A model generated the notes under the pieces. It made no database searches, was not told the origin of the DNA, and saw only the letters and a list, made by a program, of their open reading frames with translations. The position numbers were made by a program, and so were the translations under genes. Of a stretch of 64,000 nt of DNA, positions 1 to 64,000 are shown piece after piece. The first letter of the stretch is position 1; each line of letters starts with the position of its first letter. Origin of the DNA: Dyadobacter chenhuakuii (GTDB taxonomy: Bacteria > Bacteroidota > Bacteroidia > Cytophagales > Spirosomataceae); contig NZ_CP098805.1 in NCBI RefSeq assembly GCF_023821985.2, forward strand, positions 1,116,001 through 1,180,000, read 5' to 3'.

Positions 1-210
1 TTGTTCGAAAATCTGGAAGCAAGTGCCGTCCCCGAGCTGTACGTCAAGGAAAATCAGATCCGGGCTAGGGTTATCGCTGAGCCAATCAACGGCGGTTTCT
101 ACGCTGTCGAGCACATTCAGGATCTCAGTTTTGGGATCAATTTTTTGTATTAATTGCGTCAGATACTCGCCCGCTGGCTGTTCGTCTTCAATGATAAGGA
201 TCTTGGTCAT
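1..210 (-). CDS. LytTR-type response regulator, N-terminal part (cut by window edge)
   Basis: The first 70 codons of a response regulator are present; the rest lies beyond base 1. The start reads MTKILIIEDEQPAGEYLTQL, with the acidic Glu-Asp-Glu cluster after the first beta strand, and the phosphoacceptor Asp sits in LIFLDVQLGDG near residue 58. The missing half is inferred to be a LytTR DNA-binding domain because the partner is a LytS/YehU-type kinase; that half is not visible. The ATG at 210 overlaps the kinase stop codon as ATGA, so the two are translationally coupled. Substrate and regulon are unknown. Confidence 0.88.
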   Translation of the reverse strand, partial: MTKILIIEDEQPAGEYLTQLIQKIDPKTEILNVLDSVETAVDWLSDNPSPDLIFLDVQLGDGTCFQIFEQ

Positions 211-1250
211 GGAGCTTCAATCAATGGAACTTTAACTGTAAAATGCTGCTCATCTTGCAGCAACAATGGTTTTTGGCCCGTTTGGATCTTGTAACGTTTG
301 TCCAGGTTTTGCAGGCCGATCCCGGTTCCGGGTGAATTTTTTTTGTTGACGGAATTGGAAACCGTAATGTGCTTCTCTTGCTCGCTCAGCCTGAGCTCGA
401 TCATCAGTATCTGACTGGAAGTGATCACATTATGCTTGATTGCGTTCTCGATCAGGATTTGAAGGGAAAGTGGAATGATGTACCAACTCCTGGCCGTTTC
501 CACTTCATGAAAGCAGTAAGCGAGTTTCTCACCAAATCTCGCCTTATATAGGTCAAGATATGCACGCGCAGCGTCTAGCTCGTCTTTAAGGAGGATGAGA
601 CTCTGGTTTTGCACTTTAAGATTGTATCTCAGAATGTCCGACAGATCCAGTACAATGCGCTGAGCCTGATCCGGATTGGTAGCGATCGAAATGTTCAGGA
701 TGTTTAATGCATTGAACAAAAAATGAGGGTTCAGCTGATTTTGCAATGCTTCGAGCTGCGCTTTGAGCTGCTCGCGTTTGAGCTGCTCATTTTCAAGTCC
801 GATCTGGTGGTTTTCCTGCGTCGTCAGTAGAAAATTCCGGAAGCCGAGAATGGCCAGCAGCAGCAGAATGTGATACAGGTAATACACCACCCGGAAGATC
901 AGCATATCCGAGTTATCAGCGTCCAGGGCCAGTTTAAGCTGAAAAAGGATCTCATTGATCCCCATAAAAAGGACAAACAACAGGACGATCTGCACCCAGG
1001 TTTTCTGGCTGTTGAACCAGCTGGGCATATTGTAAGTATTTTGAAGGCAGATATAGACGAATATCCACGAAAATTCGAAGCTTATTATAAATTGAATGCA
1101 AATATCCAGCAACCCAGAGCCGATCGTGTCGGGGTCAAATAATGATGTCCAGACGAAGATCAGGCGCGGAATTGTGGCAAATAAGCTTAGGATGAAACAG
1201 AGACGCCAACCTAATGACATCCCATTCCGATAATTTAAGTCGGGGTTCAT
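207..1250 (-). CDS. Sensor histidine kinase of the LytS/YehU (His_kinase) family
   Basis: A 347-residue membrane kinase. About four hydrophobic segments lie in residues 15-140, followed by a short coiled coil (about 145-172). The family signature NPHFLFN falls at residues 174-180, with His176 as the expected phosphorylation site. The C-terminal half has an N box (LIENAIKHN) and a glycine box (GTGIGLQNL), so the ATPase domain looks intact. No extracytoplasmic sensor domain is evident, so the membrane segments or the upstream partner may sense the signal. The start codon overlaps the stop of the upstream receiver-GAF gene (ATGA), and the stop overlaps the response regulator start. Three coupled genes suggest fixed stoichiometry. 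Confidence 0.9.
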   Translation of the reverse strand: MNPDLNYRNGMSLGWRLCFILSLFATIPRLIFVWTSLFDPDTIGSGLLDICIQFIISFEFSWIFVYICLQNTYNMPSWFNSQKTWVQIVLLFVLFMGINEILFQLKLALDADNSDMLIFRVVYYLYHILLLLAILGFRNFLLTTQENHQIGLENEQLKREQLKAQLEALQNQLNPHFLFNALNILNISIATNPDQAQRIVLDLSDILRYNLKVQNQSLILLKDELDAARAYLDLYKARFGEKLAYCFHEVETARSWYIIPLSLQILIENAIKHNVITSSQILMIELRLSEQEKHITVSNSVNKKNSPGTGIGLQNLDKRYKIQTGQKPLLLQDEQHFTVKVPLIEAP

Positions 1251-2182
1251 GCCAGGCTTGTCAGAAGCTTGCTATTCCTTGAAGTTTTTGCGGAAGTAGT
1301 ATTCTTTTTTTGGATGAGCGACGCCACAGATTCGATAAGACCGATTTCTGCCTGCGTCCATTCCCGGCTGTTCAGGGTGTCTTCCAGCCCTATGAAACCC
1401 AGCCAGCCTACATTTCCCTGAATCGGAACGGCCAGCAACGACAGGGCATCCTGCTGACTAAGCCATTGAATTTCAGCGCCTGTCATATTTGCAGACGGTT
1501 CTAAAACTGGTTTTTTGGCGTCAAATAACGCATTCCAGCGATTGAAACCCGGAATCTTGATGGTCTTTCCTGAATGCTTAGCGGGCACGCCGGGTGCAGT
1601 AACCTCTATCTTTAATGTCAGGTCCTGCGCATCACCGGATGCAGGCTGATTTTTGATATACAAATAAATTCTGCTCAGGTCCATCACTTCCAATAGCAAC
1701 GAGAATGCATTGGAAAGCGAATCAGAAGCAAGCTCATCTTCGCAACGCGCAAGCACTTTCTTGTAAAGCGACTCGTGGTTTTGGTTATGCTGGTCGATCT
1801 TTTTGCGGGCGTTGTTTTTCCATTTGGCCAGCGTGTTTTCCAGTGCAGGGATCCAGCCCAGTTTGTTAGAGCAATTGATATAATAACTTGTTTCTGTCAC
1901 TGCCAGCACTCTTTCAGCCGTAACCGGGCAATGTCCTTCTGTCATAACCAGGCAGGGAAGCTGGCTGCCGAGCACATTGGCGAGGTCGGTAATCTTACCG
2001 TCAGGAAGGAGGCAATTGGAAATCAGCAGATCGTATTTGGATTCGTAAAAGGCTTCAATAGCCAGTTGTTTGGAAGCAACTTGCCGGATACTAAATTTGT
2101 AACCAGCGTAGCCAAGAGAATCTTCAAGCAGAGCGAGATATTCCTTTTGGATGGCAACGATGAGGAGGTTTAAGGGTTTCAT
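1247..2182 (-). CDS. Degenerate receiver plus GAF-like domain protein
   Basis: About 311 residues. I chose the ATG at 2182 (MKPLNLLIVAIQKEYLALL) because an upstream in-frame start would add a poor 11-residue extension before the first receiver beta strand. Residues 1-125 have a response-regulator fold pattern, but the first acidic pair is absent (IVAIQKE) and the phosphoacceptor position reads Asn (LLISNCLLPDG instead of LLxDxxLPDG). It should therefore not be phosphorylated in the usual way. Residues about 135-300 resemble a GAF domain (LLAVPIQGNVGWLGFIGLED). It precedes a LytS/LytTR pair with ATGA coupling, so it is plausibly the sensory or scaffolding part. Domain calls are by eye. Confidence 0.7.
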   Translation of the reverse strand: MKPLNLLIVAIQKEYLALLEDSLGYAGYKFSIRQVASKQLAIEAFYESKYDLLISNCLLPDGKITDLANVLGSQLPCLVMTEGHCPVTAERVLAVTETSYYINCSNKLGWIPALENTLAKWKNNARKKIDQHNQNHESLYKKVLARCEDELASDSLSNAFSLLLEVMDLSRIYLYIKNQPASGDAQDLTLKIEVTAPGVPAKHSGKTIKIPGFNRWNALFDAKKPVLEPSANMTGAEIQWLSQQDALSLLAVPIQGNVGWLGFIGLEDTLNSREWTQAEIGLIESVASLIQKKNTTSAKTSRNSKLLTSLA

Positions 2183-2483
2183 GAGATAAACGTTTTTAGT
2201 ATTGCAATTATACAAACTAAAGTAGAAACAATACTACCATTCCGAACTTAAAGGTCAGAAAAAATAGTACCCCAAAAATCCAGGTTTAACGTCGTCGGTT
2301 TGAGGTCGGGAAACAACAGGTTCACCTCTACATTTTTCAGTTTCAGTTAAAATTCGAAATGCTTCGCGAGTGTTATTGGGATATTTATGGAAGAAAAGGG
2401 ACATAGACGCGAAATTTTGTTTTGTTACCCTGCTCACATTGATTTAAGAAAAGTCGAACCCTTCAAACCGAACATTTAAAAAG
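2183..2483. other. Divergent intergenic region
   Basis: This is the 301-base gap between the leftward signalling operon and the rightward accessory cluster, so it should hold two divergent promoters. I could not find a convincing match to the Bacteroidota TTTG / TAnnTTTG promoter pattern on either strand. A 60-codon open frame on the minus strand (2255-2437) has no recognisable features and I do not regard it as a gene. Confidence 0.4.
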
Positions 2484-3347
2484 ATGAATGCTAATAAGTT
2501 ACTCTCTCGACGATATTTTTATCAAATCATGAATGGCAAGAATGAGCAGGTTGCTCATGAGATCTTATCCGAAGATTTCGTATTCACACTGCCTACACAT
2601 CCCGAGCCATTTCACGGCCCTGACGGATTTTTCGGACTGGTCCAGATGCTGCACGGTTCGTTTCCTGATTTTTACATTAACCCACAAGAAATGGTGGCCG
2701 GCGGCGACTGGGTTGTGACGCGCTGGAGAGGCGGCGGCACGCACACAGGCGGACCACTGCTTACCGTAAAAGGAAATGTGGAAGCAACCGGAAAATTCTT
2801 CGAAATCGATGGTATGACCTGGCACACGATTAAGGACGGCAAGATCACCGAATCTATCGGTCACGAAGATACACTGGGACTAATGCTGCAACTGGGCGTC
2901 CTGCCTTCCGAAAACGAGCCTGTACCCGCGGACCTGGAACACAACCAAACATTAGCGACCAGATATTTCGACGAGATCATGAGCCAGGGCAAACTGGAAG
3001 TGATCGAAGAGATCCTGGATCCTGAATTTGCGTTCATCATCCCAACCCAGCCCGAGCCGATCGCCGGATATCCCGCATTCAAAAATTTCGTAGGCTATCT
3101 GCGCAATGCATTTCCTGACATCAAATTCACGGTAATGCGCCAGACCGCAGAAGGCAATAAAGTCGCCACACGCTGGAACATTGAAGGCACACACCAGGGA
3201 GAATTCCTGGGCGCCGCGCCAACGGGTAACCACGTGAAGGATTACGGGATCGACATTTTCACAATCAAAAACGGCAAAATCCTTTCGGTTCATGTAAATG
3301 AAAACGACTTCGGATTAATGCAGCAACTTGGAGCAATCCCATCATGA
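2484..3347 (+). CDS. Tandem SnoaL-like (NTF2 fold) protein
   Basis: A 287-residue protein made of two homologous SnoaL-like domains (about 1-137 and 148-287). Each opens with a helix like RYFxxIMxxG and closes with GLMxQLG. Typical elements repeat: AFPDIKFTV or SFPDFYINP, then VATRWxxEGTHxGEFLG and DIFTIKNGKI. SnoaL-family members are polyketide cyclases, ester cyclases or ketosteroid-isomerase-like enzymes, and many have no known substrate, so no reaction is claimed. No signal peptide is seen. It is the first gene of the long plus-strand array, and its stop overlaps the next start as ATGA. The duplication may give an intramolecular dimer, since single-domain relatives usually dimerise. Confidence 0.85.
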   Translation: MNANKLLSRRYFYQIMNGKNEQVAHEILSEDFVFTLPTHPEPFHGPDGFFGLVQMLHGSFPDFYINPQEMVAGGDWVVTRWRGGGTHTGGPLLTVKGNVEATGKFFEIDGMTWHTIKDGKITESIGHEDTLGLMLQLGVLPSENEPVPADLEHNQTLATRYFDEIMSQGKLEVIEEILDPEFAFIIPTQPEPIAGYPAFKNFVGYLRNAFPDIKFTVMRQTAEGNKVATRWNIEGTHQGEFLGAAPTGNHVKDYGIDIFTIKNGKILSVHVNENDFGLMQQLGAIPS

Positions 3348-3754
3348 CATTGGAAGAAAATAAAGCAATAGTACGCAGATACTGGTTCGATTTCTGGAAT
3401 GAAAAGAATGTAGCAGTCCTGGACGAAATCGCAGTGGAAGATGTGGTTTTTCACTTTCCTCCCGGCCAGGCACATCAGCCACCTACATTAAGAAAGTGGT
3501 TCGAAACTGCCCTGATAGCATTCCCCGACGTGTTTTTTACCTTGCACGACGAACTGGCAGAAGGCGATAAAGTGGTAAGCCGCTGGTCATACGAAGCCAC
3601 CAATACCGGCAATTTCCTCGGACGCGAAACGACCAGCATCCGGGTCCAGGACCAGGGAATTGACATATTCCGCATCGAGAACGGCAAGATCGTTGAAATG
3701 TGGGTTGCCCAGGATAGTCTGGGTTTGTTGCAACAATTGAAAGTGATTCAATAA
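3344..3754 (+). CDS. SnoaL-like protein
   Basis: A 136-residue single-domain SnoaL/NTF2-like protein. It has the same pattern as its upstream neighbour: RRYWFDFWNEKN at the N-terminus, AFPDVFFTLHDELAEGDKVV in the middle, then DIFRIENGKIVEMW and GLLQQLKV at the end. Its ATG overlaps the stop of the preceding gene. Similarity to the second domain of that neighbour suggests local duplication. Substrate and chemistry are unknown. Only two bases separate it from the next gene. Confidence 0.85.
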   Translation: MTLEENKAIVRRYWFDFWNEKNVAVLDEIAVEDVVFHFPPGQAHQPPTLRKWFETALIAFPDVFFTLHDELAEGDKVVSRWSYEATNTGNFLGRETTSIRVQDQGIDIFRIENGKIVEMWVAQDSLGLLQQLKVIQ

Positions 3755-3755
3755 A

Positions 3756-4910
3756 ATGGAAAAAGCAGTTGTCCGTCATTATGTTAACAGAGGCGGGCAG
3801 CTTCCGGTGAAGCCTACAATTATTCCAGGCTTCGATGCGGATACGGACGTGCTGATCATTGATGAGCCCGAGCTTTCCAGAAAAGACCTGGTTTTTGAGC
3901 AGGACGGCGACAATACATTGGTCAGACTGGCAGATTCATTTATGATCCTCGCCTCGCTGGAAAATGTGGATGCGATTGATCTGGACCCGCTCCCGTTTTT
4001 AAAAGAGCTCTATAAGGCGTTGCAGGAGAATGATATAGAGGAAATTTTATCGTTTCTAGCTGAGGATGTCTTATGGGAAATGGGCGGCCCGCAGGATTTG
4101 ATTCCCTGGGCAGGTGCCTGGGACGGAAAAGCAGGAGTAAGGCAATTTTTCCAATTACAAAAAGAAGGATTGGCTTTTGAAAAACTGAATCCGACCCGGT
4201 TTGTAGCGCAGGGAAATACAGTGGCCGTCGTGCTCGAAGGAAGCGGTGAAGCCAGAACCGGGAAAGCTTTTTCAGGCAGCGTGGTGCATTGGGTTATTGT
4301 AAAAAATGGCAGGATCAGCCAGCTGCAATGTTACCGCGATACATTTCCGATCATCGAGGCCATGCAGGGTGGGAGGCCGTTCACGATAGCAGCAAATGGT
4401 TTTGGATCAGCACATTATACCAATAAATCGGTCACATCGCCGCGCACAACGGACAGCATTGTGTTCGACGAAGCGATTTTTGACAATGCGCCGGCAACGG
4501 TAAAATCGGCCAGGGCCATGTATGGCGCACTACAAGGATTCAAACCCGAAGACATCCGTAAAGCATTTGCGCCTAGTGTAGTGTGGCATATGTTCGGACC
4601 GAGGGACATCATTGCATGGTCGGGTGAGCGCATCGGACCGATTGCGGCCGTGGAATCGGCAAAGCAGATCATTGAAACCATGCGTTTTGACCGTTTTAAG
4701 GCAGTCAGGATGCTTTACCAGGACAATGTAGCGGCCGTTTTAATCGATGAGCCGGGCGTTTCCAAAGCAAGCGGATTGCCTTTTCATACGAGCGTTGTGC
4801 ACATTGTAGTCGTGAATGAAGACGGAAAAGTGGCTTCGATCCATAACCACGTTAATACAGCAGAAATAGTAGAAGCCTTTTTGGGCGGAAGACCTTATAC
4901 AGTGAATTGA
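3756..4910 (+). CDS. Two-domain NTF2/SnoaL-like protein with an unusual N-terminal extension
   Basis: 384 residues. Residues about 85-210 and 235-375 are two NTF2-like domains of one subfamily. They share WEMGGPQDLIPWAG / WHMFGPRDIIAWSG, a SVVHWVIV / SVVHIVVV strand, and AMQGGRPFT / AFLGGRPYT endings. The first 80 residues differ: a stretch such as FDADTDVLIID followed by NTLVRLADSFMILASLENV resembles the strand pattern that ends many RTX/haemolysin-type and cyanobacterial surface proteins (G-N-TLIRLG then a LAILxGV strand). There is no calcium nonapeptide and no signal peptide. That resemblance is a visual impression only. Function unknown; it lies within the SnoaL-rich array. Confidence 0.75.
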   Translation: MEKAVVRHYVNRGGQLPVKPTIIPGFDADTDVLIIDEPELSRKDLVFEQDGDNTLVRLADSFMILASLENVDAIDLDPLPFLKELYKALQENDIEEILSFLAEDVLWEMGGPQDLIPWAGAWDGKAGVRQFFQLQKEGLAFEKLNPTRFVAQGNTVAVVLEGSGEARTGKAFSGSVVHWVIVKNGRISQLQCYRDTFPIIEAMQGGRPFTIAANGFGSAHYTNKSVTSPRTTDSIVFDEAIFDNAPATVKSARAMYGALQGFKPEDIRKAFAPSVVWHMFGPRDIIAWSGERIGPIAAVESAKQIIETMRFDRFKAVRMLYQDNVAAVLIDEPGVSKASGLPFHTSVVHIVVVNEDGKVASIHNHVNTAEIVEAFLGGRPYTVN

Positions 4911-4940
4911 ACAGCATTTTAACCCTTAAAAGAAGAAAGC

Positions 4941-5396
4941 ATGTCACTTACAGCAGAACAAAACAATGCGATTTGTGTTGAATTTTTCGAAACAGCCTGG
5001 AACACAGGTGTTGTACGCGAAGACTTACTGGCATCCGACGCGATAGACCATTCACAAGTGGGCGGTAAAACGGTTTCTGAGCCAGGTTCGGCCAGTTTTA
5101 AAGGCATCGTGGGCATGTTCCGCGGCGCTATGCCGGATGCAAAGCTTAGCATTGAAGATCAGATATATGTAGCCGATAAAGTAGTGCACAGATGGAGACT
5201 CAACGGCACCGACACAGGCGGCGTTATGGGCATGCCGCCATCCGGAAAATCCATCACATTAACAGGAACAACCACAGCCCGCATGAAAGATGGCAAAATC
5301 GCTGAGCGCTGGGCCAATGTGGATGAACTGGGCCTTTTGCAACAGCTAGGCGTAGTTCCTCCTCCTCCTTCCGGAGCGGCACCGGGAGCACACTGA
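4941..5396 (+). CDS. SnoaL-like ester cyclase-type protein
   Basis: A 151-residue protein. It matches the SnoaL/ester-cyclase pattern: AICVEFFETAWNTG, a His-containing first strand (AIDHSQVGG), FRGAMPDAKLSIEDQ, HRWRLNGTDTGGVMGMPPSG, and ERWANVDELGLLQQLGVVP. A short Pro/Ala-rich tail follows. GAAGAAAG sits just upstream of the ATG as a possible ribosome site. It is the fourth SnoaL-type gene in a row and 57 bases upstream of a DJ-1/PfpI gene. Role unknown. Confidence 0.85.
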   Translation: MSLTAEQNNAICVEFFETAWNTGVVREDLLASDAIDHSQVGGKTVSEPGSASFKGIVGMFRGAMPDAKLSIEDQIYVADKVVHRWRLNGTDTGGVMGMPPSGKSITLTGTTTARMKDGKIAERWANVDELGLLQQLGVVPPPPSGAAPGAH

Positions 5397-5452
5397 TGAT
5401 ACTCGTAAATCCTCCTCGACATTGTTTTTAAAATTATTCAAACCCGAATTTT

Positions 5453-6280
5453 ATGTCTAAAAAAGTACTCGCCATTTTATCGGAATACGGATATTGGGGC
5501 ATTGAGCTGGTAGGCCCGCTCGAAAAACTGGAAGCAGCCGGTTACACCGTAGATTTTATTACGCCAAACGGCAAAAAAGCAGAAGCGCTGCCGCCAAGCT
5601 ATGATACCACTTATGTAGATCCTCCTCTGGGCGTGTGTGTTACCACGCAGCTCGCAGCTGATAAAGTAAATGCATTTGAAGCGACAAACCGTTTGGAAAA
5701 TACAATGAACCTGTCGGAAGTGATCCCACAGCGTCCATACTTCTCAACACCGGATTTCCTTCGCGCATTTGAAAAATATTATAGCGACCTCAAAATCGCA
5801 CAGGACAAACTGACCGAAGAATACGACGCGGTTTTCCTGGTAGGCGGCAGCGGCCCGATCATCGACATGGTGAACAACCAGCGTGTGCATGATGTAATCC
5901 TTGCTTTTTACAAAAAACAAATGCCTGTTGCCGGAATCTGCTATGGCGTTGCGCCACTGGTTTTTGCAAGAGATTTTAACGAACGCAATTCCATCATCAA
6001 AGGAAAACACGTGACGGGTCACTGCATTGAATACGATTACCACGACGGAACCGGCTTCCTGCACACCGATCTGAACATGGGGCCCCCACCATATGTGCTG
6101 GAATACATTCTTTCCGACGCCGTAGGACCGGAAGGACAATATCATGGAAATTTTGGTAAAGAAACTTCCGTTATCGTTGACTATCCATTTATCACAGGCC
6201 GTTCATTGCAATGTTCATTCGAATTCGGAGAGCAGTTTGTGAACGTTTTGGACAAAGGCCTCACACGTTATGGCTGGTAA
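5453..6280 (+). CDS. DJ-1/PfpI superfamily protein
   Basis: 275 residues with a class I glutamine amidotransferase-like fold. It begins KKVLAILSEYGYWGIEL; the Glu in this first loop is typical of the superfamily. The nucleophile elbow AGICYG places Cys163 as the reactive cysteine, and VFLVGGSGP precedes it. Family members include chaperones, glyoxalases III, proteases and hydratases, so the reaction cannot be assigned. It lacks a signal peptide. Its last 11 bases overlap the start of the ThDP-enzyme gene, arguing for a tightly coupled functional pair. Confidence 0.85.
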   Translation: MSKKVLAILSEYGYWGIELVGPLEKLEAAGYTVDFITPNGKKAEALPPSYDTTYVDPPLGVCVTTQLAADKVNAFEATNRLENTMNLSEVIPQRPYFSTPDFLRAFEKYYSDLKIAQDKLTEEYDAVFLVGGSGPIIDMVNNQRVHDVILAFYKKQMPVAGICYGVAPLVFARDFNERNSIIKGKHVTGHCIEYDYHDGTGFLHTDLNMGPPPYVLEYILSDAVGPEGQYHGNFGKETSVIVDYPFITGRSLQCSFEFGEQFVNVLDKGLTRYGW

Positions 6281-7979
6281 AACCGGGAATCAGAAGATCA
6301 TTGAACAGTTCCTTGCGGATGGCATGGATTATATGTTCGGCAATCCCGGCACGGTGGAACAAGGTTTCCTTGACGCCCTGGCCGAGTATCCCGACATGAA
6401 ATACATCCTCACCTTGCAGGAAACCATTGCGGTGATGATGGGAGACGGTTATGCCCGCGCCACACAAAAGCCGACATTGGTTCAGCTGCACAGCTCGCCG
6501 GGCATTGGCAATGCGGTAGGCGCTGTGTATCAGGCCAAAAGAGGTCATGCGCCCTTAGTGGTAATTGGCTCGGATGCCGGTGTGCAATACATGAATATGG
6601 ATGCACAAATGGCCAATGACCTCGTAGCGATGATGGCGCCGGTGACCAAATATTCGACCATGGCCACCTCTTCGAAATCGCTGCTTCGCACTTTGCGCCG
6701 CGCTGTAAAAATAGCGTCGACGCCGCCTATGGGACCGGTTTACGTTTGCCTGCCCATGGATGTCCTCGACGAGATCAACGATGAGCCCGTATTTCCAAGC
6801 TGCATTCCTTCGACGCGGGTTTCGCCTGCGCCGGAACTGATCAGGCAGTCAGCGGAAATGTTGCTGGCAGCCGAAAAGCCGATAATTTTCGTCGGTGACG
6901 GCATTGCCTATTCGGATGCAATCCCTGAGCTTACACATGTTGCCGAGCTTTTGGGCGCGGAAGTCTACGGTGTCGAATTCGGGGATCTCGTCATGGACAA
7001 TACGCATCCATTGTATCAGGGCACTACGGGCCACATGTTCGGTTCGTTCAGCCACCCGATAACAACAAAAGGAGATGCAAACCTCATTGTAGGCACTTAT
7101 ATGATGCCTGAAGTTTTTCCTGAATTGGGAGAAATTTATGCGCCGGAAGCGAAAGTGATCCATTTCGATCTCAATGCTTATGAGATTGCCAAAAATCACC
7201 GCGTCGATCTGGGTGTGGTAAGCGATCCGAAACTTTCGCTTGCTGCATTGGCGCAAGAAATTGAGGCTGTAATGTCAGCTGAGCAAAAGGCGAAGGCTCA
7301 GCAACGTATAGAGCAGATCGGTAATGCTAAAAATGCAAGGATCGCAGCCGAAAAAGAGGCAGACGATCAGCAGCAAGGCAAGTCGCCGCTTCATATGTCG
7401 CAGTTCACGAAAGTGCTGGCTGAGAAGCTGAATCAGGATGAAACGATTATTTTTGATGAAGCATTAACCAGCTCAGCGGCCGTGAGCCGTTACCTGCCAC
7501 CGACGCTTGCCAAGCAGTACTTTTTCACAAGAGGCGGTTCCTTAGGCGTTGGTTTTCCGGGTGCGATCGGTGCAAAAATCGCTAATCCTGAAAAGACCGT
7601 GATCGGCTTTTCCGGTGACGGCGGCAGCATGTACACCATCCAGACATTATGGTCTGCGGTGCGGCATAATACGGGAGCCAAGTTTGTGGTTTGCAACAAT
7701 GGTTCTTACAAACTGCTGCAACTCAACATTGACCAATACTGGCAGGAACGCGAAATTCCAAAACACGATCATCCGCTGCCATTTGACCTTTCTTATCCTG
7801 CCATCCGGTTTGACATCCTGGCGCAATCCATGGGTGTAGAGGCGGTAAGAGTGGAAAAAGAAGAAGAAATTTTGCCTGCTATCGAAAGAATGCTGGCCGA
7901 CGATAAGCCCTTTTTGATCGACCTGGTGCTGGAAGGCAGCCACAAGTCGGACTGGGTAAAGACAAACTGTTCACAGTAA
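6270..7979 (+). CDS. Thiamine-diphosphate-dependent enzyme (acetolactate synthase / benzoylformate decarboxylase family)
   Basis: 569 residues with the three-domain layout of ThDP enzymes. In the N-terminal PYR domain, Glu51 (TLQETIAVMMGDGYAR) is the expected cofactor-activating acid. The central domain is nucleotide-binding-like. The C-terminal PP domain carries the ThDP motif from GDGGS (about residue 449) to VVCNN (about 478). Possible reactions are decarboxylation of a 2-keto acid or carboligation. It does not look like an IlvB subunit, since no small subunit or ilv genes are nearby. It sits between a DJ-1/PfpI gene and a GMC oxidoreductase gene, which suggests a dedicated aldehyde or keto-acid pathway. 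Confidence 0.88.
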   Translation: MAGKTGNQKIIEQFLADGMDYMFGNPGTVEQGFLDALAEYPDMKYILTLQETIAVMMGDGYARATQKPTLVQLHSSPGIGNAVGAVYQAKRGHAPLVVIGSDAGVQYMNMDAQMANDLVAMMAPVTKYSTMATSSKSLLRTLRRAVKIASTPPMGPVYVCLPMDVLDEINDEPVFPSCIPSTRVSPAPELIRQSAEMLLAAEKPIIFVGDGIAYSDAIPELTHVAELLGAEVYGVEFGDLVMDNTHPLYQGTTGHMFGSFSHPITTKGDANLIVGTYMMPEVFPELGEIYAPEAKVIHFDLNAYEIAKNHRVDLGVVSDPKLSLAALAQEIEAVMSAEQKAKAQQRIEQIGNAKNARIAAEKEADDQQQGKSPLHMSQFTKVLAEKLNQDETIIFDEALTSSAAVSRYLPPTLAKQYFFTRGGSLGVGFPGAIGAKIANPEKTVIGFSGDGGSMYTIQTLWSAVRHNTGAKFVVCNNGSYKLLQLNIDQYWQEREIPKHDHPLPFDLSYPAIRFDILAQSMGVEAVRVEKEEEILPAIERMLADDKPFLIDLVLEGSHKSDWVKTNCSQ

Positions 7980-8005
7980 TACATAAACTCTCCACCATTT
8001 CTGAA

Positions 8006-9565
8006 ATGGAACAACCTGGTTTTGACTACATTATAGTGGGTGCCGGAGCCGCAGGCAGCGTTTTAGCCAACCGGCTAAGCGCTGACCCGCAGATTCAGGT
8101 GCTGCTTATTGAGGCAGGAAGCAAGGATACGGAGCCTGCGATCCACGACCCGGGCGGCTTTGTAAGTCTATGGGGATCAGATCTCGACTGGAACTTGTCT
8201 ACTACGGATCAGCCCGGGCTGGGCGGCCGGGCTATTACCATCAACCAGGGCAAAGTGCTAGGTGGCGGAACGGCGATCAATGCCATGATGTATGTTCGCG
8301 GCAACCCCGCCAATTTCAATGAATGGGAAGCCATGGGTGCAACAGGATGGGGTTACCAATCTGTTTTGCCTTATTTCAAAAAATCAGAAAACTTTGCAAC
8401 CGGTGCTTCGGAGTTTCATGCAACAGGCGGTGAACTGAGCATTCGCGAGTGTCCGGACGATGTGATGCGTTCCGATCATTTCCTGATCGGTGCCACGCAG
8501 CTGGGTTATGATGGCCCAAACTGGGATTACAATGGTGCACGCCAGGAAAATGGCGCCGGATTGTTGCAATTTCACATTGATAAGAACAACCATCGTGACA
8601 GCAGCGCGTCTGCATTTCTGCATAATATTTCAGAAAGAAAGAATCTGACGATCTACACTAATGTGCTCGTTTCCAATGTGCTGATCGATGATAGAAAAGC
8701 AATCGGTGTTGAGTTACTTGCCAGCGCGGGGAATACAGAGCAGGTTTTTTGCAGTAAAGAAGTGATCCTTTCTGCGGGCGCATTGCATACGCCGAAAATA
8801 TTGCTTTTGTCGGGCATAGGACCGGCAAATGAGTTGGAACAAAACGGCATTCCACTGGTTGCTGACCTTCCCGGTGTTGGGAAAAATTTGCAGGATCATT
8901 TGCAGCTTCCCATGATTTACCGTTCTAAAATCGCGATGCCAAACACCACGCTGTTGACGGGTAATGCATTGTTCGTTAAAGTAAGAGAAGAAAGCAGCGT
9001 CGTAGATCTGCAAATCAATTTTACACCAAGCTTACCCGAACCACTGGCGCCTGTGCTTCCCGACCTGGGCGGACCGGTCTGCATTTTCCTTCCGATCCTG
9101 GTGCAGCCTAAAAGTCGTGGAGAGGTGACATTGCGCTCCGCTAATCCGGCAGACAAGCCTGTGGTTAATCCGAATTACCTGGATCAGGAAGCGGATGTGG
9201 AAGTGCTTTCCAAGGCCGTTGAACTGGTCAGAAAGCTTGCTAATACTCCTAAATTCCTCGAACTGAACGGCGGGGAGATGGTGCCTGGTGCGGATGCGGA
9301 CATTGAAGCATTTGTGAGAAGCCAAAGCACCACGATCTGGCATCCGGCAGGAACTTGTAAAATGGGCACCGACGCAATGTCCGTTGTGGACGCAGAACTA
9401 AGGGTTCACGGCATTCAAAATCTGCGCGTAGCCGATGCGTCTGTTATGCCTACGGTTACGAGCGGGAATACAGTGGCGGCCTGTTTCATGATTGGTGAAA
9501 AGGCAGCCGAAATGATCCTGGCAGCACATCCTGTTGCCGATCTCAAAAAAAGTCTAATCGATTGA
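8006..9565 (+). CDS. GMC (glucose-methanol-choline) family FAD oxidoreductase
   Basis: 519 residues. The FAD-binding GxGxxG motif is at residues 12-17 (VGAGAAGS), followed by the GMC signature region (GGGTAINAMMYVRG). The catalytic His-Asn pair appears as His446 (IWHPAGTCKMG) and Asn488 (TSGNTVAACF). Family enzymes oxidise alcohols to aldehydes or acids, using oxygen or another acceptor. There is no Tat or Sec signal, so it is probably cytoplasmic. It starts 26 bases after the ThDP enzyme gene, and alcohol oxidation beside a ThDP lyase is chemically coherent. Substrate unknown. Confidence 0.92.
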   Translation: MEQPGFDYIIVGAGAAGSVLANRLSADPQIQVLLIEAGSKDTEPAIHDPGGFVSLWGSDLDWNLSTTDQPGLGGRAITINQGKVLGGGTAINAMMYVRGNPANFNEWEAMGATGWGYQSVLPYFKKSENFATGASEFHATGGELSIRECPDDVMRSDHFLIGATQLGYDGPNWDYNGARQENGAGLLQFHIDKNNHRDSSASAFLHNISERKNLTIYTNVLVSNVLIDDRKAIGVELLASAGNTEQVFCSKEVILSAGALHTPKILLLSGIGPANELEQNGIPLVADLPGVGKNLQDHLQLPMIYRSKIAMPNTTLLTGNALFVKVREESSVVDLQINFTPSLPEPLAPVLPDLGGPVCIFLPILVQPKSRGEVTLRSANPADKPVVNPNYLDQEADVEVLSKAVELVRKLANTPKFLELNGGEMVPGADADIEAFVRSQSTTIWHPAGTCKMGTDAMSVVDAELRVHGIQNLRVADASVMPTVTSGNTVAACFMIGEKAAEMILAAHPVADLKKSLID

Positions 9566-9598
9566 TTGAATTATAATTAACTTAAAAAATACAACACA

Positions 9599-10024
9599 AT
9601 GCTAACGCAGGAAGCAATACAAGCACTGGCTCTTGACTGGTATAAGAAGCTGGATGTCCATGTCCCTATGGTTGAAGTTTTGCCGCTGCTTGCGGATGCC
9701 GAACTCGAAATGGTTTTCCCGGAAGCAACCGTTTATGGTTATGCAGGATTTGAAGGCTGGTTTCAGCGCGTGATCCGCATTTTCTTCGACGAAGTGCACA
9801 CCGTGAAAGTGGTGGAGCCGGTCATTACGGGCAACACGGCTGTGGTGAAGGTGGTGGTGCAATGGGAAGCCAGCGTCTGGAATGCCCCTGAGCCATTCAG
9901 CAAGCGCATCAAATGCGATGCTTTCCAAACATGGGAAGTGAAATTGAATGATGCCGGAAATGTGATCATTACCAAATACATCGTCGACGGCCTCGAATAT
10001 CATGAAGGCTCTGCTACGCTATAA
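9599..10024 (+). CDS. NTF2/SnoaL-like small protein
   Basis: 141 residues with the NTF2-like pattern: an N-terminal helix ending in LDWYKKLDVHVPMVEV, then YGYAGFEGWFQRVIRIF, a strand pair HTVKVVEPVITGNTAVVKV, and a final strand near VIITKYIVDGL. It is more diverged from the SnoaL group upstream than those proteins are from each other. It begins 33 bases after the GMC oxidoreductase gene and 35 bases before another NTF2-like gene. Role unknown. Confidence 0.75.
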   Translation: MLTQEAIQALALDWYKKLDVHVPMVEVLPLLADAELEMVFPEATVYGYAGFEGWFQRVIRIFFDEVHTVKVVEPVITGNTAVVKVVVQWEASVWNAPEPFSKRIKCDAFQTWEVKLNDAGNVIITKYIVDGLEYHEGSATL

Positions 10025-10059
10025 ATCAGGTTATTAACCCTTCTCTATTTTTTACAATC

Positions 10060-10452
10060 ATGAAAAACGTTCCGGATACCAAGCTGGGAAAGATGTACAG
10101 AGAACACATCCAGCACATCCTAGATAAGAACATTGACGCGCTTTTGGACCAATACACAGATGACGCAACATTGATCAGCAGCTTCTCCAAATCGCCGGTT
10201 ATCTACAAAGGCCGCGACCAGGTGAACGAGCATATGCAAGGCATTTTGGGGATCGACGGATTGGAAACAGACATTGTGTTCTGGGCCGAAACCGAAAATC
10301 CTGAAACATTGATGATCACCGAACAGATCACGATGACAGTAGGAGGCCAGAAAAGCGAAATGCGCTTCGCCGACAGCTGGGTGCTGCAGGACGGAAAAAT
10401 CGCCATCCATTTTGCCGGAATGGTGCAGCATCCGGACGGAACATTAGCCTAA
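10060..10452 (+). CDS. NTF2-like/ketosteroid-isomerase-like small protein
   Basis: 130 residues of the nuclear transport factor 2 fold: MYREHIQHILDKNIDALLDQ then YTDDATLISSF, YKGRDQVNEHMQGIL, and the strand SWVLQDGKIAIHFAG. It is the eighth and last NTF2/SnoaL domain of this region. No catalytic residues can be assigned by eye. It sits in the same run, 28 bases before a second DJ-1/PfpI gene. Confidence 0.78.
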   Translation: MKNVPDTKLGKMYREHIQHILDKNIDALLDQYTDDATLISSFSKSPVIYKGRDQVNEHMQGILGIDGLETDIVFWAETENPETLMITEQITMTVGGQKSEMRFADSWVLQDGKIAIHFAGMVQHPDGTLA

Positions 10453-10480
10453 TTAAAACATAACCCATAACACTTTCCTC

Positions 10481-11059
10481 ATGAAACTGGCAGGAAAAAA
10501 GATCGGCGTGCTCTTGGAGGCCGATTATTTTGAAAATGAAATATTCTATTACAAATTCCGCTTTCCCGAGGAAGGCGCTGACCTGCATTTTCTGACAAGG
10601 TTATGGGGACAGGATAAACTAACATTCCTTGGCCACGAATATCGTGCGCCGATGGACTGCTGGGAATCGTTCGAAAACATGAGCGACGAAGAACTGCGCA
10701 CTTACGATGCCATCATCGTTCCTTCCGGCATGGTCTCTGACCGGCTGCGTTACACGGAAGACGTAGAAAAAATCCCGCCCGCAACCGAATTCCTGAAACG
10801 CGTTTTTGCGGAACCAGGCATTTTGAAAGGCATCATCTGCCACGGATTATGGCTTACTGCACCCGCAACTGAGCTCGTTCGCGGCCGCAAGCTGGTGTGC
10901 CACAATAACCTTATCGGCGATGCCAAAGCTTACGGAGCCATTTATACCAATGAAGATGTGGTTATGGACGGCGACCTGATCACCGGACGCTCGGGCGGGC
11001 ACGCGCATTTGTTTGCGAAAAAGATCATTGAAACATTGTCAGCAGCTAACCAGAATTAA
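10481..11059 (+). CDS. DJ-1/PfpI family protein (second copy)
   Basis: 192 residues, close to the typical length of PfpI-type proteins. It starts GKKIGVLLEADYFENE with a Glu in the first loop. The nucleophile elbow reads GIICHGLWL, giving Cys120-His121, the Cys-His arrangement seen in PfpI/YhbO-type proteins. The C-terminus (LVCHNNLIGDAKAYGA then LITGRSGGHAHLF) also fits that subfamily. Possible activities are protease, amidase or a glyoxalase/deglycase-like function, and none can be chosen. It ends one base before the ATG of the VOC gene. Confidence 0.88.
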   Translation: MKLAGKKIGVLLEADYFENEIFYYKFRFPEEGADLHFLTRLWGQDKLTFLGHEYRAPMDCWESFENMSDEELRTYDAIIVPSGMVSDRLRYTEDVEKIPPATEFLKRVFAEPGILKGIICHGLWLTAPATELVRGRKLVCHNNLIGDAKAYGAIYTNEDVVMDGDLITGRSGGHAHLFAKKIIETLSAANQN

Positions 11060-11060
11060 C

Positions 11061-11486
11061 ATGAGCGCGACATTTTTTCACCTGGCACTAACCGTTCGGA
11101 ACCTCGCTAAGTTCGAGGAGTTTTATTCCAAATATTTTGGCTTTCGACGGGCAAGGGTCATCAGTCTGGGCGACGATGCCGAGCTGGTTTTCCTCAAAAA
11201 CGACGACAACATTTATTTCGAAATCTTCCCGCCCGAAGAAGACCGCCCTTACCCGATGTCCGAAGCCGACGGCCCGCATTATCCCGGATTAAGGCACATT
11301 GCATTCTCCGTGGACGACATTGATGCCAAAGTAGAAAGCATGGGCGAAGACGCCGTCATCACCCTAGGCCCGCTCCATTTCGACGACGTAATTGAAGGCT
11401 GGAAAACCGTCTGGCTCAAAGATCCGGAAGGGAACATCATAGAAATTACCCAGGGCTATAAGGATCAGGAAGACTTGGTCGCCTAG
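11061..11486 (+). CDS. VOC (glyoxalase/bleomycin-resistance/dioxygenase) superfamily protein
   Basis: 141 residues. I prefer the ATG at 11061 (MSATFFHLALTVRNLAKFEE) because it directly follows the preceding stop; an in-frame start at 11013 would lie inside the upstream gene. Two beta-alpha-beta-beta-beta modules are visible: FHLALTVRNLAKFEEFYSKY, then HIAFSVDDIDAKVE, ending in VWLKDPEGNIIEI. Candidate metal ligands are the N-terminal His, the His of GLRHIAF and the Glu of NIIEI. Fosfomycin-resistance, glyoxalase I and extradiol dioxygenases share this fold. It is the last gene before a palindromic repeat and a 113-base gap. Confidence 0.88.
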   Translation: MSATFFHLALTVRNLAKFEEFYSKYFGFRRARVISLGDDAELVFLKNDDNIYFEIFPPEEDRPYPMSEADGPHYPGLRHIAFSVDDIDAKVESMGEDAVITLGPLHFDDVIEGWKTVWLKDPEGNIIEITQGYKDQEDLVA

Positions 11487-11552
11487 TTCCCTTCGGCTCC
11501 GCTCAGGGTGACAGTGGCCTTGTCCTGTCACCCTGAGCGGAGTCGAAGGGAA
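11487..11552. repeat. Palindromic dispersed repeat, copy 1
   Basis: Two 28-base arms (11487-11514 and 11525-11552) are inverted repeats with one mismatch around a 10-base loop. The core is CTCCGCTCAGGGTGACAG. It starts right after the VOC stop codon. As RNA it would form a very stable hairpin and might end or protect the transcript, but there is no T-run. The same core recurs at 15947-16038, so it looks like a REP-type intergenic repeat. Confidence 0.85.
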
Positions 11553-11599
11553 GGAGCAAAAACGTAAACCATTCAGTAAACACCTTTACCAACTAACGC

Positions 11600-13423
11600 A
11601 TGAATATAAATTTCACTTTTTCAGATACCATTGCAGGGTATATCACGGGATATAATGCAGAGGAACGCTGGTTTACCGTGGAGACATCGGACAAGCGTCC
11701 TTTTAAGATCAACCTGATCGCTTCCACCTATGCCCGCGGTGTGCAGAACCTGACAGAAGGCTGGCAGGATCCGGGCGATATCGCTCCGTTTTTGTCTACG
11801 AACGGCCAGTACGTTTTCGCTTACGGAACATTTTATCCCAATGCTGGCGCAGATGAAAGCACGTTTGAAGCGCAGCAGCTGATTTTCCCGGGCAAGGAGC
11901 CGAAAGCCTATCGCCACGAGGAGCAGAATTACTGGATCACGCAGATCAGCTCGATCGCTTCCAGCTATCTGAAATGGCAATTTGATTATCCAAAGGAGGA
12001 GATCAATTACAAAAATTACCGCACAATGCTCCATTTGGGAGGTTCCAAAAAAGGAGATTACTTGCAGGAAACGGACACGATTTCAAGAATGGTTTACGGA
12101 TTTGCGTCAGCTTATCTGTTAACCGGAAAAGACGAATTCCTGGAAGGTGCTGAGCTTGGAACAGAATATCTGCGCGACCATATGCGCTTTTTTGACCAGG
12201 ACGATGACCTCGTTTACTGGTATCACGGCTTGAAAGTGGAAGGCCAGAAAGAAACCAAATTGCTGACTTCGGAATTTGGCGACGACCTGGATTCGCTTCC
12301 TATGTATGAGCAGATCTACGCATTGGCAGGCCCGACGCAAACTTACCGGATCACCGGCGATCAGCGCATCCGTGATGACATTGACAAGACCATTGATCTT
12401 TTTGAAAAATACTTCAAAGACCACGACGGCGAAGGTTATTTCTCACACTTGCACCCGATCACACTGGATGCGCACGAGGAATCTTTGGCACACAATAAAG
12501 CCCGCAAAAACTGGAACTCAGTAGGGGACCACGCACCGGCTTACCTGATCAACCTCTGGCTGGCCAGCGGCGAGCAGAAGCATGCAGACTTTTTGGAATA
12601 TACATTTGACACCATTACCAGGCATTTCCCGGACTACGAAAACAGCCCGTTTGTTCAGGAGAAATTTTTCGAGGATTGGAGCAAAGACCAGACCTGGGGA
12701 TGGCAGCAAAATCGCGCAGTAGTAGGCCACAACCTTAAAATCGCGTGGAATTTGATCCGTCAGCAATCGCTTACTCCGAAAGAAGAATACCTGGCATTTG
12801 CCAAAAAAATTGCTGAACTCATGCCTGCGGCTGGCTCTGATCAGCAGCGTGGTGGCTGGTATGACGTTGTGGAACGCGTGCAGAAAACGGGTGACAAGCA
12901 CCAGTTTGTATGGCACGACCGCAAAGCATGGTGGCAACAGGAGCAAGCGATCCTTGCTTACCTGATCATGTACGGGGTATTGGGCGATGAAGAATATGAA
13001 AAACAAGCGCGTGAGGCGGCTGCATTCTACAATGCATTCTTCCTGGATAATGATGATGGCGGTGTGTATTTCAATGTGTTGGGCAATGGTATGCCGTATC
13101 TTTTGGGAACAGAGCGTTTCAAAGGAAGCCACTCAATGAGTGCATATCACAGCACAGAACTATGCTATTTGTCAGCTGTTTATATCAATTTGCTGATCAC
13201 CAAGCAGCCGACTTATTTCTACTTTAAGCCTTATCCAAACGGCTGGAAGGACAACATTCTGCGTGTTTCACCGGACATTTTGCCTCCTGGAAGCGTGTAT
13301 ATCAGCGAAGTCTTTATTGACGATCAGCCTTACAGCGATTTCGATGCCTACGGACTTACCGTGAAACTTCCTGAAACAGAGGAACGTATCCGCGTAAAAG
13401 TACAGATCAGTTCGGCCAAGTAA
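11600..13423 (+). CDS. N-acylglucosamine 2-epimerase (AGE)-like protein
   Basis: 607 residues, longer than classic AGE/renin-binding proteins (about 400). Residues about 1-120 form a beta-rich extension. Residues about 120-530 show the helical-barrel pattern of the AGE family: ETDTISRMVYGFASAYLLTG, GHNLKIAWNLIRQQ, GGWYDVV, and KAWWQQEQAILAYL, with His and Glu in positions resembling the sugar-epimerase active site. A short C-terminal beta segment follows. The substrate is unknown, and reversible epimerisation or isomerisation of a sugar is inferred. Its neighbours, a STAS gene 28 bases downstream and then glgX, are arranged as I recall for the cyanobacterial icfG cluster, which also has an AGE-type gene next to STAS and glgX. 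Confidence 0.82.
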   Translation: MNINFTFSDTIAGYITGYNAEERWFTVETSDKRPFKINLIASTYARGVQNLTEGWQDPGDIAPFLSTNGQYVFAYGTFYPNAGADESTFEAQQLIFPGKEPKAYRHEEQNYWITQISSIASSYLKWQFDYPKEEINYKNYRTMLHLGGSKKGDYLQETDTISRMVYGFASAYLLTGKDEFLEGAELGTEYLRDHMRFFDQDDDLVYWYHGLKVEGQKETKLLTSEFGDDLDSLPMYEQIYALAGPTQTYRITGDQRIRDDIDKTIDLFEKYFKDHDGEGYFSHLHPITLDAHEESLAHNKARKNWNSVGDHAPAYLINLWLASGEQKHADFLEYTFDTITRHFPDYENSPFVQEKFFEDWSKDQTWGWQQNRAVVGHNLKIAWNLIRQQSLTPKEEYLAFAKKIAELMPAAGSDQQRGGWYDVVERVQKTGDKHQFVWHDRKAWWQQEQAILAYLIMYGVLGDEEYEKQAREAAAFYNAFFLDNDDGGVYFNVLGNGMPYLLGTERFKGSHSMSAYHSTELCYLSAVYINLLITKQPTYFYFKPYPNGWKDNILRVSPDILPPGSVYISEVFIDDQPYSDFDAYGLTVKLPETEERIRVKVQISSAK

Positions 13424-13450
13424 TTTGAACCACATTAAGAAACTATTCAG

Positions 13451-13789
13451 ATGAAAGTTACCATTACGGATCAGGAAGAAATTACGGTGGTTGCGGTCTC
13501 CGGCGATATAGACAGCAAAACGGCGCCCGAATTTGAAAGAAATGCAAAGGTGGCCATGGACAAAAGCAAGAACATCGCGATTGACCTCACCGAAGTGGGC
13601 TTCATGTCCAGCGCCGGGCTGCGCGTATTGCTGATGGTTTACAGGAATATCAGGTCGCAGGAAGGGAAAGTGGTGCTGGTGGGGGTTTCCGAAGAAATCC
13701 AGGACGTCATGTCAACCACGGGTTTTATCAACTTTTTTACGATCGTGGAAAAGCCGGAAGACGGAGTTGCATTCCTAAAACAAGACTAA
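13451..13789 (+). CDS. STAS-domain anti-sigma factor antagonist (first of two)
   Basis: 112 residues of the SpoIIAA/RsbV type. The phosphorylation loop reads FMSSAGLRVL (residues 51-60); by alignment with SpoIIAA (MDSSGLG) the target is Ser54. The N-terminal strand VVAVSGDIDSKTAPEF and the IDLTEVGFM strand are standard. Such proteins are phosphorylated by an RsbW-type kinase and reactivated by a PP2C phosphatase; both are encoded downstream (16478 and 30795). It sits between the AGE-like gene and glgX, three bases before the latter. What it binds in this organism is unknown, since no sigma factor gene is nearby. Confidence 0.92.
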   Translation: MKVTITDQEEITVVAVSGDIDSKTAPEFERNAKVAMDKSKNIAIDLTEVGFMSSAGLRVLLMVYRNIRSQEGKVVLVGVSEEIQDVMSTTGFINFFTIVEKPEDGVAFLKQD

Positions 13790-13792
13790 TCC

Positions 13793-15913
13793 ATGGCAAC
13801 AGATATCAGGATTGATTACTACCCGACGCACGAGCAGCAGGGGATCAAATTCAGAAGGGGACATGCATTGCCATTTGGTGCGACTATGGTCCCTAACGGA
13901 ATCAATTTCAGCATTTATTCCAGCGAAGCTATCGACTGTACACTCGTATTGTTCGAAAGGGGCGAGGCCGAACCATTTGCAGAAATCCGTTTCCCTGAGG
14001 AATTCCGCACGGGCAATGTGTATTCCATGATCGTGTTTGATCTGGATTACGAGCGCCTGGAATATGGTTACCGCATGGACGGCCCGTTCAAGCCCGAAGA
14101 AGGTCATCGTTTCGACAAAAGCATTATACTCAGCGATCCCTACGCCAAAGCCATTGGCGGACGGGATTCCTGGTTGGCCAAGCCGAATTGGGATAACATT
14201 TACCCGTATCGCTCGCGCCTCGTTTTCGAGGATTTTGACTGGGAAAATGACCACCCGCTCGAAACGCCTATTGAGGATCTGGTCATTTATGAAATGCACG
14301 TGCGCGGCTTTACGCAGCATCCGTCATCGAATGTTAAAAATCCAGGCACATTTGCGGCCATCCGTAGCAAAGTGGCTTACCTGAAAGATCTGGGCATCAA
14401 TTGCGTGGAGCTGATGCCGATTTATGAGTTTGATGAATGGGAAAACAGCAAGGAAAACCCGGTTACAGGCGGTCTGATCGTCAATTTCTGGGGTTATAGC
14501 ACGGTTAATTTCTTCTCTCCAAAGGCAGGTTATGCGGCAACAGGGAAGTTTGGCATGCAAGTGGACGAGCTGAAAACGCTTGTGAAAGAACTCCATAAAA
14601 ACGGCATTGAAGTAATGCTGGACGTGGTTTTCAATCACACAGCCGAAGGCGATCACCGCGGTCATACGATCTCTTTCAGGGGAATAGATAACAAAACTTA
14701 TTACATGCTGACGCCTGAGGGTTATTATTTCAATTTCTCAGGAACTGGCAACACATTGAACTGCAACAATCCGGTGGTGCGGAACATGGTTTTGGACTGT
14801 CTGCGTTACTGGGCAGCCGATTACCATATTGATGGCTTCCGCTTCGACCTCGCCGCCATTCTCGGCCGCGACCAGAACGGCGCGCCATTAAGCAATCCGC
14901 CGCTTTTGGAATCGCTCGCTTACGACCCGATCCTTGCCAAATGCAAGCTCGTAGCAGAAGCATGGGACGCGGGCGGATTGTATCAGGTCGGCTCATTTCC
15001 GGCTTACGGACGCTGGGCCGAATGGAACGGAAAATATCGCGACTCGATCCGGAAATTCTTGAAAGGCGACGAAGGCCTGGTTGGAGAAATGGCACAATGC
15101 ATCCAGGGATGGCCAGATTTGTATTACTATCGCGGCCCGACGGCGAGCATCAATTTCATCGCCTGCCACGACGGTTTCACGCTTTATGACCTCTTCGCTT
15201 ACAATGAAAAACACAACGAAGCGAATGGAGAGAATAACAATGATGGTGGTAATGATAATCATTCATGGAATTGCGGCGTCGAAGGTGAAACAGATGATGC
15301 GTACATTAATCAGCTCCGTCACAAGCAGATAAAGAATGCGTTGTCGATCCTGATGGTGAGTCAGGGTGTGCCAATGATCCTTTCGGGCGATGAAGTTGGG
15401 GTTACCAAAAATGGGAACAACAACACCTATTGCCATGATAACGAGCTCAACTGGCTCGACTGGAGCCTGATGGAAAAAAACGCGGATATTTATCACTTTG
15501 CGCAACGCATCATGCGCTTCCGCCGTGCCCACCCGGTACTGAGGAGCAGGACGCATTTCCAGCACAGGGATTACGTAGGAAGCGGTTTTGCGGACATCAC
15601 ATTCCACGGAACCCAAGCCTGGCAACCCGATTTTTCACCCAGCAGCCGCTGCCTGGCATTCATGCTGGACGGCGCCCACGCCAAAAGCGGAACCATTGTC
15701 GACGACTCCATCTACGTAGCGATGAACTCCCACTGGGATGGCCTGTACTACGAACTCCCACCACTCCCGAATGGACAAAGCTGGCACCTGGCCGTGAATA
15801 CGGACATGCCGTCAGGTGAAGACATTTACGAGATCGGCAAGGAGCCGAAATTGGAGGATCAGGGGAGGTTTTTGGTTGGCGGGAGAGCTACGGTGGTGTT
15901 GGTTGGGAAGTAG
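13793..15913 (+). CDS. glgX: Glycogen debranching enzyme GlgX (GH13 isoamylase type)
   Basis: 706 residues, the usual length for GlgX. The N-terminal CBM48-like domain (about 20-130) is followed by a GH13 barrel. The catalytic triad is Asp352 (GFRFDLAAILG), Glu389 (VAEAWDAGG) and Asp460 (ACHDGFTLYD). The region NEKHNEANGENNNDGG is typical of GlgX/isoamylase. It hydrolyses alpha-1,6 branch points of glycogen-like polymers in the cytoplasm. It starts three bases after a STAS gene, so its expression is tied to a partner-switch component, as in the cyanobacterial icfG cluster. It is followed by the second palindromic repeat region. Confidence 0.95.
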   Translation: MATDIRIDYYPTHEQQGIKFRRGHALPFGATMVPNGINFSIYSSEAIDCTLVLFERGEAEPFAEIRFPEEFRTGNVYSMIVFDLDYERLEYGYRMDGPFKPEEGHRFDKSIILSDPYAKAIGGRDSWLAKPNWDNIYPYRSRLVFEDFDWENDHPLETPIEDLVIYEMHVRGFTQHPSSNVKNPGTFAAIRSKVAYLKDLGINCVELMPIYEFDEWENSKENPVTGGLIVNFWGYSTVNFFSPKAGYAATGKFGMQVDELKTLVKELHKNGIEVMLDVVFNHTAEGDHRGHTISFRGIDNKTYYMLTPEGYYFNFSGTGNTLNCNNPVVRNMVLDCLRYWAADYHIDGFRFDLAAILGRDQNGAPLSNPPLLESLAYDPILAKCKLVAEAWDAGGLYQVGSFPAYGRWAEWNGKYRDSIRKFLKGDEGLVGEMAQCIQGWPDLYYYRGPTASINFIACHDGFTLYDLFAYNEKHNEANGENNNDGGNDNHSWNCGVEGETDDAYINQLRHKQIKNALSILMVSQGVPMILSGDEVGVTKNGNNNTYCHDNELNWLDWSLMEKNADIYHFAQRIMRFRRAHPVLRSRTHFQHRDYVGSGFADITFHGTQAWQPDFSPSSRCLAFMLDGAHAKSGTIVDDSIYVAMNSHWDGLYYELPPLPNGQSWHLAVNTDMPSGEDIYEIGKEPKLEDQGRFLVGGRATVVLVGK

Positions 15914-16038
15914 CGCCCCTTCGGCGGTGGGGCTAGCAGTAGCGCCCCTTCGGCTCCGCTCAGGGTGACAGTGCTGGTTGTACGACGGTACTGGTTAGCA
16001 AAAGCGGAACGCCCTGTCAGCCTGAGCGGAGACGAAGG
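15909..16038. repeat. Palindromic dispersed repeat, copy 2, with a short direct repeat
   Basis: A 17-base direct repeat (AGTAGCGCCCCTTCGGC at 15909-15925 and 15938-15954) overlaps the glgX stop. A larger inverted repeat follows: 15947-15971 pairs with 16014-16038 (25 bases, two mismatches) around a 42-base loop. Its core is the same CTCCGCTCAGGGTGACAG found at 11487-11552. It fills most of the 231-base gap between glgX and the next STAS gene and is probably an intergenic mobile-type repeat. Confidence 0.8.
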
Positions 16039-16144
16039 CACGTCCCCGACGCGGCTCACAAGCACGATGAGTGCGATACGACAGCAACACAAAAAGTAAG
16101 ATTTAAACCTAAAATAATTGTTTCAAAACTTATAAAACAACATC

Positions 16145-16465
16145 ATGGCATTTCAAATAGAATCCTTAATAGAGAATCAGGAGGCGCGGTTTACATTGCA
16201 TGGTGAGCTGGATTCGCTTTCGGCGCGGGTGTTTCAGACCGAGATTGAGAAAATTGCAAATCAGCCGATCGATTCGTTGGTGCTTGATATGGAGGACCTT
16301 AAGTTTATGTCCTCTGCCGGGCTCCGCGTTTTGATTTACTCAAAACAAAAAATCGGGCCGAAATTATCCATTTACATTGTGAAACCCCAGGAACTGATCG
16401 TGGACACGCTTACCAAAACGGGTCTGCAGCACAGCGTTACCATCGTTGATCAATATCCAGTTTAA
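16145..16465 (+). CDS. STAS-domain anti-sigma factor antagonist (second)
   Basis: 106 residues of the RsbV/SpoIIAA type. The loop FMSSAGLRVLIYSK places the predicted phospho-acceptor at Ser57. It is clearly related to, but distinct from, the STAS protein at 13451, so two antagonists share one predicted kinase and one predicted phosphatase. It is 12 bases upstream of the RsbW-like gene, the classic antagonist-kinase order. A new transcript may begin in the 231-base gap upstream, though no clear promoter was identified. Confidence 0.92.
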   Translation: MAFQIESLIENQEARFTLHGELDSLSARVFQTEIEKIANQPIDSLVLDMEDLKFMSSAGLRVLIYSKQKIGPKLSIYIVKPQELIVDTLTKTGLQHSVTIVDQYPV

Positions 16466-16477
16466 CATCTCCTGATA

Positions 16478-16903
16478 ATGGAATCGAAAAGTTTTCCCGG
16501 CACTGTTGATTCTCTCGATTCGCTGCGGGAATACATTGGTGAGCTCTCGGAAAAGGCTGGTTTGGCCAAAAAACCAACTTACAGTCTCAAACTGGCGGTT
16601 GATGAGATTGCTACGAACATCATTTTGTATGGTTACCAGGAACCAGGGATCGAAGCGGATTTTCAGGTGGTGAGTGAAATCATGCCTGATAAGCTCGTGG
16701 TGATCCTGGAAGACATTGCCGCGCCGTTTGACCCGCTCGCGAAAGACCTGCCCAATGCGCAGGACCTGACGCTTTCGCTGGAAGAACGCGGCATTGGAGG
16801 TCTTGGTATTTTCCTGACAATCAATGGTGTAGATGAGTTTTCCTATGAATATGCCGATGGAAAGAACCGTAACAAATTTGTAATGAAAATTGCCGCAACC
16901 TGA
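16478..16903 (+). CDS. RsbW-like serine kinase / anti-sigma factor (HATPase_c_2)
   Basis: 141 residues with a GHKL ATPase fold. The N box is LKLAVDEIATNIILYGYQ (Glu43 and Asn47). The next box reads EDIAAPFDPL, with Ala where many relatives have Gly, and the ATP lid is ERGIGGLGIFLTI. Proteins of this type phosphorylate STAS antagonists on Ser and bind a sigma factor or another partner when free. It lies between its probable substrate (16145) and the nSTAND ATPase gene. The binding partner is not evident in the window. Confidence 0.9.
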   Translation: MESKSFPGTVDSLDSLREYIGELSEKAGLAKKPTYSLKLAVDEIATNIILYGYQEPGIEADFQVVSEIMPDKLVVILEDIAAPFDPLAKDLPNAQDLTLSLEERGIGGLGIFLTINGVDEFSYEYADGKNRNKFVMKIAAT

Positions 16904-16908
16904 GTCCT

Positions 16909-19900
16909 ATGGTTGAGAATTCTACTGTTACCAATCCATTTCCCGGCCTTAGAAGTTATGATTATGACGATCATGCTCTATTCTTCGGCAGGGACGCGCA
17001 CATCCGGGAGTTGAAAAACAAACTCCTGGACGGGCGTTTTCTTGCGTTGATCGGATCCTCGGGAAGTGGTAAATCTTCTTTAATCAAAGCGGGCCTCATT
17101 CCATCGCTGGAACAAGGCGAGGCGGCAGACCGCTGGGCGGCAGACCGCTGGGCGGCAGACCGCTGGGCGGCAGGCCGCTGGAAAGTGATCATTTTCCGGC
17201 CGGGGGGAAATCCCGTGCGAAATTTCGTAGAGGCCCTGAAAGTGGCCCTGCGGGACATCGATCCGCTTTGGGACAGCCGCGATCCATTGGCTGTGGAAAA
17301 AGAACTTAGCAGAGATCCCAAAGTTGCCTTAACATTGCTTTCGGCGATCCGTGACCAGAAAATTCTGCTGGTGATCGATCAGTTTGAGGAGCTGTTCCGC
17401 TATGAGCTTTCGGAAGATTTTTCGGGTAAAAACAGAACCAATGCATTTGTAAAACTGCTGTTGACCCTCATTAACCAGCGTGAGCTTCCGGTGCACGCGG
17501 TGATCACGATGCGGTCGGACTACTTGGACCATTGCACGGAATTCGACGGCCTGACCGAGATCATTAACAAGGGCTATTATCTGCTTCCGAAAATGAACCC
17601 GGAGGAAGTAAAGCAAGTCATTGTGGGGCCTGTTGAGTCGGTGGGCGCCAGCATTGAGCCTGAACTTGTTGCAGGTTTGCTTAAAGAATTGGCGGATAAC
17701 CCGGATTTTCTGCCCATTCTGCAACATGCATTGATGCGCACCTGGGATCGCTGGAAATCGACCAAACCATTCTCGTCTCCCGTTTCGGGTGTTGATTATG
17801 AAGCCATTGGCGGCATGCAGGAGTCGATCACCATGCATGCGGAGGAAATTTACACGCAGCGGCTGGATGAAAAAAGGCGGAATGCAGCAGCCAAACTTTT
17901 CAAATCCCTCATTGTCCTGGGCCCCAGCGACACCTCCTCGCTGCACCCGACCGTCTTGCGCGAGATCATCCAGATCACCGGCATTCCCGATTATCTGCTG
18001 ATCGACGTCATCATGGTTTTCCGCGAAAATGGTGTCTCTATCCTGACGCCAAAACCAGGCGTAAAGATCGATCACGACTCGATCATTGATGTTTCGGTTG
18101 AAAAAGTACTCACATTCTGGGAGCGGTGCAGAAAGTGGATAGAAGAGGAGCTGGAATCTGCAAAGCTTTACAAGCAGCTCAGTTACTCGGCTTCACTTTA
18201 CCAGGAAGGCCGTACAGGACTTTGGGTTAATCCCGAGCTGCAACTGGGACTTAAATGGCTGAAAGAAAGCGAGCCGACTTTGGAATGGGCGCAGCGCTAT
18301 GATCCGTTTTTCGAACGTGCGACCAATTTTTTAGATTACAGTAAAAAACAATACGAACTGGAAGTTCGTCAGAAAGAAGACCGCCAGAAACGCGAGCTGC
18401 GCAAAGCCAGAATATTCGCTTCGGTGCTCGGGATCAGCTCATTAGTATCATTACTATTTTTGATTGTTGCACTTGTGTTGCGCACGCAGGCACAGCAGAG
18501 TGAGAAAACGGCCCTGGAAAAGGAAAGCCTGGCATTGGAGGAACGGAAACGGGCTGAGGATCAGACACGTGAAGCCATTGCGCAAAAGAAAATCGCAGAG
18601 CAGCAAGGCACATTTGCCGAGCTGCAGAAGACATTAACCGAAGAACAAAAAGGCATTGCGGTAAGGGAACAGGAGAAAGCCGTGAAAGAGAGCATTGCCG
18701 CAAAAATCGCCAAGCAAATCGCTGAGGAACAAAAGATCCAGGCCGATAATGCCAGAAAAGCAGCGGTCGAATCTCAGAAACAAACAGAAATTCAAAAAGA
18801 ATACGCGGTAAGCGCACAGAAAGAGTCGGACAGGCAAAAAGTGTATGCGCAATCGGCCCAGAAAGAAGCAGAAAGCTCCCGGAATGATGCATTGAAACAG
18901 CGCTCCAAAGCAGTGGCCCGCTTCATTGCGATCCAGTCCTTTCAAATGCCGGCCGGGGATGAACTGACTGCATTACTGGCTTTGAAAGCATATGATTTTA
19001 ATATAAAAAATGGCGGGGAACGCGAGAATCCGGATATTTTTAATGCACTATCCAAAGCGGCGGGCGCGAAGGCAACATTAATTGCACATAATGACATTGT
19101 GCGCGTCGTCGCCGAGCCGCAAGCCGGCAATTCGGTTTTCGCAACGGCAGGGGACGATGGTGTGGTCAGCCTCTGGAATTATCTCACGCCTGCGGCCAAG
19201 CCGCTTTTGCTGCGCAATCCGAAGCAAACCTTCAAAAGCATTCGTTCCGTCGCGTTTACGCCTGACGGAAAAACGTTTTTTACGGGCTCGTCCAATGGTC
19301 AGATCGTCCGCTGGGACAATTTTATGCCGGGCGTGCCGCCTGCTAAAACCATCGTAGGGCATGACGGCATCGTGTTTTCGCTGACGGTGAAGAACATTAA
19401 TAACAGGCCGCATCTGCTCTCTGTAAGTTCTTCCGGGCAGGTGAGGCTTTGGGATGTGAGCGACAAAAAGCTGGATGTCGTGAGAAATATCAATGTCGGC
19501 ACCGAGATCGCCTCAGTTGAAATACTGGCTGACGGCCAGTATATGTTCCTGGCAACCGGAACGGGCAAGCTCATCCGTGTGGACCTGACCAAACCGGATG
19601 CAAAACCGGCAGAATACAATCTCCCCGGCATCCGCGGCAGGCTGCTATCAATGGCATTCACGCCTGATCAGAAGCATTTATACTTCGGCACCAGCTCGGG
19701 AATGCTTTACAATGTGCGCATGAACAATAACGAGCCCGTTCCAAACTCAATGAACGGAACACAGGGAACGCACACTTCGGGCATAACCAGCATTGCTTTC
19801 GCGCCGGACGGAAGCCGCATTGCCACTGCTTGCTATGACTGGAAAATACGCATCTGGAATGCAAAAGAAGATATTTCCAAACAACAGCCTGTATTATTGA

Positions 19901-20121
19901 GCGATTTCGATTACTGGGTGATGGATATTCAATTTACCCGGGATGGTAACAAATTGCTGGCTGCCGGTGCGGATAAAACGGTCCGGATATGGGACATTAA
20001 TTCGGCTGCATTGTTTGCCGAAGTTTCTAAAAAGGTAAAACGCGAACTGACCGAGGAAGAGTGGGACCAATACATTGGAAAGGATATTCCTTACGAAAAA
20101 CTGTCCCGGAACATCAGATAA
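16909..20121 (+). CDS. nSTAND-type P-loop ATPase with membrane segment, coiled coil and WD40 propeller
   Basis: 1070 residues. It opens with the nSTAND1 signature NPFPGLRSYDYDDHALFFGR, then Walker A (GSSGSGKSS, about 49-57) and Walker B (ILLVIDQFEEL, about 152-162). A single hydrophobic segment near 500-525 is followed by a long Lys/Glu/Gln-rich coiled coil (about 535-685). Several WD40 repeats fill 720-1045, for example FTPDGKTFFTGSSNGQIVRW and AGADKTVRIWDINS. STAND proteins act as ligand-gated switches or scaffolds. Five bases separate it from the RsbW-like gene, so it is probably a signal-receiving platform of the partner switch. Residues 72-91 are encoded by a 15-base tandem repeat. Confidence 0.9.
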   Translation: MVENSTVTNPFPGLRSYDYDDHALFFGRDAHIRELKNKLLDGRFLALIGSSGSGKSSLIKAGLIPSLEQGEAADRWAADRWAADRWAAGRWKVIIFRPGGNPVRNFVEALKVALRDIDPLWDSRDPLAVEKELSRDPKVALTLLSAIRDQKILLVIDQFEELFRYELSEDFSGKNRTNAFVKLLLTLINQRELPVHAVITMRSDYLDHCTEFDGLTEIINKGYYLLPKMNPEEVKQVIVGPVESVGASIEPELVAGLLKELADNPDFLPILQHALMRTWDRWKSTKPFSSPVSGVDYEAIGGMQESITMHAEEIYTQRLDEKRRNAAAKLFKSLIVLGPSDTSSLHPTVLREIIQITGIPDYLLIDVIMVFRENGVSILTPKPGVKIDHDSIIDVSVEKVLTFWERCRKWIEEELESAKLYKQLSYSASLYQEGRTGLWVNPELQLGLKWLKESEPTLEWAQRYDPFFERATNFLDYSKKQYELEVRQKEDRQKRELRKARIFASVLGISSLVSLLFLIVALVLRTQAQQSEKTALEKESLALEERKRAEDQTREAIAQKKIAEQQGTFAELQKTLTEEQKGIAVREQEKAVKESIAAKIAKQIAEEQKIQADNARKAAVESQKQTEIQKEYAVSAQKESDRQKVYAQSAQKEAESSRNDALKQRSKAVARFIAIQSFQMPAGDELTALLALKAYDFNIKNGGERENPDIFNALSKAAGAKATLIAHNDIVRVVAEPQAGNSVFATAGDDGVVSLWNYLTPAAKPLLLRNPKQTFKSIRSVAFTPDGKTFFTGSSNGQIVRWDNFMPGVPPAKTIVGHDGIVFSLTVKNINNRPHLLSVSSSGQVRLWDVSDKKLDVVRNINVGTEIASVEILADGQYMFLATGTGKLIRVDLTKPDAKPAEYNLPGIRGRLLSMAFTPDQKHLYFGTSSGMLYNVRMNNNEPVPNSMNGTQGTHTSGITSIAFAPDGSRIATACYDWKIRIWNAKEDISKQQPVLLSDFDYWVMDIQFTRDGNKLLAAGADKTVRIWDINSAALFAEVSKKVKRELTEEEWDQYIGKDIPYEKLSRNIR
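17122..17181 (+). repeat. In-frame 15-base tandem repeat (4 copies)
   Basis: Four head-to-tail copies of GCGGCAGACCGCTGG, the last with one substitution, encode repeated AADRW units just after Walker A of the nSTAND protein. The unit is a multiple of three, so slippage changes protein length without a frameshift. Confidence 0.92.
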
Positions 20122-20122
20122 T

Positions 20123-22750
20123 ATGAAAAGAATTTTACCCATTTTGATCCTCCTAACTGTTGCTTTTGCAGGCACAGCAGCCTATGCACAAGAGGATTGC
20201 GATGCAACGGTGATCATTCCCGAGGCTGACAGAAAATACAGGACCGGGAATTTCGATGAGGTTTTTCAAATCCTGAACCCTTGCCTTAAAACCAGATTTT
20301 CGCCGAATGCGCAAGTGCAGGCATATAAGATCATTGCATTAACATATCTCGCGCTGGATTCTTTGCCACAGGCGGCCACGGCTGTCCGTAATCTTTTGAT
20401 AGCCAACCAAAATTACGAGCCGGAATTCTCTGCATTGCCGCAATTCAAAGACCTCGTTGCCCAGCAGCGCGATCTCATGGACCGCATCATTCAGATCACT
20501 TCCGTTTCCAAAAAAGCGGAAAACCTTCTGCAAGTGCCCGCCACCGTAACCGTTTTGACCCAAACTGACATTGTAAAACGAGGTTATAAAGACCTGACCC
20601 AAATGCTGAATGACATTCCGGGCTTCGACGTCATCAGAGGGAACGGGCCCTCTTATGTCACATTCTACCAGCGCGGTTACCGCTCCACTTCCAACGACCG
20701 CACCATTCTCCTTGTGGACGGCGTCGAGGAAAACGACCTGAATTCAGACAACATCCCCATTTCCCGGCAATATGCCTTGTCCGACATTGAGCGCGTGGAA
20801 GTAATCTATGGCCCGGCTTCGACTATGTATGGCGCAAATGCATTTGTAGGCGTTATTAACCTCATTACCAAGCGTTTCCTGGATCGCGAAATGCCGGAAG
20901 GTAAGAAAATGGTCGTTTCTACGAACGGTCAGGTGCGCTATGGATCTTTAAATACAAAACTCATTGATGGTGTGGTGACCATGCGGACAAAGGACGTTGC
21001 GGTTTCGTTAACGTCGCGCTATTTCGCTTCTAACGAGCTGGATTACAGCCGGTATCCCGAATGGAATTACGATCCGAGAACCGCTGATAACTATCCTGCA
21101 CAGCAGAATATCAACGGCGCCGCCGCGCAGACTTACATTACTACCAACAAGCTCAACACGCTTTTCCCTAACAACGATCTTTATCAGGTTGGCTATGATG
21201 CGAACGGCAATGCCAATGCATTGAGCCTGACTAATGCCGGAAAGGCAAAGGCGGCCGAACTGGATAATGCTAATTTATTCCAGGCGAATGTGAACGGAAG
21301 TCCGGTGGGTTTTAATGATGATTCAAAAAACTTTTTTATCCGGGCAAAAATCGAATTTAAAGATTTCATGATCTCGCTCATGAGCTGGAAAACGGACGAA
21401 GGCGCAACACCTTGGTATACCAATCGCTCCCGCATCGTAACACCCGAAGTTTCGCGCTGGGTCGCCAACAACAAGGCGTTTTCTTTGACCTACAATAAAT
21501 TCATTTCTGAAAAAGTCCAGATCCTGAACCTGACTTCCTACCGGCTCCATGAGCTGAATGGTGCAACCAATTTGCCCACTTACAGAGGTTATTTCAATGG
21601 CAGTTACGGCATTATCGATCTGCTTAACCAGCGCAAGCCAACCTATTCGATCCCTTACTGGTATCGTGTTTCCAACCAGCTGCGTAACGAATTCCGCGTG
21701 TTGCTCACGCCGTTGCCGAAGCTGGACATTAACAGCGGCATTGAGATCAGGAACAGTATTATCCAGGCCAACTACATTACTTCGCAAACCGAAAACGCAG
21801 ACGAAACCGGACGCCCGGATTCCACATTGGCAGGCGGCGATAACTTCCGTGTTTTTGACATTGGTATATTCACACAAGCCACTTACAACTGGACCGAAAG
21901 CCTGAAAATGGTGCTCGGTTCCCGGCTCGATCACAATCAGATCCGTTCAAAGGGCGGTTATGGCTTCGTGTTCAATCCGCGGGTCAGTTTGATTTATTCC
22001 AAAGGTAAATTTGTATTCAAAGGCATTTACACGGAGGCATTTAAGGATGCTTCCTATCTTCAAAAATACGCCACGAACCGCGAGCGCGCGCTGAATAATC
22101 CCACTTTGCAGCCCGAGCGCGTGAAGAATGTGGAAGGGAGCGTTTCAGTCCGGTTCAATAAAGCAATGTCCTTTAATGTAGCAGGTTATGTAGCCAATTA
22201 CAGCAATGCCGTAGGGCTTGCGGCTGCCACGACGCCGGCGGGCTTGCCTACGCAGCAGTTTCAGGCACTGGGCAAGCAGCGCATTATGGGCATTCAGTCG
22301 GAAGCGCGTTATGATGTGAAAAGACTGAATGTCTGGGGCAATTTCACTTACAGTAAGCCGCGCGATCTTAGTAAAGTCGAGGGGCAGAAGATTCCTATCA
22401 GCGACATTGCGCCCTGGTCGGCTAATTTGGGAGCTGTATATGAGCCGGTTAAGAACCTGAGCATCAGTGTCACCAACAATTATGTGAGCGCAAGAAAATC
22501 TGGCGTAGGAACTTCGGGAAGCAGCAATCCGATCACGCGTTTTGAGCCGATTTACTTGCTGAACTCGACATTGACCTATCATAACATTCTGAATGTGTTC
22601 AGCTTACAGGTTCAGGTTTCCAATATGTTTAATCACGAATATTTTGTACCGGGCATTCGGGCGGCCGAGGGCGTTACGTCCGCGTCGCGTTACCCGCAGG
22701 AAGGTCGCGTGTTCTCGGTCGGGCTGCTTTTTGACACAAACCGCAAATAA
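20123..22750 (+). CDS. TonB-dependent outer membrane receptor with helical N-terminal extension
   Basis: 875 residues from the ATG at 20123, which gives a signal peptide (MKRILPILILLTVAFAGTAA, cleavage after AYAQ). An in-frame start at 20075 lies inside the preceding gene. Residues about 25-125 are helical and TPR-like (YRTGNFDEVFQILNPC, AYKIIALTYLALDSLPQA). The plug domain begins near 132 (LLQVPATVTVLTQTDIVKRG) and contains LLVDGVEENDL and VEVIYGPASTMYGANAFVGV. A 22-strand barrel follows. No SusD partner is encoded nearby, so it is not a standard Sus pair. It begins one base after the nSTAND stop, an unusual place for a receptor and suggestive of surface input to the signalling set. Ligand unknown. 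Confidence 0.9.
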   Translation: MKRILPILILLTVAFAGTAAYAQEDCDATVIIPEADRKYRTGNFDEVFQILNPCLKTRFSPNAQVQAYKIIALTYLALDSLPQAATAVRNLLIANQNYEPEFSALPQFKDLVAQQRDLMDRIIQITSVSKKAENLLQVPATVTVLTQTDIVKRGYKDLTQMLNDIPGFDVIRGNGPSYVTFYQRGYRSTSNDRTILLVDGVEENDLNSDNIPISRQYALSDIERVEVIYGPASTMYGANAFVGVINLITKRFLDREMPEGKKMVVSTNGQVRYGSLNTKLIDGVVTMRTKDVAVSLTSRYFASNELDYSRYPEWNYDPRTADNYPAQQNINGAAAQTYITTNKLNTLFPNNDLYQVGYDANGNANALSLTNAGKAKAAELDNANLFQANVNGSPVGFNDDSKNFFIRAKIEFKDFMISLMSWKTDEGATPWYTNRSRIVTPEVSRWVANNKAFSLTYNKFISEKVQILNLTSYRLHELNGATNLPTYRGYFNGSYGIIDLLNQRKPTYSIPYWYRVSNQLRNEFRVLLTPLPKLDINSGIEIRNSIIQANYITSQTENADETGRPDSTLAGGDNFRVFDIGIFTQATYNWTESLKMVLGSRLDHNQIRSKGGYGFVFNPRVSLIYSKGKFVFKGIYTEAFKDASYLQKYATNRERALNNPTLQPERVKNVEGSVSVRFNKAMSFNVAGYVANYSNAVGLAAATTPAGLPTQQFQALGKQRIMGIQSEARYDVKRLNVWGNFTYSKPRDLSKVEGQKIPISDIAPWSANLGAVYEPVKNLSISVTNNYVSARKSGVGTSGSSNPITRFEPIYLLNSTLTYHNILNVFSLQVQVSNMFNHEYFVPGIRAAEGVTSASRYPQEGRVFSVGLLFDTNRK

Positions 22751-22766
22751 AAACCGGCTTCTCGAA

Positions 22767-23351
22767 ATGGAATTAATGCATATAAATCCTCCTCGCTTAA
22801 TGGAAACAAGGTTTGAAATCAGAAATTCGGAGTTCCTGCTCATCAAGCTGGACCATCCCGAACGCCTGGACGAAATGGGGGCGCTCCGGGTGCTGGCCTG
22901 GAAGGACGAGCAGGGCATAAGCCAGGATTTTTTCTCACATAAAGCCTGGCTGGATGATGAGGATCTGCTAGCGCACCATTGGGTTATCTTGCATAATAAG
23001 ACAATCGTGGCCGCTGCGCGCATGACTTTCCATACGGATTACAAATCGGTCCCGCACGCAGATTTGTTCGACGGGTCCATCCTGGAAGGTTTTGGAAATG
23101 GCCCTTATGCATCTCTGAACAGGCTGGTGGTTGCGCCGGAATATCGCGGCAATGGCTTTTCAACATTGCTCGACGAAGCCCGCATTCAGTATGCAGCCAT
23201 CCTTGGCGCCAGGCTGATCATTGCCCAGCCCGTTGCGTCACGCATTAAGCCGCTGGAAGATCTTGGATTTTTCTATCTGGGGAAAATCAGGCCATTATAT
23301 CAAATGCCTGAACGTCAGATCTATTTTATGATTAAAGAATTAGGAGTTTAA
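22767..23351 (+). CDS. GNAT-family acetyltransferase
   Basis: About 194 residues from the ATG at 22767; ATGs at 22776 and 22800 are alternatives. An open frame running upstream into the receptor gene is not needed. The acetyl-CoA-binding pattern appears as LNRLVVAPEYRGNGFSTLLD, where RGNGFS is the Q/RxxGxG/A-type loop. An N-terminal strand-helix (RVLAWKDEQGISQDFFS) precedes it, and a late segment IKPLEDLGFFYLG is typical. Substrate unknown. It is wedged between the receptor and the transporter-like gene, with an AGGAG site near its end serving the next gene. Confidence 0.85.
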   Translation: MELMHINPPRLMETRFEIRNSEFLLIKLDHPERLDEMGALRVLAWKDEQGISQDFFSHKAWLDDEDLLAHHWVILHNKTIVAAARMTFHTDYKSVPHADLFDGSILEGFGNGPYASLNRLVVAPEYRGNGFSTLLDEARIQYAAILGARLIIAQPVASRIKPLEDLGFFYLGKIRPLYQMPERQIYFMIKELGV

Positions 23352-23354
23352 CTG

Positions 23355-26201
23355 GTGAAAAAAATCAAGGACATATCGCGGATGCTCAACATCAGAAAGG
23401 ACGAGGAAAGCCTCGTGAGCCTGCTGATGGCCTATTCTTTTTTTATGGGCGGAGCAACGGCATTGTTCTACACTGTGGTGGCTTCGTCGTTTCTGATGAG
23501 TTTCGATCGCTTAATGTTGCCACAGGTTTACGTGGTCGGCGGCGTTTTCGTTTACCTGCTAGGGTTGGGCTTAACCCGCATTCAAAAACGCATTCCTTTT
23601 AATCGGTTAGGCGAAAATGCATTGCTTTTCCTGATCGTCTCCATCGCCGTTTTCCTGGTCATTTATCATCTTACAGGCAGTAAGTGGGTTTTCTTTTTTC
23701 TCTTTATCTGGAACCGGATTTTTGTTCTGGTCAATGGTGTCACGTTCTGGGCAGTGGTTGTGAAGCTGTTTAATTTTCAGCAATCCAAAAGGTTATCCTC
23801 GCTCATCAACAGCGGAGAAGTTTTTTCCTCTGTCATTATGTATCTGGCAGTTCCGGCCCTGGTCAAGATTTTGCCGATCGACTCGCTACTGATCCTGGCT
23901 GTTGGTTTCCTGATCGTCTGCGCCGTTTTATTGAGAAAAATTCACAAACGTCACGTAACAACGGACCACACACGCATTGAAATAAAACCGAAACCAGCCG
24001 AGCATTTGGCGACGGATGCTGTGGATCCCAAATATTTTCGCAACATTTTCCTGCTCGCATTGCTGCCCGTTTTCGCTTTGTTTTATGTTGAATATATTTT
24101 CTTCACTGAGTCGCGTAATGTGTTCCCGAACAAAGAATCGCTGGCCAGCTTTCTTGGATTTTTCTTTGGTATCAGTGCCATTCTTGAATTTTTTATCAAA
24201 ACATTTTTCTACAATAAGCTCATCAGCAAATATGGCTTGAAGCTAGGCATTCTGATCCTGCCTTTGAGCCTCGTTTTCAGCTTTGCCGTTTCTGTGATCT
24301 ATGGTTTGGGTTATGACACGGCGGCCATCTTTTTTGCCTGCATTGCGCTTTCCCGGTTTTTCATGAGTGCTGTTCGCAAGGCCATTGCTGAGCCGGCATA
24401 CCAGGTTTTATATCAGCCCATTCAGGCGCGTTTCAGACTGAATGTCCAGGGCCGGATCGAAGGCCGGGCCAAGGCGATGGGTGGTTTGGCGGCTGGTGTT
24501 CTGCTTTTTGTGCTGGTCAACATTTCGCGGATGGACGCCTTGCAGCTTGCAATTTTGTTTTTGGTGGTGGCAGTTTGCTGGACGTTTGTGGCATTCGTAG
24601 GGGAGAACTCTTACAAAAAAATGGTGCGCGACAAGATTTTTAATTTCCCCGAAAAATCGAAGAAAAACGCTTCCTATACACCAGGGCAGGCTATTTCTGA
24701 AAAGCCATTTGAACAACTTATTAACCAGATATTTTCACCCAAAGAAGAAGACCGCATTGAAGCGGCGCTGGGACTGGGCGCCACGAACCGGTTCCTGTCG
24801 TACAAATATCTCATTCCATTGTTACAGGATCCCAACAAACGGGTGCGTGAAGCGGCCATATACACGGCAGGCGAGTTGAAAAGGGCAGAGCTGTGGCCAT
24901 TTTTAATGGAGCAAATGGAGACCGATCGTTACTTTACCGTTGCTTTCGATGCGCTGGTGAAGTCGGGACCGCCTTTGTTGAAATACATTGAAAAATCATT
25001 TTTAAGCAATGAGGATAACCGTTACCGGCAGCTGCATTTGCTTAAAATCGTGGAGCAGATCGGTGGTCCGGAAGCGATCCGGTTTTTGCGCAGAAACCTG
25101 GAAAATCCCAACCGTTTTGTAAAAGACAAGGTGCTGGAAGCATTGCGGAACCTGCGTTACACCTGCAACACCACGGAGCAAACATTCATGCTGAACGAGC
25201 TGGACGAACATCTGAAAACGTTCGCCTGGCTGCTCTCGGCGCAGCACGATCTTTCGGATGCCTATGAGCCGGAAAGCCAGCTGATGCTGAATCTGGAGCG
25301 GGAGAGGATGCGGATCATGCGTAAAGCTTTCATTGTTCTGGAAGCCGTTTATGGCTCCCGTTTTCACGCCGTAACATTGCTCAAAGGCGATCAGGCAACC
25401 GATGCACGCGACTACCTGACCGAGATCTGTGACCTGCTTTTGCCCGAAAACATTAAAAACAAAGTCCTGCCATATCTCGATAGCGACTCGCTGGACGAAA
25501 TGCGCCGCCGCTATGCGGAAATTTACCCGCTGGCAACATTGTCCGTGGAAGAGCGTCTGATCGACATTATTAATAAGGATTACACCAGGATTTCGCGCTG
25601 GACGAAGGCGGTCGCGATCAAAGAGTTGCGCCATTTTGATGCCGGAATTGTGACGCCTGTGCTGGTTGCCAATGCGGTTTCCAGGTCTAAGATTATTTCT
25701 GAAACATCATTTTACGTCCTCCGAATTGTAAATCCGGCCCGTTTCCGCTCCTTAATGGAAGCAATGACCAGGAAAAATGATGCTTTTCACATTGAAATCA
25801 TGAAGCCGCTTGAATGGCTTTCGACCGAAGAAGATCTGCTTGTTTCCAAGCTCCGCCGCCTGCGCGAAACGCATGCATTAGGCGGACTGCTAAGCGGGGA
25901 GTTGCAAAAAGTGCTGCTGACTTCGGCCTACTTCCAGGAAGAGAGCGGGGAAGTGGTAGATCTGCGGAAACAACTCAGCGACGGCGACGTTTCCATCCTT
26001 GTGACTTATGGTAAATTGTTTTTCTCTAAAATCGGCGCAATGGAAGCCGGTAACATCCGCAATGTGGCGGAACTGACGGCAATGGGTGTGGCTATGATCC
26101 CAAATGTGCTGGAAGACACGGAGTTCTATATCATTGAAAATTTTCTTTTAAAAGATCTTAATATCAGGCAAAATGTGGAGGAAAGTGTTGAGATCCATTA
26201 A
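23355..26201 (+). CDS. Multi-spanning transporter-like protein with C-terminal HEAT-like repeats
   Basis: 948 residues starting at GTG (23355) with AGGAG nine bases upstream. Residues about 20-430 hold some 10-12 membrane helices in an MFS or ATP/ADP-translocase-like arrangement (for example FFLFIWNRIFVLVNGVTFW). From about 455 the protein is soluble and helical with HEAT-like units (EDRIEAALGLGATNR, PNKRVREAAIYTAGELKR, PNRFVKDKVLEALRNL). The last 100 residues may be a small beta domain of the kind that follows HEAT repeats in NTP/NDP-exchange-type proteins; this is tentative. Transport substrate unknown. Its end overlaps the next gene by 29 bases, indicating coupling to the sensor kinase. 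Confidence 0.8.
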   Translation: MKKIKDISRMLNIRKDEESLVSLLMAYSFFMGGATALFYTVVASSFLMSFDRLMLPQVYVVGGVFVYLLGLGLTRIQKRIPFNRLGENALLFLIVSIAVFLVIYHLTGSKWVFFFLFIWNRIFVLVNGVTFWAVVVKLFNFQQSKRLSSLINSGEVFSSVIMYLAVPALVKILPIDSLLILAVGFLIVCAVLLRKIHKRHVTTDHTRIEIKPKPAEHLATDAVDPKYFRNIFLLALLPVFALFYVEYIFFTESRNVFPNKESLASFLGFFFGISAILEFFIKTFFYNKLISKYGLKLGILILPLSLVFSFAVSVIYGLGYDTAAIFFACIALSRFFMSAVRKAIAEPAYQVLYQPIQARFRLNVQGRIEGRAKAMGGLAAGVLLFVLVNISRMDALQLAILFLVVAVCWTFVAFVGENSYKKMVRDKIFNFPEKSKKNASYTPGQAISEKPFEQLINQIFSPKEEDRIEAALGLGATNRFLSYKYLIPLLQDPNKRVREAAIYTAGELKRAELWPFLMEQMETDRYFTVAFDALVKSGPPLLKYIEKSFLSNEDNRYRQLHLLKIVEQIGGPEAIRFLRRNLENPNRFVKDKVLEALRNLRYTCNTTEQTFMLNELDEHLKTFAWLLSAQHDLSDAYEPESQLMLNLERERMRIMRKAFIVLEAVYGSRFHAVTLLKGDQATDARDYLTEICDLLLPENIKNKVLPYLDSDSLDEMRRRYAEIYPLATLSVEERLIDIINKDYTRISRWTKAVAIKELRHFDAGIVTPVLVANAVSRSKIISETSFYVLRIVNPARFRSLMEAMTRKNDAFHIEIMKPLEWLSTEEDLLVSKLRRLRETHALGGLLSGELQKVLLTSAYFQEESGEVVDLRKQLSDGDVSILVTYGKLFFSKIGAMEAGNIRNVAELTAMGVAMIPNVLEDTEFYIIENFLLKDLNIRQNVEESVEIH

Positions 26202-29200
26202 GTTACTAATCATTCTGATCTGTCTGACCGGCTCGGAAAAGCTTTGGGCACAGCTTGCAAATGTGGCAAAGCCGGACGTGGGAAGGCCATTGTCGGGCTA
26301 TTATTCTTCTGCCGAATATCGTGCACACGACCAAAACTTCGCCATAGCCCAGGACAGGGCAGGCATGATGTATTTTGCCAATTTTGCGGGGGTACTTGAA
26401 TTTGACGGCGTGGAGTGGAAAACGATCCAGACAACAAATATCACACGCGTATCGGCCCTGGCAACGGACGCAAAAGGCCGGGTGCTTGTAGGAGCGAACG
26501 GAGAATTCGGTTATCTGGGCAAGGACGCTTTCGGTGTTCAGCGGTTTGTGGATCTGTCAGTAAAACTGAAAGAAAATTTTGGACAAATTATTCAGATTAT
26601 CCCTACCAAAGCCGGCGCTTGGTTTGTAACGGATCAGATCAACTTTTTTTGGAATGGCACAACGGTGAAGCCATTCAAGCACAACCTGAAAATCCAGGCG
26701 GCATTTTCCTTCAAAGAGGAAATGCTGGTTTATGCAAAAAATAAAGGGATGATTCGGATCAATGGTGATCAGATCTCCCAAATCGAGCAAAATAGTGACG
26801 TGCCTGCTTTGCTGGACCTTACGTCGGTGGTACAGCTTGGGGATGGTTCTGCGCTTCTGGTAACAACAAGTCAGGGCATTTTTAAATTAAAAAATAACCG
26901 CATTGAGGTCATTGGCGGCAATGTGAATCCCGTGATTGTACGCAATCAGGCAACTTATGCAACCAAATTACAGGATGGAACAATTGCGATCAGCATGGCA
27001 ACGGGCGGCATGCTGGTGGCGAATGCGGACGGAAATGTGCAATATCCTGTGGCAGCCGATACGGATTTACAGGAAACGCAAGTGTCGGCCATGTTCACCG
27101 ACCGTGAGCACAATCTTTGGGTTGCGCTCAACGACGGTATCGCCCGCTTCGACCTGCCTTCACCGATCTCACTTTTTGACAGCAGGGATGGTCTGAGAGG
27201 TTCCGTAACTGCTATCCGGCGGTTTCAGGGACGGGTTGTGATAGGCACATTGAACGGATTATATTATGTAGAAAACAACCAGATCATTCACGTCAACGGC
27301 TTTTCCGGAAGCTGTCTGGGCCTGGATGAAGCGAATGGCACACTATATATTGCTTCAAACAAAGGGCTTTTTCAATGGACCAAAGGCTCGGGAATTTCAA
27401 GAATAAATTCGGTTTTTTCACTGAGCGTAACGGCTTCAAGCACTGGTAATGAGCTCTTTGTTGGCTTGCAAGACGGCTTAACAAAGTTAACGCGGGCAGG
27501 CAGCGAATGGCGGACGGAGCGGGTAAAGGCAGTTAACGAACAAATAGTAGGCGCTACCGAATCCTCCCCATCGACTTTCTGGCTCGAAACACTTTCCAAT
27601 GGCGTTATAAAGCTGGATGGGAAATCAGGAACCATTAAACGATTTTCTGCTGCCCAAGGCATTTCCAGCCCATTATACAACAAACTGTCTTTGTATGAAG
27701 ACAAGTTAATAGTCTCCAATAAGGATGGCCTGTTCGAGTATCAGCCTCAGTCGGACCGTTTTACCCGTGCGATTTGGCTGCATGCAGAAAAGACCTGGTT
27801 TGATCGTGTGCAAGGGGATGACAAGGCCAATGTCTGGACCACACGCGGCGACAAAAAATCAGCATCATTTTTCAAGAAAAAACCTTCCGGCGACTTCGAA
27901 CTGCTGGAAACACCATTGATGCCCATCGCGGACGTTCCGTTTGAGATCATTTTTCCGGATGAAAATGGCAGCGCCTGGCTGGGCGGAGATCAGGGGCTCT
28001 TCCGGCTCGACATGCGGGTGCCGGACCAATATGTCTATGAATATCCGGTCATGCTGAGGAGTGTTGCCACGCAGGATAGTCTGCTGCAATTTGCACAAAA
28101 CGGAATGATTAGCAAGCCTCTCAGCCACCGTCAGAATAATCTGATTTTTGAGTTTGCATTACCGAGTTATCACACGAATCAGGAGGTTCAGTACCAATAT
28201 TTTCTTGAAAATTATGACAAAGAATGGTCTGACTGGGGACCGCTGACGCGTAAGGAATACAGCGGCTTGCCGTCGGGAAGTTACAATTTCAAAGTACGGG
28301 CAAGGGATGTTTATGACCACGTTTCAAAGGAAACATCATTGGCCTTTAAGATCCGCGTGCCCTGGTTCAGACAGTGGTATATGATCGCCTTGTACCTGAT
28401 CTTATTCGGGGCCATGATCTACTACGTGGTCCGCTGGCGGTTGAGAAGAATTTTGAGAGAAAAGGAAGAACTGGAAACGCGGATCCTGGAACGTACGGAA
28501 GAGGTTGTGAACCAGAAAGAAGAACTGGAATTGCAATCCGAAGAACTCTCAGCAACCAACGATCAGCTTGAAAGGATCGATGAGTTTGTGAAATCAATTA
28601 ATGGCGAGGTAAATACGGGGCGGCTGTTCCAGCTGGTTTTAAACAAATTATGCGAATTTCAAAACGTCAACGGAGCGTCTGCACTCGTTTATAACGCCGC
28701 GACCGACAATTATCAATTTATAGCGCTGGCGGGCGCTGTAGAAACTGCCAATGTAGAAGATGTCAGACTGACGGCTCAGGAAGCTGAGCAGCGGTATATC
28801 GAAAATGGCGAAGAAATTTTAGAAGATATTTTCCTTAAAAATGATTTTCGAAAGCAAAACGCCAATGCGTCCATCAGTGAGATTTTTTCTCCTAAGGCAC
28901 TCATTACGATCTTGATACGGGTTGACGGTGTGGTGAAAAGCTACATTACGCTGGAAAATACGGACCGTGAAAATGCATTTTCGGAGCGGGATTTCAATGT
29001 CGTTAAAAACCTGAAAGAGCATTTGATTGGGGCTTATATTAAAACAAACATTCTTGAAAATCTTGAAAATACATTGTCCAACCTGAAATCGACGCAGGAA
29101 GAACTGATCCGGCAGGAGCGGCTGGCCTCGGTGGGTAGCCTTACCAAAGGGATTGTGGACAGGATTTTAAACCCGCTGAACTACATTAACAATTTCTCGC

Positions 29201-29886
29201 AATCGTCCGGGAAGCTTTTAAAGGAAATTACAGAAGTCACTGACAAGCACCAGGATGGCTTGTCGGAAGATGAGAAGGATGATCTGGACAGTGGTTTCAG
29301 TATGCTTCAAAAAAACCTGGAAAAGATTTATGAACATGGCAACAGCACAACGCGTATCGTAAAGGATATGCAAAAGTTGCTGAAAGGAAAATCGAGCGAT
29401 TTTATCATTACAGAATTGAATCCTTTCCTGGAAGCAAAGGCCAAAACCGCCATTCAGGAAGCGCTGGCCGAATATAAAGATGCATCCGTAAAGCTGGATT
29501 TGGCTTTAAATGGCAATCCGGTTAAAGTCAGTGTGCTGCCTTATGAATTTGCACAGGTGATCACGAACCTGATCAGCAATGCCTGCTATGCCTTGCTGGA
29601 AAAGGCCAGGATCGATAAAACATTTGAGCCTCAGATCATTATCTCGTCTAAGCTGGTAGAAAGCGGCGTTTGCATTACCGTACGTGATAATGGGAAAGGC
29701 ATTCCGGCCAAAGAGCAGGAGCAGCTGTTTAACCCATTTTTTACAACAAAACCTACGTCCAAAGGAACCGGGCTGGGCTTATATATGAGTAAGGACATTA
29801 TTGAGTATCACAAAGGGCGCATGTCGGTAAATTCATTGGAAGGGGTGTTTACCGAAATAGAAATTTTCCTGCCGGTTGTTGCTTAA
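26173..29886 (+). CDS. Periplasmic beta-propeller sensor with GAF and kinase-like domains; phospho-His replaced by Asp
   Basis: 1237 residues: signal peptide (ending KLWAQ), two-component-regulator propeller repeats (about 40-650; VGANGEFGYLG, NLWVALNDGIARF, SAWLGGDQGLFRL), a Y_Y_Y domain (about 655-725), one membrane helix (about 732-757), coiled coil, a GAF-like domain (about 810-945), a HisKA-like region and a GHKL ATPase (about 1095-1237; NLISNACYALLEKA, DNGKGIP, GTGLGLYMSK). The HisKA motif, GILHEIKNP in the neighbouring kinase, reads GIVDRILNP here, so residue 996 is Asp instead of His. It probably cannot autophosphorylate in the normal way. It may control the small kinase encoded 30 bases downstream, perhaps as a heterodimer. 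No receiver domain is present. Confidence 0.88.
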   Translation: MWRKVLRSIKLLIILICLTGSEKLWAQLANVAKPDVGRPLSGYYSSAEYRAHDQNFAIAQDRAGMMYFANFAGVLEFDGVEWKTIQTTNITRVSALATDAKGRVLVGANGEFGYLGKDAFGVQRFVDLSVKLKENFGQIIQIIPTKAGAWFVTDQINFFWNGTTVKPFKHNLKIQAAFSFKEEMLVYAKNKGMIRINGDQISQIEQNSDVPALLDLTSVVQLGDGSALLVTTSQGIFKLKNNRIEVIGGNVNPVIVRNQATYATKLQDGTIAISMATGGMLVANADGNVQYPVAADTDLQETQVSAMFTDREHNLWVALNDGIARFDLPSPISLFDSRDGLRGSVTAIRRFQGRVVIGTLNGLYYVENNQIIHVNGFSGSCLGLDEANGTLYIASNKGLFQWTKGSGISRINSVFSLSVTASSTGNELFVGLQDGLTKLTRAGSEWRTERVKAVNEQIVGATESSPSTFWLETLSNGVIKLDGKSGTIKRFSAAQGISSPLYNKLSLYEDKLIVSNKDGLFEYQPQSDRFTRAIWLHAEKTWFDRVQGDDKANVWTTRGDKKSASFFKKKPSGDFELLETPLMPIADVPFEIIFPDENGSAWLGGDQGLFRLDMRVPDQYVYEYPVMLRSVATQDSLLQFAQNGMISKPLSHRQNNLIFEFALPSYHTNQEVQYQYFLENYDKEWSDWGPLTRKEYSGLPSGSYNFKVRARDVYDHVSKETSLAFKIRVPWFRQWYMIALYLILFGAMIYYVVRWRLRRILREKEELETRILERTEEVVNQKEELELQSEELSATNDQLERIDEFVKSINGEVNTGRLFQLVLNKLCEFQNVNGASALVYNAATDNYQFIALAGAVETANVEDVRLTAQEAEQRYIENGEEILEDIFLKNDFRKQNANASISEIFSPKALITILIRVDGVVKSYITLENTDRENAFSERDFNVVKNLKEHLIGAYIKTNILENLENTLSNLKSTQEELIRQERLASVGSLTKGIVDRILNPLNYINNFSQSSGKLLKEITEVTDKHQDGLSEDEKDDLDSGFSMLQKNLEKIYEHGNSTTRIVKDMQKLLKGKSSDFIITELNPFLEAKAKTAIQEALAEYKDASVKLDLALNGNPVKVSVLPYEFAQVITNLISNACYALLEKARIDKTFEPQIIISSKLVESGVCITVRDNGKGIPAKEQEQLFNPFFTTKPTSKGTGLGLYMSKDIIEYHKGRMSVNSLEGVFTEIEIFLPVVA

Positions 29887-29916
29887 TACGCTAAATGCTG
29901 CAAATTTTTAATTACC

Positions 29917-30753
29917 ATGACTATGGGAGCCGGAACGACGGAACAAGACATTGAACTGTATCAGCAAAAGATCATTGAGCTCAACAAGCTCGCTGAAATA
30001 GGACAACTGAGTGCAGGTATTTTACATGAAATAAAAAATCCGGTGAGTTTTGTCAATAACTTTTCCCGACTTTCGCAGGGATTGGTGAGCGAGATACTGG
30101 ACATTTGCCAAAGACCGCTGTCCGAAATGACCGAGACGGACATCGCCGATGAAAAAGATCTGCTGGAAACGCTTTCGCAAAACCTCATCAAGATCAACGA
30201 AAACGGCAAACGCATTGAGCGGATCATACAGGGAATGCTCGCACAAACCCGCTCCGACGCTGCTATCCTGGAACCCACAGACCTCAACCAGCTGCTTGAA
30301 GAATACAGCAAGCTGGCTTACCAGGGCGTCCGGGCAGAGGACATTGCCTTCAATGTAATGCTCAAATTTAACTTCGATCCTGAGATTGGCTGCGTGAAAG
30401 TGGCGAAAGGGGAGTTTGGTCGGGTGATTGTGAACCTGGTCAATAATGCGTGCTATGCGGTGAATGAAAAGTCGAAGCGGCAGGCGGAAGGCTATGAACC
30501 TGTCATTGAGATTACAACATCCAGAATTGGCCAGGAAGTGGAAATTAAAATTTGCGATAACGGCATCGGCATTCCGGAAGACATTGTTGCCAAGCTTTTT
30601 AAGCCGTTCTTTACAACAAAACCGCAGGGAAAAGGGACAGGACTGGGCTTATCGCTCACGTACACCAGCGTGACGGACACGCACAAAGGAAGCATTCATG
30701 TAACCTCTGTGGTCGGCGAAAAAACGGAGTTCACAATTGTGATTCCCGGTTGA
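29917..30753 (+). CDS. Soluble sensor-less histidine kinase
   Basis: 278 residues starting MTMGAGTTEQDIELYQQ; the second Met at residue 3 is an alternative start. A short coiled coil leads to HisKA with His37 intact (LSAGILHEIKNPVSFVNNF), then a GHKL ATPase (LVNNACYAVNEKSK, DNGIGIPEDI, GTGLGLSLTYTSV). There is no membrane helix and no sensory domain. The catalytic domain is close in sequence to that of the upstream propeller protein, suggesting common descent and possible heterodimerisation. It probably phosphorylates the receiver-PP2C protein encoded next, 41 bases downstream. Confidence 0.92.
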   Translation: MTMGAGTTEQDIELYQQKIIELNKLAEIGQLSAGILHEIKNPVSFVNNFSRLSQGLVSEILDICQRPLSEMTETDIADEKDLLETLSQNLIKINENGKRIERIIQGMLAQTRSDAAILEPTDLNQLLEEYSKLAYQGVRAEDIAFNVMLKFNFDPEIGCVKVAKGEFGRVIVNLVNNACYAVNEKSKRQAEGYEPVIEITTSRIGQEVEIKICDNGIGIPEDIVAKLFKPFFTTKPQGKGTGLGLSLTYTSVTDTHKGSIHVTSVVGEKTEFTIVIPG

Positions 30754-30794
30754 GATTTATTTAAAACAGATATCAATTTAAAAAATTATAGATA

Positions 30795-31976
30795 ATGGCT
30801 ATCAGAATATTAAGTGTAGATGACGAGCAGGATATGGAGATGCTGATTCTTCAATTGTTCCGAAAGCAGATCCGGGATAAGAAATACGAATTTGTGTTTG
30901 CTAACAACGGCATTGAAGCATTGGAGCGGCTGGAAGAATCTGATGACATTGCACTTATACTATCCGACATTAACATGCCCGGCATGGACGGTCTTACGTT
31001 TCTGTCGAAGGTAAATGAGAAGCAAAATCCGTTGCTGAAATCGATCATGGTTTCTGCTTACGGCGATATGGACAACATCCGGACGGCTATGAACCGCGGC
31101 GCTTTCGACTTTGTGACCAAGCCAGTGAATTTTGAAGATCTGGAAATTACCATTTCCAAAACCGTGGAGCACATTGAAATGCTGGCCAGCCTGGAAAAAG
31201 GCCGCGAGCAGTTGATCGCTATCCAGAACGATCTGAGCGTTGCTAAGGAAATTCAAATGTCCATGTTGCCGAAAACGGTCCCGGCCAACATTGGCAAAGC
31301 GGGGGTGGATCTGCATGCATTTATTCATCCTGCAAAAGTGGTCGGCGGAGATTTGTACGACTACTTTATGATGGATTCCGAGCGTCTGTTTTTCATGATC
31401 GGTGATGTCTCGGATAAGGGCGTGCCGGCAGCATTGTTTATGGCGATCAGCAAGGCGATTTTTAAGAGCCAGTTTTCCAACCGCAATGGTGATTCGATCA
31501 CGGAGAAAGTAAAGATTGTGAATGAGTTTCTGAGTGAGGACAATTCTTCATATATGTTCGTTACGGCCTTTGTTTGTATATTAAATGTCAAGACAGGCGT
31601 TGTTGAATATGTAGATGCCGGCCACGAACCGCCCGTAATCATTCGCGCCAATGGTGAAACCGAGCTGGTCAAAAAGGAGGGAGGCATGGCCTTGTGCTTC
31701 GACCCGACATTCGAATTCGAATCCCATACTTTAACATTGAACCCGGGAGACAAATTCGTCCTCTACACCGACGGCGTCACCGATGCCAATAACCTGGCAG
31801 GCGCACGGTATGGCCTGCATTATCTGCAAGATTTCTTCACAACAGGCGAAGGCTCTACCAAGGAAACCGCCAAAGAAATGAACGAATCAACATTAGAAAG
31901 CCTGATAGATTTCATCGGAGCCGCAACGCAATTCGATGACATTACCATGCTTTCGCTGCGGTATATGGGGAATTGA
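30795..31976 (+). CDS. Receiver-PP2C (RsbU/SpoIIE-type) serine phosphatase response regulator
   Basis: 393 residues. The receiver domain (1-125) has VDDEQD and phosphoacceptor Asp58 (LILSDINMPGMDG), followed by a coiled-coil linker (about 130-165) and a PP2C/SpoIIE domain. Metal-binding and core motifs are present: GGDLYDYF, GDVSDKGVPAALFM, DAGHEPP, YTDGVTDA, QFDDITML. Its role is inferred as phosphorylation-gated dephosphorylation of the STAS proteins at 13451 and/or 16145, countering the RsbW-like kinase. It plays the part of IcfG in the cyanobacterial cluster, although the domain layout here has a receiver. It ends six bases before the convergent glycogen synthase gene. Confidence 0.93.
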   Translation: MAIRILSVDDEQDMEMLILQLFRKQIRDKKYEFVFANNGIEALERLEESDDIALILSDINMPGMDGLTFLSKVNEKQNPLLKSIMVSAYGDMDNIRTAMNRGAFDFVTKPVNFEDLEITISKTVEHIEMLASLEKGREQLIAIQNDLSVAKEIQMSMLPKTVPANIGKAGVDLHAFIHPAKVVGGDLYDYFMMDSERLFFMIGDVSDKGVPAALFMAISKAIFKSQFSNRNGDSITEKVKIVNEFLSEDNSSYMFVTAFVCILNVKTGVVEYVDAGHEPPVIIRANGETELVKKEGGMALCFDPTFEFESHTLTLNPGDKFVLYTDGVTDANNLAGARYGLHYLQDFFTTGEGSTKETAKEMNESTLESLIDFIGAATQFDDITMLSLRYMGN

Positions 31977-31982
31977 TTATTT

Positions 31983-33797
31983 TCAATACAATCCCGCAAC
32001 AGGCTGGTATCGTAACAGTGCCAGCTTGTAATTTTCTTCGTATCTTTTTTGGAGCTCGGACCAGCATAGGGAGTCCAGAACCGATTTGGGGAGGGTGGCG
32101 CGGGGGATGTATTGGTGACTTTCAAAATCTTCTATGAATTCGAGGAAGATTTCGGTAAGCTGAATGACTGCTTGCTCGCTGGATTGTTCGCGTCGTTTTA
32201 CAACTTTGACTTCATTGTTTCCTTCCATTTCCGCAGCTTGTCTCGCGAAATGTCCAAAACCGGAAACGTCGCTGGTCACAACCGGCGTTCCGTGCAGGAC
32301 AGTTTCCATGGGCGCGTATCCCCACGGCTCATATAGTGATGGAAAAACGCCTAAATGACAGCCTCTTACAAATTCCAGATACTCCATGGAAAAAAGCGAT
32401 GTCACCCTTTCAATGAAATCGGGATGGTAAATCACTTTTACATTATCTCCTTCGTTATTGGTTAAGCCTGCTTGCTGACAAAATGCTAAAATGTCGTCCT
32501 GGCCGGTTAGATGGTGGGTGGTCGTGGGCGGCAGGCTTTTTCTTTTGAAGTTGGCCAATGCCTGTCGCCAGGTCATTTGCAGATCGTCATCGATGAGCTG
32601 ATTGAGATCAGGAAGTTTGCGGCCTTCCGCGCCTGTAACATTGGCATAGATCCTGGGCCCGAGCTTGGCGCTGATCATTTTACAGATCCGCTGCAACTCC
32701 TGAAAACGCTGGCGTGCTTCCAGAACATCCGGCTTAATGTTATGAAAAGGCTGTTTTGAAATAATAAAAAGAACAACATTCGTTTCCGATTTCCTGCGCA
32801 CGAGTTCCTCATTCAGCCGCGCAATGGCCTGCAAGGTGACGTCGAAACCTTTGTTATAAAATTCATAACGGCCGGATGTAAAAAAATAGAGCGTCTTGTC
32901 ACTTCTGAGTTGGTAACTGGGCGAAAACAGCGCCTTGACAAATGCATCGATCTTTTGCCGGTTTTGCAGGTGCCACTCAAAAACTTCGTAACCAACACCT
33001 GGTTTACGATGGATACCGCTATGCACTATACTATCCGGCTTGCGCCCCAAAAACACCTCGCATTCCGCAGCCGTAGATTCGCTGTTTGTAACAAGCACAT
33101 TGGCATACTTTGCGGCGTTTCTCTCCAATTGTGCCTGTGCTTCTATGCCATATTCCCGCGCTTTTTGCTGCCAGTTGTAGGTAGGGATTTTGCAAAAGTA
33201 CTGATCTTCATTGGATGCAAGATAGCGGCCCAGCGATGTGGCATGTGTGGTAAAAACCGTTGCAATCCGTACTTGCTGACGCGCTAATTCGGCCAGCGCG
33301 GCAGCCGACATCCACTCGTGAAAATGAGCGATAATGTCCTGGTTAATATCCGTTTCTTCAATGAGTTTCGTGAAGAAAAGCCTGCTAACCTCCCCAAAAC
33401 CAAGGACTTGATCCAGCAATACATTGCTTTCCAAAGCGGAGATTTCCTGATGCTGCCACAATGCAGTTTTCACTTCATTCAGCGCTTTGTTAGGAATAAT
33501 GGGGTTGATCAGGATAACTCTCGGGCGGGCTTCTTCCAACAGCCAGTAACCCAAATGTATGTCGTATCCGAGGCTTCTGATGTATAGGATTGCCCGGGAA
33601 AGCGGGGAGTTATCCAGCTCGCGGATCGGGCGGAAATCGAGTTTTGCTTTTTCGTGAAAATAGGGGCCGACGAGGAAATAGTTATCCCCGTAAATGTCCG
33701 TCATCGCCGGTGCTTTGGACTTCACGTACGTGTATATCCCACCGATCTGGTTACAGACTTCCCAGGCAATTTCAAACAGAAGTGTATCCGGTTTCAA
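31983..33797 (-). CDS. Glycosyltransferase family 3 (eukaryote-type) glycogen synthase
   Basis: 604 residues. The N-terminus LLFEIAWEVCNQIGGIYTYV is the GT3 glycogen(starch) synthase opening, and YEPWGYAPMETVLHG...TSDVSGFG is the GT3 donor-site region, distinct from GT5 GlgA. It should extend alpha-1,4-glucan using UDP-glucose (the family norm). The start appears to be TTG at 33797: the conserved N-terminus begins at once, no in-frame ATG lies between it and an upstream stop, and the next Met is at residue 32. It is convergent with, and only six bases from, the phosphatase gene. This places glycogen synthesis next to glgX and the partner switch, though in its own transcript. Confidence 0.9.
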   Translation of the reverse strand: MKPDTLLFEIAWEVCNQIGGIYTYVKSKAPAMTDIYGDNYFLVGPYFHEKAKLDFRPIRELDNSPLSRAILYIRSLGYDIHLGYWLLEEARPRVILINPIIPNKALNEVKTALWQHQEISALESNVLLDQVLGFGEVSRLFFTKLIEETDINQDIIAHFHEWMSAAALAELARQQVRIATVFTTHATSLGRYLASNEDQYFCKIPTYNWQQKAREYGIEAQAQLERNAAKYANVLVTNSESTAAECEVFLGRKPDSIVHSGIHRKPGVGYEVFEWHLQNRQKIDAFVKALFSPSYQLRSDKTLYFFTSGRYEFYNKGFDVTLQAIARLNEELVRRKSETNVVLFIISKQPFHNIKPDVLEARQRFQELQRICKMISAKLGPRIYANVTGAEGRKLPDLNQLIDDDLQMTWRQALANFKRKSLPPTTTHHLTGQDDILAFCQQAGLTNNEGDNVKVIYHPDFIERVTSLFSMEYLEFVRGCHLGVFPSLYEPWGYAPMETVLHGTPVVTSDVSGFGHFARQAAEMEGNNEVKVVKRREQSSEQAVIQLTEIFLEFIEDFESHQYIPRATLPKSVLDSLCWSELQKRYEENYKLALLRYQPVAGLY

Positions 33798-34000
33798 AAT
33801 GATAAGAGGGTAAGGTAGGATATTTCAATTAAAATTAATTACTTAAATAAGATATGGTGAAACCGAATATGCTAAGCAGCAAAATCGAACGGTAAGACAG
33901 CTAAAAGCGGTGCTGAGCTGTATGCGTGAGTAAAAAGCAGCTTGCAGATAGCTAATTTCCCGTATATTGGGTTCCTAAACCTTCATTCTTGAATTCTTTG

Positions 34001-35206
34001 ATGAAACCTTTACTGCCCGCCTCACTGCGCCTGGACTCCATCGATATTTTCCGCGCGGTCACGATGCTGATCATGATTTTTGTGAATGATTTCTGGACCT
34101 TGAAAGGGGTTCCTGAATGGATGCAACATAGCAAAGGTCCAGAGGACGCTATGGGACTTTCAGACGTTGTCTTTCCCGTTTTCTTGTTTATTGTAGGCCT
34201 ATCCATTCCGTTCGCCATTGCCAACAGAAAATCAAAAGGGGACAGCAACGGGACAATTCTTTACCACATTGCCGAGCGCACTTTTGCATTACTTTTAATG
34301 GGTATTTTCATTGTGAATTATGAAAATGCAGTGAGCTCGGGCATGATCGTTAGTAAGTATGTCTGGGAAATTCTCATGGTGGTCGCATTTTTCCTGATCT
34401 GGAATGTGTATCCTGACCGGCCTGAGAAAAAGCCCTTATATACAGGGCTGAAAGTGCTGGGCTATCTTTTGCTGGTGGGTTTGGCAGTTATTTACAAAGG
34501 TGGTGACGCGGCGAATCCTTCATGGATGGGAACACATTGGTACGGCATCCTCGGACTGATCGGTTGGGCTTATCTGGTCTGCGCGGTTATATACTTTCTG
34601 GCTGGCGACAACCTCACATTGAATGTGGCCGGCTGGCTTTTTCTCATTTTATTTAATCTGGCAGATTTCGAGGGGATGCTCTCTTTTTTGGATCCGGTGA
34701 GAGATTACGTCTGGATTGTAGGGAGCGGTGCAATGCCTGCATTTACGATGGCGGGCGTCGTGGCATCGGTCATTTATCGGCTTTATAGCAAGAAAAATGG
34801 TGTTAACGCGACATACCTGGCCATCCTGGTTGTGCTTGGCATCGTTTGCCTGCTTTATGGCTTCGGAACGCGCCCGTTTTGGGGAATTTCGAAGATCAGG
34901 GCTACGCCGGCCTGGGTTGGGATTTGCAGCGGGATCGCCTTCATCGTTTTCGCGATGCTGTTCTGGCTGGTGGATTTGCAAAAAGTCAAAACCTGGGCAA
35001 CCATTATAAAACCCGCCGGAACCGCGACATTAACCTGTTACCTGGTGCCTTACATTTGGTACGCGGTGCTAACGCTGGTCGGGTTCAGCTTACCCGAGTT
35101 TCTGAGGACCGGAATCATCGGGCTGATAAAATCATTCTGCTTTGCATTGCTGGTCATCATTGTAACCGGGATCATTAATCGCGGCGGGATCAGGCTGAAG
35201 ATCTGA
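34001..35206 (+). CDS. DUF5009/heparan-alpha-glucosaminide acetyltransferase-like membrane protein
   Basis: 401 residues from the ATG at 34001; a TTG at 33989 would add four residues. It opens LRLDSIDIFRAVTMLIMIFVNDF, the signature of the NagX/HGSNAT-like acyltransferase group, followed by DVVFPVFLFIVGLSIPFAI. About 10-11 membrane helices continue to the C-terminus. These proteins are thought to transfer acyl groups to sugars across a membrane, but the substrate here is unknown. It is transcribed away from the glycogen synthase gene, with a 203-base divergent gap holding no feature I can name. Confidence 0.85.
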   Translation: MKPLLPASLRLDSIDIFRAVTMLIMIFVNDFWTLKGVPEWMQHSKGPEDAMGLSDVVFPVFLFIVGLSIPFAIANRKSKGDSNGTILYHIAERTFALLLMGIFIVNYENAVSSGMIVSKYVWEILMVVAFFLIWNVYPDRPEKKPLYTGLKVLGYLLLVGLAVIYKGGDAANPSWMGTHWYGILGLIGWAYLVCAVIYFLAGDNLTLNVAGWLFLILFNLADFEGMLSFLDPVRDYVWIVGSGAMPAFTMAGVVASVIYRLYSKKNGVNATYLAILVVLGIVCLLYGFGTRPFWGISKIRATPAWVGICSGIAFIVFAMLFWLVDLQKVKTWATIIKPAGTATLTCYLVPYIWYAVLTLVGFSLPEFLRTGIIGLIKSFCFALLVIIVTGIINRGGIRLKI

Positions 35207-35249
35207 TGGTGCCTGAAAGTCTTTGCCAAAAGTTCACCCAGGAAGGATT

Positions 35250-36707
35250 TTACTTTGTGACAACTATCTTGTGATTTGAAGAAGTCGAGTTATTCTTGAT
35301 TATTCTTAATGTGTAAGAACCGGAAGAGAATTTTTCCAGGTTTATACGATCAGCTAAGTTTCCCCGGCGCTTCATCACGATATTTCCTTTGCTATTGATT
35401 AATTCAAATGCCGCAATTTCGCTTGGGTCAGTTGAAACGATATTGATGCTTCCAGAAGTTGGATTGGGATATACGGTTTCAATGTTGCCATTAAAATACA
35501 CATGCGATATTGTGCTTAATGCATAGGTTTGATCGAAGTCTATCATTTTCAATCGATAGTAATTATTGCGATCGCTGGGTGTTAGATGTATAAATTGATA
35601 GACAGCTCCCAAACCACCGATTCCGGAGGACTTTACCTCCCCGACAACCGACCATTGCTTTCCGTTTGTACTATGTTGCACTTCAAATTTCTCACTATTC
35701 TCTTCTTCGGAAGTTGTCCAGTTTAAATTTACGACCTTATTTTCCAGAACAGCATCAAATGAAAGTAATGTAACCGGCAAACTTTCTTTACACGCCGATT
35801 TGAGCAGATCGGTATTCGAGCAAATTCCTTTATTTTGATATAAGAATATCTCTTCTGGCGCGGAGTCCAAAAGCATCCAACAAACAGCATCTATTGCACA
35901 ATCTGATAGTTCTGGATTGAAAAGAACAACAAATCGGGAAAGTTGGGATTTAATGTTTCCCATACCATCGATAGAGGTAAGTAAGGGATTATAAGTTATT
36001 TGAATTTGTTCGACAGTGTGCAGGTTTTCAAGCCCTTTTAAGCTGGTTAAGTTGGCATTAGCCTCGATATTCAATTGTGTAGCTACTTCAAGAGAATTCA
36101 ACCATTGACAGTCTTGCATCTTGTCCAGCCTACTTATTATGAGCCTTGATGTGCTTTGCAAGTTTGCAAAACTGCTGAAATCATCAAGTAATGGACAATC
36201 GCCTATTATTAGACCGTCAGGTAACGATGCGGGTATGTTGAGATCATCTATACTCGTCAATGAATGACAACCAGCAATATAGATGCTGCCTGTAACAGTT
36301 GCTTGTCCCAGGCCGTCGAAACTTTCAAGACTGCTCAATTCGTTTATTGACAAGTGATTGATTGTCAAAACATTCTCCAGTCCCTTGAAATTTTTGAGTG
36401 AAGGGCTCCACTCGATAGCCAGTGTATCGACGCTGGTTAATGTCTCCATTCCGGTAAAGTCTACAAGTGGACCCCAACCGACAAACATAAATCCAGTTAC
36501 CGTTGTAATTCCATTTAGACCATTGAGATTCAGGATATTGGGAGATCCGTCCCCAATTATTAAGTGCTGGACAACGCTGCATCCGCCATTTGCAAAGTAA
36601 TTATCAACGTCGGCTTGATCCTCCAAGCTTACTATTCCTGTGGACGGACATTGCGCAATGGCCTTAAAGCAAAATAGTACCAGAATAAGGGTAAATGTTC
36701 TTTTCAT
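35250..36707 (-). CDS. Secreted leucine-rich-repeat protein with T9SS sorting domain
   Basis: 485 residues. The signal peptide (MKRTFTLILVLFCFKAIAQ) is followed by irregular leucine-rich/receptor-L-like repeats over residues about 35-290 (NLNGLNGITTV, FKGLENVLTINHL, LKGLENLHTVEQI). A beta-sandwich segment comes next (about 310-405; LPVTLLSFDAVLENKVVNLN). The end is a type A type IX sorting domain with YPNPTSGSINI and a final KIVVTK. It is probably a surface or secreted protein of unknown target. The coding sequence is visibly more AT-rich, with more Asn and Ser, than its neighbours, and a 433-base non-coding stretch lies upstream, so it may be acquired. Confidence 0.88.
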   Translation of the reverse strand: MKRTFTLILVLFCFKAIAQCPSTGIVSLEDQADVDNYFANGGCSVVQHLIIGDGSPNILNLNGLNGITTVTGFMFVGWGPLVDFTGMETLTSVDTLAIEWSPSLKNFKGLENVLTINHLSINELSSLESFDGLGQATVTGSIYIAGCHSLTSIDDLNIPASLPDGLIIGDCPLLDDFSSFANLQSTSRLIISRLDKMQDCQWLNSLEVATQLNIEANANLTSLKGLENLHTVEQIQITYNPLLTSIDGMGNIKSQLSRFVVLFNPELSDCAIDAVCWMLLDSAPEEIFLYQNKGICSNTDLLKSACKESLPVTLLSFDAVLENKVVNLNWTTSEEENSEKFEVQHSTNGKQWSVVGEVKSSGIGGLGAVYQFIHLTPSDRNNYYRLKMIDFDQTYALSTISHVYFNGNIETVYPNPTSGSINIVSTDPSEIAAFELINSKGNIVMKRRGNLADRINLEKFSSGSYTLRIIKNNSTSSNHKIVVTK

Positions 36708-39155
<2,448 letters not shown>

Positions 39156-39207
39156 CGAATGTTTTGTATCAGCGCGCAAGTTACTTTCAGAAAGCCTGAC
39201 TACAAAC

Positions 39208-39240
39208 GAAAAGCGCCGGAAGTGAATCCCAGCGCTTTTC
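39208..39240 (-). terminator. Hairpin downstream of the SDR gene
   Basis: Nine-base arms GAAAAGCGC (39208-39216) and GCGCTTTTC (39232-39240) enclose a 15-base loop. On the minus strand it follows the SDR stop codon by about 27 bases and ends in a CTTTTCGTTT stretch. It is probably a terminator that separates the SDR unit from the VanZ-like gene. Confidence 0.6.
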
Positions 39241-39267
39241 TGTTATGATGAAGTGTAACTTGGAATA

Positions 39268-40092
39268 TCAACCGTTATCGGCAAATTCCGGGTATAATGT
39301 CATTCCACCGTCAATGTAGAGCGTTTCTCCATTGACATAATCTGAATCGTCTGACGCCAGCCAGGCAACAGCCTTAGCTACATCCTGCGGGGTTCCGATT
39401 CGCTTGTATGGAATCAATTGTAAAAGTCCTTTGTACTTGTCAGGATCGGACCAAACTTCCTTATTGATAGACGTTTTGATCGCGCCGGGACTGACCGAAT
39501 TGACACGGATCTTATAGGGTGCCAATTCCTGAGAAATGGATTTCATGAACATCATGATTCCTCCCTTAGAGGCGGCGTAATTAACATGTCCGGCCCAGGG
39601 AATCACATCGTGCACAGAACTCATCAGAATAATCTTACCAATTGACAGCTCGCTGTGATCAACACCAGTCTTTCCTTTCTCCTGCGCTACGAACTGTCTC
39701 GAAGCTTCACGGCACACGAGAAATTGACCTGTTAAATTCACGTCAATTACTTTCTGCCATTGCTCCAATGTCATTTCCAAAAACGATGAGTCTTTTTGAA
39801 GCCCGGCATTGCTGACAACAATGTCCAGACGTCCATACTTGCTGATGGTCTCGTTGAACAGCGCTTTCACTTCTTCTTCACGGCTTACATCAGCCTTAAC
39901 CAGGATCCCCGATCCGCCTTTTGAGACAATCTCATTCAACGTCTTTTCGCCTTCTTCCAGGTTAGAGCTGTAATTAACAACCACTTTCGCGCCAAGCTCG
40001 GCAAGATGAATGGCGCATGCTTTACCAATTCCCGAACTAGAACCTGTAACGATCGCAACCTGATCTTTGAATTTCAGATCTGAACCTATCAT
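39268..40092 (-). CDS. SDR-family oxidoreductase (glucose 1-dehydrogenase-like)
   Basis: 274 residues of the classical short-chain dehydrogenase type. The cofactor motif is VTGSSSGIGKA, followed by NNAG-equivalent VSNAGLQKD. The catalytic Ser-Tyr-Lys set appears as MSSVHDVIPWAGHVNYAASKGG. The C-terminal segment VNGETLYIDGGMTLYPEF is typical of glucose 1-dehydrogenase-like members. Substrate is not certain; a sugar or polyol is likely. Its ATG overlaps the stop of a 71-residue protein gene (ATGA), so the two are co-translated. Confidence 0.9.
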   Translation of the reverse strand: MIGSDLKFKDQVAIVTGSSSGIGKACAIHLAELGAKVVVNYSSNLEEGEKTLNEIVSKGGSGILVKADVSREEEVKALFNETISKYGRLDIVVSNAGLQKDSSFLEMTLEQWQKVIDVNLTGQFLVCREASRQFVAQEKGKTGVDHSELSIGKIILMSSVHDVIPWAGHVNYAASKGGIMMFMKSISQELAPYKIRVNSVSPGAIKTSINKEVWSDPDKYKGLLQLIPYKRIGTPQDVAKAVAWLASDDSDYVNGETLYIDGGMTLYPEFADNG

Positions 40093-40304
40093 ATGATTTC
40101 ATTTTCGAATGATTTCAGTTTCTTCCACACCCGACGGTTCACATTTTTGACCGCCCAGTTTTTAGCAATTAAAATTGCTTTTGCAACCGCCTCACGAGGA
40201 GAAATATTGTTTGTTCTTAAAAGCTCCTGAGCAATGGTGACCGCCTTTTCTCGGGTCGTAGGAGACAAATACATCAACTCTGGTAATGCGATTCTGTTGT
40301 CCAT
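40089..40304 (-). CDS. Small conserved-looking protein coupled to the SDR gene
   Basis: 71 residues from the ATG at 40304 (MDNRIALPELMYLSPTTREK); an eight-codon TTG-started extension is less likely. It is helical and basic at the C-terminus (AKAILIAKNWAVKNVNRRVW). I do not recognise a characterised family. The TREKAVTIAQELLRTN segment and the short length look like small Bacteroidota proteins found beside dehydrogenases. The ATGA overlap with the SDR start argues that it is translated. Confidence 0.65.
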   Translation of the reverse strand: MDNRIALPELMYLSPTTREKAVTIAQELLRTNNISPREAVAKAILIAKNWAVKNVNRRVWKKLKSFENEII

Positions 40305-40450
40305 TGGAATGTTGAATTTTAGGTTCAAGTGGTTTTTAGTCTGACGATATGCTGATTGAATAGGGTAAAAATTAATGCCAGAAACGACTGGTCTTTTTTG
40401 TTCTTCAAGCAGGCCTTAATTACACACTTTTGAAAAATTTGCGTGTAAAA

Positions 40451-40482
40451 AAAATCCCCATCTGGTTAAAGACGGGGATTTT
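40451..40482 (-). terminator. Rho-independent terminator of dnaK
   Basis: The arms AAAATCCCC (40451-40459) and GGGGATTTT (40474-40482) are perfect inverted repeats with a 14-base centre containing two more pairs. On the minus strand a run of T follows directly. It lies 13 bases past the dnaK stop. Confidence 0.85.
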
Positions 40483-40494
40483 AAAGTTGCCTTA

Positions 40495-42408
40495 TTATTT
40501 GACTTCCTCAAAATTAACGTCCGTCACATCGTCGGTTGCGCTGCTTCCGTTTGCGGCGCCTGGGTTACCTTGCGGTTCACCAGTCGGTCCGCCCGGCTGA
40601 GGCTCACCACCTTGTGCGTACATTTCCTGAGAAGCAGCTTGCCATGCGGCATTCAGTTTCTCCATTGAAGAGTCAATTCCTGCAAGATCCTGGCTTTGGT
40701 GCGCAGTTCTCAATTCGGCTAATGCTCCTTCAATCGCTGATTTATTCCCAACAGAAAGCTTGTCGCCAAATTCTTTCAGTTGTTTATCAGTAGAGAAGAT
40801 CAGGCTGTCAGCAGCATTGATTTTCTCGATTTTTTCACGTTCAGCTTTATCCGCTGCTTCGTTTGCTTTGGCTTCCTCACGCATACGGGTGATTTCTGCA
40901 TCTGTCAAACCACTTGAAGCTTCGATACGAATTTTCTGCTCTTTGTTTGTGCCTTTATCTTTGGCAGAAACGTGCAGGATACCGTTTGCATCCACGTCAA
41001 ATGTAACTTCGATCTGTGGTGTTCCGCGTTGTGCCGGTGGAATGTCAGATAAGTGGAAACGTCCTAATGTACGGTTCTGATTTGCCATCGGGCGCTCACC
41101 TTGCAACACGTGGATCTCAACAGAAGGCTGATTATCAGCAGCAGTAGAGAATGTTTCTGTCTTTTTAGACGGAATTGTCGTGTTGGCTTCGATCAGTTTG
41201 GTGAATACACCGCCCAATGTTTCGATACCCAATGACAATGGAATAACGTCCAAAAGAAGTACATCTTTTACTTCACCTGTCAAAACACCACCCTGGATTG
41301 CAGCACCAATTGCCACAGCTTCATCCGGGTTAACGCCTTTTGAAGGTTTTCTGCCGAAGAATTTTTCAACTTCTTCCTGCACACGAGGAATACGCGTAGA
41401 TCCACCAACCAGAATCACTTCGTTGATATCATTATTGGTATAACCTGCATTCTTCATTGCTTTCTTGCAAGGCTCCATCATTCTCAGGAACAATGAATCG
41501 GCAAGCTGCTCGAATTTCGCACGGGTTAATGTGCGTACAAGGTGTTTCGGAATGCCATCAACCGGGAATATATAAGGAAGGTTGATCTCAGTTTGCGTTG
41601 AGCTTGACAATTCCACTTTTGCTTTTTCCGCAGCTTCTTTCAAACGTTGCAAAGCCATTGCATCTCTTCTCAAATCAACAGCTTCGTCTTTTTGGAATTC
41701 GTCTGCAAGCCAGTTAATGATTACCTGGTCAAAGTCGTCACCACCAAGGTGTGTATCGCCATCCGTAGATTTTACTTCAAAAACGCCGTCACCCAATTCA
41801 AGGATCGAAACGTCGAAAGTACCACCACCTAAGTCGAACACAGCGATTTTCATATCAAGGTGTTGCTTGTCCAGACCGTAAGCAAGTGCAGCAGCAGTAG
41901 GCTCGTTGATGATACGTTTCACATCAAGACCTGCAATCTGACCTGCTTCTTTTGTAGCCTGACGTTCTGCATCATTGAAGTAAGCAGGAACTGTAATAAC
42001 CGCTTCTGTCACTTCCTGACCAAGATAATCTTCGGCAGTTTGTCTCATTTTCTGCAAAATGAATGCAGAAACTTCTTGTGGCGTATATAACCTGTCTCCG
42101 ATGGGGATACGAGGCGTGTTGTTTGGACCTTTATCAACGGTGTATGCAACAGTTTTTTGCTCACTTGTTACATCGTCGTATTTTTTGCCCATAAATCTTT
42201 TTATGGAGCTGATAGTATGCTTGGGATTCGTGATCGCCTGGCGTTTGGCTGGTGCACCGATTTTGCGTTCACCATTATCCATGAATGCAACCACTGAAGG
42301 GGTTGTACGGGCACCTTCGCTGTTTGCAATTACAACCGGCTCGTTACCCTCCATGACAGCCACACAGGAGTTCGTTGTTCCTAAGTCTATGCCAATAATT
42401 TTTCCCAT
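40495..42408 (-). CDS. dnaK: Molecular chaperone DnaK (Hsp70)
   Basis: 637 residues. Hsp70 signatures are complete: [18 protein letters not shown] at the N-terminus, [16 protein letters not shown] in the ATPase domain, and [14 protein letters not shown]. The linker is [16 protein letters not shown], followed by the substrate-binding domain, and the tail is Gly/Pro/Gln-rich, ending [12 protein letters not shown]. The ATP-driven folding cycle depends on DnaJ and GrpE, which are not encoded in this window. It is monocistronic here: it has its own terminator and the upstream neighbour is a phospholipase gene with a separate terminator. No CIRCE element was seen before the start. Confidence 0.98.
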
Positions 42409-42547
42409 TGTTCTATATTAAAGTTAAGTATAATTTGATTCTGACTAATTCGCTGCCGCGGTTATCGCTTGACGCTTGCCGCAACAGTTGCTCAGAGGCT
42501 TTACTAAAAAGCCCGTACCAGAAACAAATGAATAAAAGGGGAGTGAC

Positions 42548-42579
42548 AAAGTGTCAGGCTGAATAATGCCTGACACTTT
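42548..42579 (-). terminator. Hairpin terminator of the phospholipase C gene
   Basis: Perfect 12-base arms AAAGTGTCAGGC (42548-42559) and GCCTGACACTTT (42568-42579) surround an eight-base loop, 17 bases after the phospholipase stop on the minus strand. The T tract is short, so termination strength is uncertain. Confidence 0.7.
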
Positions 42580-42595
42580 CTAAGGTTGAAGTTGC

Positions 42596-45142
42596 TTAGG
42601 CTAGGTCTCCCATAAGCGGATCGCTCGTGCTGATGCGGCCGGTTTCAACGTGGCCTGCAAGGCGCACCAGGAAATCGGGCTGGTCTTCCAGCGTGACGGA
42701 GAAGTCATACCATTGGAAGCTTTTATCCAGATTCAGGGCTAGAGTTTTTTCAAACATTCCTGCAAGGCCATCATTACTTAATGTTACAAGTTGATTATTA
42801 GCGCCATAAGCATTATCCTGTATCAGGAAAGCACTTTTCGCTGTTTGCTTATCGCCTTCCATTTTTAGCTCGATGCTGCCGGTTGGTTTGCCGTTTTTGT
42901 CCAGTTGATAGTTGAATCCAACTTTTACATTGCCTGCGGCCTTATTGCCCTGAAATTCCCGGAAAAAGCCGTTAGGGCCGTAAACGCGCAGGTGATATTT
43001 TCCACCCTCGAAATCCTCTGGTTTCCACGACCCGGTAAGCGCATCGCCGGCTTTTACTGCATAATTCCAGACCTTCACATCTTCATTTTTGTATTTTCCA
43101 GGCGCATAAATCATAAAAGGAGCGCCAGCAGCCTTGTCGCGGAATATGCCATTTTTGGCTTCGAGCTTGATCTCAAATGCATTTTTGGCAGAGTTGAAGT
43201 TACCATCAGCCGCCAGTTCATATGGAAGCGGGCAGGAGGGACGCGTTCCTTTTTCCTGTTTTGGCATCAGGGACGAGTTCAACGGGTTTTTGTTGATCTT
43301 CTCGATGTCTGCCCTGGACAATGCTTTGTAAGTGCTGGGCAGCTTTTTGAACTGTGCATTATAAATGCCCTCCATGAATTCGTTGCGGGCGAGGAATTTT
43401 GGCAAAGCAATTTTTTCACCCTCATAAGGCGAAAATGTTGAAGTCAGGTCGCCGCAAATCGTCCTCCGCCATGCGCTAATGTTGGTTTCTTCGATCTTCT
43501 TGCCGGACTTATGACTCGTGAATTTCTCCAAAAACTGCAAAATGGAAGTATGGTCAAAAACCTCTGAGCATACATTGCCCCCACGGTTCCAGGGTGAGGC
43601 CACGACCAGCGGAACCCGGAAGCCGAGTCCGATCGGACTCTCGCGGCATTCCTTCTTCTCTTTTTGGGTCATATCCTGCTCCATCGTCACAAATTCCGTT
43701 TTGCAATCGATGCCTTCGGAAACTGCGCCGGAATCTTCCTTATAAGGATTGGGAACCACGAAAGGCGGAACGTGATCGAAATAGCCGTCGTTTTCGTCGT
43801 AGCAAAGGATGAAAATGGTTTTTTTCCAAACTTCGGGATCAGCGGTCAGGATATCCATTACTTCCGAAACATACCAGGCTCCATACCAGGGGGAGGTGGG
43901 GTGGTCGGAGAAATTTTCGGGTGCCACGAGCCAGGAGACGGTTGGCAGTTTTCCGCTTTTTACATCGCTTCGAAACTGGTGCAGAATGTCGCCTTGCGGT
44001 GCCTTGGCTTCATGTTCAATGTCGCCGTCGTGATATTTTACAGTGGTTACCTTGCGATAATCTGGGTCATTCTTGTTGGTTGTAAAGGCTTTTTCGTGAA
44101 TGTTCTTGGCGCGTTGCGAGAGCTTTTCATAGTTCTCAGGCGTCCACTTTTCAAGTTCTTCTTTTGCAAACGTGAGCTCCTTTTGCTTTGCAGTCAGGGA
44201 CTTTTCAAGATCCGTCGCTGCTTTTGTTCCCTTTTCAGCTTTCGCCAGTTTCGCCTCCGTTTCTTTAATTTCGTTCGGAAGCGCAGCTAATCTTGCTTTT
44301 TGGTATTTCTGATAACCTTTGTGATAACGGATCTGATATTGGCTGAACCATTCAATCGGATTATCCGTAAAATTGGCCAGCCACGAATCTTCCTCGCCCG
44401 TCAGGCCTGTATCTATACTGAGTTCGTTCTGGTAAATGCGCCAGGAAACGCCATTGTCTTCGAGGCGTTCGGGAAATGTCATCCATGATGCTTCCTTATC
44501 ATCCGTCACATTTTCATTTCTGACATTGGCATAATGTTCCGGCCCCGATTTCTCACGTACAGTCCCCGACCACAGATAAAGCCGGTTTGGCGTCGTGCCA
44601 GTAAGTGACGAACAGAAATTCTGGTCGCACACGGTGAAAGCATCCGCCAGTGCATAGTAAAATGGAATGTCTTCCCGGTTATAGAAACCTTGTGTCAACG
44701 GCATTTTGGCATAATCCTTATGGCCCGGCTGCTTCGCAATGAGCCATTTATCATATTTGCCATCATTGCGCGCGTCCACCTGGTTGGGCCAGGAATGGGG
44801 TAGGGAACCCATCCAGGTTGCATTCGATTCGCGCATGTTCAGCCGGAAGGGAACGTAAGTTTCGCCAAATGCATTGGTTTGCATCCAGACCAGATTTTTA
44901 TTGGGAAGGGTGATTGCGCGGGGATCATTAAAGCCGCGAACACCTCGCAAAGACCCGTAACAATGGTCAAAAGAACGGTTTTCCTGCATCAGGATCACCA
45001 CGTGTTCGGCGTCGAGGTAAGTGCTTCCTTTTTTGGGATCAATAGCGAGTGCCCTTTGTATGGAAGCCGGCAACACGCTGAACATGCCAGCTGCTCCGGT
45101 GAGCATGGTTGCCTTTTTTATAAATTCTCTTCTAGAGTCCAT
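42596..45142 (-). CDS. Phosphocholine-specific phospholipase C (PC-PLC family phosphoesterase)
   Basis: 848 residues. A twin-arginine signal (MDSRREFIKKATMLTG) begins the protein. The phosphoesterase domain carries VVILMQENRSFDHCYGSL and, later, FILCYDENDGYFDHVPPF, both metal-site regions of the PLC/acid-phosphatase-A family. Two C-terminal DUF756-like beta domains (about 660-840) complete the family layout. A Lys/Glu-rich helical insertion (about 275-345) is present. It should hydrolyse phosphatidylcholine or sphingomyelin-like lipids outside the cytoplasm. Flanked by terminators, it appears monocistronic. Confidence 0.92.
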   Translation of the reverse strand: MDSRREFIKKATMLTGAAGMFSVLPASIQRALAIDPKKGSTYLDAEHVVILMQENRSFDHCYGSLRGVRGFNDPRAITLPNKNLVWMQTNAFGETYVPFRLNMRESNATWMGSLPHSWPNQVDARNDGKYDKWLIAKQPGHKDYAKMPLTQGFYNREDIPFYYALADAFTVCDQNFCSSLTGTTPNRLYLWSGTVREKSGPEHYANVRNENVTDDKEASWMTFPERLEDNGVSWRIYQNELSIDTGLTGEEDSWLANFTDNPIEWFSQYQIRYHKGYQKYQKARLAALPNEIKETEAKLAKAEKGTKAATDLEKSLTAKQKELTFAKEELEKWTPENYEKLSQRAKNIHEKAFTTNKNDPDYRKVTTVKYHDGDIEHEAKAPQGDILHQFRSDVKSGKLPTVSWLVAPENFSDHPTSPWYGAWYVSEVMDILTADPEVWKKTIFILCYDENDGYFDHVPPFVVPNPYKEDSGAVSEGIDCKTEFVTMEQDMTQKEKKECRESPIGLGFRVPLVVASPWNRGGNVCSEVFDHTSILQFLEKFTSHKSGKKIEETNISAWRRTICGDLTSTFSPYEGEKIALPKFLARNEFMEGIYNAQFKKLPSTYKALSRADIEKINKNPLNSSLMPKQEKGTRPSCPLPYELAADGNFNSAKNAFEIKLEAKNGIFRDKAAGAPFMIYAPGKYKNEDVKVWNYAVKAGDALTGSWKPEDFEGGKYHLRVYGPNGFFREFQGNKAAGNVKVGFNYQLDKNGKPTGSIELKMEGDKQTAKSAFLIQDNAYGANNQLVTLSNDGLAGMFEKTLALNLDKSFQWYDFSVTLEDQPDFLVRLAGHVETGRISTSDPLMGDLA

Positions 45143-45263
45143 GGTGTTATCAGGAATAGGTTTTGGTAACGTTTTATATTACCGCTTATTTCTGCTAAAG
45201 TACCACCGATTTGGATTCGAAGAATTATTTTAATGTTAAGAGCGGACCGAAAGGGCAAAAAAA

Positions 45264-45284
45264 ATCCCGCCGTTAAGGCGGGAT
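45264..45284 (-). terminator. Rho-independent terminator of the rpmI-rplT unit
   Basis: ATCCCGCC and GGCGGGAT are perfect eight-base arms around a five-base loop, followed on the minus strand by eight T residues. It begins seven bases past the rplT stop. Confidence 0.93.
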
Positions 45285-45290
45285 GCTGTT

Positions 45291-45635
45291 TTATTTTACC
45301 TGATCAACGATCGCTTTGAATGCTTCCGGATGATTCATCGCCAAGTCAGCGAGAACTTTACGGTTCAGCTCGATGCCTGATGCACTTAGCTTGCCGATGA
45401 AAGCAGAATATGATAAACCGTGAAGACGTGCTCCCGCGTTGATACGCTGGATCCACAATGCACGGAAATTACGTTTCTTTTGCTTACGACCTTTGTATGC
45501 GTATGCCAAACCGCGCTCTACTGCGTTTTTAGCTACTGTCCATACATTTTTACGACGGCCGAAATAGCCTTTCGCAAGTTTTAATACTTTTTTTCGTCTT
45601 GCACGTGACGCAACGTGATTTACTGAACGTGGCAT
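45291..45635 (-). CDS. rplT: 50S ribosomal protein L20
   Basis: 114 residues, the normal size. The sequence [40 protein letters not shown] and [20 protein letters not shown] are L20 hallmarks. It is an early-assembly 23S rRNA-binding protein of the large subunit. It follows rpmI by 102 bases in the conserved infC-rpmI-rplT order and ends at a strong terminator. Confidence 0.98.
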
Positions 45636-45737
45636 AATTTAACTGTTTTTGATGGTCGGCGCTCTGATGAGTCTTGAAATGCCTTCTATCGGGTTGAACA
45701 AAAAACCAGAATTGGTATTCTAATTAATGGCTGCGAA

Positions 45738-45932
45738 TTATTTCGCGAGCATAGCCATCACCTGCTTAACATTAGACACATCGATCAGACCAGTTTTAAC
45801 CAATCCACGCTTGCGCTTGTTTGATTTCTTTGTCAGGATGTGGCTGTGAAACGCGTGTTTGCGTTTGATTTTTCCAGTGCCGGTCAGCGCGAAACGCTTT
45901 TTAGCACCAGAGTTGCTTTTCATTTTAGGCAT
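45738..45932 (-). CDS. rpmI: 50S ribosomal protein L35
   Basis: 64 residues, typical of L35. [20 protein letters not shown] and [20 protein letters not shown] are diagnostic. It is a structural component of the large subunit. It lies between infC and rplT; a long hairpin at 46005-46035 in front of it may set how much infC transcript reads through. Confidence 0.97.
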
Positions 45933-46004
45933 GATTCAAAAAATTATTAATTGATAAAATATAAAACAGCGCGCGAAATTAGCCAAAATGTTTCATAAAT
46001 GAAA

Positions 46005-46035
46005 ATCGTGTCCCTGACAAAGTCAGAGACACGAT
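46005..46035 (-). terminator. Hairpin between infC and rpmI (terminator or attenuator)
   Basis: Fourteen-base arms (46005-46018 and 46022-46035) with one mismatch and a three-base loop, followed on the minus strand by TTTTCATTT. It sits about 76 bases after the infC stop and 72 bases before rpmI. It could terminate the thrS-infC transcript or act as a regulated attenuator for rpmI-rplT. Confidence 0.7.
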
Positions 46036-46111
46036 CCAGTCAAACATTATATATATCAGTAAATTCCTTCCGGGTTAACAAAACACCGGTTCGGTAACCG
46101 AATTTAAAAAT

Positions 46112-46663
46112 CTATTTTTTAGCAGGAGCAGGTGCCAGAATGATGGTCATTCTCTTTCCTTCCAGTTTTGGCTCCATTTCAACCTTACCATATTCTGAAA
46201 GCGCTTCTGAGAATTTGTTCAACAGATTTACACCTCTCTCTTTAAATACAATGGTACGGCCAACGAAATGCACATAAGCCTTTACTTTCGAACCCTCTTT
46301 AAGGAAATTTATCGCATGCTTCAATTTAAAATCAAAATCGTGATCATCCGTATTAGGGCCGAAGCGGATCTCTTTGATGACAACTTTCATTGCCTTCGCC
46401 TTGATCTCTTTCTGCTTTTTCTTCTGCTCGTATTTAAACTTTGAATAGTCTACCACTTTGCAAACTGGCGGAACTGCCGTTGGCGCAATTTCAACTAAAT
46501 CAAGGCTTTGCGCCTTTGCAAGAGCTCGGGCTGTATTGATATCAACTATACCTGGTTCAATATTTTCTCCAACCAGACGTACTTCTTTTGCTGTAATCCG
46601 TTCGTTTATTTTATAAGGTTCTTCGGGAACTCTTAACCGTCCACTCGGGGGTCTTAATGCCAT
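46112..46663 (-). CDS. infC: Translation initiation factor IF-3
   Basis: 183 residues. The N-terminal domain begins [20 protein letters not shown], the linker is Lys-rich ([15 protein letters not shown]), and the C-terminal domain has [20 protein letters not shown] and [12 protein letters not shown]. It binds the 30S subunit and checks start-codon pairing. The start codon is ATG, not the rare AUU used for autoregulation in enterobacteria. It follows thrS by 113 bases, the usual gene order. Confidence 0.97.
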
Positions 46664-46776
46664 ATAACTTGGTTTGGTGTACTTTGGGTTTTGTTGGTAA
46701 AAGTCAAAAAAGTTAACACTGCTGTCACAAAAATAGTGCCTTAGTGCCGGAATAATAACAAAAAGTTAGAAAATCA

Positions 46777-48720
46777 TCAAATTATGGCAGCCTCTTTCTT
46801 GAAAAAGCTTGCAAAATCCGCTATTGTCATGCTTCCCAGGTCGCCTTCGCCTTTTCTGCGGACTGACAATTTGCCCTCTGCTGCCTCTTTCTCGCCGACG
46901 ATCAGCATAAAAGGAACCTTGGTAACTTCCGCATCCCGGATCTTGCGACCGATCTTCTCATCGCGGTGATCCACAAAACCGCGAATGTCGTGATCCTGCA
47001 ACTGGAAGAAAACGTCTTCTGCATAATCCGCAAATTTCTCAGAGATCGGCAGAATAGCGATCTGATCCGGTGAAAGCCACAATGGGAACTGTCCGGCCGT
47101 GTTTTCGATCAGGATCGCAATGAAGCGCTCCATTGAACCGAACGGTGCACGGTGAATCATAACCGGCTGATGCTTCTGGTTATCAGAACCGGTGTATTCG
47201 AGGCCGAAACGTTTCGGCATCTGGTAATCTACCTGGATCGTTCCCAGCTGCCACTTTCTGCCCAATGCGTCACGCACCATGAAATCGAGTTTGGGGCCAT
47301 AGAATGCTGCTTCGCCAAGTTCAGTTACGGTGCTTAACCCCCGTTCCTGAGCGGCTTCAATGATCGCATTTTCAGCTCTTTCCCAATCTTCGTCTTTTCC
47401 TATATATTTCACTTTATCGTTTGGGTCACGGAGCGAGATTTGCGCGCTGTAATCCTCGAAACCAAGTGATTTGAAAACATATAATACCAGATCAATTACG
47501 CGAACAAATTCTTCCTTCACCTGATCCGGGCGGCAGAAAATGTGTGCGTCGTCCTGTGTAAATCCGCGAACGCGTGTAAGTCCGTGTAATTCACCGCTTT
47601 GCTCGTATCTGTAAACCGTTCCAAACTCCGAGAACCGCAGTGGCAGGTCTTTGTAGGAGCGGGGAGAGGTTTTGTAGATTTCGCAGTGATGCGGGCAATT
47701 CATTGGTTTCAACAAATATTCCTCACCCACATTAGGTGTTTTAATCGGCTGGAAAGAATCCTTGCCATATTTGTCCCAGTGGCCGGAAGTAACGTAAAGT
47801 TCTTTGCTGCCAATGTTGGGCGTGATCACCGGCAGGTAACCCGCACGAGATTGCGCTTTGCTCAAAAACGACTGAAGACGCTCGCGAAGCATAGCGCCTT
47901 TGGGCAGCCACAACGGAAGTCCCTGACCAACCTTTTCGGAGAAAGCAAATAATTCAAGCTCTTTTCCCAGTTTTCTGTGATCACGTTTTTTTGCTTCCTC
48001 CATCAATGTTACATACTCTTCCAATTCTTTTTGCTTCGGAAAAGTAATCCCATAAATGCGGGTTAACATTTTGTTTTCCTGCTTGTTACGCCAGTAAGCA
48101 CCAGCTATGTTGGTTAGCTTAACTGCTTTAATGAAGCCGGTGTTGGGAATGTGCGGCCCGCGGCAAAGATCGGTAAAGCCGCCTTGTTCGTATAATGTGA
48201 TGGAACCATCTTCCAGGCCATCAATGAGTTCAAGTTTGTATTCGTCGCCTTTTTGGGTGAATAGTTCCAGAGCGTCCGCCTTGCTGATGGGCTTTCTGAC
48301 ATATTCATTTTTTTGACGCGCCAGTTCAAGCATCTTTGCTTCGATCTTTGGAAAATCATCCTGTGAGATCGATTTATCGCCCAGATCAACATCATAGTAA
48401 AAACCTTTTTCTATCGACGGCCCCGTCCCGAATTTTACACCCGGATACAATGCTTCCAATGCTTCCGCCAGCAAGTGGGCAGAAGAATGCCAGAATGTTG
48501 ATTTACCGTCTTCGTCATTCCAGGTGAGCAATTTCACGAGGGAATCCTGCGTGATCTCACGCGTAGGGTCCCAAACCTCATTGTTCACTTTGGCTGCAAT
48601 TACATTACGGGCCAAACCTTCACTGATACTGAGCGCAATGCCCATGGCAGTTATACCTTTTGGGTAAAACCGTTCACTTCCGTCGGGCAGGGTAATTTTT
48701 ACTTGAGACGCGTCTTCCAT
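46777..48720 (-). CDS. thrS: Threonyl-tRNA synthetase
   Basis: 647 residues with the full domain set: N-terminal TGS domain ([20 protein letters not shown]), editing domain ([19 protein letters not shown], the HxxxH pair), class II catalytic core with the zinc-site motif [16 protein letters not shown] and motif 2 ([20 protein letters not shown]), and a C-terminal anticodon-binding domain ([19 protein letters not shown]). It charges tRNA-Thr. It is the first gene of the thrS-infC-rpmI-rplT run on the minus strand. GTACTTTGTGG, about 50 bases upstream, resembles a -7 promoter element but with one base too few. Confidence 0.98.
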
Positions 48721-48779
48721 TCAAAAATTTAATTCAATGACAATTAATCAAAGGCTTGTGAGGGCCACAAAGTACAAAT

Positions 48780-49976
48780 CTATTCAATTTTAGCTTTTCG
48801 AGACGAGTCTACACGGATATTTGTAGTTCCTCTCGGCCTTATAACGTTAATTTTCACCCGGGATGTGTCCAGCAGCTTATAGCCGGAGCTGGCGCTTTCA
48901 TTGGGATCATAAGTGGAGTAAATGTCTGTATTCTCCTCTCTTCTGATGCGCCAAAGGCCATTTCGGGCACTCTGGTCACCCGGGCTTAGCACGAGCGCTG
49001 TGGAATAATAGTCCACAGCTTTGGTATAATCGCCTGCTTTTTCATATGCGTAACCCAGCATATTATTGATATCCTTGGACTTAGGCTTTATTTTCAAAAG
49101 CTGCTCCAATGCCCGGATCGCCTTGTAATATTCTTTCAGTTGCGTTCCAACTGTCGCGACGCGCATCAGTGCCTCCTCATAGGTCGGTTTCAGTGCGACT
49201 GCCTTCTGGTAACTAAGTAATGCCGTATCAGGTCTCGCCAGGGCATTGAAAATTTCCCCCTGTTCAAAATAAAGGCTGGGCACATTAGGGAAACGCTTTA
49301 TCGCCCTATCGTTTATGGTAAGCGCCTCAGCGGGATTTTTTAGTTTTCTTAAAATGATAATGCTCTGCTCATAAGCCCTGAAAAGCTTTGGATTCACATT
49401 CATGGCGTATTTGAAGCTGGAAAGACTGGCCAGCGAATCTCCCTGCCGCGCCTGCAACATGCCTTTGACATAATAGGCAGAGCCATCATAAGGAGCCATT
49501 TTCAATGCTTGGTTCAGATAATTAACCGCTTCCCGGAAACGTCCCTTGGCTTGCAGGACGTCTGCCAGCAACACATACAGCTCAGGACTGCTTTGCTGTA
49601 GCGCTTCCGCACGCTGTGCATCCTCTAAGGCCTTATCGATCTCACCCAGCTCCCGGTTGATTTTTCCGCGTAGCAAAAAATATTCACTCACATTTTCCTG
49701 CTCGTAAATAGATTCGTTAATGTCGTCAAGCGCTTCCGTATATTGTTCTCTTTCAAAATAGATGCGGGCCCGTTTGAAATAATTCTGATCCGTATCAATG
49801 CTGCGGTTAATGAGCTCGGTAAGAGAAAGTAAAGCGTCATTTTGCCATTGCTCATGTGATTTTTTCACTACGGGCGGAATGCGCGTGGAATTCCTGGCGT
49901 CGCTCTGGCAAGATTGAATAAGCCCGGCCAGCACAATGCAAAGCAACAGTAATATGCGTTCGAAAGTTTTAGACAT
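48780..49976 (-). CDS. TPR-repeat lipoprotein
   Basis: 398 residues. The N-terminus is a lipoprotein signal with lipobox LIQSC (Cys at residue 23), so it should be membrane-anchored. About eight to nine tetratricopeptide repeats follow (ADVLQAKGRFREAVNYLNQA, GYAYEKAGDYTKAVDYYSTA). The C-terminal 60 residues are charged and not repeat-like. TPR lipoproteins generally assemble complexes in the periplasm; no partner can be named. It begins inside the last eight bases of the methyltransferase gene, indicating co-translation. Confidence 0.87.
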   Translation of the reverse strand: MSKTFERILLLLCIVLAGLIQSCQSDARNSTRIPPVVKKSHEQWQNDALLSLTELINRSIDTDQNYFKRARIYFEREQYTEALDDINESIYEQENVSEYFLLRGKINRELGEIDKALEDAQRAEALQQSSPELYVLLADVLQAKGRFREAVNYLNQALKMAPYDGSAYYVKGMLQARQGDSLASLSSFKYAMNVNPKLFRAYEQSIIILRKLKNPAEALTINDRAIKRFPNVPSLYFEQGEIFNALARPDTALLSYQKAVALKPTYEEALMRVATVGTQLKEYYKAIRALEQLLKIKPKSKDINNMLGYAYEKAGDYTKAVDYYSTALVLSPGDQSARNGLWRIRREENTDIYSTYDPNESASSGYKLLDTSRVKINVIRPRGTTNIRVDSSRKAKIE

Positions 49977-50856
49977 TCTGGTCCGAGAATCTTGAAAATA
50001 CGCCTAACGGAAGGTTTTTGCCAAAAGAATCCGGGATAAACAACTCGCCAAATTCATGGTGAATCTGCGTCCCGAAATGTGCTTTGATCAAATTCTCCAC
50101 GATGAGCGCCGAGAAGCCCAAAGAATATAAATTGATAATAAAAAAGAAATTTTCCTTCTTTAAAAGTAATGCGCAAAGTTTCAGGATCTCATTCAGACTT
50201 TCTTCCAAAAGCCATTTCTCGCCATCCGGACCGCGACCGTAGGCGGGCGGATCCAGAATAATGCCATTGTATTGATTGCCTCTGCGCACTTCTCTCTGCA
50301 CAAATTTCAATGCGTCTTCCACAACCCAGCGAATGTTATCCAATCCGCTCAGATCCATGTTTTCCCGCGACCAGCTGATCACCTGTTTTACCGAATCCAC
50401 GTGGGTAACATCCGCGCCGGAAGCTTTTGCTGCAAGTGAGGCAATGCCTGTATAAGCAAACAGATTAAGGACAGAAGGCTTCGTTTCCGGGATCTGTTTC
50501 AGCTTTTTGGCAATGTAGTCCCAGTTTGTCGCCTGCTCAGGAAACACGCCGACATGCTTAAAAGAGGATAATGCCAATTTCGAGCGCAGATGCAGTTCTT
50601 TGGTCCGATATTGAAAAACCCACTTGTCCGGCATGCCGTCCTTCGCAATCCACTGACCTTTTTCCTGCGAATTTTTATCCCTTTTGAAAACCGCATTCGA
50701 ACGCTTTTCCCATTCAGCCTCAGAAAGGGTTTTATCCCAAATCGCCTGTGGCTCAGGGCGCGATAAAATGTATGGACCAAACCGTTCAAGCTTTTCAAAG
50801 CCGCCGGTATCAATCAATTCGTAATCTGTATGTTGCTCCGGAGATAATAGAATCAT
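49969..50856 (-). CDS. SAM-dependent rRNA methyltransferase-like protein (RlmI/RlmK type)
   Basis: 295 residues. The Rossmann core has the SAM motif VLNLFAYTGIASLAA, followed by acidic VTHVDSVKQVISWSRENM and the catalytic-loop motif IILDPPAYGRGPDG, the NPPY-like element used in RlmI-type enzymes. It is shorter than RlmI (about 400) because the N-terminal PUA domain is absent. The substrate is likely RNA but is not proven. It overlaps the downstream lipoprotein gene by eight bases. Confidence 0.85.
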   Translation of the reverse strand: MILLSPEQHTDYELIDTGGFEKLERFGPYILSRPEPQAIWDKTLSEAEWEKRSNAVFKRDKNSQEKGQWIAKDGMPDKWVFQYRTKELHLRSKLALSSFKHVGVFPEQATNWDYIAKKLKQIPETKPSVLNLFAYTGIASLAAKASGADVTHVDSVKQVISWSRENMDLSGLDNIRWVVEDALKFVQREVRRGNQYNGIILDPPAYGRGPDGEKWLLEESLNEILKLCALLLKKENFFFIINLYSLGFSALIVENLIKAHFGTQIHHEFGELFIPDSFGKNLPLGVFSRFSDQNV

Positions 50857-50924
50857 GAAAATATAAATTTTTAAAAAATTTCCGTTGGCTTAAGCCTACG
50901 GGAATGGGCAATGGGGCAATGGTT

Positions 50925-52505
50925 TTAATATGCGATTTTGTTTAAATAAAATACATTGCGTCTTCCTCTGGACTGTGGATCGCCGGCTGCATTGATAATG
51001 CGCTGCTCGCCCCATGCCAGATAGAAGTTTTCATACCAGTAATCAATGTCGTCGGTGCTGGTTTTTCTTACTTTATCACCTTCGACATTGGTCTCGTTCG
51101 GGATCACGCGATCGCCGTCCACCACCTGGTTCCCTTTGATGATCTTGCTCCGGATGGCGCCATTATGGCTATAGACCAGGCGGGAGTTACCATTGGTAAA
51201 AGTCTGCACCTTGATCTTTTCGCGCAGCTCCATGCTTTTCACATTATCAAAATTAATGCTGTTATCCCAAAGCAATTTTCCGTTTTCATCCACATCGGCC
51301 ACTACTGCATGCGTGTAAGTGAAGCCATCGAAAACCTGCTGGTTATACCCACCGCGTCCGCCGTACATCGGGTTCCATAAGTAAGGATTATAAAGGCCCA
51401 TTCCAAAGGGATAACCCATCATGCTGCCATAACCCAGGCCGCCCATCATCATGGGGTTCTGGTAACGGTATTCAGGATAAAAAACCTCTGCTACCAACAG
51501 GAAATTGTCGTTTTTCGGAACAATGTCATGAACTAGTAATCGGTAATTCAGTTTCAGATCGTCGCCGCTTTCTTTCTTCTTGCGGATGCGTTTTTCCATC
51601 TTTTCCTGCTGCCGCTCGTTCATGAAATTGAAGAAATTCTTAAACTCGGTAAAGCTGTGGTAACGCGTGAAAACGGGCTCATCCCCCACGATCTTGCTGA
51701 TATAAAGTCCTTGCGAAGCCGCATTGGACGTGCTTTGCATGTTCCGGTAACCATATGTGCCGATTACGACCCTTACAGAGTCGTTGAGCACTTGTAACCT
51801 GCCGCTCAGCAACGAATAATCATCCTCGGGATCCACCGAAACCTGCGCATAAAGCTCACCGGTTTCTTCATACGAACGAGCCACAATGCGGGTCTGTCTG
51901 CCTTTTTTTACTGCGAAACAAACATTCACCAAATGATGCGCCGTGTCCACTTCAACGGTCTGAATGGCATTAGAGCCTTTGATAGCCGATGGCAAAACCT
52001 TCGTTTGGGATGTCCTGAGCTGTGTTAGAATTAATACAGGCTCATTGCGAACCATTCCGGCCATGAAGACGGAGTAACCCAATGTTTTGAAATCAGTGAT
52101 CTCGAAACGATCGAGTGTGTTGATCGTAAATGTTTCCACAAAGCCCGGCCCGACATTCACTTTCACGATCTGATATAAGGGACTGCGGTATTTACTGAAA
52201 AGCAAAAACACAGCCTGGCCATCGTAGGAGGAGGTGATATAGTCCAGATTGGATTCAATAGGCCCGTCAATCGACCAAACGCGTTCCAGGTTTGTATCAA
52301 ATTTCTGAACATTGAATGTGCCTTTCTCCGGTTTGGAAATGAGCAAGACGCCTTGCGCGCCGAGCGGCACCGTCTGGTAAGCCATATTACCTGATAAAGG
52401 CAACTCTATCCTCTTAACACCTTGTGCAGCAGCAAATAATGACGCTGTAACAAGGCTAAAAAGCAACAAGATCTGACGAAGTGCAGAAATGGAATTAAGA
52501 TTCAT
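50925..52505 (-). CDS. Exported protein of unknown function with a Gly/Tyr/Met-rich segment
   Basis: About 526 residues from the ATG at 52505, which gives a clean signal peptide (ISALRQILLLFSLVTASLFA, cleavage after AAAQ); an upstream start adds 11 residues. Residues about 25-300 look beta-propeller-like (VLLISKPEKGTFNVQKFDTN). A charged stretch (ERQQEKMEKRIRKKKESGDD) is followed by a low-complexity patch MMMGGLGYGSMMGYPFGMG. I do not recognise a family. The start overlaps the end of the EVE gene by 11 bases. Confidence 0.75.
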   Translation of the reverse strand: MNLNSISALRQILLLFSLVTASLFAAAQGVKRIELPLSGNMAYQTVPLGAQGVLLISKPEKGTFNVQKFDTNLERVWSIDGPIESNLDYITSSYDGQAVFLLFSKYRSPLYQIVKVNVGPGFVETFTINTLDRFEITDFKTLGYSVFMAGMVRNEPVLILTQLRTSQTKVLPSAIKGSNAIQTVEVDTAHHLVNVCFAVKKGRQTRIVARSYEETGELYAQVSVDPEDDYSLLSGRLQVLNDSVRVVIGTYGYRNMQSTSNAASQGLYISKIVGDEPVFTRYHSFTEFKNFFNFMNERQQEKMEKRIRKKKESGDDLKLNYRLLVHDIVPKNDNFLLVAEVFYPEYRYQNPMMMGGLGYGSMMGYPFGMGLYNPYLWNPMYGGRGGYNQQVFDGFTYTHAVVADVDENGKLLWDNSINFDNVKSMELREKIKVQTFTNGNSRLVYSHNGAIRSKIIKGNQVVDGDRVIPNETNVEGDKVRKTSTDDIDYWYENFYLAWGEQRIINAAGDPQSRGRRNVFYLNKIAY

Positions 52506-52905
52506 GTGCCAATGCAACAATAATGTCGAATTCTTCACGCTTAACCGGCACTACCGAAAGTCTGGACAAGCGCACCAGTTCCATATTTTTGAGAATATCA
52601 TGCTTCTTGATCTGTTCGAGCGTGACCGTTTTGGGAAAATGCTCCACCGGGACCACGTTAACAACCACCCAGTCACCCGTATCGATCGTTGGATCGGGAT
52701 AATGTTCTTTTGAAACTTTGGCCAGACCCACAACCTCCTTACCAATGTTGCTATGATAAAAAAGCACCAGATCGCCTTTCTTCATGGCCATCAGGTTGTT
52801 ACGTGCGGCAAAATTCCGGACACCGTCCCACATGCCTTCCTTTTCTGCTACAAGATGGTCCCAGGAATATTTATTCGGTTCACTTTTTACAAGCCAATGG
52901 TTCAT
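52495..52905 (-). CDS. EVE-domain protein
   Basis: 136 residues, the complete size of a stand-alone EVE domain. MNHWLVKSEPNKYSWDHLV, WDGVRNFAARNNLMAMKKGD and VLFYHSN are diagnostic. The PUA/YTH-like fold binds modified bases in DNA or RNA. No restriction system is nearby, so a housekeeping or RNA-linked role is as likely as defence. Its stop overlaps the start of the next exported-protein gene. Confidence 0.93.
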   Translation of the reverse strand: MNHWLVKSEPNKYSWDHLVAEKEGMWDGVRNFAARNNLMAMKKGDLVLFYHSNIGKEVVGLAKVSKEHYPDPTIDTGDWVVVNVVPVEHFPKTVTLEQIKKHDILKNMELVRLSRLSVVPVKREEFDIIVALAHES

Positions 52906-52959
52906 GGATTTCAGTTAGGTTTTAAACAAATTTGTTGGTTTCAGAGATGGATCTTGCGA

Positions 52960-53784
52960 TCAGGGAAATTTCGGGTATTTGCTGAAATCGGGCTTTCTTT
53001 TTTCGAGAAACGATTTCTGGCCTTCTTTTGCTTCCTCGCTCAGATAATAAAGCAATGTTGCATTGCCAGCCAATTCCTGAATTCCGGCTTGTCCATCCAG
53101 TTCCGCATTGAACGAGCTTTTCAGCATCCGGATAGACAATGGACTTTTTTCCTGGATTTTCTTACACCATTCAACCGTTGTCGTTTCCAGGTCTTCCAAA
53201 GGAACAACTTTATTTACCAAACCCATTTGCAATGCTTCCTGCGCATCATATTGATCGCATAGGAACCAGATTTCGCGCGCTTTTTTCTGTCCCACAACCC
53301 GTGCAAGATAAGACGCGCCAAAGCCGCCGTCGAAACTCCCAACCTTTGGTCCTGTTTGTCCGAAACGCGCATTTTCAGCCGCAATCGAAAGGTCGCAGAT
53401 CACGTGCAGCACGTGTCCGCCGCCTATGGCCCAACCTGCCACCATGGCGATAACTGCCTTAGGAATAGACCGGATCATGCGTTGCAGATCCAGCACATTC
53501 AAACGCGGCACATGGTCATCGCCAATGTAACCGCCGTGGCCGCGAACGGACTGATCGCCGCCGGAACAGAATGCTTTTCCGCCTTCGCCGGTTAGAATAA
53601 TGACGTCGATACGCGTGTCTTCGCGGCAAATGTGCATCGCGTCGATCATTTCGGTAACGGTGAGCGGCGTGAATGCGTTGTGTTTATGCGGGCGATTTAT
53701 GCTTATTTTTGCAATGCCTTCGTGAAGCGTAAAAAGGATTTCCTCGTATTCTTTAATGGTTTCCCACTGGATTGAGCTTGACAT
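52960..53784 (-). CDS. menB: 1,4-dihydroxy-2-naphthoyl-CoA synthase
   Basis: 274 residues of the crotonase superfamily in its MenB form: [77 protein letters not shown], and the C-terminal [18 protein letters not shown]. It closes the second ring of menaquinone from O-succinylbenzoyl-CoA. Menaquinone as respiratory quinone fits Bacteroidota. It is divergent from the menE-like gene, and the gap between them holds two palindromes. Confidence 0.95.
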
Positions 53785-53829
53785 AAATTCGGAATGTAAA
53801 TGAATAATCTGGCGTTAAAAAGTTAACTA

Positions 53830-53877
53830 TAACGGCCGTTAACTCGTTCGCAACAATCTGCGAAATTACAGATTGTT
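53830..53877. promoter_or_regulatory. Palindromes in the menB-menE divergent gap
   Basis: TAACGGCCGTTA (53830-53841) is a perfect 12-base palindrome. AACAATCTG (53852-53860) and CAGATTGTT (53869-53877) form nine-base inverted arms around an eight-base spacer. Together they fill the 113-base divergent gap and are candidates for an operator or for a leader hairpin of menE. Significance is inferred only from symmetry and position. Confidence 0.45.
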
Positions 53878-53897
53878 TGGGTTTCCTTCAAAAACAA

Positions 53898-54983
53898 ATG
53901 AATAACTTTCCAATGCCCTGGAACACAAGTATAAGCGCAATTGCAACACAGGAAAGGCCGGAGCATTTTTACTTTGCCGAGGCATATGATTTCATGCAAT
54001 CCTGGTTGAACGGCCAGCATACATTCACATTACAGACTTCCGGATCGACCGGGGCGCCCAAACCGATCCAAATTCACCGGAGCCAGTTGATCGCAAGTGC
54101 ACAAATGACGGGCAAGGCGCTGGGCCTTCGTTCAGGAACGCGCGCGCTTGTTTGTCTGAATGTACATTATATAGCGGGCCTGATGATGCTTGTCCGCGGG
54201 ATGGAGCTCGATTGGGAAATGACGGTCATTGAGCCTTCCGCCAATCCTTTGCTGGACGTTAACAGGCTTGATACATTCGATTTCACTGCTTTGGTGCCGT
54301 TGCAACTGGGCACTATACTCGAAAATTCAAAGACAGAAAATCAGGTGAACAGATTAGGAACAGTGCTTTTGGGCGGAGCGCCGGTCAATGTTTCGCTGCA
54401 AAGAAAAATTGAATCATTGAGCGTTCCGGTTTACCAAAGTTACGGGATGACCGAAACGGTTTCGCACATTGCGTTGCGCAGGTTGAACGGAGGAAATTTT
54501 TCAGAAGATTACCAATTCCTGCCCAACATTGTTTTTGGCACAGACGATCGCGGCTGCCTGCACATTTCCGGACCGGTTACGAATGGTGAAGTTGTCCAAA
54601 CTAATGATCTGGTTGAGATTGCCGGAAATACATTCAAATGGATCGGAAGGGCTGATAATGTGATCAATTCGGGAGGCGTTAAGATCGTTCTTGACAAAGT
54701 GGACGCGACCGTAGGCAAAGTGTTTTTTGATTTAAAGATCGGGAATGCATTTTTTAACTGGTTCGTTTCGGATGAAAAACTGGGGCAGAAACTGATCCTG
54801 GTCGTCGAAGGAACCGGGAACACTTTTCAGGCAAAGGACATGATTGAAGAAATTAGAAAAAGCCTTTCCGCCTATGAAACGCCGAAACATGTTTACTTTG
54901 TGCAGCATTTTAATAAAACAACCACGGACAAGGTCGACAAGCGGCGCACGGTCCAACAACTTTTAGCATCTCAAAATGGATAA
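53898..54983 (+). CDS. menE: O-succinylbenzoate-CoA ligase-like AMP-binding enzyme
   Basis: 361 residues from the ATG at 53898; a TTG seven codons upstream is less likely. The adenylation core has the P-loop LQTSGSTGAPKPIQI, the VYQSYGMTETVSHIALR motif, and the hinge region IGRADNVINSGGVKI. The C-terminal catalytic Lys lies in TTTDKVDKRR. It is shorter than most acyl-CoA ligases because the region before the P-loop is minimal, as in the short MenE forms of Bacteroidota. Its position opposite menB supports activation of O-succinylbenzoate. Its end overlaps the next gene by eight bases. Confidence 0.88.
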   Translation: MNNFPMPWNTSISAIATQERPEHFYFAEAYDFMQSWLNGQHTFTLQTSGSTGAPKPIQIHRSQLIASAQMTGKALGLRSGTRALVCLNVHYIAGLMMLVRGMELDWEMTVIEPSANPLLDVNRLDTFDFTALVPLQLGTILENSKTENQVNRLGTVLLGGAPVNVSLQRKIESLSVPVYQSYGMTETVSHIALRRLNGGNFSEDYQFLPNIVFGTDDRGCLHISGPVTNGEVVQTNDLVEIAGNTFKWIGRADNVINSGGVKIVLDKVDATVGKVFFDLKIGNAFFNWFVSDEKLGQKLILVVEGTGNTFQAKDMIEEIRKSLSAYETPKHVYFVQHFNKTTTDKVDKRRTVQQLLASQNG

Positions 54984-55749
54984 GAATATTCAGATCCCCG
55001 GTTACTACATCATTCGTTTTCAAACAGCCTCCGTCGTTCCGGCCCCTTATTCGCATTTTTATACATTAAAACTCGATATCGCTGCGAAGGACCGGCTTAC
55101 GGTTGATTTTGACATTAAATATCTGGATCGCGATGAGCTGGATGAGGACGATTTGCTGGACGAAGGTTTTTCACCGGATGATGATTACGCCTGGAAAGGC
55201 AATGTTCCCGCGATCTGGATCGCGCAGTTTCAGGACATTATGACTTCTTCCAAAATCATCAGAAAGAGAGAGGAAAGTGAATTTGAGGATTTTGTAGAAA
55301 TTGAGCTCGACGAGAATGGTAAAATGGTTACTATTTATCCGGTCGATAAGGAACGCTGGTCGTACTTCTTACAGGAGTTTATGCAGGCAGTTTTTGAAGC
55401 GGGCGGGAGAGAGATGCCATTTGAGCTAACTTACCTCGAAATTGACGGCGATAACCAGAAGCAGCTGGACCTGCGCGCATCATTTGCAGAAAAATCGTTC
55501 ACATTGGTAAAGGATAAAGCGCCGGCCCGGAAACTGGAATGGTCGCAGTTGCAAAAGGTTATGGACACGGTTTATAAGGCCGAGTTCGTTCCTGATAATG
55601 CTTCGGACAAAAAGCCTTCAAAAAAGGGAAAATACATTACTGCCGGAGACGGACTTTGGTATCAAATGGGCGTTGCGATCCTGGAAACAACCTCAAAAAG
55701 CCGGGATTTGGACAAAATTGAGGCTTTGTTTAATTCTTTATCCAAGTAA
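54976..55749 (+). CDS. Uncharacterised protein co-translated with menE
   Basis: 257 residues, acidic, with no signal peptide or membrane helix. Visible features are an Asp/Glu-rich loop (RDELDEDDLLDEGFSPDDD), a beta-rich N-terminal part, and a C-terminal segment KYITAGDGLWYQMGVAILET. I do not recognise a characterised family. It starts inside the menE-like gene, so it is expressed with it, but nothing ties it to menaquinone chemistry. It is tail to tail with the XRE regulator gene. Confidence 0.75.
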   Translation: MDKNIQIPGYYIIRFQTASVVPAPYSHFYTLKLDIAAKDRLTVDFDIKYLDRDELDEDDLLDEGFSPDDDYAWKGNVPAIWIAQFQDIMTSSKIIRKREESEFEDFVEIELDENGKMVTIYPVDKERWSYFLQEFMQAVFEAGGREMPFELTYLEIDGDNQKQLDLRASFAEKSFTLVKDKAPARKLEWSQLQKVMDTVYKAEFVPDNASDKKPSKKGKYITAGDGLWYQMGVAILETTSKSRDLDKIEALFNSLSK

Positions 55750-55764
55750 TTGCTGTTCAAATTA

Positions 55765-56784
55765 TTAAGATCTGTACTGGTTCAGTTCCTGCTGCAATTC
55801 ATCTACCAGCAGGCTGACCCTTTCCAGTGAAGGCTGCGGTGTAGGCAGTTGCAAACTTACAAATGCCTTCACTTCCCAAACTTCCTGCACATCCTGCAAA
55901 GGAACTTCTAATTCTTCAAACTCGGCCATATCGGACGTCAGAAGCAACATTCCCGAAGTTTTTACCTGATTAAATGCAGTCCTGTAAACGAATCCGTGGC
56001 CACGCAGGACAAAGATGTATTGCATACCATCCTTAATATCATACCAGTTCCTCACGAATGTTCCCACCAGGATAGAACCTGGATAGGCAAAGTCTGCACC
56101 GCTTTCAAAGGCCCGGTAATAACCCATAGGCAGGTTAGGAAGCTGAAAAACGGGAAGTTGGTTCAGGTAGCCCGGATTTTGAAAGTTAGCAAGATATTCC
56201 TGCTGTAAATTTTTTGCAACCCATTGAATGGTAGGATAGTTAACTACTTTTTCTTCAACTGGTGCATTAAACTGGCTGCCCTGGAATTGGTTGTTAAAAA
56301 CAGGCAGTTGTGAATCAGGAAGAGCGCTAGCTGCCGGGTTTTGTATAGCTGGCTGGTTCTGTGGCTCGCCATTTACAGGCTTGAAATTGACCTGCTTGGA
56401 AACCATTCGGATCTCCGGTTCAGGCTGCTGATATTTTTCAATGATTTTTGACAAAGGCTGCGGTTCCGAAAAAGCCGGAATGCGGATCTGCGAAGGAACA
56501 GGCGCATTGCCCGAATGCGAAACCGTCATAGGCCGACCGGCATTCATGGGCAAGGACATATCCGGCGTTTCCCTTAATTTCCTGAGGTCATTTTTGAGCA
56601 GGTTATCCACTGTGATGCCAAACGCCGCCGCCATATTTTTCAAATTGGTCAGGTTTGGATTGGCACGGGCCTCTTCGTAAGCGCCAAGCAGAGAGCGTTT
56701 TATCGCGATCTTTCTTGCAAATTGCTCCTGAGTCAGGCCATTAAGCCTCCTGAGATATTTTATATTATTGCTGACGATGCTCAT
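55765..56784 (-). CDS. XRE-family regulator with a long linker and S24/LexA-like C-terminal fold
   Basis: 339 residues. The N-terminal helix-turn-helix is at about 5-65 (NIKYLRRLNGLTQEQFARKI, LGAYEEARANPNLTNLKNMA). A Pro/Gln/Asn-rich linker follows (about 70-190), then a C-terminal domain (about 200-320) with the strand order of LexA/S24 peptidase-like domains (FESGADFAYPGSILVGTFV). The GDSM serine motif of active S24 proteins is not seen, so self-cleavage is unlikely and the domain may sense a ligand or dimerise. Targets unknown. It is 17 bases upstream of nothing on its strand and ends facing the menE-linked gene. Confidence 0.82.
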   Translation of the reverse strand: MSIVSNNIKYLRRLNGLTQEQFARKIAIKRSLLGAYEEARANPNLTNLKNMAAAFGITVDNLLKNDLRKLRETPDMSLPMNAGRPMTVSHSGNAPVPSQIRIPAFSEPQPLSKIIEKYQQPEPEIRMVSKQVNFKPVNGEPQNQPAIQNPAASALPDSQLPVFNNQFQGSQFNAPVEEKVVNYPTIQWVAKNLQQEYLANFQNPGYLNQLPVFQLPNLPMGYYRAFESGADFAYPGSILVGTFVRNWYDIKDGMQYIFVLRGHGFVYRTAFNQVKTSGMLLLTSDMAEFEELEVPLQDVQEVWEVKAFVSLQLPTPQPSLERVSLLVDELQQELNQYRS

Positions 56785-56801
56785 GATGAATGCCTTTCAG
56801 G

Positions 56802-57683
56802 TTATTGGTAAATTTCCTTCTTAGCAGCTTTGAAAGTGTTGGTTAGCAACCCACAAATGGTCATCAGGCCAACGCCTCCCGGAACGGGCGTAATGTAGCT
56901 CGTTTTCGGCGCTACGTCACTGAAGTTAACGTCACCCTTGATCGCAAAACCGCTTTTCTTGGTCTCGTCCACAACTCTCGTGATGCCCACGTCAATCACT
57001 ACTGCTCCTTCTTTAACGTAATCAGCGGTCACAAATTCTGGTCGGCCCAGGGCAACGATCAAAATATCTGCGGTTTGGCAGATTTCTTTCAGATTCTGTG
57101 TTTTTGAATGTGTAATGGTTACCGTGCAATTGCCCGGATATTCATTACGCTGCATTAATATGCTCATCGGCAAGCCCACGATCTGGCTGCGGCCGATCAC
57201 TACGCAATGTTTTCCGCTGGTTTCGATCTTGGCGCGAATCAGCATTTCTAATATCCCGAACGGAGTTGCCGAAATGTAAGCAGGCAAGCCTTTGCACATT
57301 TTGCCCACGTTCACCGGATGAAAACCATCCACGTCCTTAGCCGGACTAACGGCTTCCATAATGGTGTTTTCAGAAATATGTTTGGGTAGGGGAAGCTGCA
57401 CAATGAATCCGTCCACGTCCGGATCGTTATTTAATCCTTCCACTGCGTCCAGAAGTTCTTTTTCGCTTATTTCAGGCCCGAATCTCAGTAATGTTGATGT
57501 GAAACCAATTTCTTCACAGCTTCTGATCTTGGATGCTACGTAGGTTTCGCTTGCGCCATTGGCACCAACGAGTATGGCAGCCAAATGCGGCTTTTTGCCA
57601 CCACCGGCCACCCACGCTTCCACTTCGTTTTTTATTTCAAACTTAATTTGGGATGAAATCGCTTTCCCGTCTAGTAACTGCAT
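56802..57683 (-). CDS. folD: Bifunctional methylenetetrahydrofolate dehydrogenase / cyclohydrolase
   Basis: 293 residues, normal FolD length. Motifs include the Tyr-Lys region [28 protein letters not shown], the P-(A)KDVDGFHP segment, [14 protein letters not shown] for NADP binding, and the C-terminal [16 protein letters not shown]. It interconverts 5,10-methylene- and 10-formyl-tetrahydrofolate. The start shares one base with the stop of the upstream sirtuin gene (TAATG), so the two are coupled. The XRE regulator gene starts 18 bases downstream. Confidence 0.97.
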
Positions 57684-58369
57684 TATTGACTGATAATATT
57701 TTTGATAAGAATTTCCATTCCCGTAGTCGCCTTTTCCTGAATGAATGTCATGTTGGGTTTGAGACTGATATCGGGTTTTGCAGGATCGATAATATAAATA
57801 GGCTTGTCCGCGCCGACGTAATGCACGAGTCCTGCTGCCGGATAAACTGCCAGCGACGTGCCGACAACCACAAAGATGTCAGCCTGTTCCGTAACATCCA
57901 TCGCGATTTCCATCATCGGAACTTCCTCGCCGAACCACACAATGTGCGGCCTCAGCTGGCTCCCAAGTTCACAGAGATCTCCCGTTTTTAGCTCCCAGGA
58001 TGACATTTCATAAACCAGGTCAGGGTTCTTCGTGCTTCTGGATTTGAAAAGCTCGCCATGCAAATGGATTATGTTTGAAGAACCGGCGATCTCGTGCAGG
58101 TTATCGACGTTTTGGGTAATGATGGTTACGTCAAAATCCTTTTCCAACTCCACGAGCGCATAATGGGCAGCATTGGGCTTCACGTCCGCAGCCTGCTTTC
58201 TGCGCTGGTTGTAAAAGTCCAGCACAAGTTCCTGGTTACGCTGCCAGGCTTCCGGGGTGGCCACATCCTCAATGCGGAAGTTGTCCCACAATCCACCATT
58301 GTCGCGGAATGTGCTGATCCCGCTTTCGGCACTGATGCCCGCTCCGGACAGCACTACAAGTTTTTTCAT
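57683..58369 (-). CDS. Sir2-family NAD-dependent deacylase lacking the zinc cysteines
   Basis: 228 residues. The NAD-binding core is intact ([29 protein letters not shown]) and the catalytic His is in [19 protein letters not shown] carries the Tyr-x-x-Arg pair typical of class III desuccinylase/deacetylase (CobB-like) enzymes. The four zinc-binding Cys between the HGEL and RPHIVWFGE motifs are not there: only one Cys (GDLCELG) is found. It may fold without zinc. It removes acyl groups from lysine with NAD use, if active. It overlaps the folD start by one base. Confidence 0.9.
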
Positions 58370-58403
58370 GATCTTTATTTTCTAGTGTGTAACTGATTTA
58401 TTA

Positions 58404-60866
58404 TTAGCTCTTTTTCGCTGCTTTGGGTGCTGCCGGCTTCTTAGCCGCCGGTTTCGCTGCTGCTTTTTTCGCCGCTGGCTTTTTGGCTGCCGGTTTTTTC
58501 TCCGCCACCTTTTTCTCTGCCGGTGCTTTTACAACAGCCGCCTTAGCCACCGGTTTCTTGCCAAATCTTCCCGCAGGCTTATCCGGTGTCTCTGCTGCCA
58601 GCTTCACTACTTCTTCGTAGGTAAGCGATGCCGGTTCTGTTCCTTTCGGAATCTTAACATTCTTCTTTCCAAAAGCAATGTAAGGTCCGTATTTACCATT
58701 CAGCACTTTCGCGTCCGGATCTTCGGCGAACTCTTTAATGGTCCTGTTGCTGTCCTGTAAGCGTTTTTCAGTGATAATTTCGATCAGTCTGTCTTCTGTG
58801 ACAGCCATTGGATCGTCTGTTCTTGCCAGAGAATAATATTTGCCGTCATGCTTTACATATGGGCCGAATTTTCCGATGTTGACGATCAATTCTTTCTCCT
58901 CGTACAAACCTACTTCGCGTGGCAGTTTAAATAATTCAAAAGCTTCTTCCAGCGTAATGTTCTCCATCAGCTGACCTTTCATCAAGCTCGCAAATTTTGG
59001 TTTTTCCTCATCTTCCGCATCACCGATCTGCACATAAGGGCCGTATTTACCGATTCTTACGGATACTTTTTTGCCCGTTGCAGGATCTTCGCCCAGATCG
59101 CGCGACGTGAGGCTGCGGTCGATGGCTTCTTCGTTTGCCTCGGTTACTTTCTTCTGAAATGGCGTGTAAAAGTTCTTGATCATCTGGCGCCATTCGAGCT
59201 GGCCTTCGGCAATGTGGTCAAAATCCTTCTCAACATTAGCCGTAAAAGAGTAATCAATAATGTCATTAAAATGACTTACCAGAAAGTCATTCACGACCAT
59301 TCCGGTGCTGGTAGGAAAGAGTTTTGCCTTTTCCGAGCCGTAAATTTCTTTATTGACCTTGCTGTTGATCTGGTTATTAGCCAGCGTCAGTTCTTTAAAA
59401 TCACGTTCTGTTCCCTGGCGGTCTTCTTTTACAATGTATTCGCGCCTTAATATGGTAGAAATTGTAGGTGCGTATGTGGATGGACGTCCGATGCCCATTT
59501 CTTCCAGCTTTTTAACCAAACTTGCTTCCGTATAGCGGGGCGGGTTTCTTGTGAAGCGTTCCGTCGCTTTCATGTCTGCCAGGTTCAGGATCTGGTTAAT
59601 GTTCAGCGGAGGCAGCATTCCTTTCTGCTCTTCATCGCCTTCATCGTCGCTGGATTCCATATATACTTTCAGGAAACCTTCGAATTTGATCACCTCGCCT
59701 TGTGCAACGAGTTCTTCGGAAGTAGTTGAAATAGAAATGGTTGCCGTTGTGCGTTCCAGTTGCGCATCCGACATTTGTGATGCGATGGCACGTTTCCAGA
59801 TCAGCTCATACAAGCGCTGCTCATTGCGGTCGCTGCTGCCATTTAATGTAGAAAAATCAGTTGGCCTGATGGCTTCGTGAGCTTCTTGCGCCGACTCGTT
59901 TTTGGTCTTGAATATCCTTTTATTATAATAATCCTGTCCGTATTCCTTCGTAATCTGCACCCTGGCTTTTTCCAATGCTTCCTCCGACAAATTCGTGGAG
60001 TCCGTTCTCATGTAGGAGATTTTACCAGCTTCGTAAAGCCGTTGTGCAACGGTCATGGTTTGCGCTACGGAAAAGCTCAGCTTACGGGATGCTTCCTGTT
60101 GTAATGTAGAAGTTGTGAATGGCGGTGCTGGTGTTTTTTTGGCTGGTTTAACTTCAAGGCTTTTGATGGAGAACTGTGCGCCGATGCATTTTTCGAGAAA
60201 TTTCATCGCATCTTCTTCCTGGGGAAAGTTCTTCGCCAATTCTGCATTCAGGACTTTGCCATTTCCAAGATCAAAATGCGCAGTCACTTTGAAGCTGCTT
60301 TTGCTTCTGAACGCATCGATTTCCCTTTCCCTTTCAACAATAATACGGACCGCAACAGATTGCACACGTCCGGCCGAAAGGTTTGATTTACCAATTCTTA
60401 TTTTTTTCCAGAGCACCGGGGAAAGCTCATAACCTACGAGCCTGTCCAGGATCCGGCGTGCCTGCTGCGCGTCCACCAGATCTACATCTATTATACGCGG
60501 TTTGGAAATCGCATTTTGTAAAGCAGTTTTCGTAATCTCCCTGAACACAATTCTTTTAGTGTCGTCGGGTAACCCCAAGGCTTCTTTCAAGTGCCACGAA
60601 ATCGCCTCTCCTTCGCGGTCATCATCCGTTGCGAGCCATACTTCTGCGCCCTTGGCGAGTTTTTTAAGCTCGGATATCACCTTTACTTTATCAGCGGAAA
60701 TTTCATAAGAAGGTTGGAAACCATGCTCAACATCCACACCCATATCATGCTCCGGAAGGTCACGAACGTGCCCGAAACTTGACTTGACGGTGAAATCTGC
60801 TCCTAAATAACTTTCAATGGTTTTGGCCTTCGCCGGTGACTCAACGATCACCAGATTTTTTGACAT
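58404..60866 (-). CDS. topA: DNA topoisomerase I with a Lys/Ala-rich tail
   Basis: 820 residues from the ATG at 60866 (MSKNLVIVESPAKAKTIESY); a TTG-started extension of 21 residues is unlikely because the Toprim domain begins at once. Acidic Toprim residues appear in WLATDDDREGEAISWHL. The active-site Tyr lies in ISYMRTDSTNLS. The C-terminal part has Toprim_Crpt-like repeats with KYGPYVQIG, KFGPYVKHDGKYY and KYGPYIAFGKK instead of Cys4 zinc fingers. The last about 50 residues are runs of AAKKPAAKK resembling a histone H1 tail. It relaxes negative supercoils. Confidence 0.97.
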   Translation of the reverse strand: MSKNLVIVESPAKAKTIESYLGADFTVKSSFGHVRDLPEHDMGVDVEHGFQPSYEISADKVKVISELKKLAKGAEVWLATDDDREGEAISWHLKEALGLPDDTKRIVFREITKTALQNAISKPRIIDVDLVDAQQARRILDRLVGYELSPVLWKKIRIGKSNLSAGRVQSVAVRIIVEREREIDAFRSKSSFKVTAHFDLGNGKVLNAELAKNFPQEEDAMKFLEKCIGAQFSIKSLEVKPAKKTPAPPFTTSTLQQEASRKLSFSVAQTMTVAQRLYEAGKISYMRTDSTNLSEEALEKARVQITKEYGQDYYNKRIFKTKNESAQEAHEAIRPTDFSTLNGSSDRNEQRLYELIWKRAIASQMSDAQLERTTATISISTTSEELVAQGEVIKFEGFLKVYMESSDDEGDEEQKGMLPPLNINQILNLADMKATERFTRNPPRYTEASLVKKLEEMGIGRPSTYAPTISTILRREYIVKEDRQGTERDFKELTLANNQINSKVNKEIYGSEKAKLFPTSTGMVVNDFLVSHFNDIIDYSFTANVEKDFDHIAEGQLEWRQMIKNFYTPFQKKVTEANEEAIDRSLTSRDLGEDPATGKKVSVRIGKYGPYVQIGDAEDEEKPKFASLMKGQLMENITLEEAFELFKLPREVGLYEEKELIVNIGKFGPYVKHDGKYYSLARTDDPMAVTEDRLIEIITEKRLQDSNRTIKEFAEDPDAKVLNGKYGPYIAFGKKNVKIPKGTEPASLTYEEVVKLAAETPDKPAGRFGKKPVAKAAVVKAPAEKKVAEKKPAAKKPAAKKAAAKPAAKKPAAPKAAKKS

Positions 60867-61202
60867 AACTTTGGATTTAAGGGATCTTGTAGCACTTTGA
60901 ATGTCCAAATATAGGGTACAATCCTGCAAAAAATCAAAGCGCTGCTGAAAAGGTAATCTAAAATCGCCGATAATGCGGCAGTCCCTGTTGGGCGTATTTG
61001 AAATAATTTCCCAAATATCCCGGCTGTAAGAACAAAAACTTTAAGGGCGAGGTTATTTAAATGCGTCCTTAGTATATAATGATGCTAAATAGTAGTGAAA
61101 AGCGGCAGGCAAGCCTCAGCTTATGCCGTAAATTCGTACTTTCGCGTGTTTTAATGATCAAAAATCTTCCACCTAATTGAGGCGTATATTGTATTTTTCA
61201 CT
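60867..61202. other. 336-base divergent intergenic region between topA and acnB
   Basis: No gene is seen. It should hold the divergent promoters of topA and acnB. TACTTTCG at 61137-61144, about 60 bases before the acnB ATG, differs from the Bacteroidota -7 pattern TAnnTTTG at one fixed base, but no TTTG box is seen at the expected distance. No strong hairpin or RNA element was recognised. Confidence 0.45.
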
Positions 61203-63974
61203 ATGAACATTTATAAGGATTACATCAAGGAAATTGAAGAAAGAGCAGCCCAGGGACTTCATCCTAAGCCAATAGACGGCGCCGAGTTGCTGGGAGAAAT
61301 TATCGCACAGATAAAGGATACGGAAAACGAGTATCGCGAAGATTCTCTCAAGTTTTTTATCTACAACACATTACCAGGAACAACAAGCGCTGCCGGTGCG
61401 AAAGCCAGGTTCCTCAAAGAAATCATTCTTGGCGAATCCATCGTTTCAGAAATATCACCCGCTTTTGCATTTGAACTGCTGTCGCACATGAAGGGCGGTC
61501 CTTCCATTGGCGTATTGCTGGATCTTGCATTGGGCGAAAATTATTCGATTGCTAAACAAGCGGCTGCGGTGCTTAAAACGCAGGTTTACTTATATGATGC
61601 AGACACAGACCGTCTGAAAGAAGCATTTAAAAGCGGCAACGAAATCGCCCGGGAAATCCTTGAAAGTTATGCCCGCGGGGACTTCTTCACATTGCTGCCT
61701 GAAATACCGGAAGAAATTAAGATCGTAACATTCATTGCCGGAGAGGGGGATATCTCAACCGATTTACTCTCTCCGGGTAATCAGGCGCACTCGCGCTCTG
61801 ACCGCGAATTGCATGGTCAATGTATGATCACAACGACTGCCCAGAAGCAAATCAAAGCATTACAGGAAGAGCATCCTGACAAAAGCGTGATGTTGATTGC
61901 TGAGAAAGGCACGATGGGCGTGGGCTCTTCGCGCATGTCCGGTGTGAATAATGTGGCGCTTTGGACCGGCAAGCAGGCGAGTCCGTATATCCCTTACGTT
62001 AACATTGCGCCTATTGTGGGCGGAACCAATGGCATTTCTCCCATTTTCCTAACCACTGTTGATGTTACAGGGGGAATTGGAATAGATTTGAAAAACTGGG
62101 TTAAGAAAGTGGACGAGAACGGAAACGTTGTTCGTAACGAAAGCGGAGATCCTGTTTTGGAAGAGGTTTATTCAGTTGCTACGGGCACTGTTTTGACCAT
62201 TAATACAAAAACAAAAAAACTGTACAACGGCGACAAGGAACTGATTGACATTTCCAAAGCGCTTACGCCACAGAAAAAGGAATTTATCAGAGCAGGCGGC
62301 TCCTATGCCATTGTTTTTGGTAAAAAAATACAAACGGTCGCGGCAAAGATCTTAGGCATCGAACCTACGCTTGTTTTCGCACCTTCCAAAGAAATTTCAA
62401 ATGAAGGCCAGGGCCTTACTGCGGTTGAAAAGATCTTCAACAGAAATGCAGTTGGGACAACGCCGGGTAAAGTTTTGCACGCCGGTTCTGATGTTCGTGT
62501 TGAGGTTAACATTGTCGGTTCGCAAGATACGACGGGTTTAATGACCGCTCAGGAACTGGAATCAATGGCTGCGACAACCATTTCGCCGATTGTGGACGGG
62601 GCTTATCAATCTGGTTGCCACACCGCATCGGTTTGGGATAAAAAAGCGCAGGCTAACATTCCGAAACTGATGAAGTTTATGAATGATTTCGGCCTCATCA
62701 CAGCGCGTGACCCGAAGGGCGAATATCACTCGATGACCGATGTGATCCACAAAGTCCTTAACGACATTACTATTGACGAATGGGCAATCATCATCGGTGG
62801 CGACTCACATACAAGAATGTCCAAAGGCGTTGCTTTTGGTGCTGACTCGGGAACTGTTGCCATTGCACTTGCAACCGGTGAAGTTTCCATGCCAATTCCC
62901 GAATCCGTTAAGGTAACATTTAAAGGTGACATGAAAGGGCACATGGATTTCCGTGATGTCGTTCACGCCACACAGGCGCAAATGTTGCAGCAATTTGGCG
63001 GCGAAAACGTTTTCCAGGGCCGCATCATTGAAGTGCATCTGGGAACATTACCCGCCGACCAGGCATTTACATTTACCGACTGGACTGCGGAAATGAAGGC
63101 GAAAGCTTCCATTTGTATTTCAGAAGATGACACGTTGATCGAATCCCTGGAAATTGCTAAAAACAGGATCCAGATTATGATTGATAAGGGCATGGAGAAC
63201 CACAAGCAGGTTCTTCAGGGACTGATCAACAAAGCAGATAAGCGCATTGCTGAAATCAAATCCGGTGAAAAACCTGCTTTGGTTCCTGATGCAAATGCTA
63301 AATATTATGCAGAAGTTGTCATTGATCTCGACGCGATCGTTGAACCGATGATTGCCGATCCGGATGTAAATAATAAAGAGGTTTCAAAGCGTTACACCCA
63401 CGATACAATCCGTCCGCTTTCTTTTTATGGAGAGGACAAAAAAGTTGATCTTGGTTTCGTAGGCTCTTGTATGGTTCATAAAGGGGATTTGAAAATCGTT
63501 TCTCAAATGCTCCGTAATCTGGAAGAACAAAAAGGCAAAGTTGAATTCTTCGCTCCGCTGGTTGTGGCCGCGCCGACTTACAATATTATAGAAGAGCTGA
63601 AAAAAGAAGGTGACTGGGATGTTTTGCAAAAATACTCAGGCTTTGAATTCGACGATAACGCTCCGAAAGTAGCGGCGCGTACGGAATATGAAAACATGAT
63701 GTATCTGGAACGTCCGGGCTGCAACCTTTGCATGGGTAACCAGGAAAAAGCCGCCAAAGGCGATACAGTTCTGGCTACTTCTACCCGTCTTTTCCAGGGA
63801 AGGGTTGTTGAAGATTCGGATCGTAAAAAAGGAGAGTCATTGCTGGCATCTACGCCGGTGGTCGTTTTGTCCGCAATCCTCGGACGCATTCCGAACATTG
63901 AGGAATACAAAGCGGCAGTGGTTGGCATTGACCTGACGAAGTTTGCACCGCCAGTTAAACAATTGGCGAGATAA
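61203..63974 (+). CDS. acnB: Bifunctional aconitate hydratase 2 / 2-methylisocitrate dehydratase
   Basis: 923 residues, AcnB type, with an N-terminal HEAT-like helical domain (about 1-160; YIKEIEERAAQGLHPKPIDG) that is missing in AcnA. The 4Fe-4S ligands are Cys756 (GFVGSCMVHKGD), Cys840 and Cys843 (PGCNLCMGNQEK). Substrate-site segments such as IIIGGDSHTRMSKGVAFGAD are present. It isomerises citrate to isocitrate in the TCA cycle. It is complete, with its stop 26 bases before the window end, and begins after a 336-base divergent gap. Confidence 0.97.
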   Translation: MNIYKDYIKEIEERAAQGLHPKPIDGAELLGEIIAQIKDTENEYREDSLKFFIYNTLPGTTSAAGAKARFLKEIILGESIVSEISPAFAFELLSHMKGGPSIGVLLDLALGENYSIAKQAAAVLKTQVYLYDADTDRLKEAFKSGNEIAREILESYARGDFFTLLPEIPEEIKIVTFIAGEGDISTDLLSPGNQAHSRSDRELHGQCMITTTAQKQIKALQEEHPDKSVMLIAEKGTMGVGSSRMSGVNNVALWTGKQASPYIPYVNIAPIVGGTNGISPIFLTTVDVTGGIGIDLKNWVKKVDENGNVVRNESGDPVLEEVYSVATGTVLTINTKTKKLYNGDKELIDISKALTPQKKEFIRAGGSYAIVFGKKIQTVAAKILGIEPTLVFAPSKEISNEGQGLTAVEKIFNRNAVGTTPGKVLHAGSDVRVEVNIVGSQDTTGLMTAQELESMAATTISPIVDGAYQSGCHTASVWDKKAQANIPKLMKFMNDFGLITARDPKGEYHSMTDVIHKVLNDITIDEWAIIIGGDSHTRMSKGVAFGADSGTVAIALATGEVSMPIPESVKVTFKGDMKGHMDFRDVVHATQAQMLQQFGGENVFQGRIIEVHLGTLPADQAFTFTDWTAEMKAKASICISEDDTLIESLEIAKNRIQIMIDKGMENHKQVLQGLINKADKRIAEIKSGEKPALVPDANAKYYAEVVIDLDAIVEPMIADPDVNNKEVSKRYTHDTIRPLSFYGEDKKVDLGFVGSCMVHKGDLKIVSQMLRNLEEQKGKVEFFAPLVVAAPTYNIIEELKKEGDWDVLQKYSGFEFDDNAPKVAARTEYENMMYLERPGCNLCMGNQEKAAKGDTVLATSTRLFQGRVVEDSDRKKGESLLASTPVVVLSAILGRIPNIEEYKAAVVGIDLTKFAPPVKQLAR

Positions 63975-64000
63975 TCGATACTGGCACAGTTGTTGACGCG

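What the first reader, a model, noticed from the sequence alone, without database searches (positions are those of the whole stretch)
11600..31976. An icfG-like carbon-control partner-switch cluster in a Bacteroidota genome, expanded with new sensor parts
The sequence shows, on one strand, AGE-like protein, STAS, GlgX, STAS, RsbW-like kinase and, at the far end, a receiver-PP2C phosphatase. From memory, the Synechocystis icfG cluster (about slr1855-slr1861) has AGE-type, STAS, GlgX, STAS, PP2C (IcfG) and RsbW-like genes, and coordinates inorganic-carbon and glucose use. Finding the same unusual mix in a probable heterotrophic Bacteroidota suggests transfer or an ancient shared module that controls glycogen or sugar metabolism. 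Here it has gained an nSTAND-WD40 ATPase, a TonB receptor, a GNAT enzyme, a transporter-HEAT protein and two kinase-like proteins between the RsbW-like and PP2C genes.
Basis: partly seen in the sequence, partly recalled or inferred. Interest (0 to 1): 0.88.

Follow-up and report, generated by a model that had tools for sequence, protein, structure and literature searches.

The report
Travelling icfG-type glycogen control module
A gene block that pairs glycogen-sugar enzymes with a protein-phosphorylation switch, known from cyanobacteria, sits in the same order in a Dyadobacter-like bacterium and on plasmids of unrelated phyla, and because some relatives fuse one switch protein to the sugar enzyme, the switch is likely to control that enzyme directly.

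Summary
In detail: AGE, STAS, GlgX, STAS, RsbW-like kinase, then nSTAND-WD40, TonB receptor, GNAT, MFS-HEAT, two kinase-like proteins and a receiver-PP2C phosphatase lie on one strand. The interpretation largely holds. AGE-STAS-GlgX-STAS is collinear in 15 of 31 cyanobacterial loci (Calothrix brevissima has the full Synechocystis order) and on Deinococcus and Streptomyces plasmids. STAS1 and STAS2 are separate lineages across phyla, so the clusters are homologous. AGE (61-69%) and GlgX (67-71%) are more alike between phyla than RpoB (52-53%), and AGE of Bacteroidota groups with a subset of cyanobacteria, so transfer is likely; GlgX alone does not decide. The extra genes are collinear in 19 of 19 family genomes read in full. 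RsbW occurs in 26 of 27 family genomes with AGE and in none of 123 without. New here: (1) elsewhere STAS2 is fused to the C-terminus of AGE; (2) 20 of 20 carriers tested have a single sigma factor with region 3, so no group 2/3 target; (3) the propeller kinase has Asp for the phospho-acceptor His in 21 of 21. I infer that the epimerase is a direct output of the switch. Binding and phosphorylation are untested.

The parts
5453..7979 (+). ThiJ/DJ-1-like protein (5453-6280) and TPP-dependent enzyme (6270-7979), extended module
   Evidence: Pfam; the same pair lies upstream of the module on Runella, Deinococcus and Streptomyces plasmids and in Aphanothece L092
8006..11486 (+). GMC oxidoreductase, h141, SnoaL, DJ-1/PfpI, VOC (glyoxalase-like), extended module
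   Evidence: Pfam; a DJ-1 match in 41 of 50 stretches laid out, 70-73% identical in cyanobacterial L092, L130, L135
11600..13423 (+). AGE-type sugar epimerase/isomerase, 607 aa
   Evidence: PF07221; model of a fused homologue has the AGE fold; His311, His377, His439, His517 present, the matching columns invariant in 70 of 70 aligned sequences
13451..13789 (+). STAS1 (anti-sigma-antagonist type), Ser54 predicted phosphosite
   Evidence: PF01740; own lineage across phyla
13793..15913 (+). GlgX glycogen debranching enzyme, D352/E389/D460
   Evidence: TIGR02100; motif positions (catalytic role recalled)
16145..16465 (+). STAS2, Ser57 predicted phosphosite; relative of the AGE-fused STAS domains
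   Evidence: PF01740; 26 of 26 sampled fused tails nearest STAS2
16478..16903 (+). RsbW-like serine kinase; only short stand-alone HATPase_c_2 match in the genome
   Evidence: PF13581; genome scan; family profile
16909..20121 (+). nSTAND1-WD40 ATPase
   Evidence: PF20703 plus WD40; collinear in family
20123..22750 (+). TonB-dependent receptor (start revised)
   Evidence: PF00593, PF07715; signal-peptide-like start judged by eye
22767..23351 (+). GNAT acyltransferase (start revised)
   Evidence: PF00583; start judged by eye
23355..26201 (+). MFS-like transporter with HEAT repeats
   Evidence: PF13646 above cut-off, PF07690 below cut-off
26173..29886 (+). Two-component propeller plus Y_Y_Y plus HATPase protein with Asp996 in place of the phospho-acceptor His
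   Evidence: Pfam; H-box alignment, Asp in 21 of 21
29917..30753 (+). Histidine kinase with intact H-box (GILHEI)
   Evidence: His in 21 of 21
30795..31976 (+). Receiver-PP2C (SpoIIE) phosphatase; receiver Asp58, metal-site-like Asp186/204/326/382
   Evidence: residues (metal role recalled)
31983..33797 (-). Glycogen synthase (PF05693), convergent
   Evidence: same place in the 9 genus mates read and in G171, not found downstream in the 9 other family genomes read

Best explanation
This is a homologue of the cyanobacterial icfG cluster that likely moved between phyla, and its STAS-kinase-phosphatase switch is predicted to act directly on the AGE-type sugar epimerase (and perhaps GlgX) rather than on an alternative sigma factor. 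Shown: shared gene order, separate cross-phylum STAS1 and STAS2 lineages, conserved kinase, phosphosite and phosphatase motifs, co-occurrence of RsbW with AGE, fusions of STAS2 to AGE in relatives, and absence of a second sigma factor with region 3. Inferred: the RsbW-like kinase phosphorylates STAS1 Ser54 and STAS2 Ser57. The propeller protein, which lacks its own phospho-acceptor His, would signal through the neighbouring histidine kinase to Asp58 of the receiver-PP2C, which would dephosphorylate the STAS proteins. Dephosphorylated STAS2 would then bind AGE, and STAS1 perhaps GlgX, setting glycogen/sugar turnover when an outside sugar is sensed and imported through the TonB and MFS proteins.
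For: Order AGE-STAS-GlgX-STAS in 15 of 31 cyanobacterial loci, with RsbW in 13 and PP2C in 13 of those 15, and on one Deinococcus and two Streptomyces plasmids. STAS1 one side of a branch at 99, fused tails one side at 99, STAS2 between. Fusion: 109 of the 120 listed hits carry both the AGE and the STAS model (my count of the table); fused loci in cyanobacteria, one Bacteroidota genome (L099) and one alphaproteobacterial plasmid (L114, weak); 26 of 26 sampled tails (11 loci, 15 of 118 listed proteins) nearest STAS2. Minimal locus L136 keeps AGE-STAS2-RsbW-PP2C without a GlgX or STAS1 match in its 20 kb. RsbW in 26 of 27 AGE carriers and 0 of 123 others. One Sigma70_r3 protein in 20 of 20 carriers tested. 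Transfer: AGE tree; RpoB identity lower than AGE and GlgX; plasmid-borne copies.
Against: In Synechocystis the corresponding kinase Slr1861 was shown to be an anti-SigC factor (PMC12329169), so a transcription target is the only one with experiments that I found. A fused STAS may be a structural or oligomer domain. No complex was modelled: pTM 0.88 of the fused monomer is not an interface score. Ser is kept at the phosphosite in 78 of 118 fused tails, so fusion does not plainly remove phosphorylation. The GlgX tree does not reject a cyanobacterial clade, and the AGE grouping that was rejected was named after a first tree had been seen. L119 has an unfused AGE within the fused group.
Confidence: 0.5

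Rival explanations
1. Homologous and transferred icfG-type module whose switch output is transcription: RsbW is an anti-sigma factor for RpoD or for one of the many ECF sigma factors, and the enzymes are merely in the same operon.
For: Slr1861 of Synechocystis binds and inhibits SigC (PMC12329169). G000 has 43 Sigma70_r2 matches, 41 over the cut-off, so ECF-type targets exist. In Chlamydia, RsbW is modelled to sequester the primary sigma factor (passage).
Against: Only one Sigma70_r3 protein in 20 of 20 carriers tested; no sigma family among the Pfam matches of the block's scanned ORFs; STAS2 fused to the enzyme in relatives.
Confidence: 0.3
2. The switch output is the nSTAND-WD40 protein: free RsbW or STAS gates this scaffold ATPase, and the enzymes are downstream clients.
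For: The WD40 gene follows RsbW by 5 nt and is collinear in every family genome whose fetched stretch reaches it.
Against: No WD40 match follows RsbW in the cyanobacterial, Deinococcus or Streptomyces stretches; only weak WD40 matches elsewhere in L098, L117 and L128. So it cannot be the general output.
Confidence: 0.12
3. Vertical inheritance of an ancient module with massive loss, rather than transfer.
For: Presence is patchy (12 of 148 Bacteroidota, 27 of 150 in the family, 19 of 244 cyanobacteria), which loss could also give; the GlgX tree does not reject a cyanobacterial clade.
Against: AGE tree rejects a cyanobacterial clade (p 0.0022); AGE and GlgX are more alike than RpoB; plasmid copies.
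Confidence: 0.07
4. Independent assembly of common families without shared origin.
For: Each family is common alone.
Against: Position-specific STAS1 and STAS2 lineages shared by four phyla and the same order throughout.
Confidence: 0.01

Closest known systems
icfG gene cluster (slr1852-slr1862) of Synechocystis sp. PCC 6803
   Same: AGE-type epimerase (Slr1855), STAS (Slr1856), GlgX (Slr1857), STAS (Slr1859), PP2C (IcfG, Slr1860), RsbW-like kinase (Slr1861), per passages of PMC8670252 and PMC12329169; the window has the first four in that order plus kinase and PP2C
   Different: PP2C lies about 14 kb beyond RsbW and carries a receiver domain; six genes between; no SigC-type sigma factor found in the genome; probable heterotroph. 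Synechocystis itself was compared through the papers and Calothrix, not by its own sequence
SigB/Rsb and SpoIIAA-AB-E partner switches of Bacillus (recalled, and in part PMC12329169)
   Same: Kinase, STAS antagonist and PP2C phosphatase families
   Different: No sigma match in the block, one Sigma70_r3 protein in the genome, enzymes interleaved with switch genes
AGE superfamily epimerases (D-mannose isomerase 5x32, cellobiose 2-epimerases, Runella glucose 2-epimerase 8h1l)
   Different: Only 13-18% identity; about 100-residue N-terminal beta-rich part in the model; partnered with or fused to STAS

Membership tests
icfG-type cluster | AGE-STAS-GlgX-STAS collinear on one strand | tested here: met
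   same order in named Calothrix brevissima NIES-22 (L091) and others
icfG-type cluster | STAS1 and STAS2 orthologous to the cyanobacterial positional equivalents | tested here: met
   STAS tree (quick method, 119 columns; few)
icfG-type cluster | RsbW-like kinase next to STAS2 | tested here: met
   12 nt from STAS2; 40-51% identity to cyanobacterial module kinases, 33% in L128
icfG-type cluster | PP2C phosphatase adjacent to STAS2/RsbW | tested here: not met
   PP2C is in the same co-directional run but about 14 kb downstream, with a receiver domain. Cyanobacteria vary: before RsbW in L091, L125, L126, L129; after it in L122, L127, L128, L130, L131, L133, L139; upstream of AGE in L123, L124; none found in L092, L134
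icfG-type cluster | SigC (group 2 sigma factor) as target | tested here: not met
   only one Sigma70_r3 protein in G000, in a 287-aa open frame taken to be RpoD
icfG-type cluster | Kinase phosphorylates both STAS proteins; PP2C reverses it | not testable with these tools
   motifs present; needs biochemistry
SigB-type partner switch | cognate alternative sigma factor encoded with the kinase | tested here: not met
   no sigma family among the Pfam matches of the block's scanned ORFs; one Sigma70_r3 protein in genome
AGE superfamily | AGE fold and conserved histidines | tested here: met
   the fold was modelled on a fused homologue (62% identical to the window's AGE), and the catalytic role of these His is recalled

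The most novel reading that the evidence does not exclude
A mobile metabolic partner switch: a phosphorylation-controlled STAS protein is the regulatory subunit of a sugar epimerase, carried between phyla by plasmids (full switch in four phyla, the fused GlgX-AGE::STAS form in a fifth), with the sigma-factor role in Synechocystis a secondary, local use. In Spirosomaceae it is driven by a propeller sensor that has lost its phospho-acceptor histidine and must work through a partner kinase.
Probability: 0.38. Interest if true: 0.87.

Novelty: new variant of a known kind. Interest (0 to 1): 0.74.

Why it matters
How the icfG cluster links signalling to carbon and glucose use has been studied since the 1990s (1994 and 1999 papers cited in PMC12329169) and its outputs are still only partly known. 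The same module in bacteria in which I found no SigC-like factor, and the natural fusion of STAS2 to the epimerase, make a direct enzyme target testable in simple binding and activity assays. It would show partner switching, usually taught as sigma-factor control, working on metabolism. The plasmid-borne copies show a signalling-plus-metabolism unit kept together in four phyla, and a fused form in a fifth.

Tried and rejected
GlgX as a test of transfer: inconclusive. Palindromes in the two gaps before AGE and STAS2 looked module-specific, but 32 exact copies of a 17-base core occur genome-wide: ordinary dispersed repeat. Anti-phage defence for the nSTAND protein: only a weak PADLOC hit (mad3, E 7e-5, 28 residues): not pursued. 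PDB sequence search for the MFS-HEAT protein found only designed HEAT-type repeats. Rfam (gathering threshold) and tRNA scans of the window: nothing. Structure search of the fused model says nothing on the N-terminal and STAS parts, since the AGE domain fills the list. RpoB: one of the 8 genomes (G319) gave no match, so six cyanobacteria were compared; their C-terminal RpoB pieces alone are 58-61% identical, the N-terminal pieces 41-43%.

Rows and items dropped. Of 80 cyanobacterial loci, 32 were given to and 30 were held. Of 20 plasmid records, 10 were read. Of the 26 AGE carriers other than this genome, 19 were read over the whole block; G245 and G197 were read in part, G160, G233 and G285 end early, and G178 and G210 were not fetched (G210's coordinates equal those of the Runella rosea plasmid, which was read). 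AGE quick tree: L103, L126 (near-copies) and L138, L139 (AGE in two ORFs) left out, 64 rows kept. AGE careful tree: 19 of those 64 left out as long or near-identical, 45 kept; the tested grouping (cyanobacteria plus the alphaproteobacterial row) was named after the quick tree was seen. GlgX tree: 9 loci left out, 37 rows kept. STAS tree: rows of 9 loci left out, 74 kept. In one search one STAS2 motif (L116) was misread by my pattern; one search shows LSSAGLR there.
Full report
What is there. The block is longer than stated: from 3756 to 31976 it is one co-directional run with short gaps. Upstream of AGE it holds SnoaL-type proteins, a ThiJ-like protein, a TPP enzyme, a GMC oxidoreductase, DJ-1 and a VOC protein. 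A glycogen synthase lies convergently at 31983-33797 and a phosphoglucose isomerase at 37141-38790. The genome (6.08 Mb, 2 contigs) is Dyadobacter-like: a protein 90% identical to AGE is named Dyadobacter.

Gene order elsewhere. AGE was sought in 148 Bacteroidota genomes (12 with a match at E 1e-20, 4 of them strong, including this one), in 150 genomes of the window's family (27 with a match), in 30 named cyanobacteria (8) and in 244 cyanobacteria (19 at E 1e-60). In plasmid records 20 match, 17 of them over at least 80% of the query, including Runella, Nostoc, Gemmobacter, Deinococcus and Streptomyces; I read 10 of them. I laid out 50 stretches with tblastn. Of 31 cyanobacterial loci, 15 have AGE-STAS1-GlgX-STAS2 collinear (in L139 with AGE in two pieces), RsbW is found in 13 and PP2C in 13 of these 15, and Calothrix brevissima NIES-22 (L091) has the full Synechocystis order AGE, STAS, GlgX, STAS, PP2C, RsbW. 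The other 16 are: 9 loci with GlgX before an AGE that is fused to STAS and with no RsbW or PP2C match in the stretch, one such locus without fusion (L119), three with a distant AGE (L097, L098, L140), and three partial ones (L113, L136, L138). Deinococcus sp. KNUC1210 and two Streptomyces plasmids have AGE-STAS-GlgX-STAS followed by kinase and PP2C genes; in Streptomyces further alpha-glucan genes lie beside them. A Gemmobacter plasmid has the GlgX-AGE::STAS form, and another Streptomyces plasmid (L120) has AGE-GlgX with a STAS gene on the other strand. Deinococcota and Chloroflexota also hold this AGE type (names only, context not read).

Homology and transfer. On a quick tree of STAS domains, STAS1 lies on one side of a branch (99) and fused tails on one side (99), with STAS2 between (only 119 columns). 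So positions, not just families, correspond across phyla. On the AGE tree 15 Bacteroidota rows join 5 cyanobacteria (100/98) and leave the other cyanobacteria elsewhere; the one Bacteroidota row outside is the fused L099. A tree with the cyanobacteria (plus the alphaproteobacterial row) together is rejected (p 0.0022), though that grouping was named after a first tree. GlgX does not reject a cyanobacterial clade (p 0.178). RpoB of this genome is 52-53% identical to that of six of those cyanobacteria over the three aligned pieces (51-54% in the central one, 58-61% in the C-terminal one, 41-43% in the N-terminal one), against 61-69% for AGE and 67-71% for GlgX in the same six genomes. Transfer is likely; direction and time are not shown.

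The expanded part is old. In 19 of 19 family genomes read over the whole block, and on a Runella rosea plasmid, WD40-TonB-GNAT-MFS/HEAT-propeller kinase-kinase-PP2C follow RsbW in the same order, with GNAT missing in one (G176) (stretches). Seven further carriers were not readable or not fetched over the whole block. The glycogen synthase follows convergently in the 9 genus mates and in G171 but was not found downstream in the other 9; on the Runella plasmid a glycogen synthase lies about 12 kb upstream of AGE.

The kinase belongs to the module. The window's RsbW is the only short stand-alone HATPase_c_2 match in the genome (the other 12 matches lie in open frames of 298 to 1397 aa). Over the same draw of 150 family genomes (same handles listed), RsbW was found in 26 of 27 AGE carriers and in 0 of 123 others (Fisher p 3e-28, which ignores shared ancestry). 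The one miss, G285, is 83% complete and its contig ends inside GlgX.

The input arm. The propeller protein has Asp where the H-box His should be (GIVDRILNP) in 21 of 21 sequences (this one, 19 family genomes, the Runella plasmid), although the whole proteins fall to 38% identity; the next kinase has His in 21 of 21, and the receiver Asp and PP2C Asp motifs are kept in 21 of 21. So the propeller protein is probably a sensor that signals through the second kinase to the receiver-PP2C. This is inference.

Against this reading. Ser at the phosphosite remains in 78 of 118 fused tails; STAS fusion may be structural; a sigma target such as RpoD or an ECF factor is not excluded.

Literature. Synechocystis operon slr1852-1862 with Slr1855 epimerase, Slr1856, GlgX and IcfG: PMC8670252 (passages). 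Slr1861 as kinase of Slr1856 and Slr1859, IcfG acting on Slr1856 only: PMC12329169 and PMC11619594 (passages). slr1853/slr1854 annotations: PMC3564720 (passage). In the held open-access library, searches for icfG with Bacteroidetes (none), N-acylglucosamine 2-epimerase with STAS domain (none), GlgX/STAS/epimerase/antagonist (three papers, one of them PMC8670252), partner switching with RsbW and Bacteroidetes (one paper on a Vibrio stressosome, listing only), RsbW with Bacteroidota (one paper on acid stress, listing only) and partner switching with enzymes and glycogen (three papers, listing only) showed no report of this module in Bacteroidota or of the fusion. Subscription papers were not searched.

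Noticed in passing
window 11487-11552 and 15947-16038: Two palindromes with 28-nt arms in the gaps before AGE and before STAS2; a 17-base core occurs 32 times in the genome, often as inverted pairs, so a dispersed REP-like repeat.
   Followed up: yes
window 26173-29886: Propeller histidine-kinase-like protein with Asp996 for the phospho-acceptor His, conserved in 21 of 21 homologues: a conserved pseudo-kinase next to an intact kinase.
   Followed up: partly
L113, L115, L116, L121: A MinD/ParA-family gene follows the module in Nostoc, Deinococcus and Streptomyces plasmids (40-44% identity to the Streptomyces NBC_00334 protein in the other phyla); not seen in the window's block. Role unknown.
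   Followed up: no
L115 13863-15563: RsbW and PP2C appear to share one open frame (573 aa) in Deinococcus sp. KNUC1210, although the record's gene list shows only the PP2C.
   Followed up: no
L101 (Bacteroidota genome G094): Distant Bacteroidota with a rearranged set: AGE beside an MFS-HEAT protein, then STAS, ThiJ-like, PP2C, RsbW, h141, STAS, GlgX.
   Followed up: partly
L136 and L137 (cyanobacterial genome G449): One genome holds both a minimal split module (AGE-STAS2-RsbW-PP2C) and a GlgX-AGE::STAS fusion locus.
   Followed up: no
L093, L094, L096, L117, L118: A histidine-kinase-like gene (27-33% to the window's HK) lies downstream of the fused AGE::STAS gene; in L117 and L118 a FAD-dependent oxidoreductase sits between.
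   Followed up: no
L138, L139: AGE gene in two separate ORFs in two cyanobacterial genomes.
   Followed up: no
window 37141-38790: Phosphoglucose isomerase gene about 5 kb past the block, another sugar-phosphate gene near the module.
   Followed up: no
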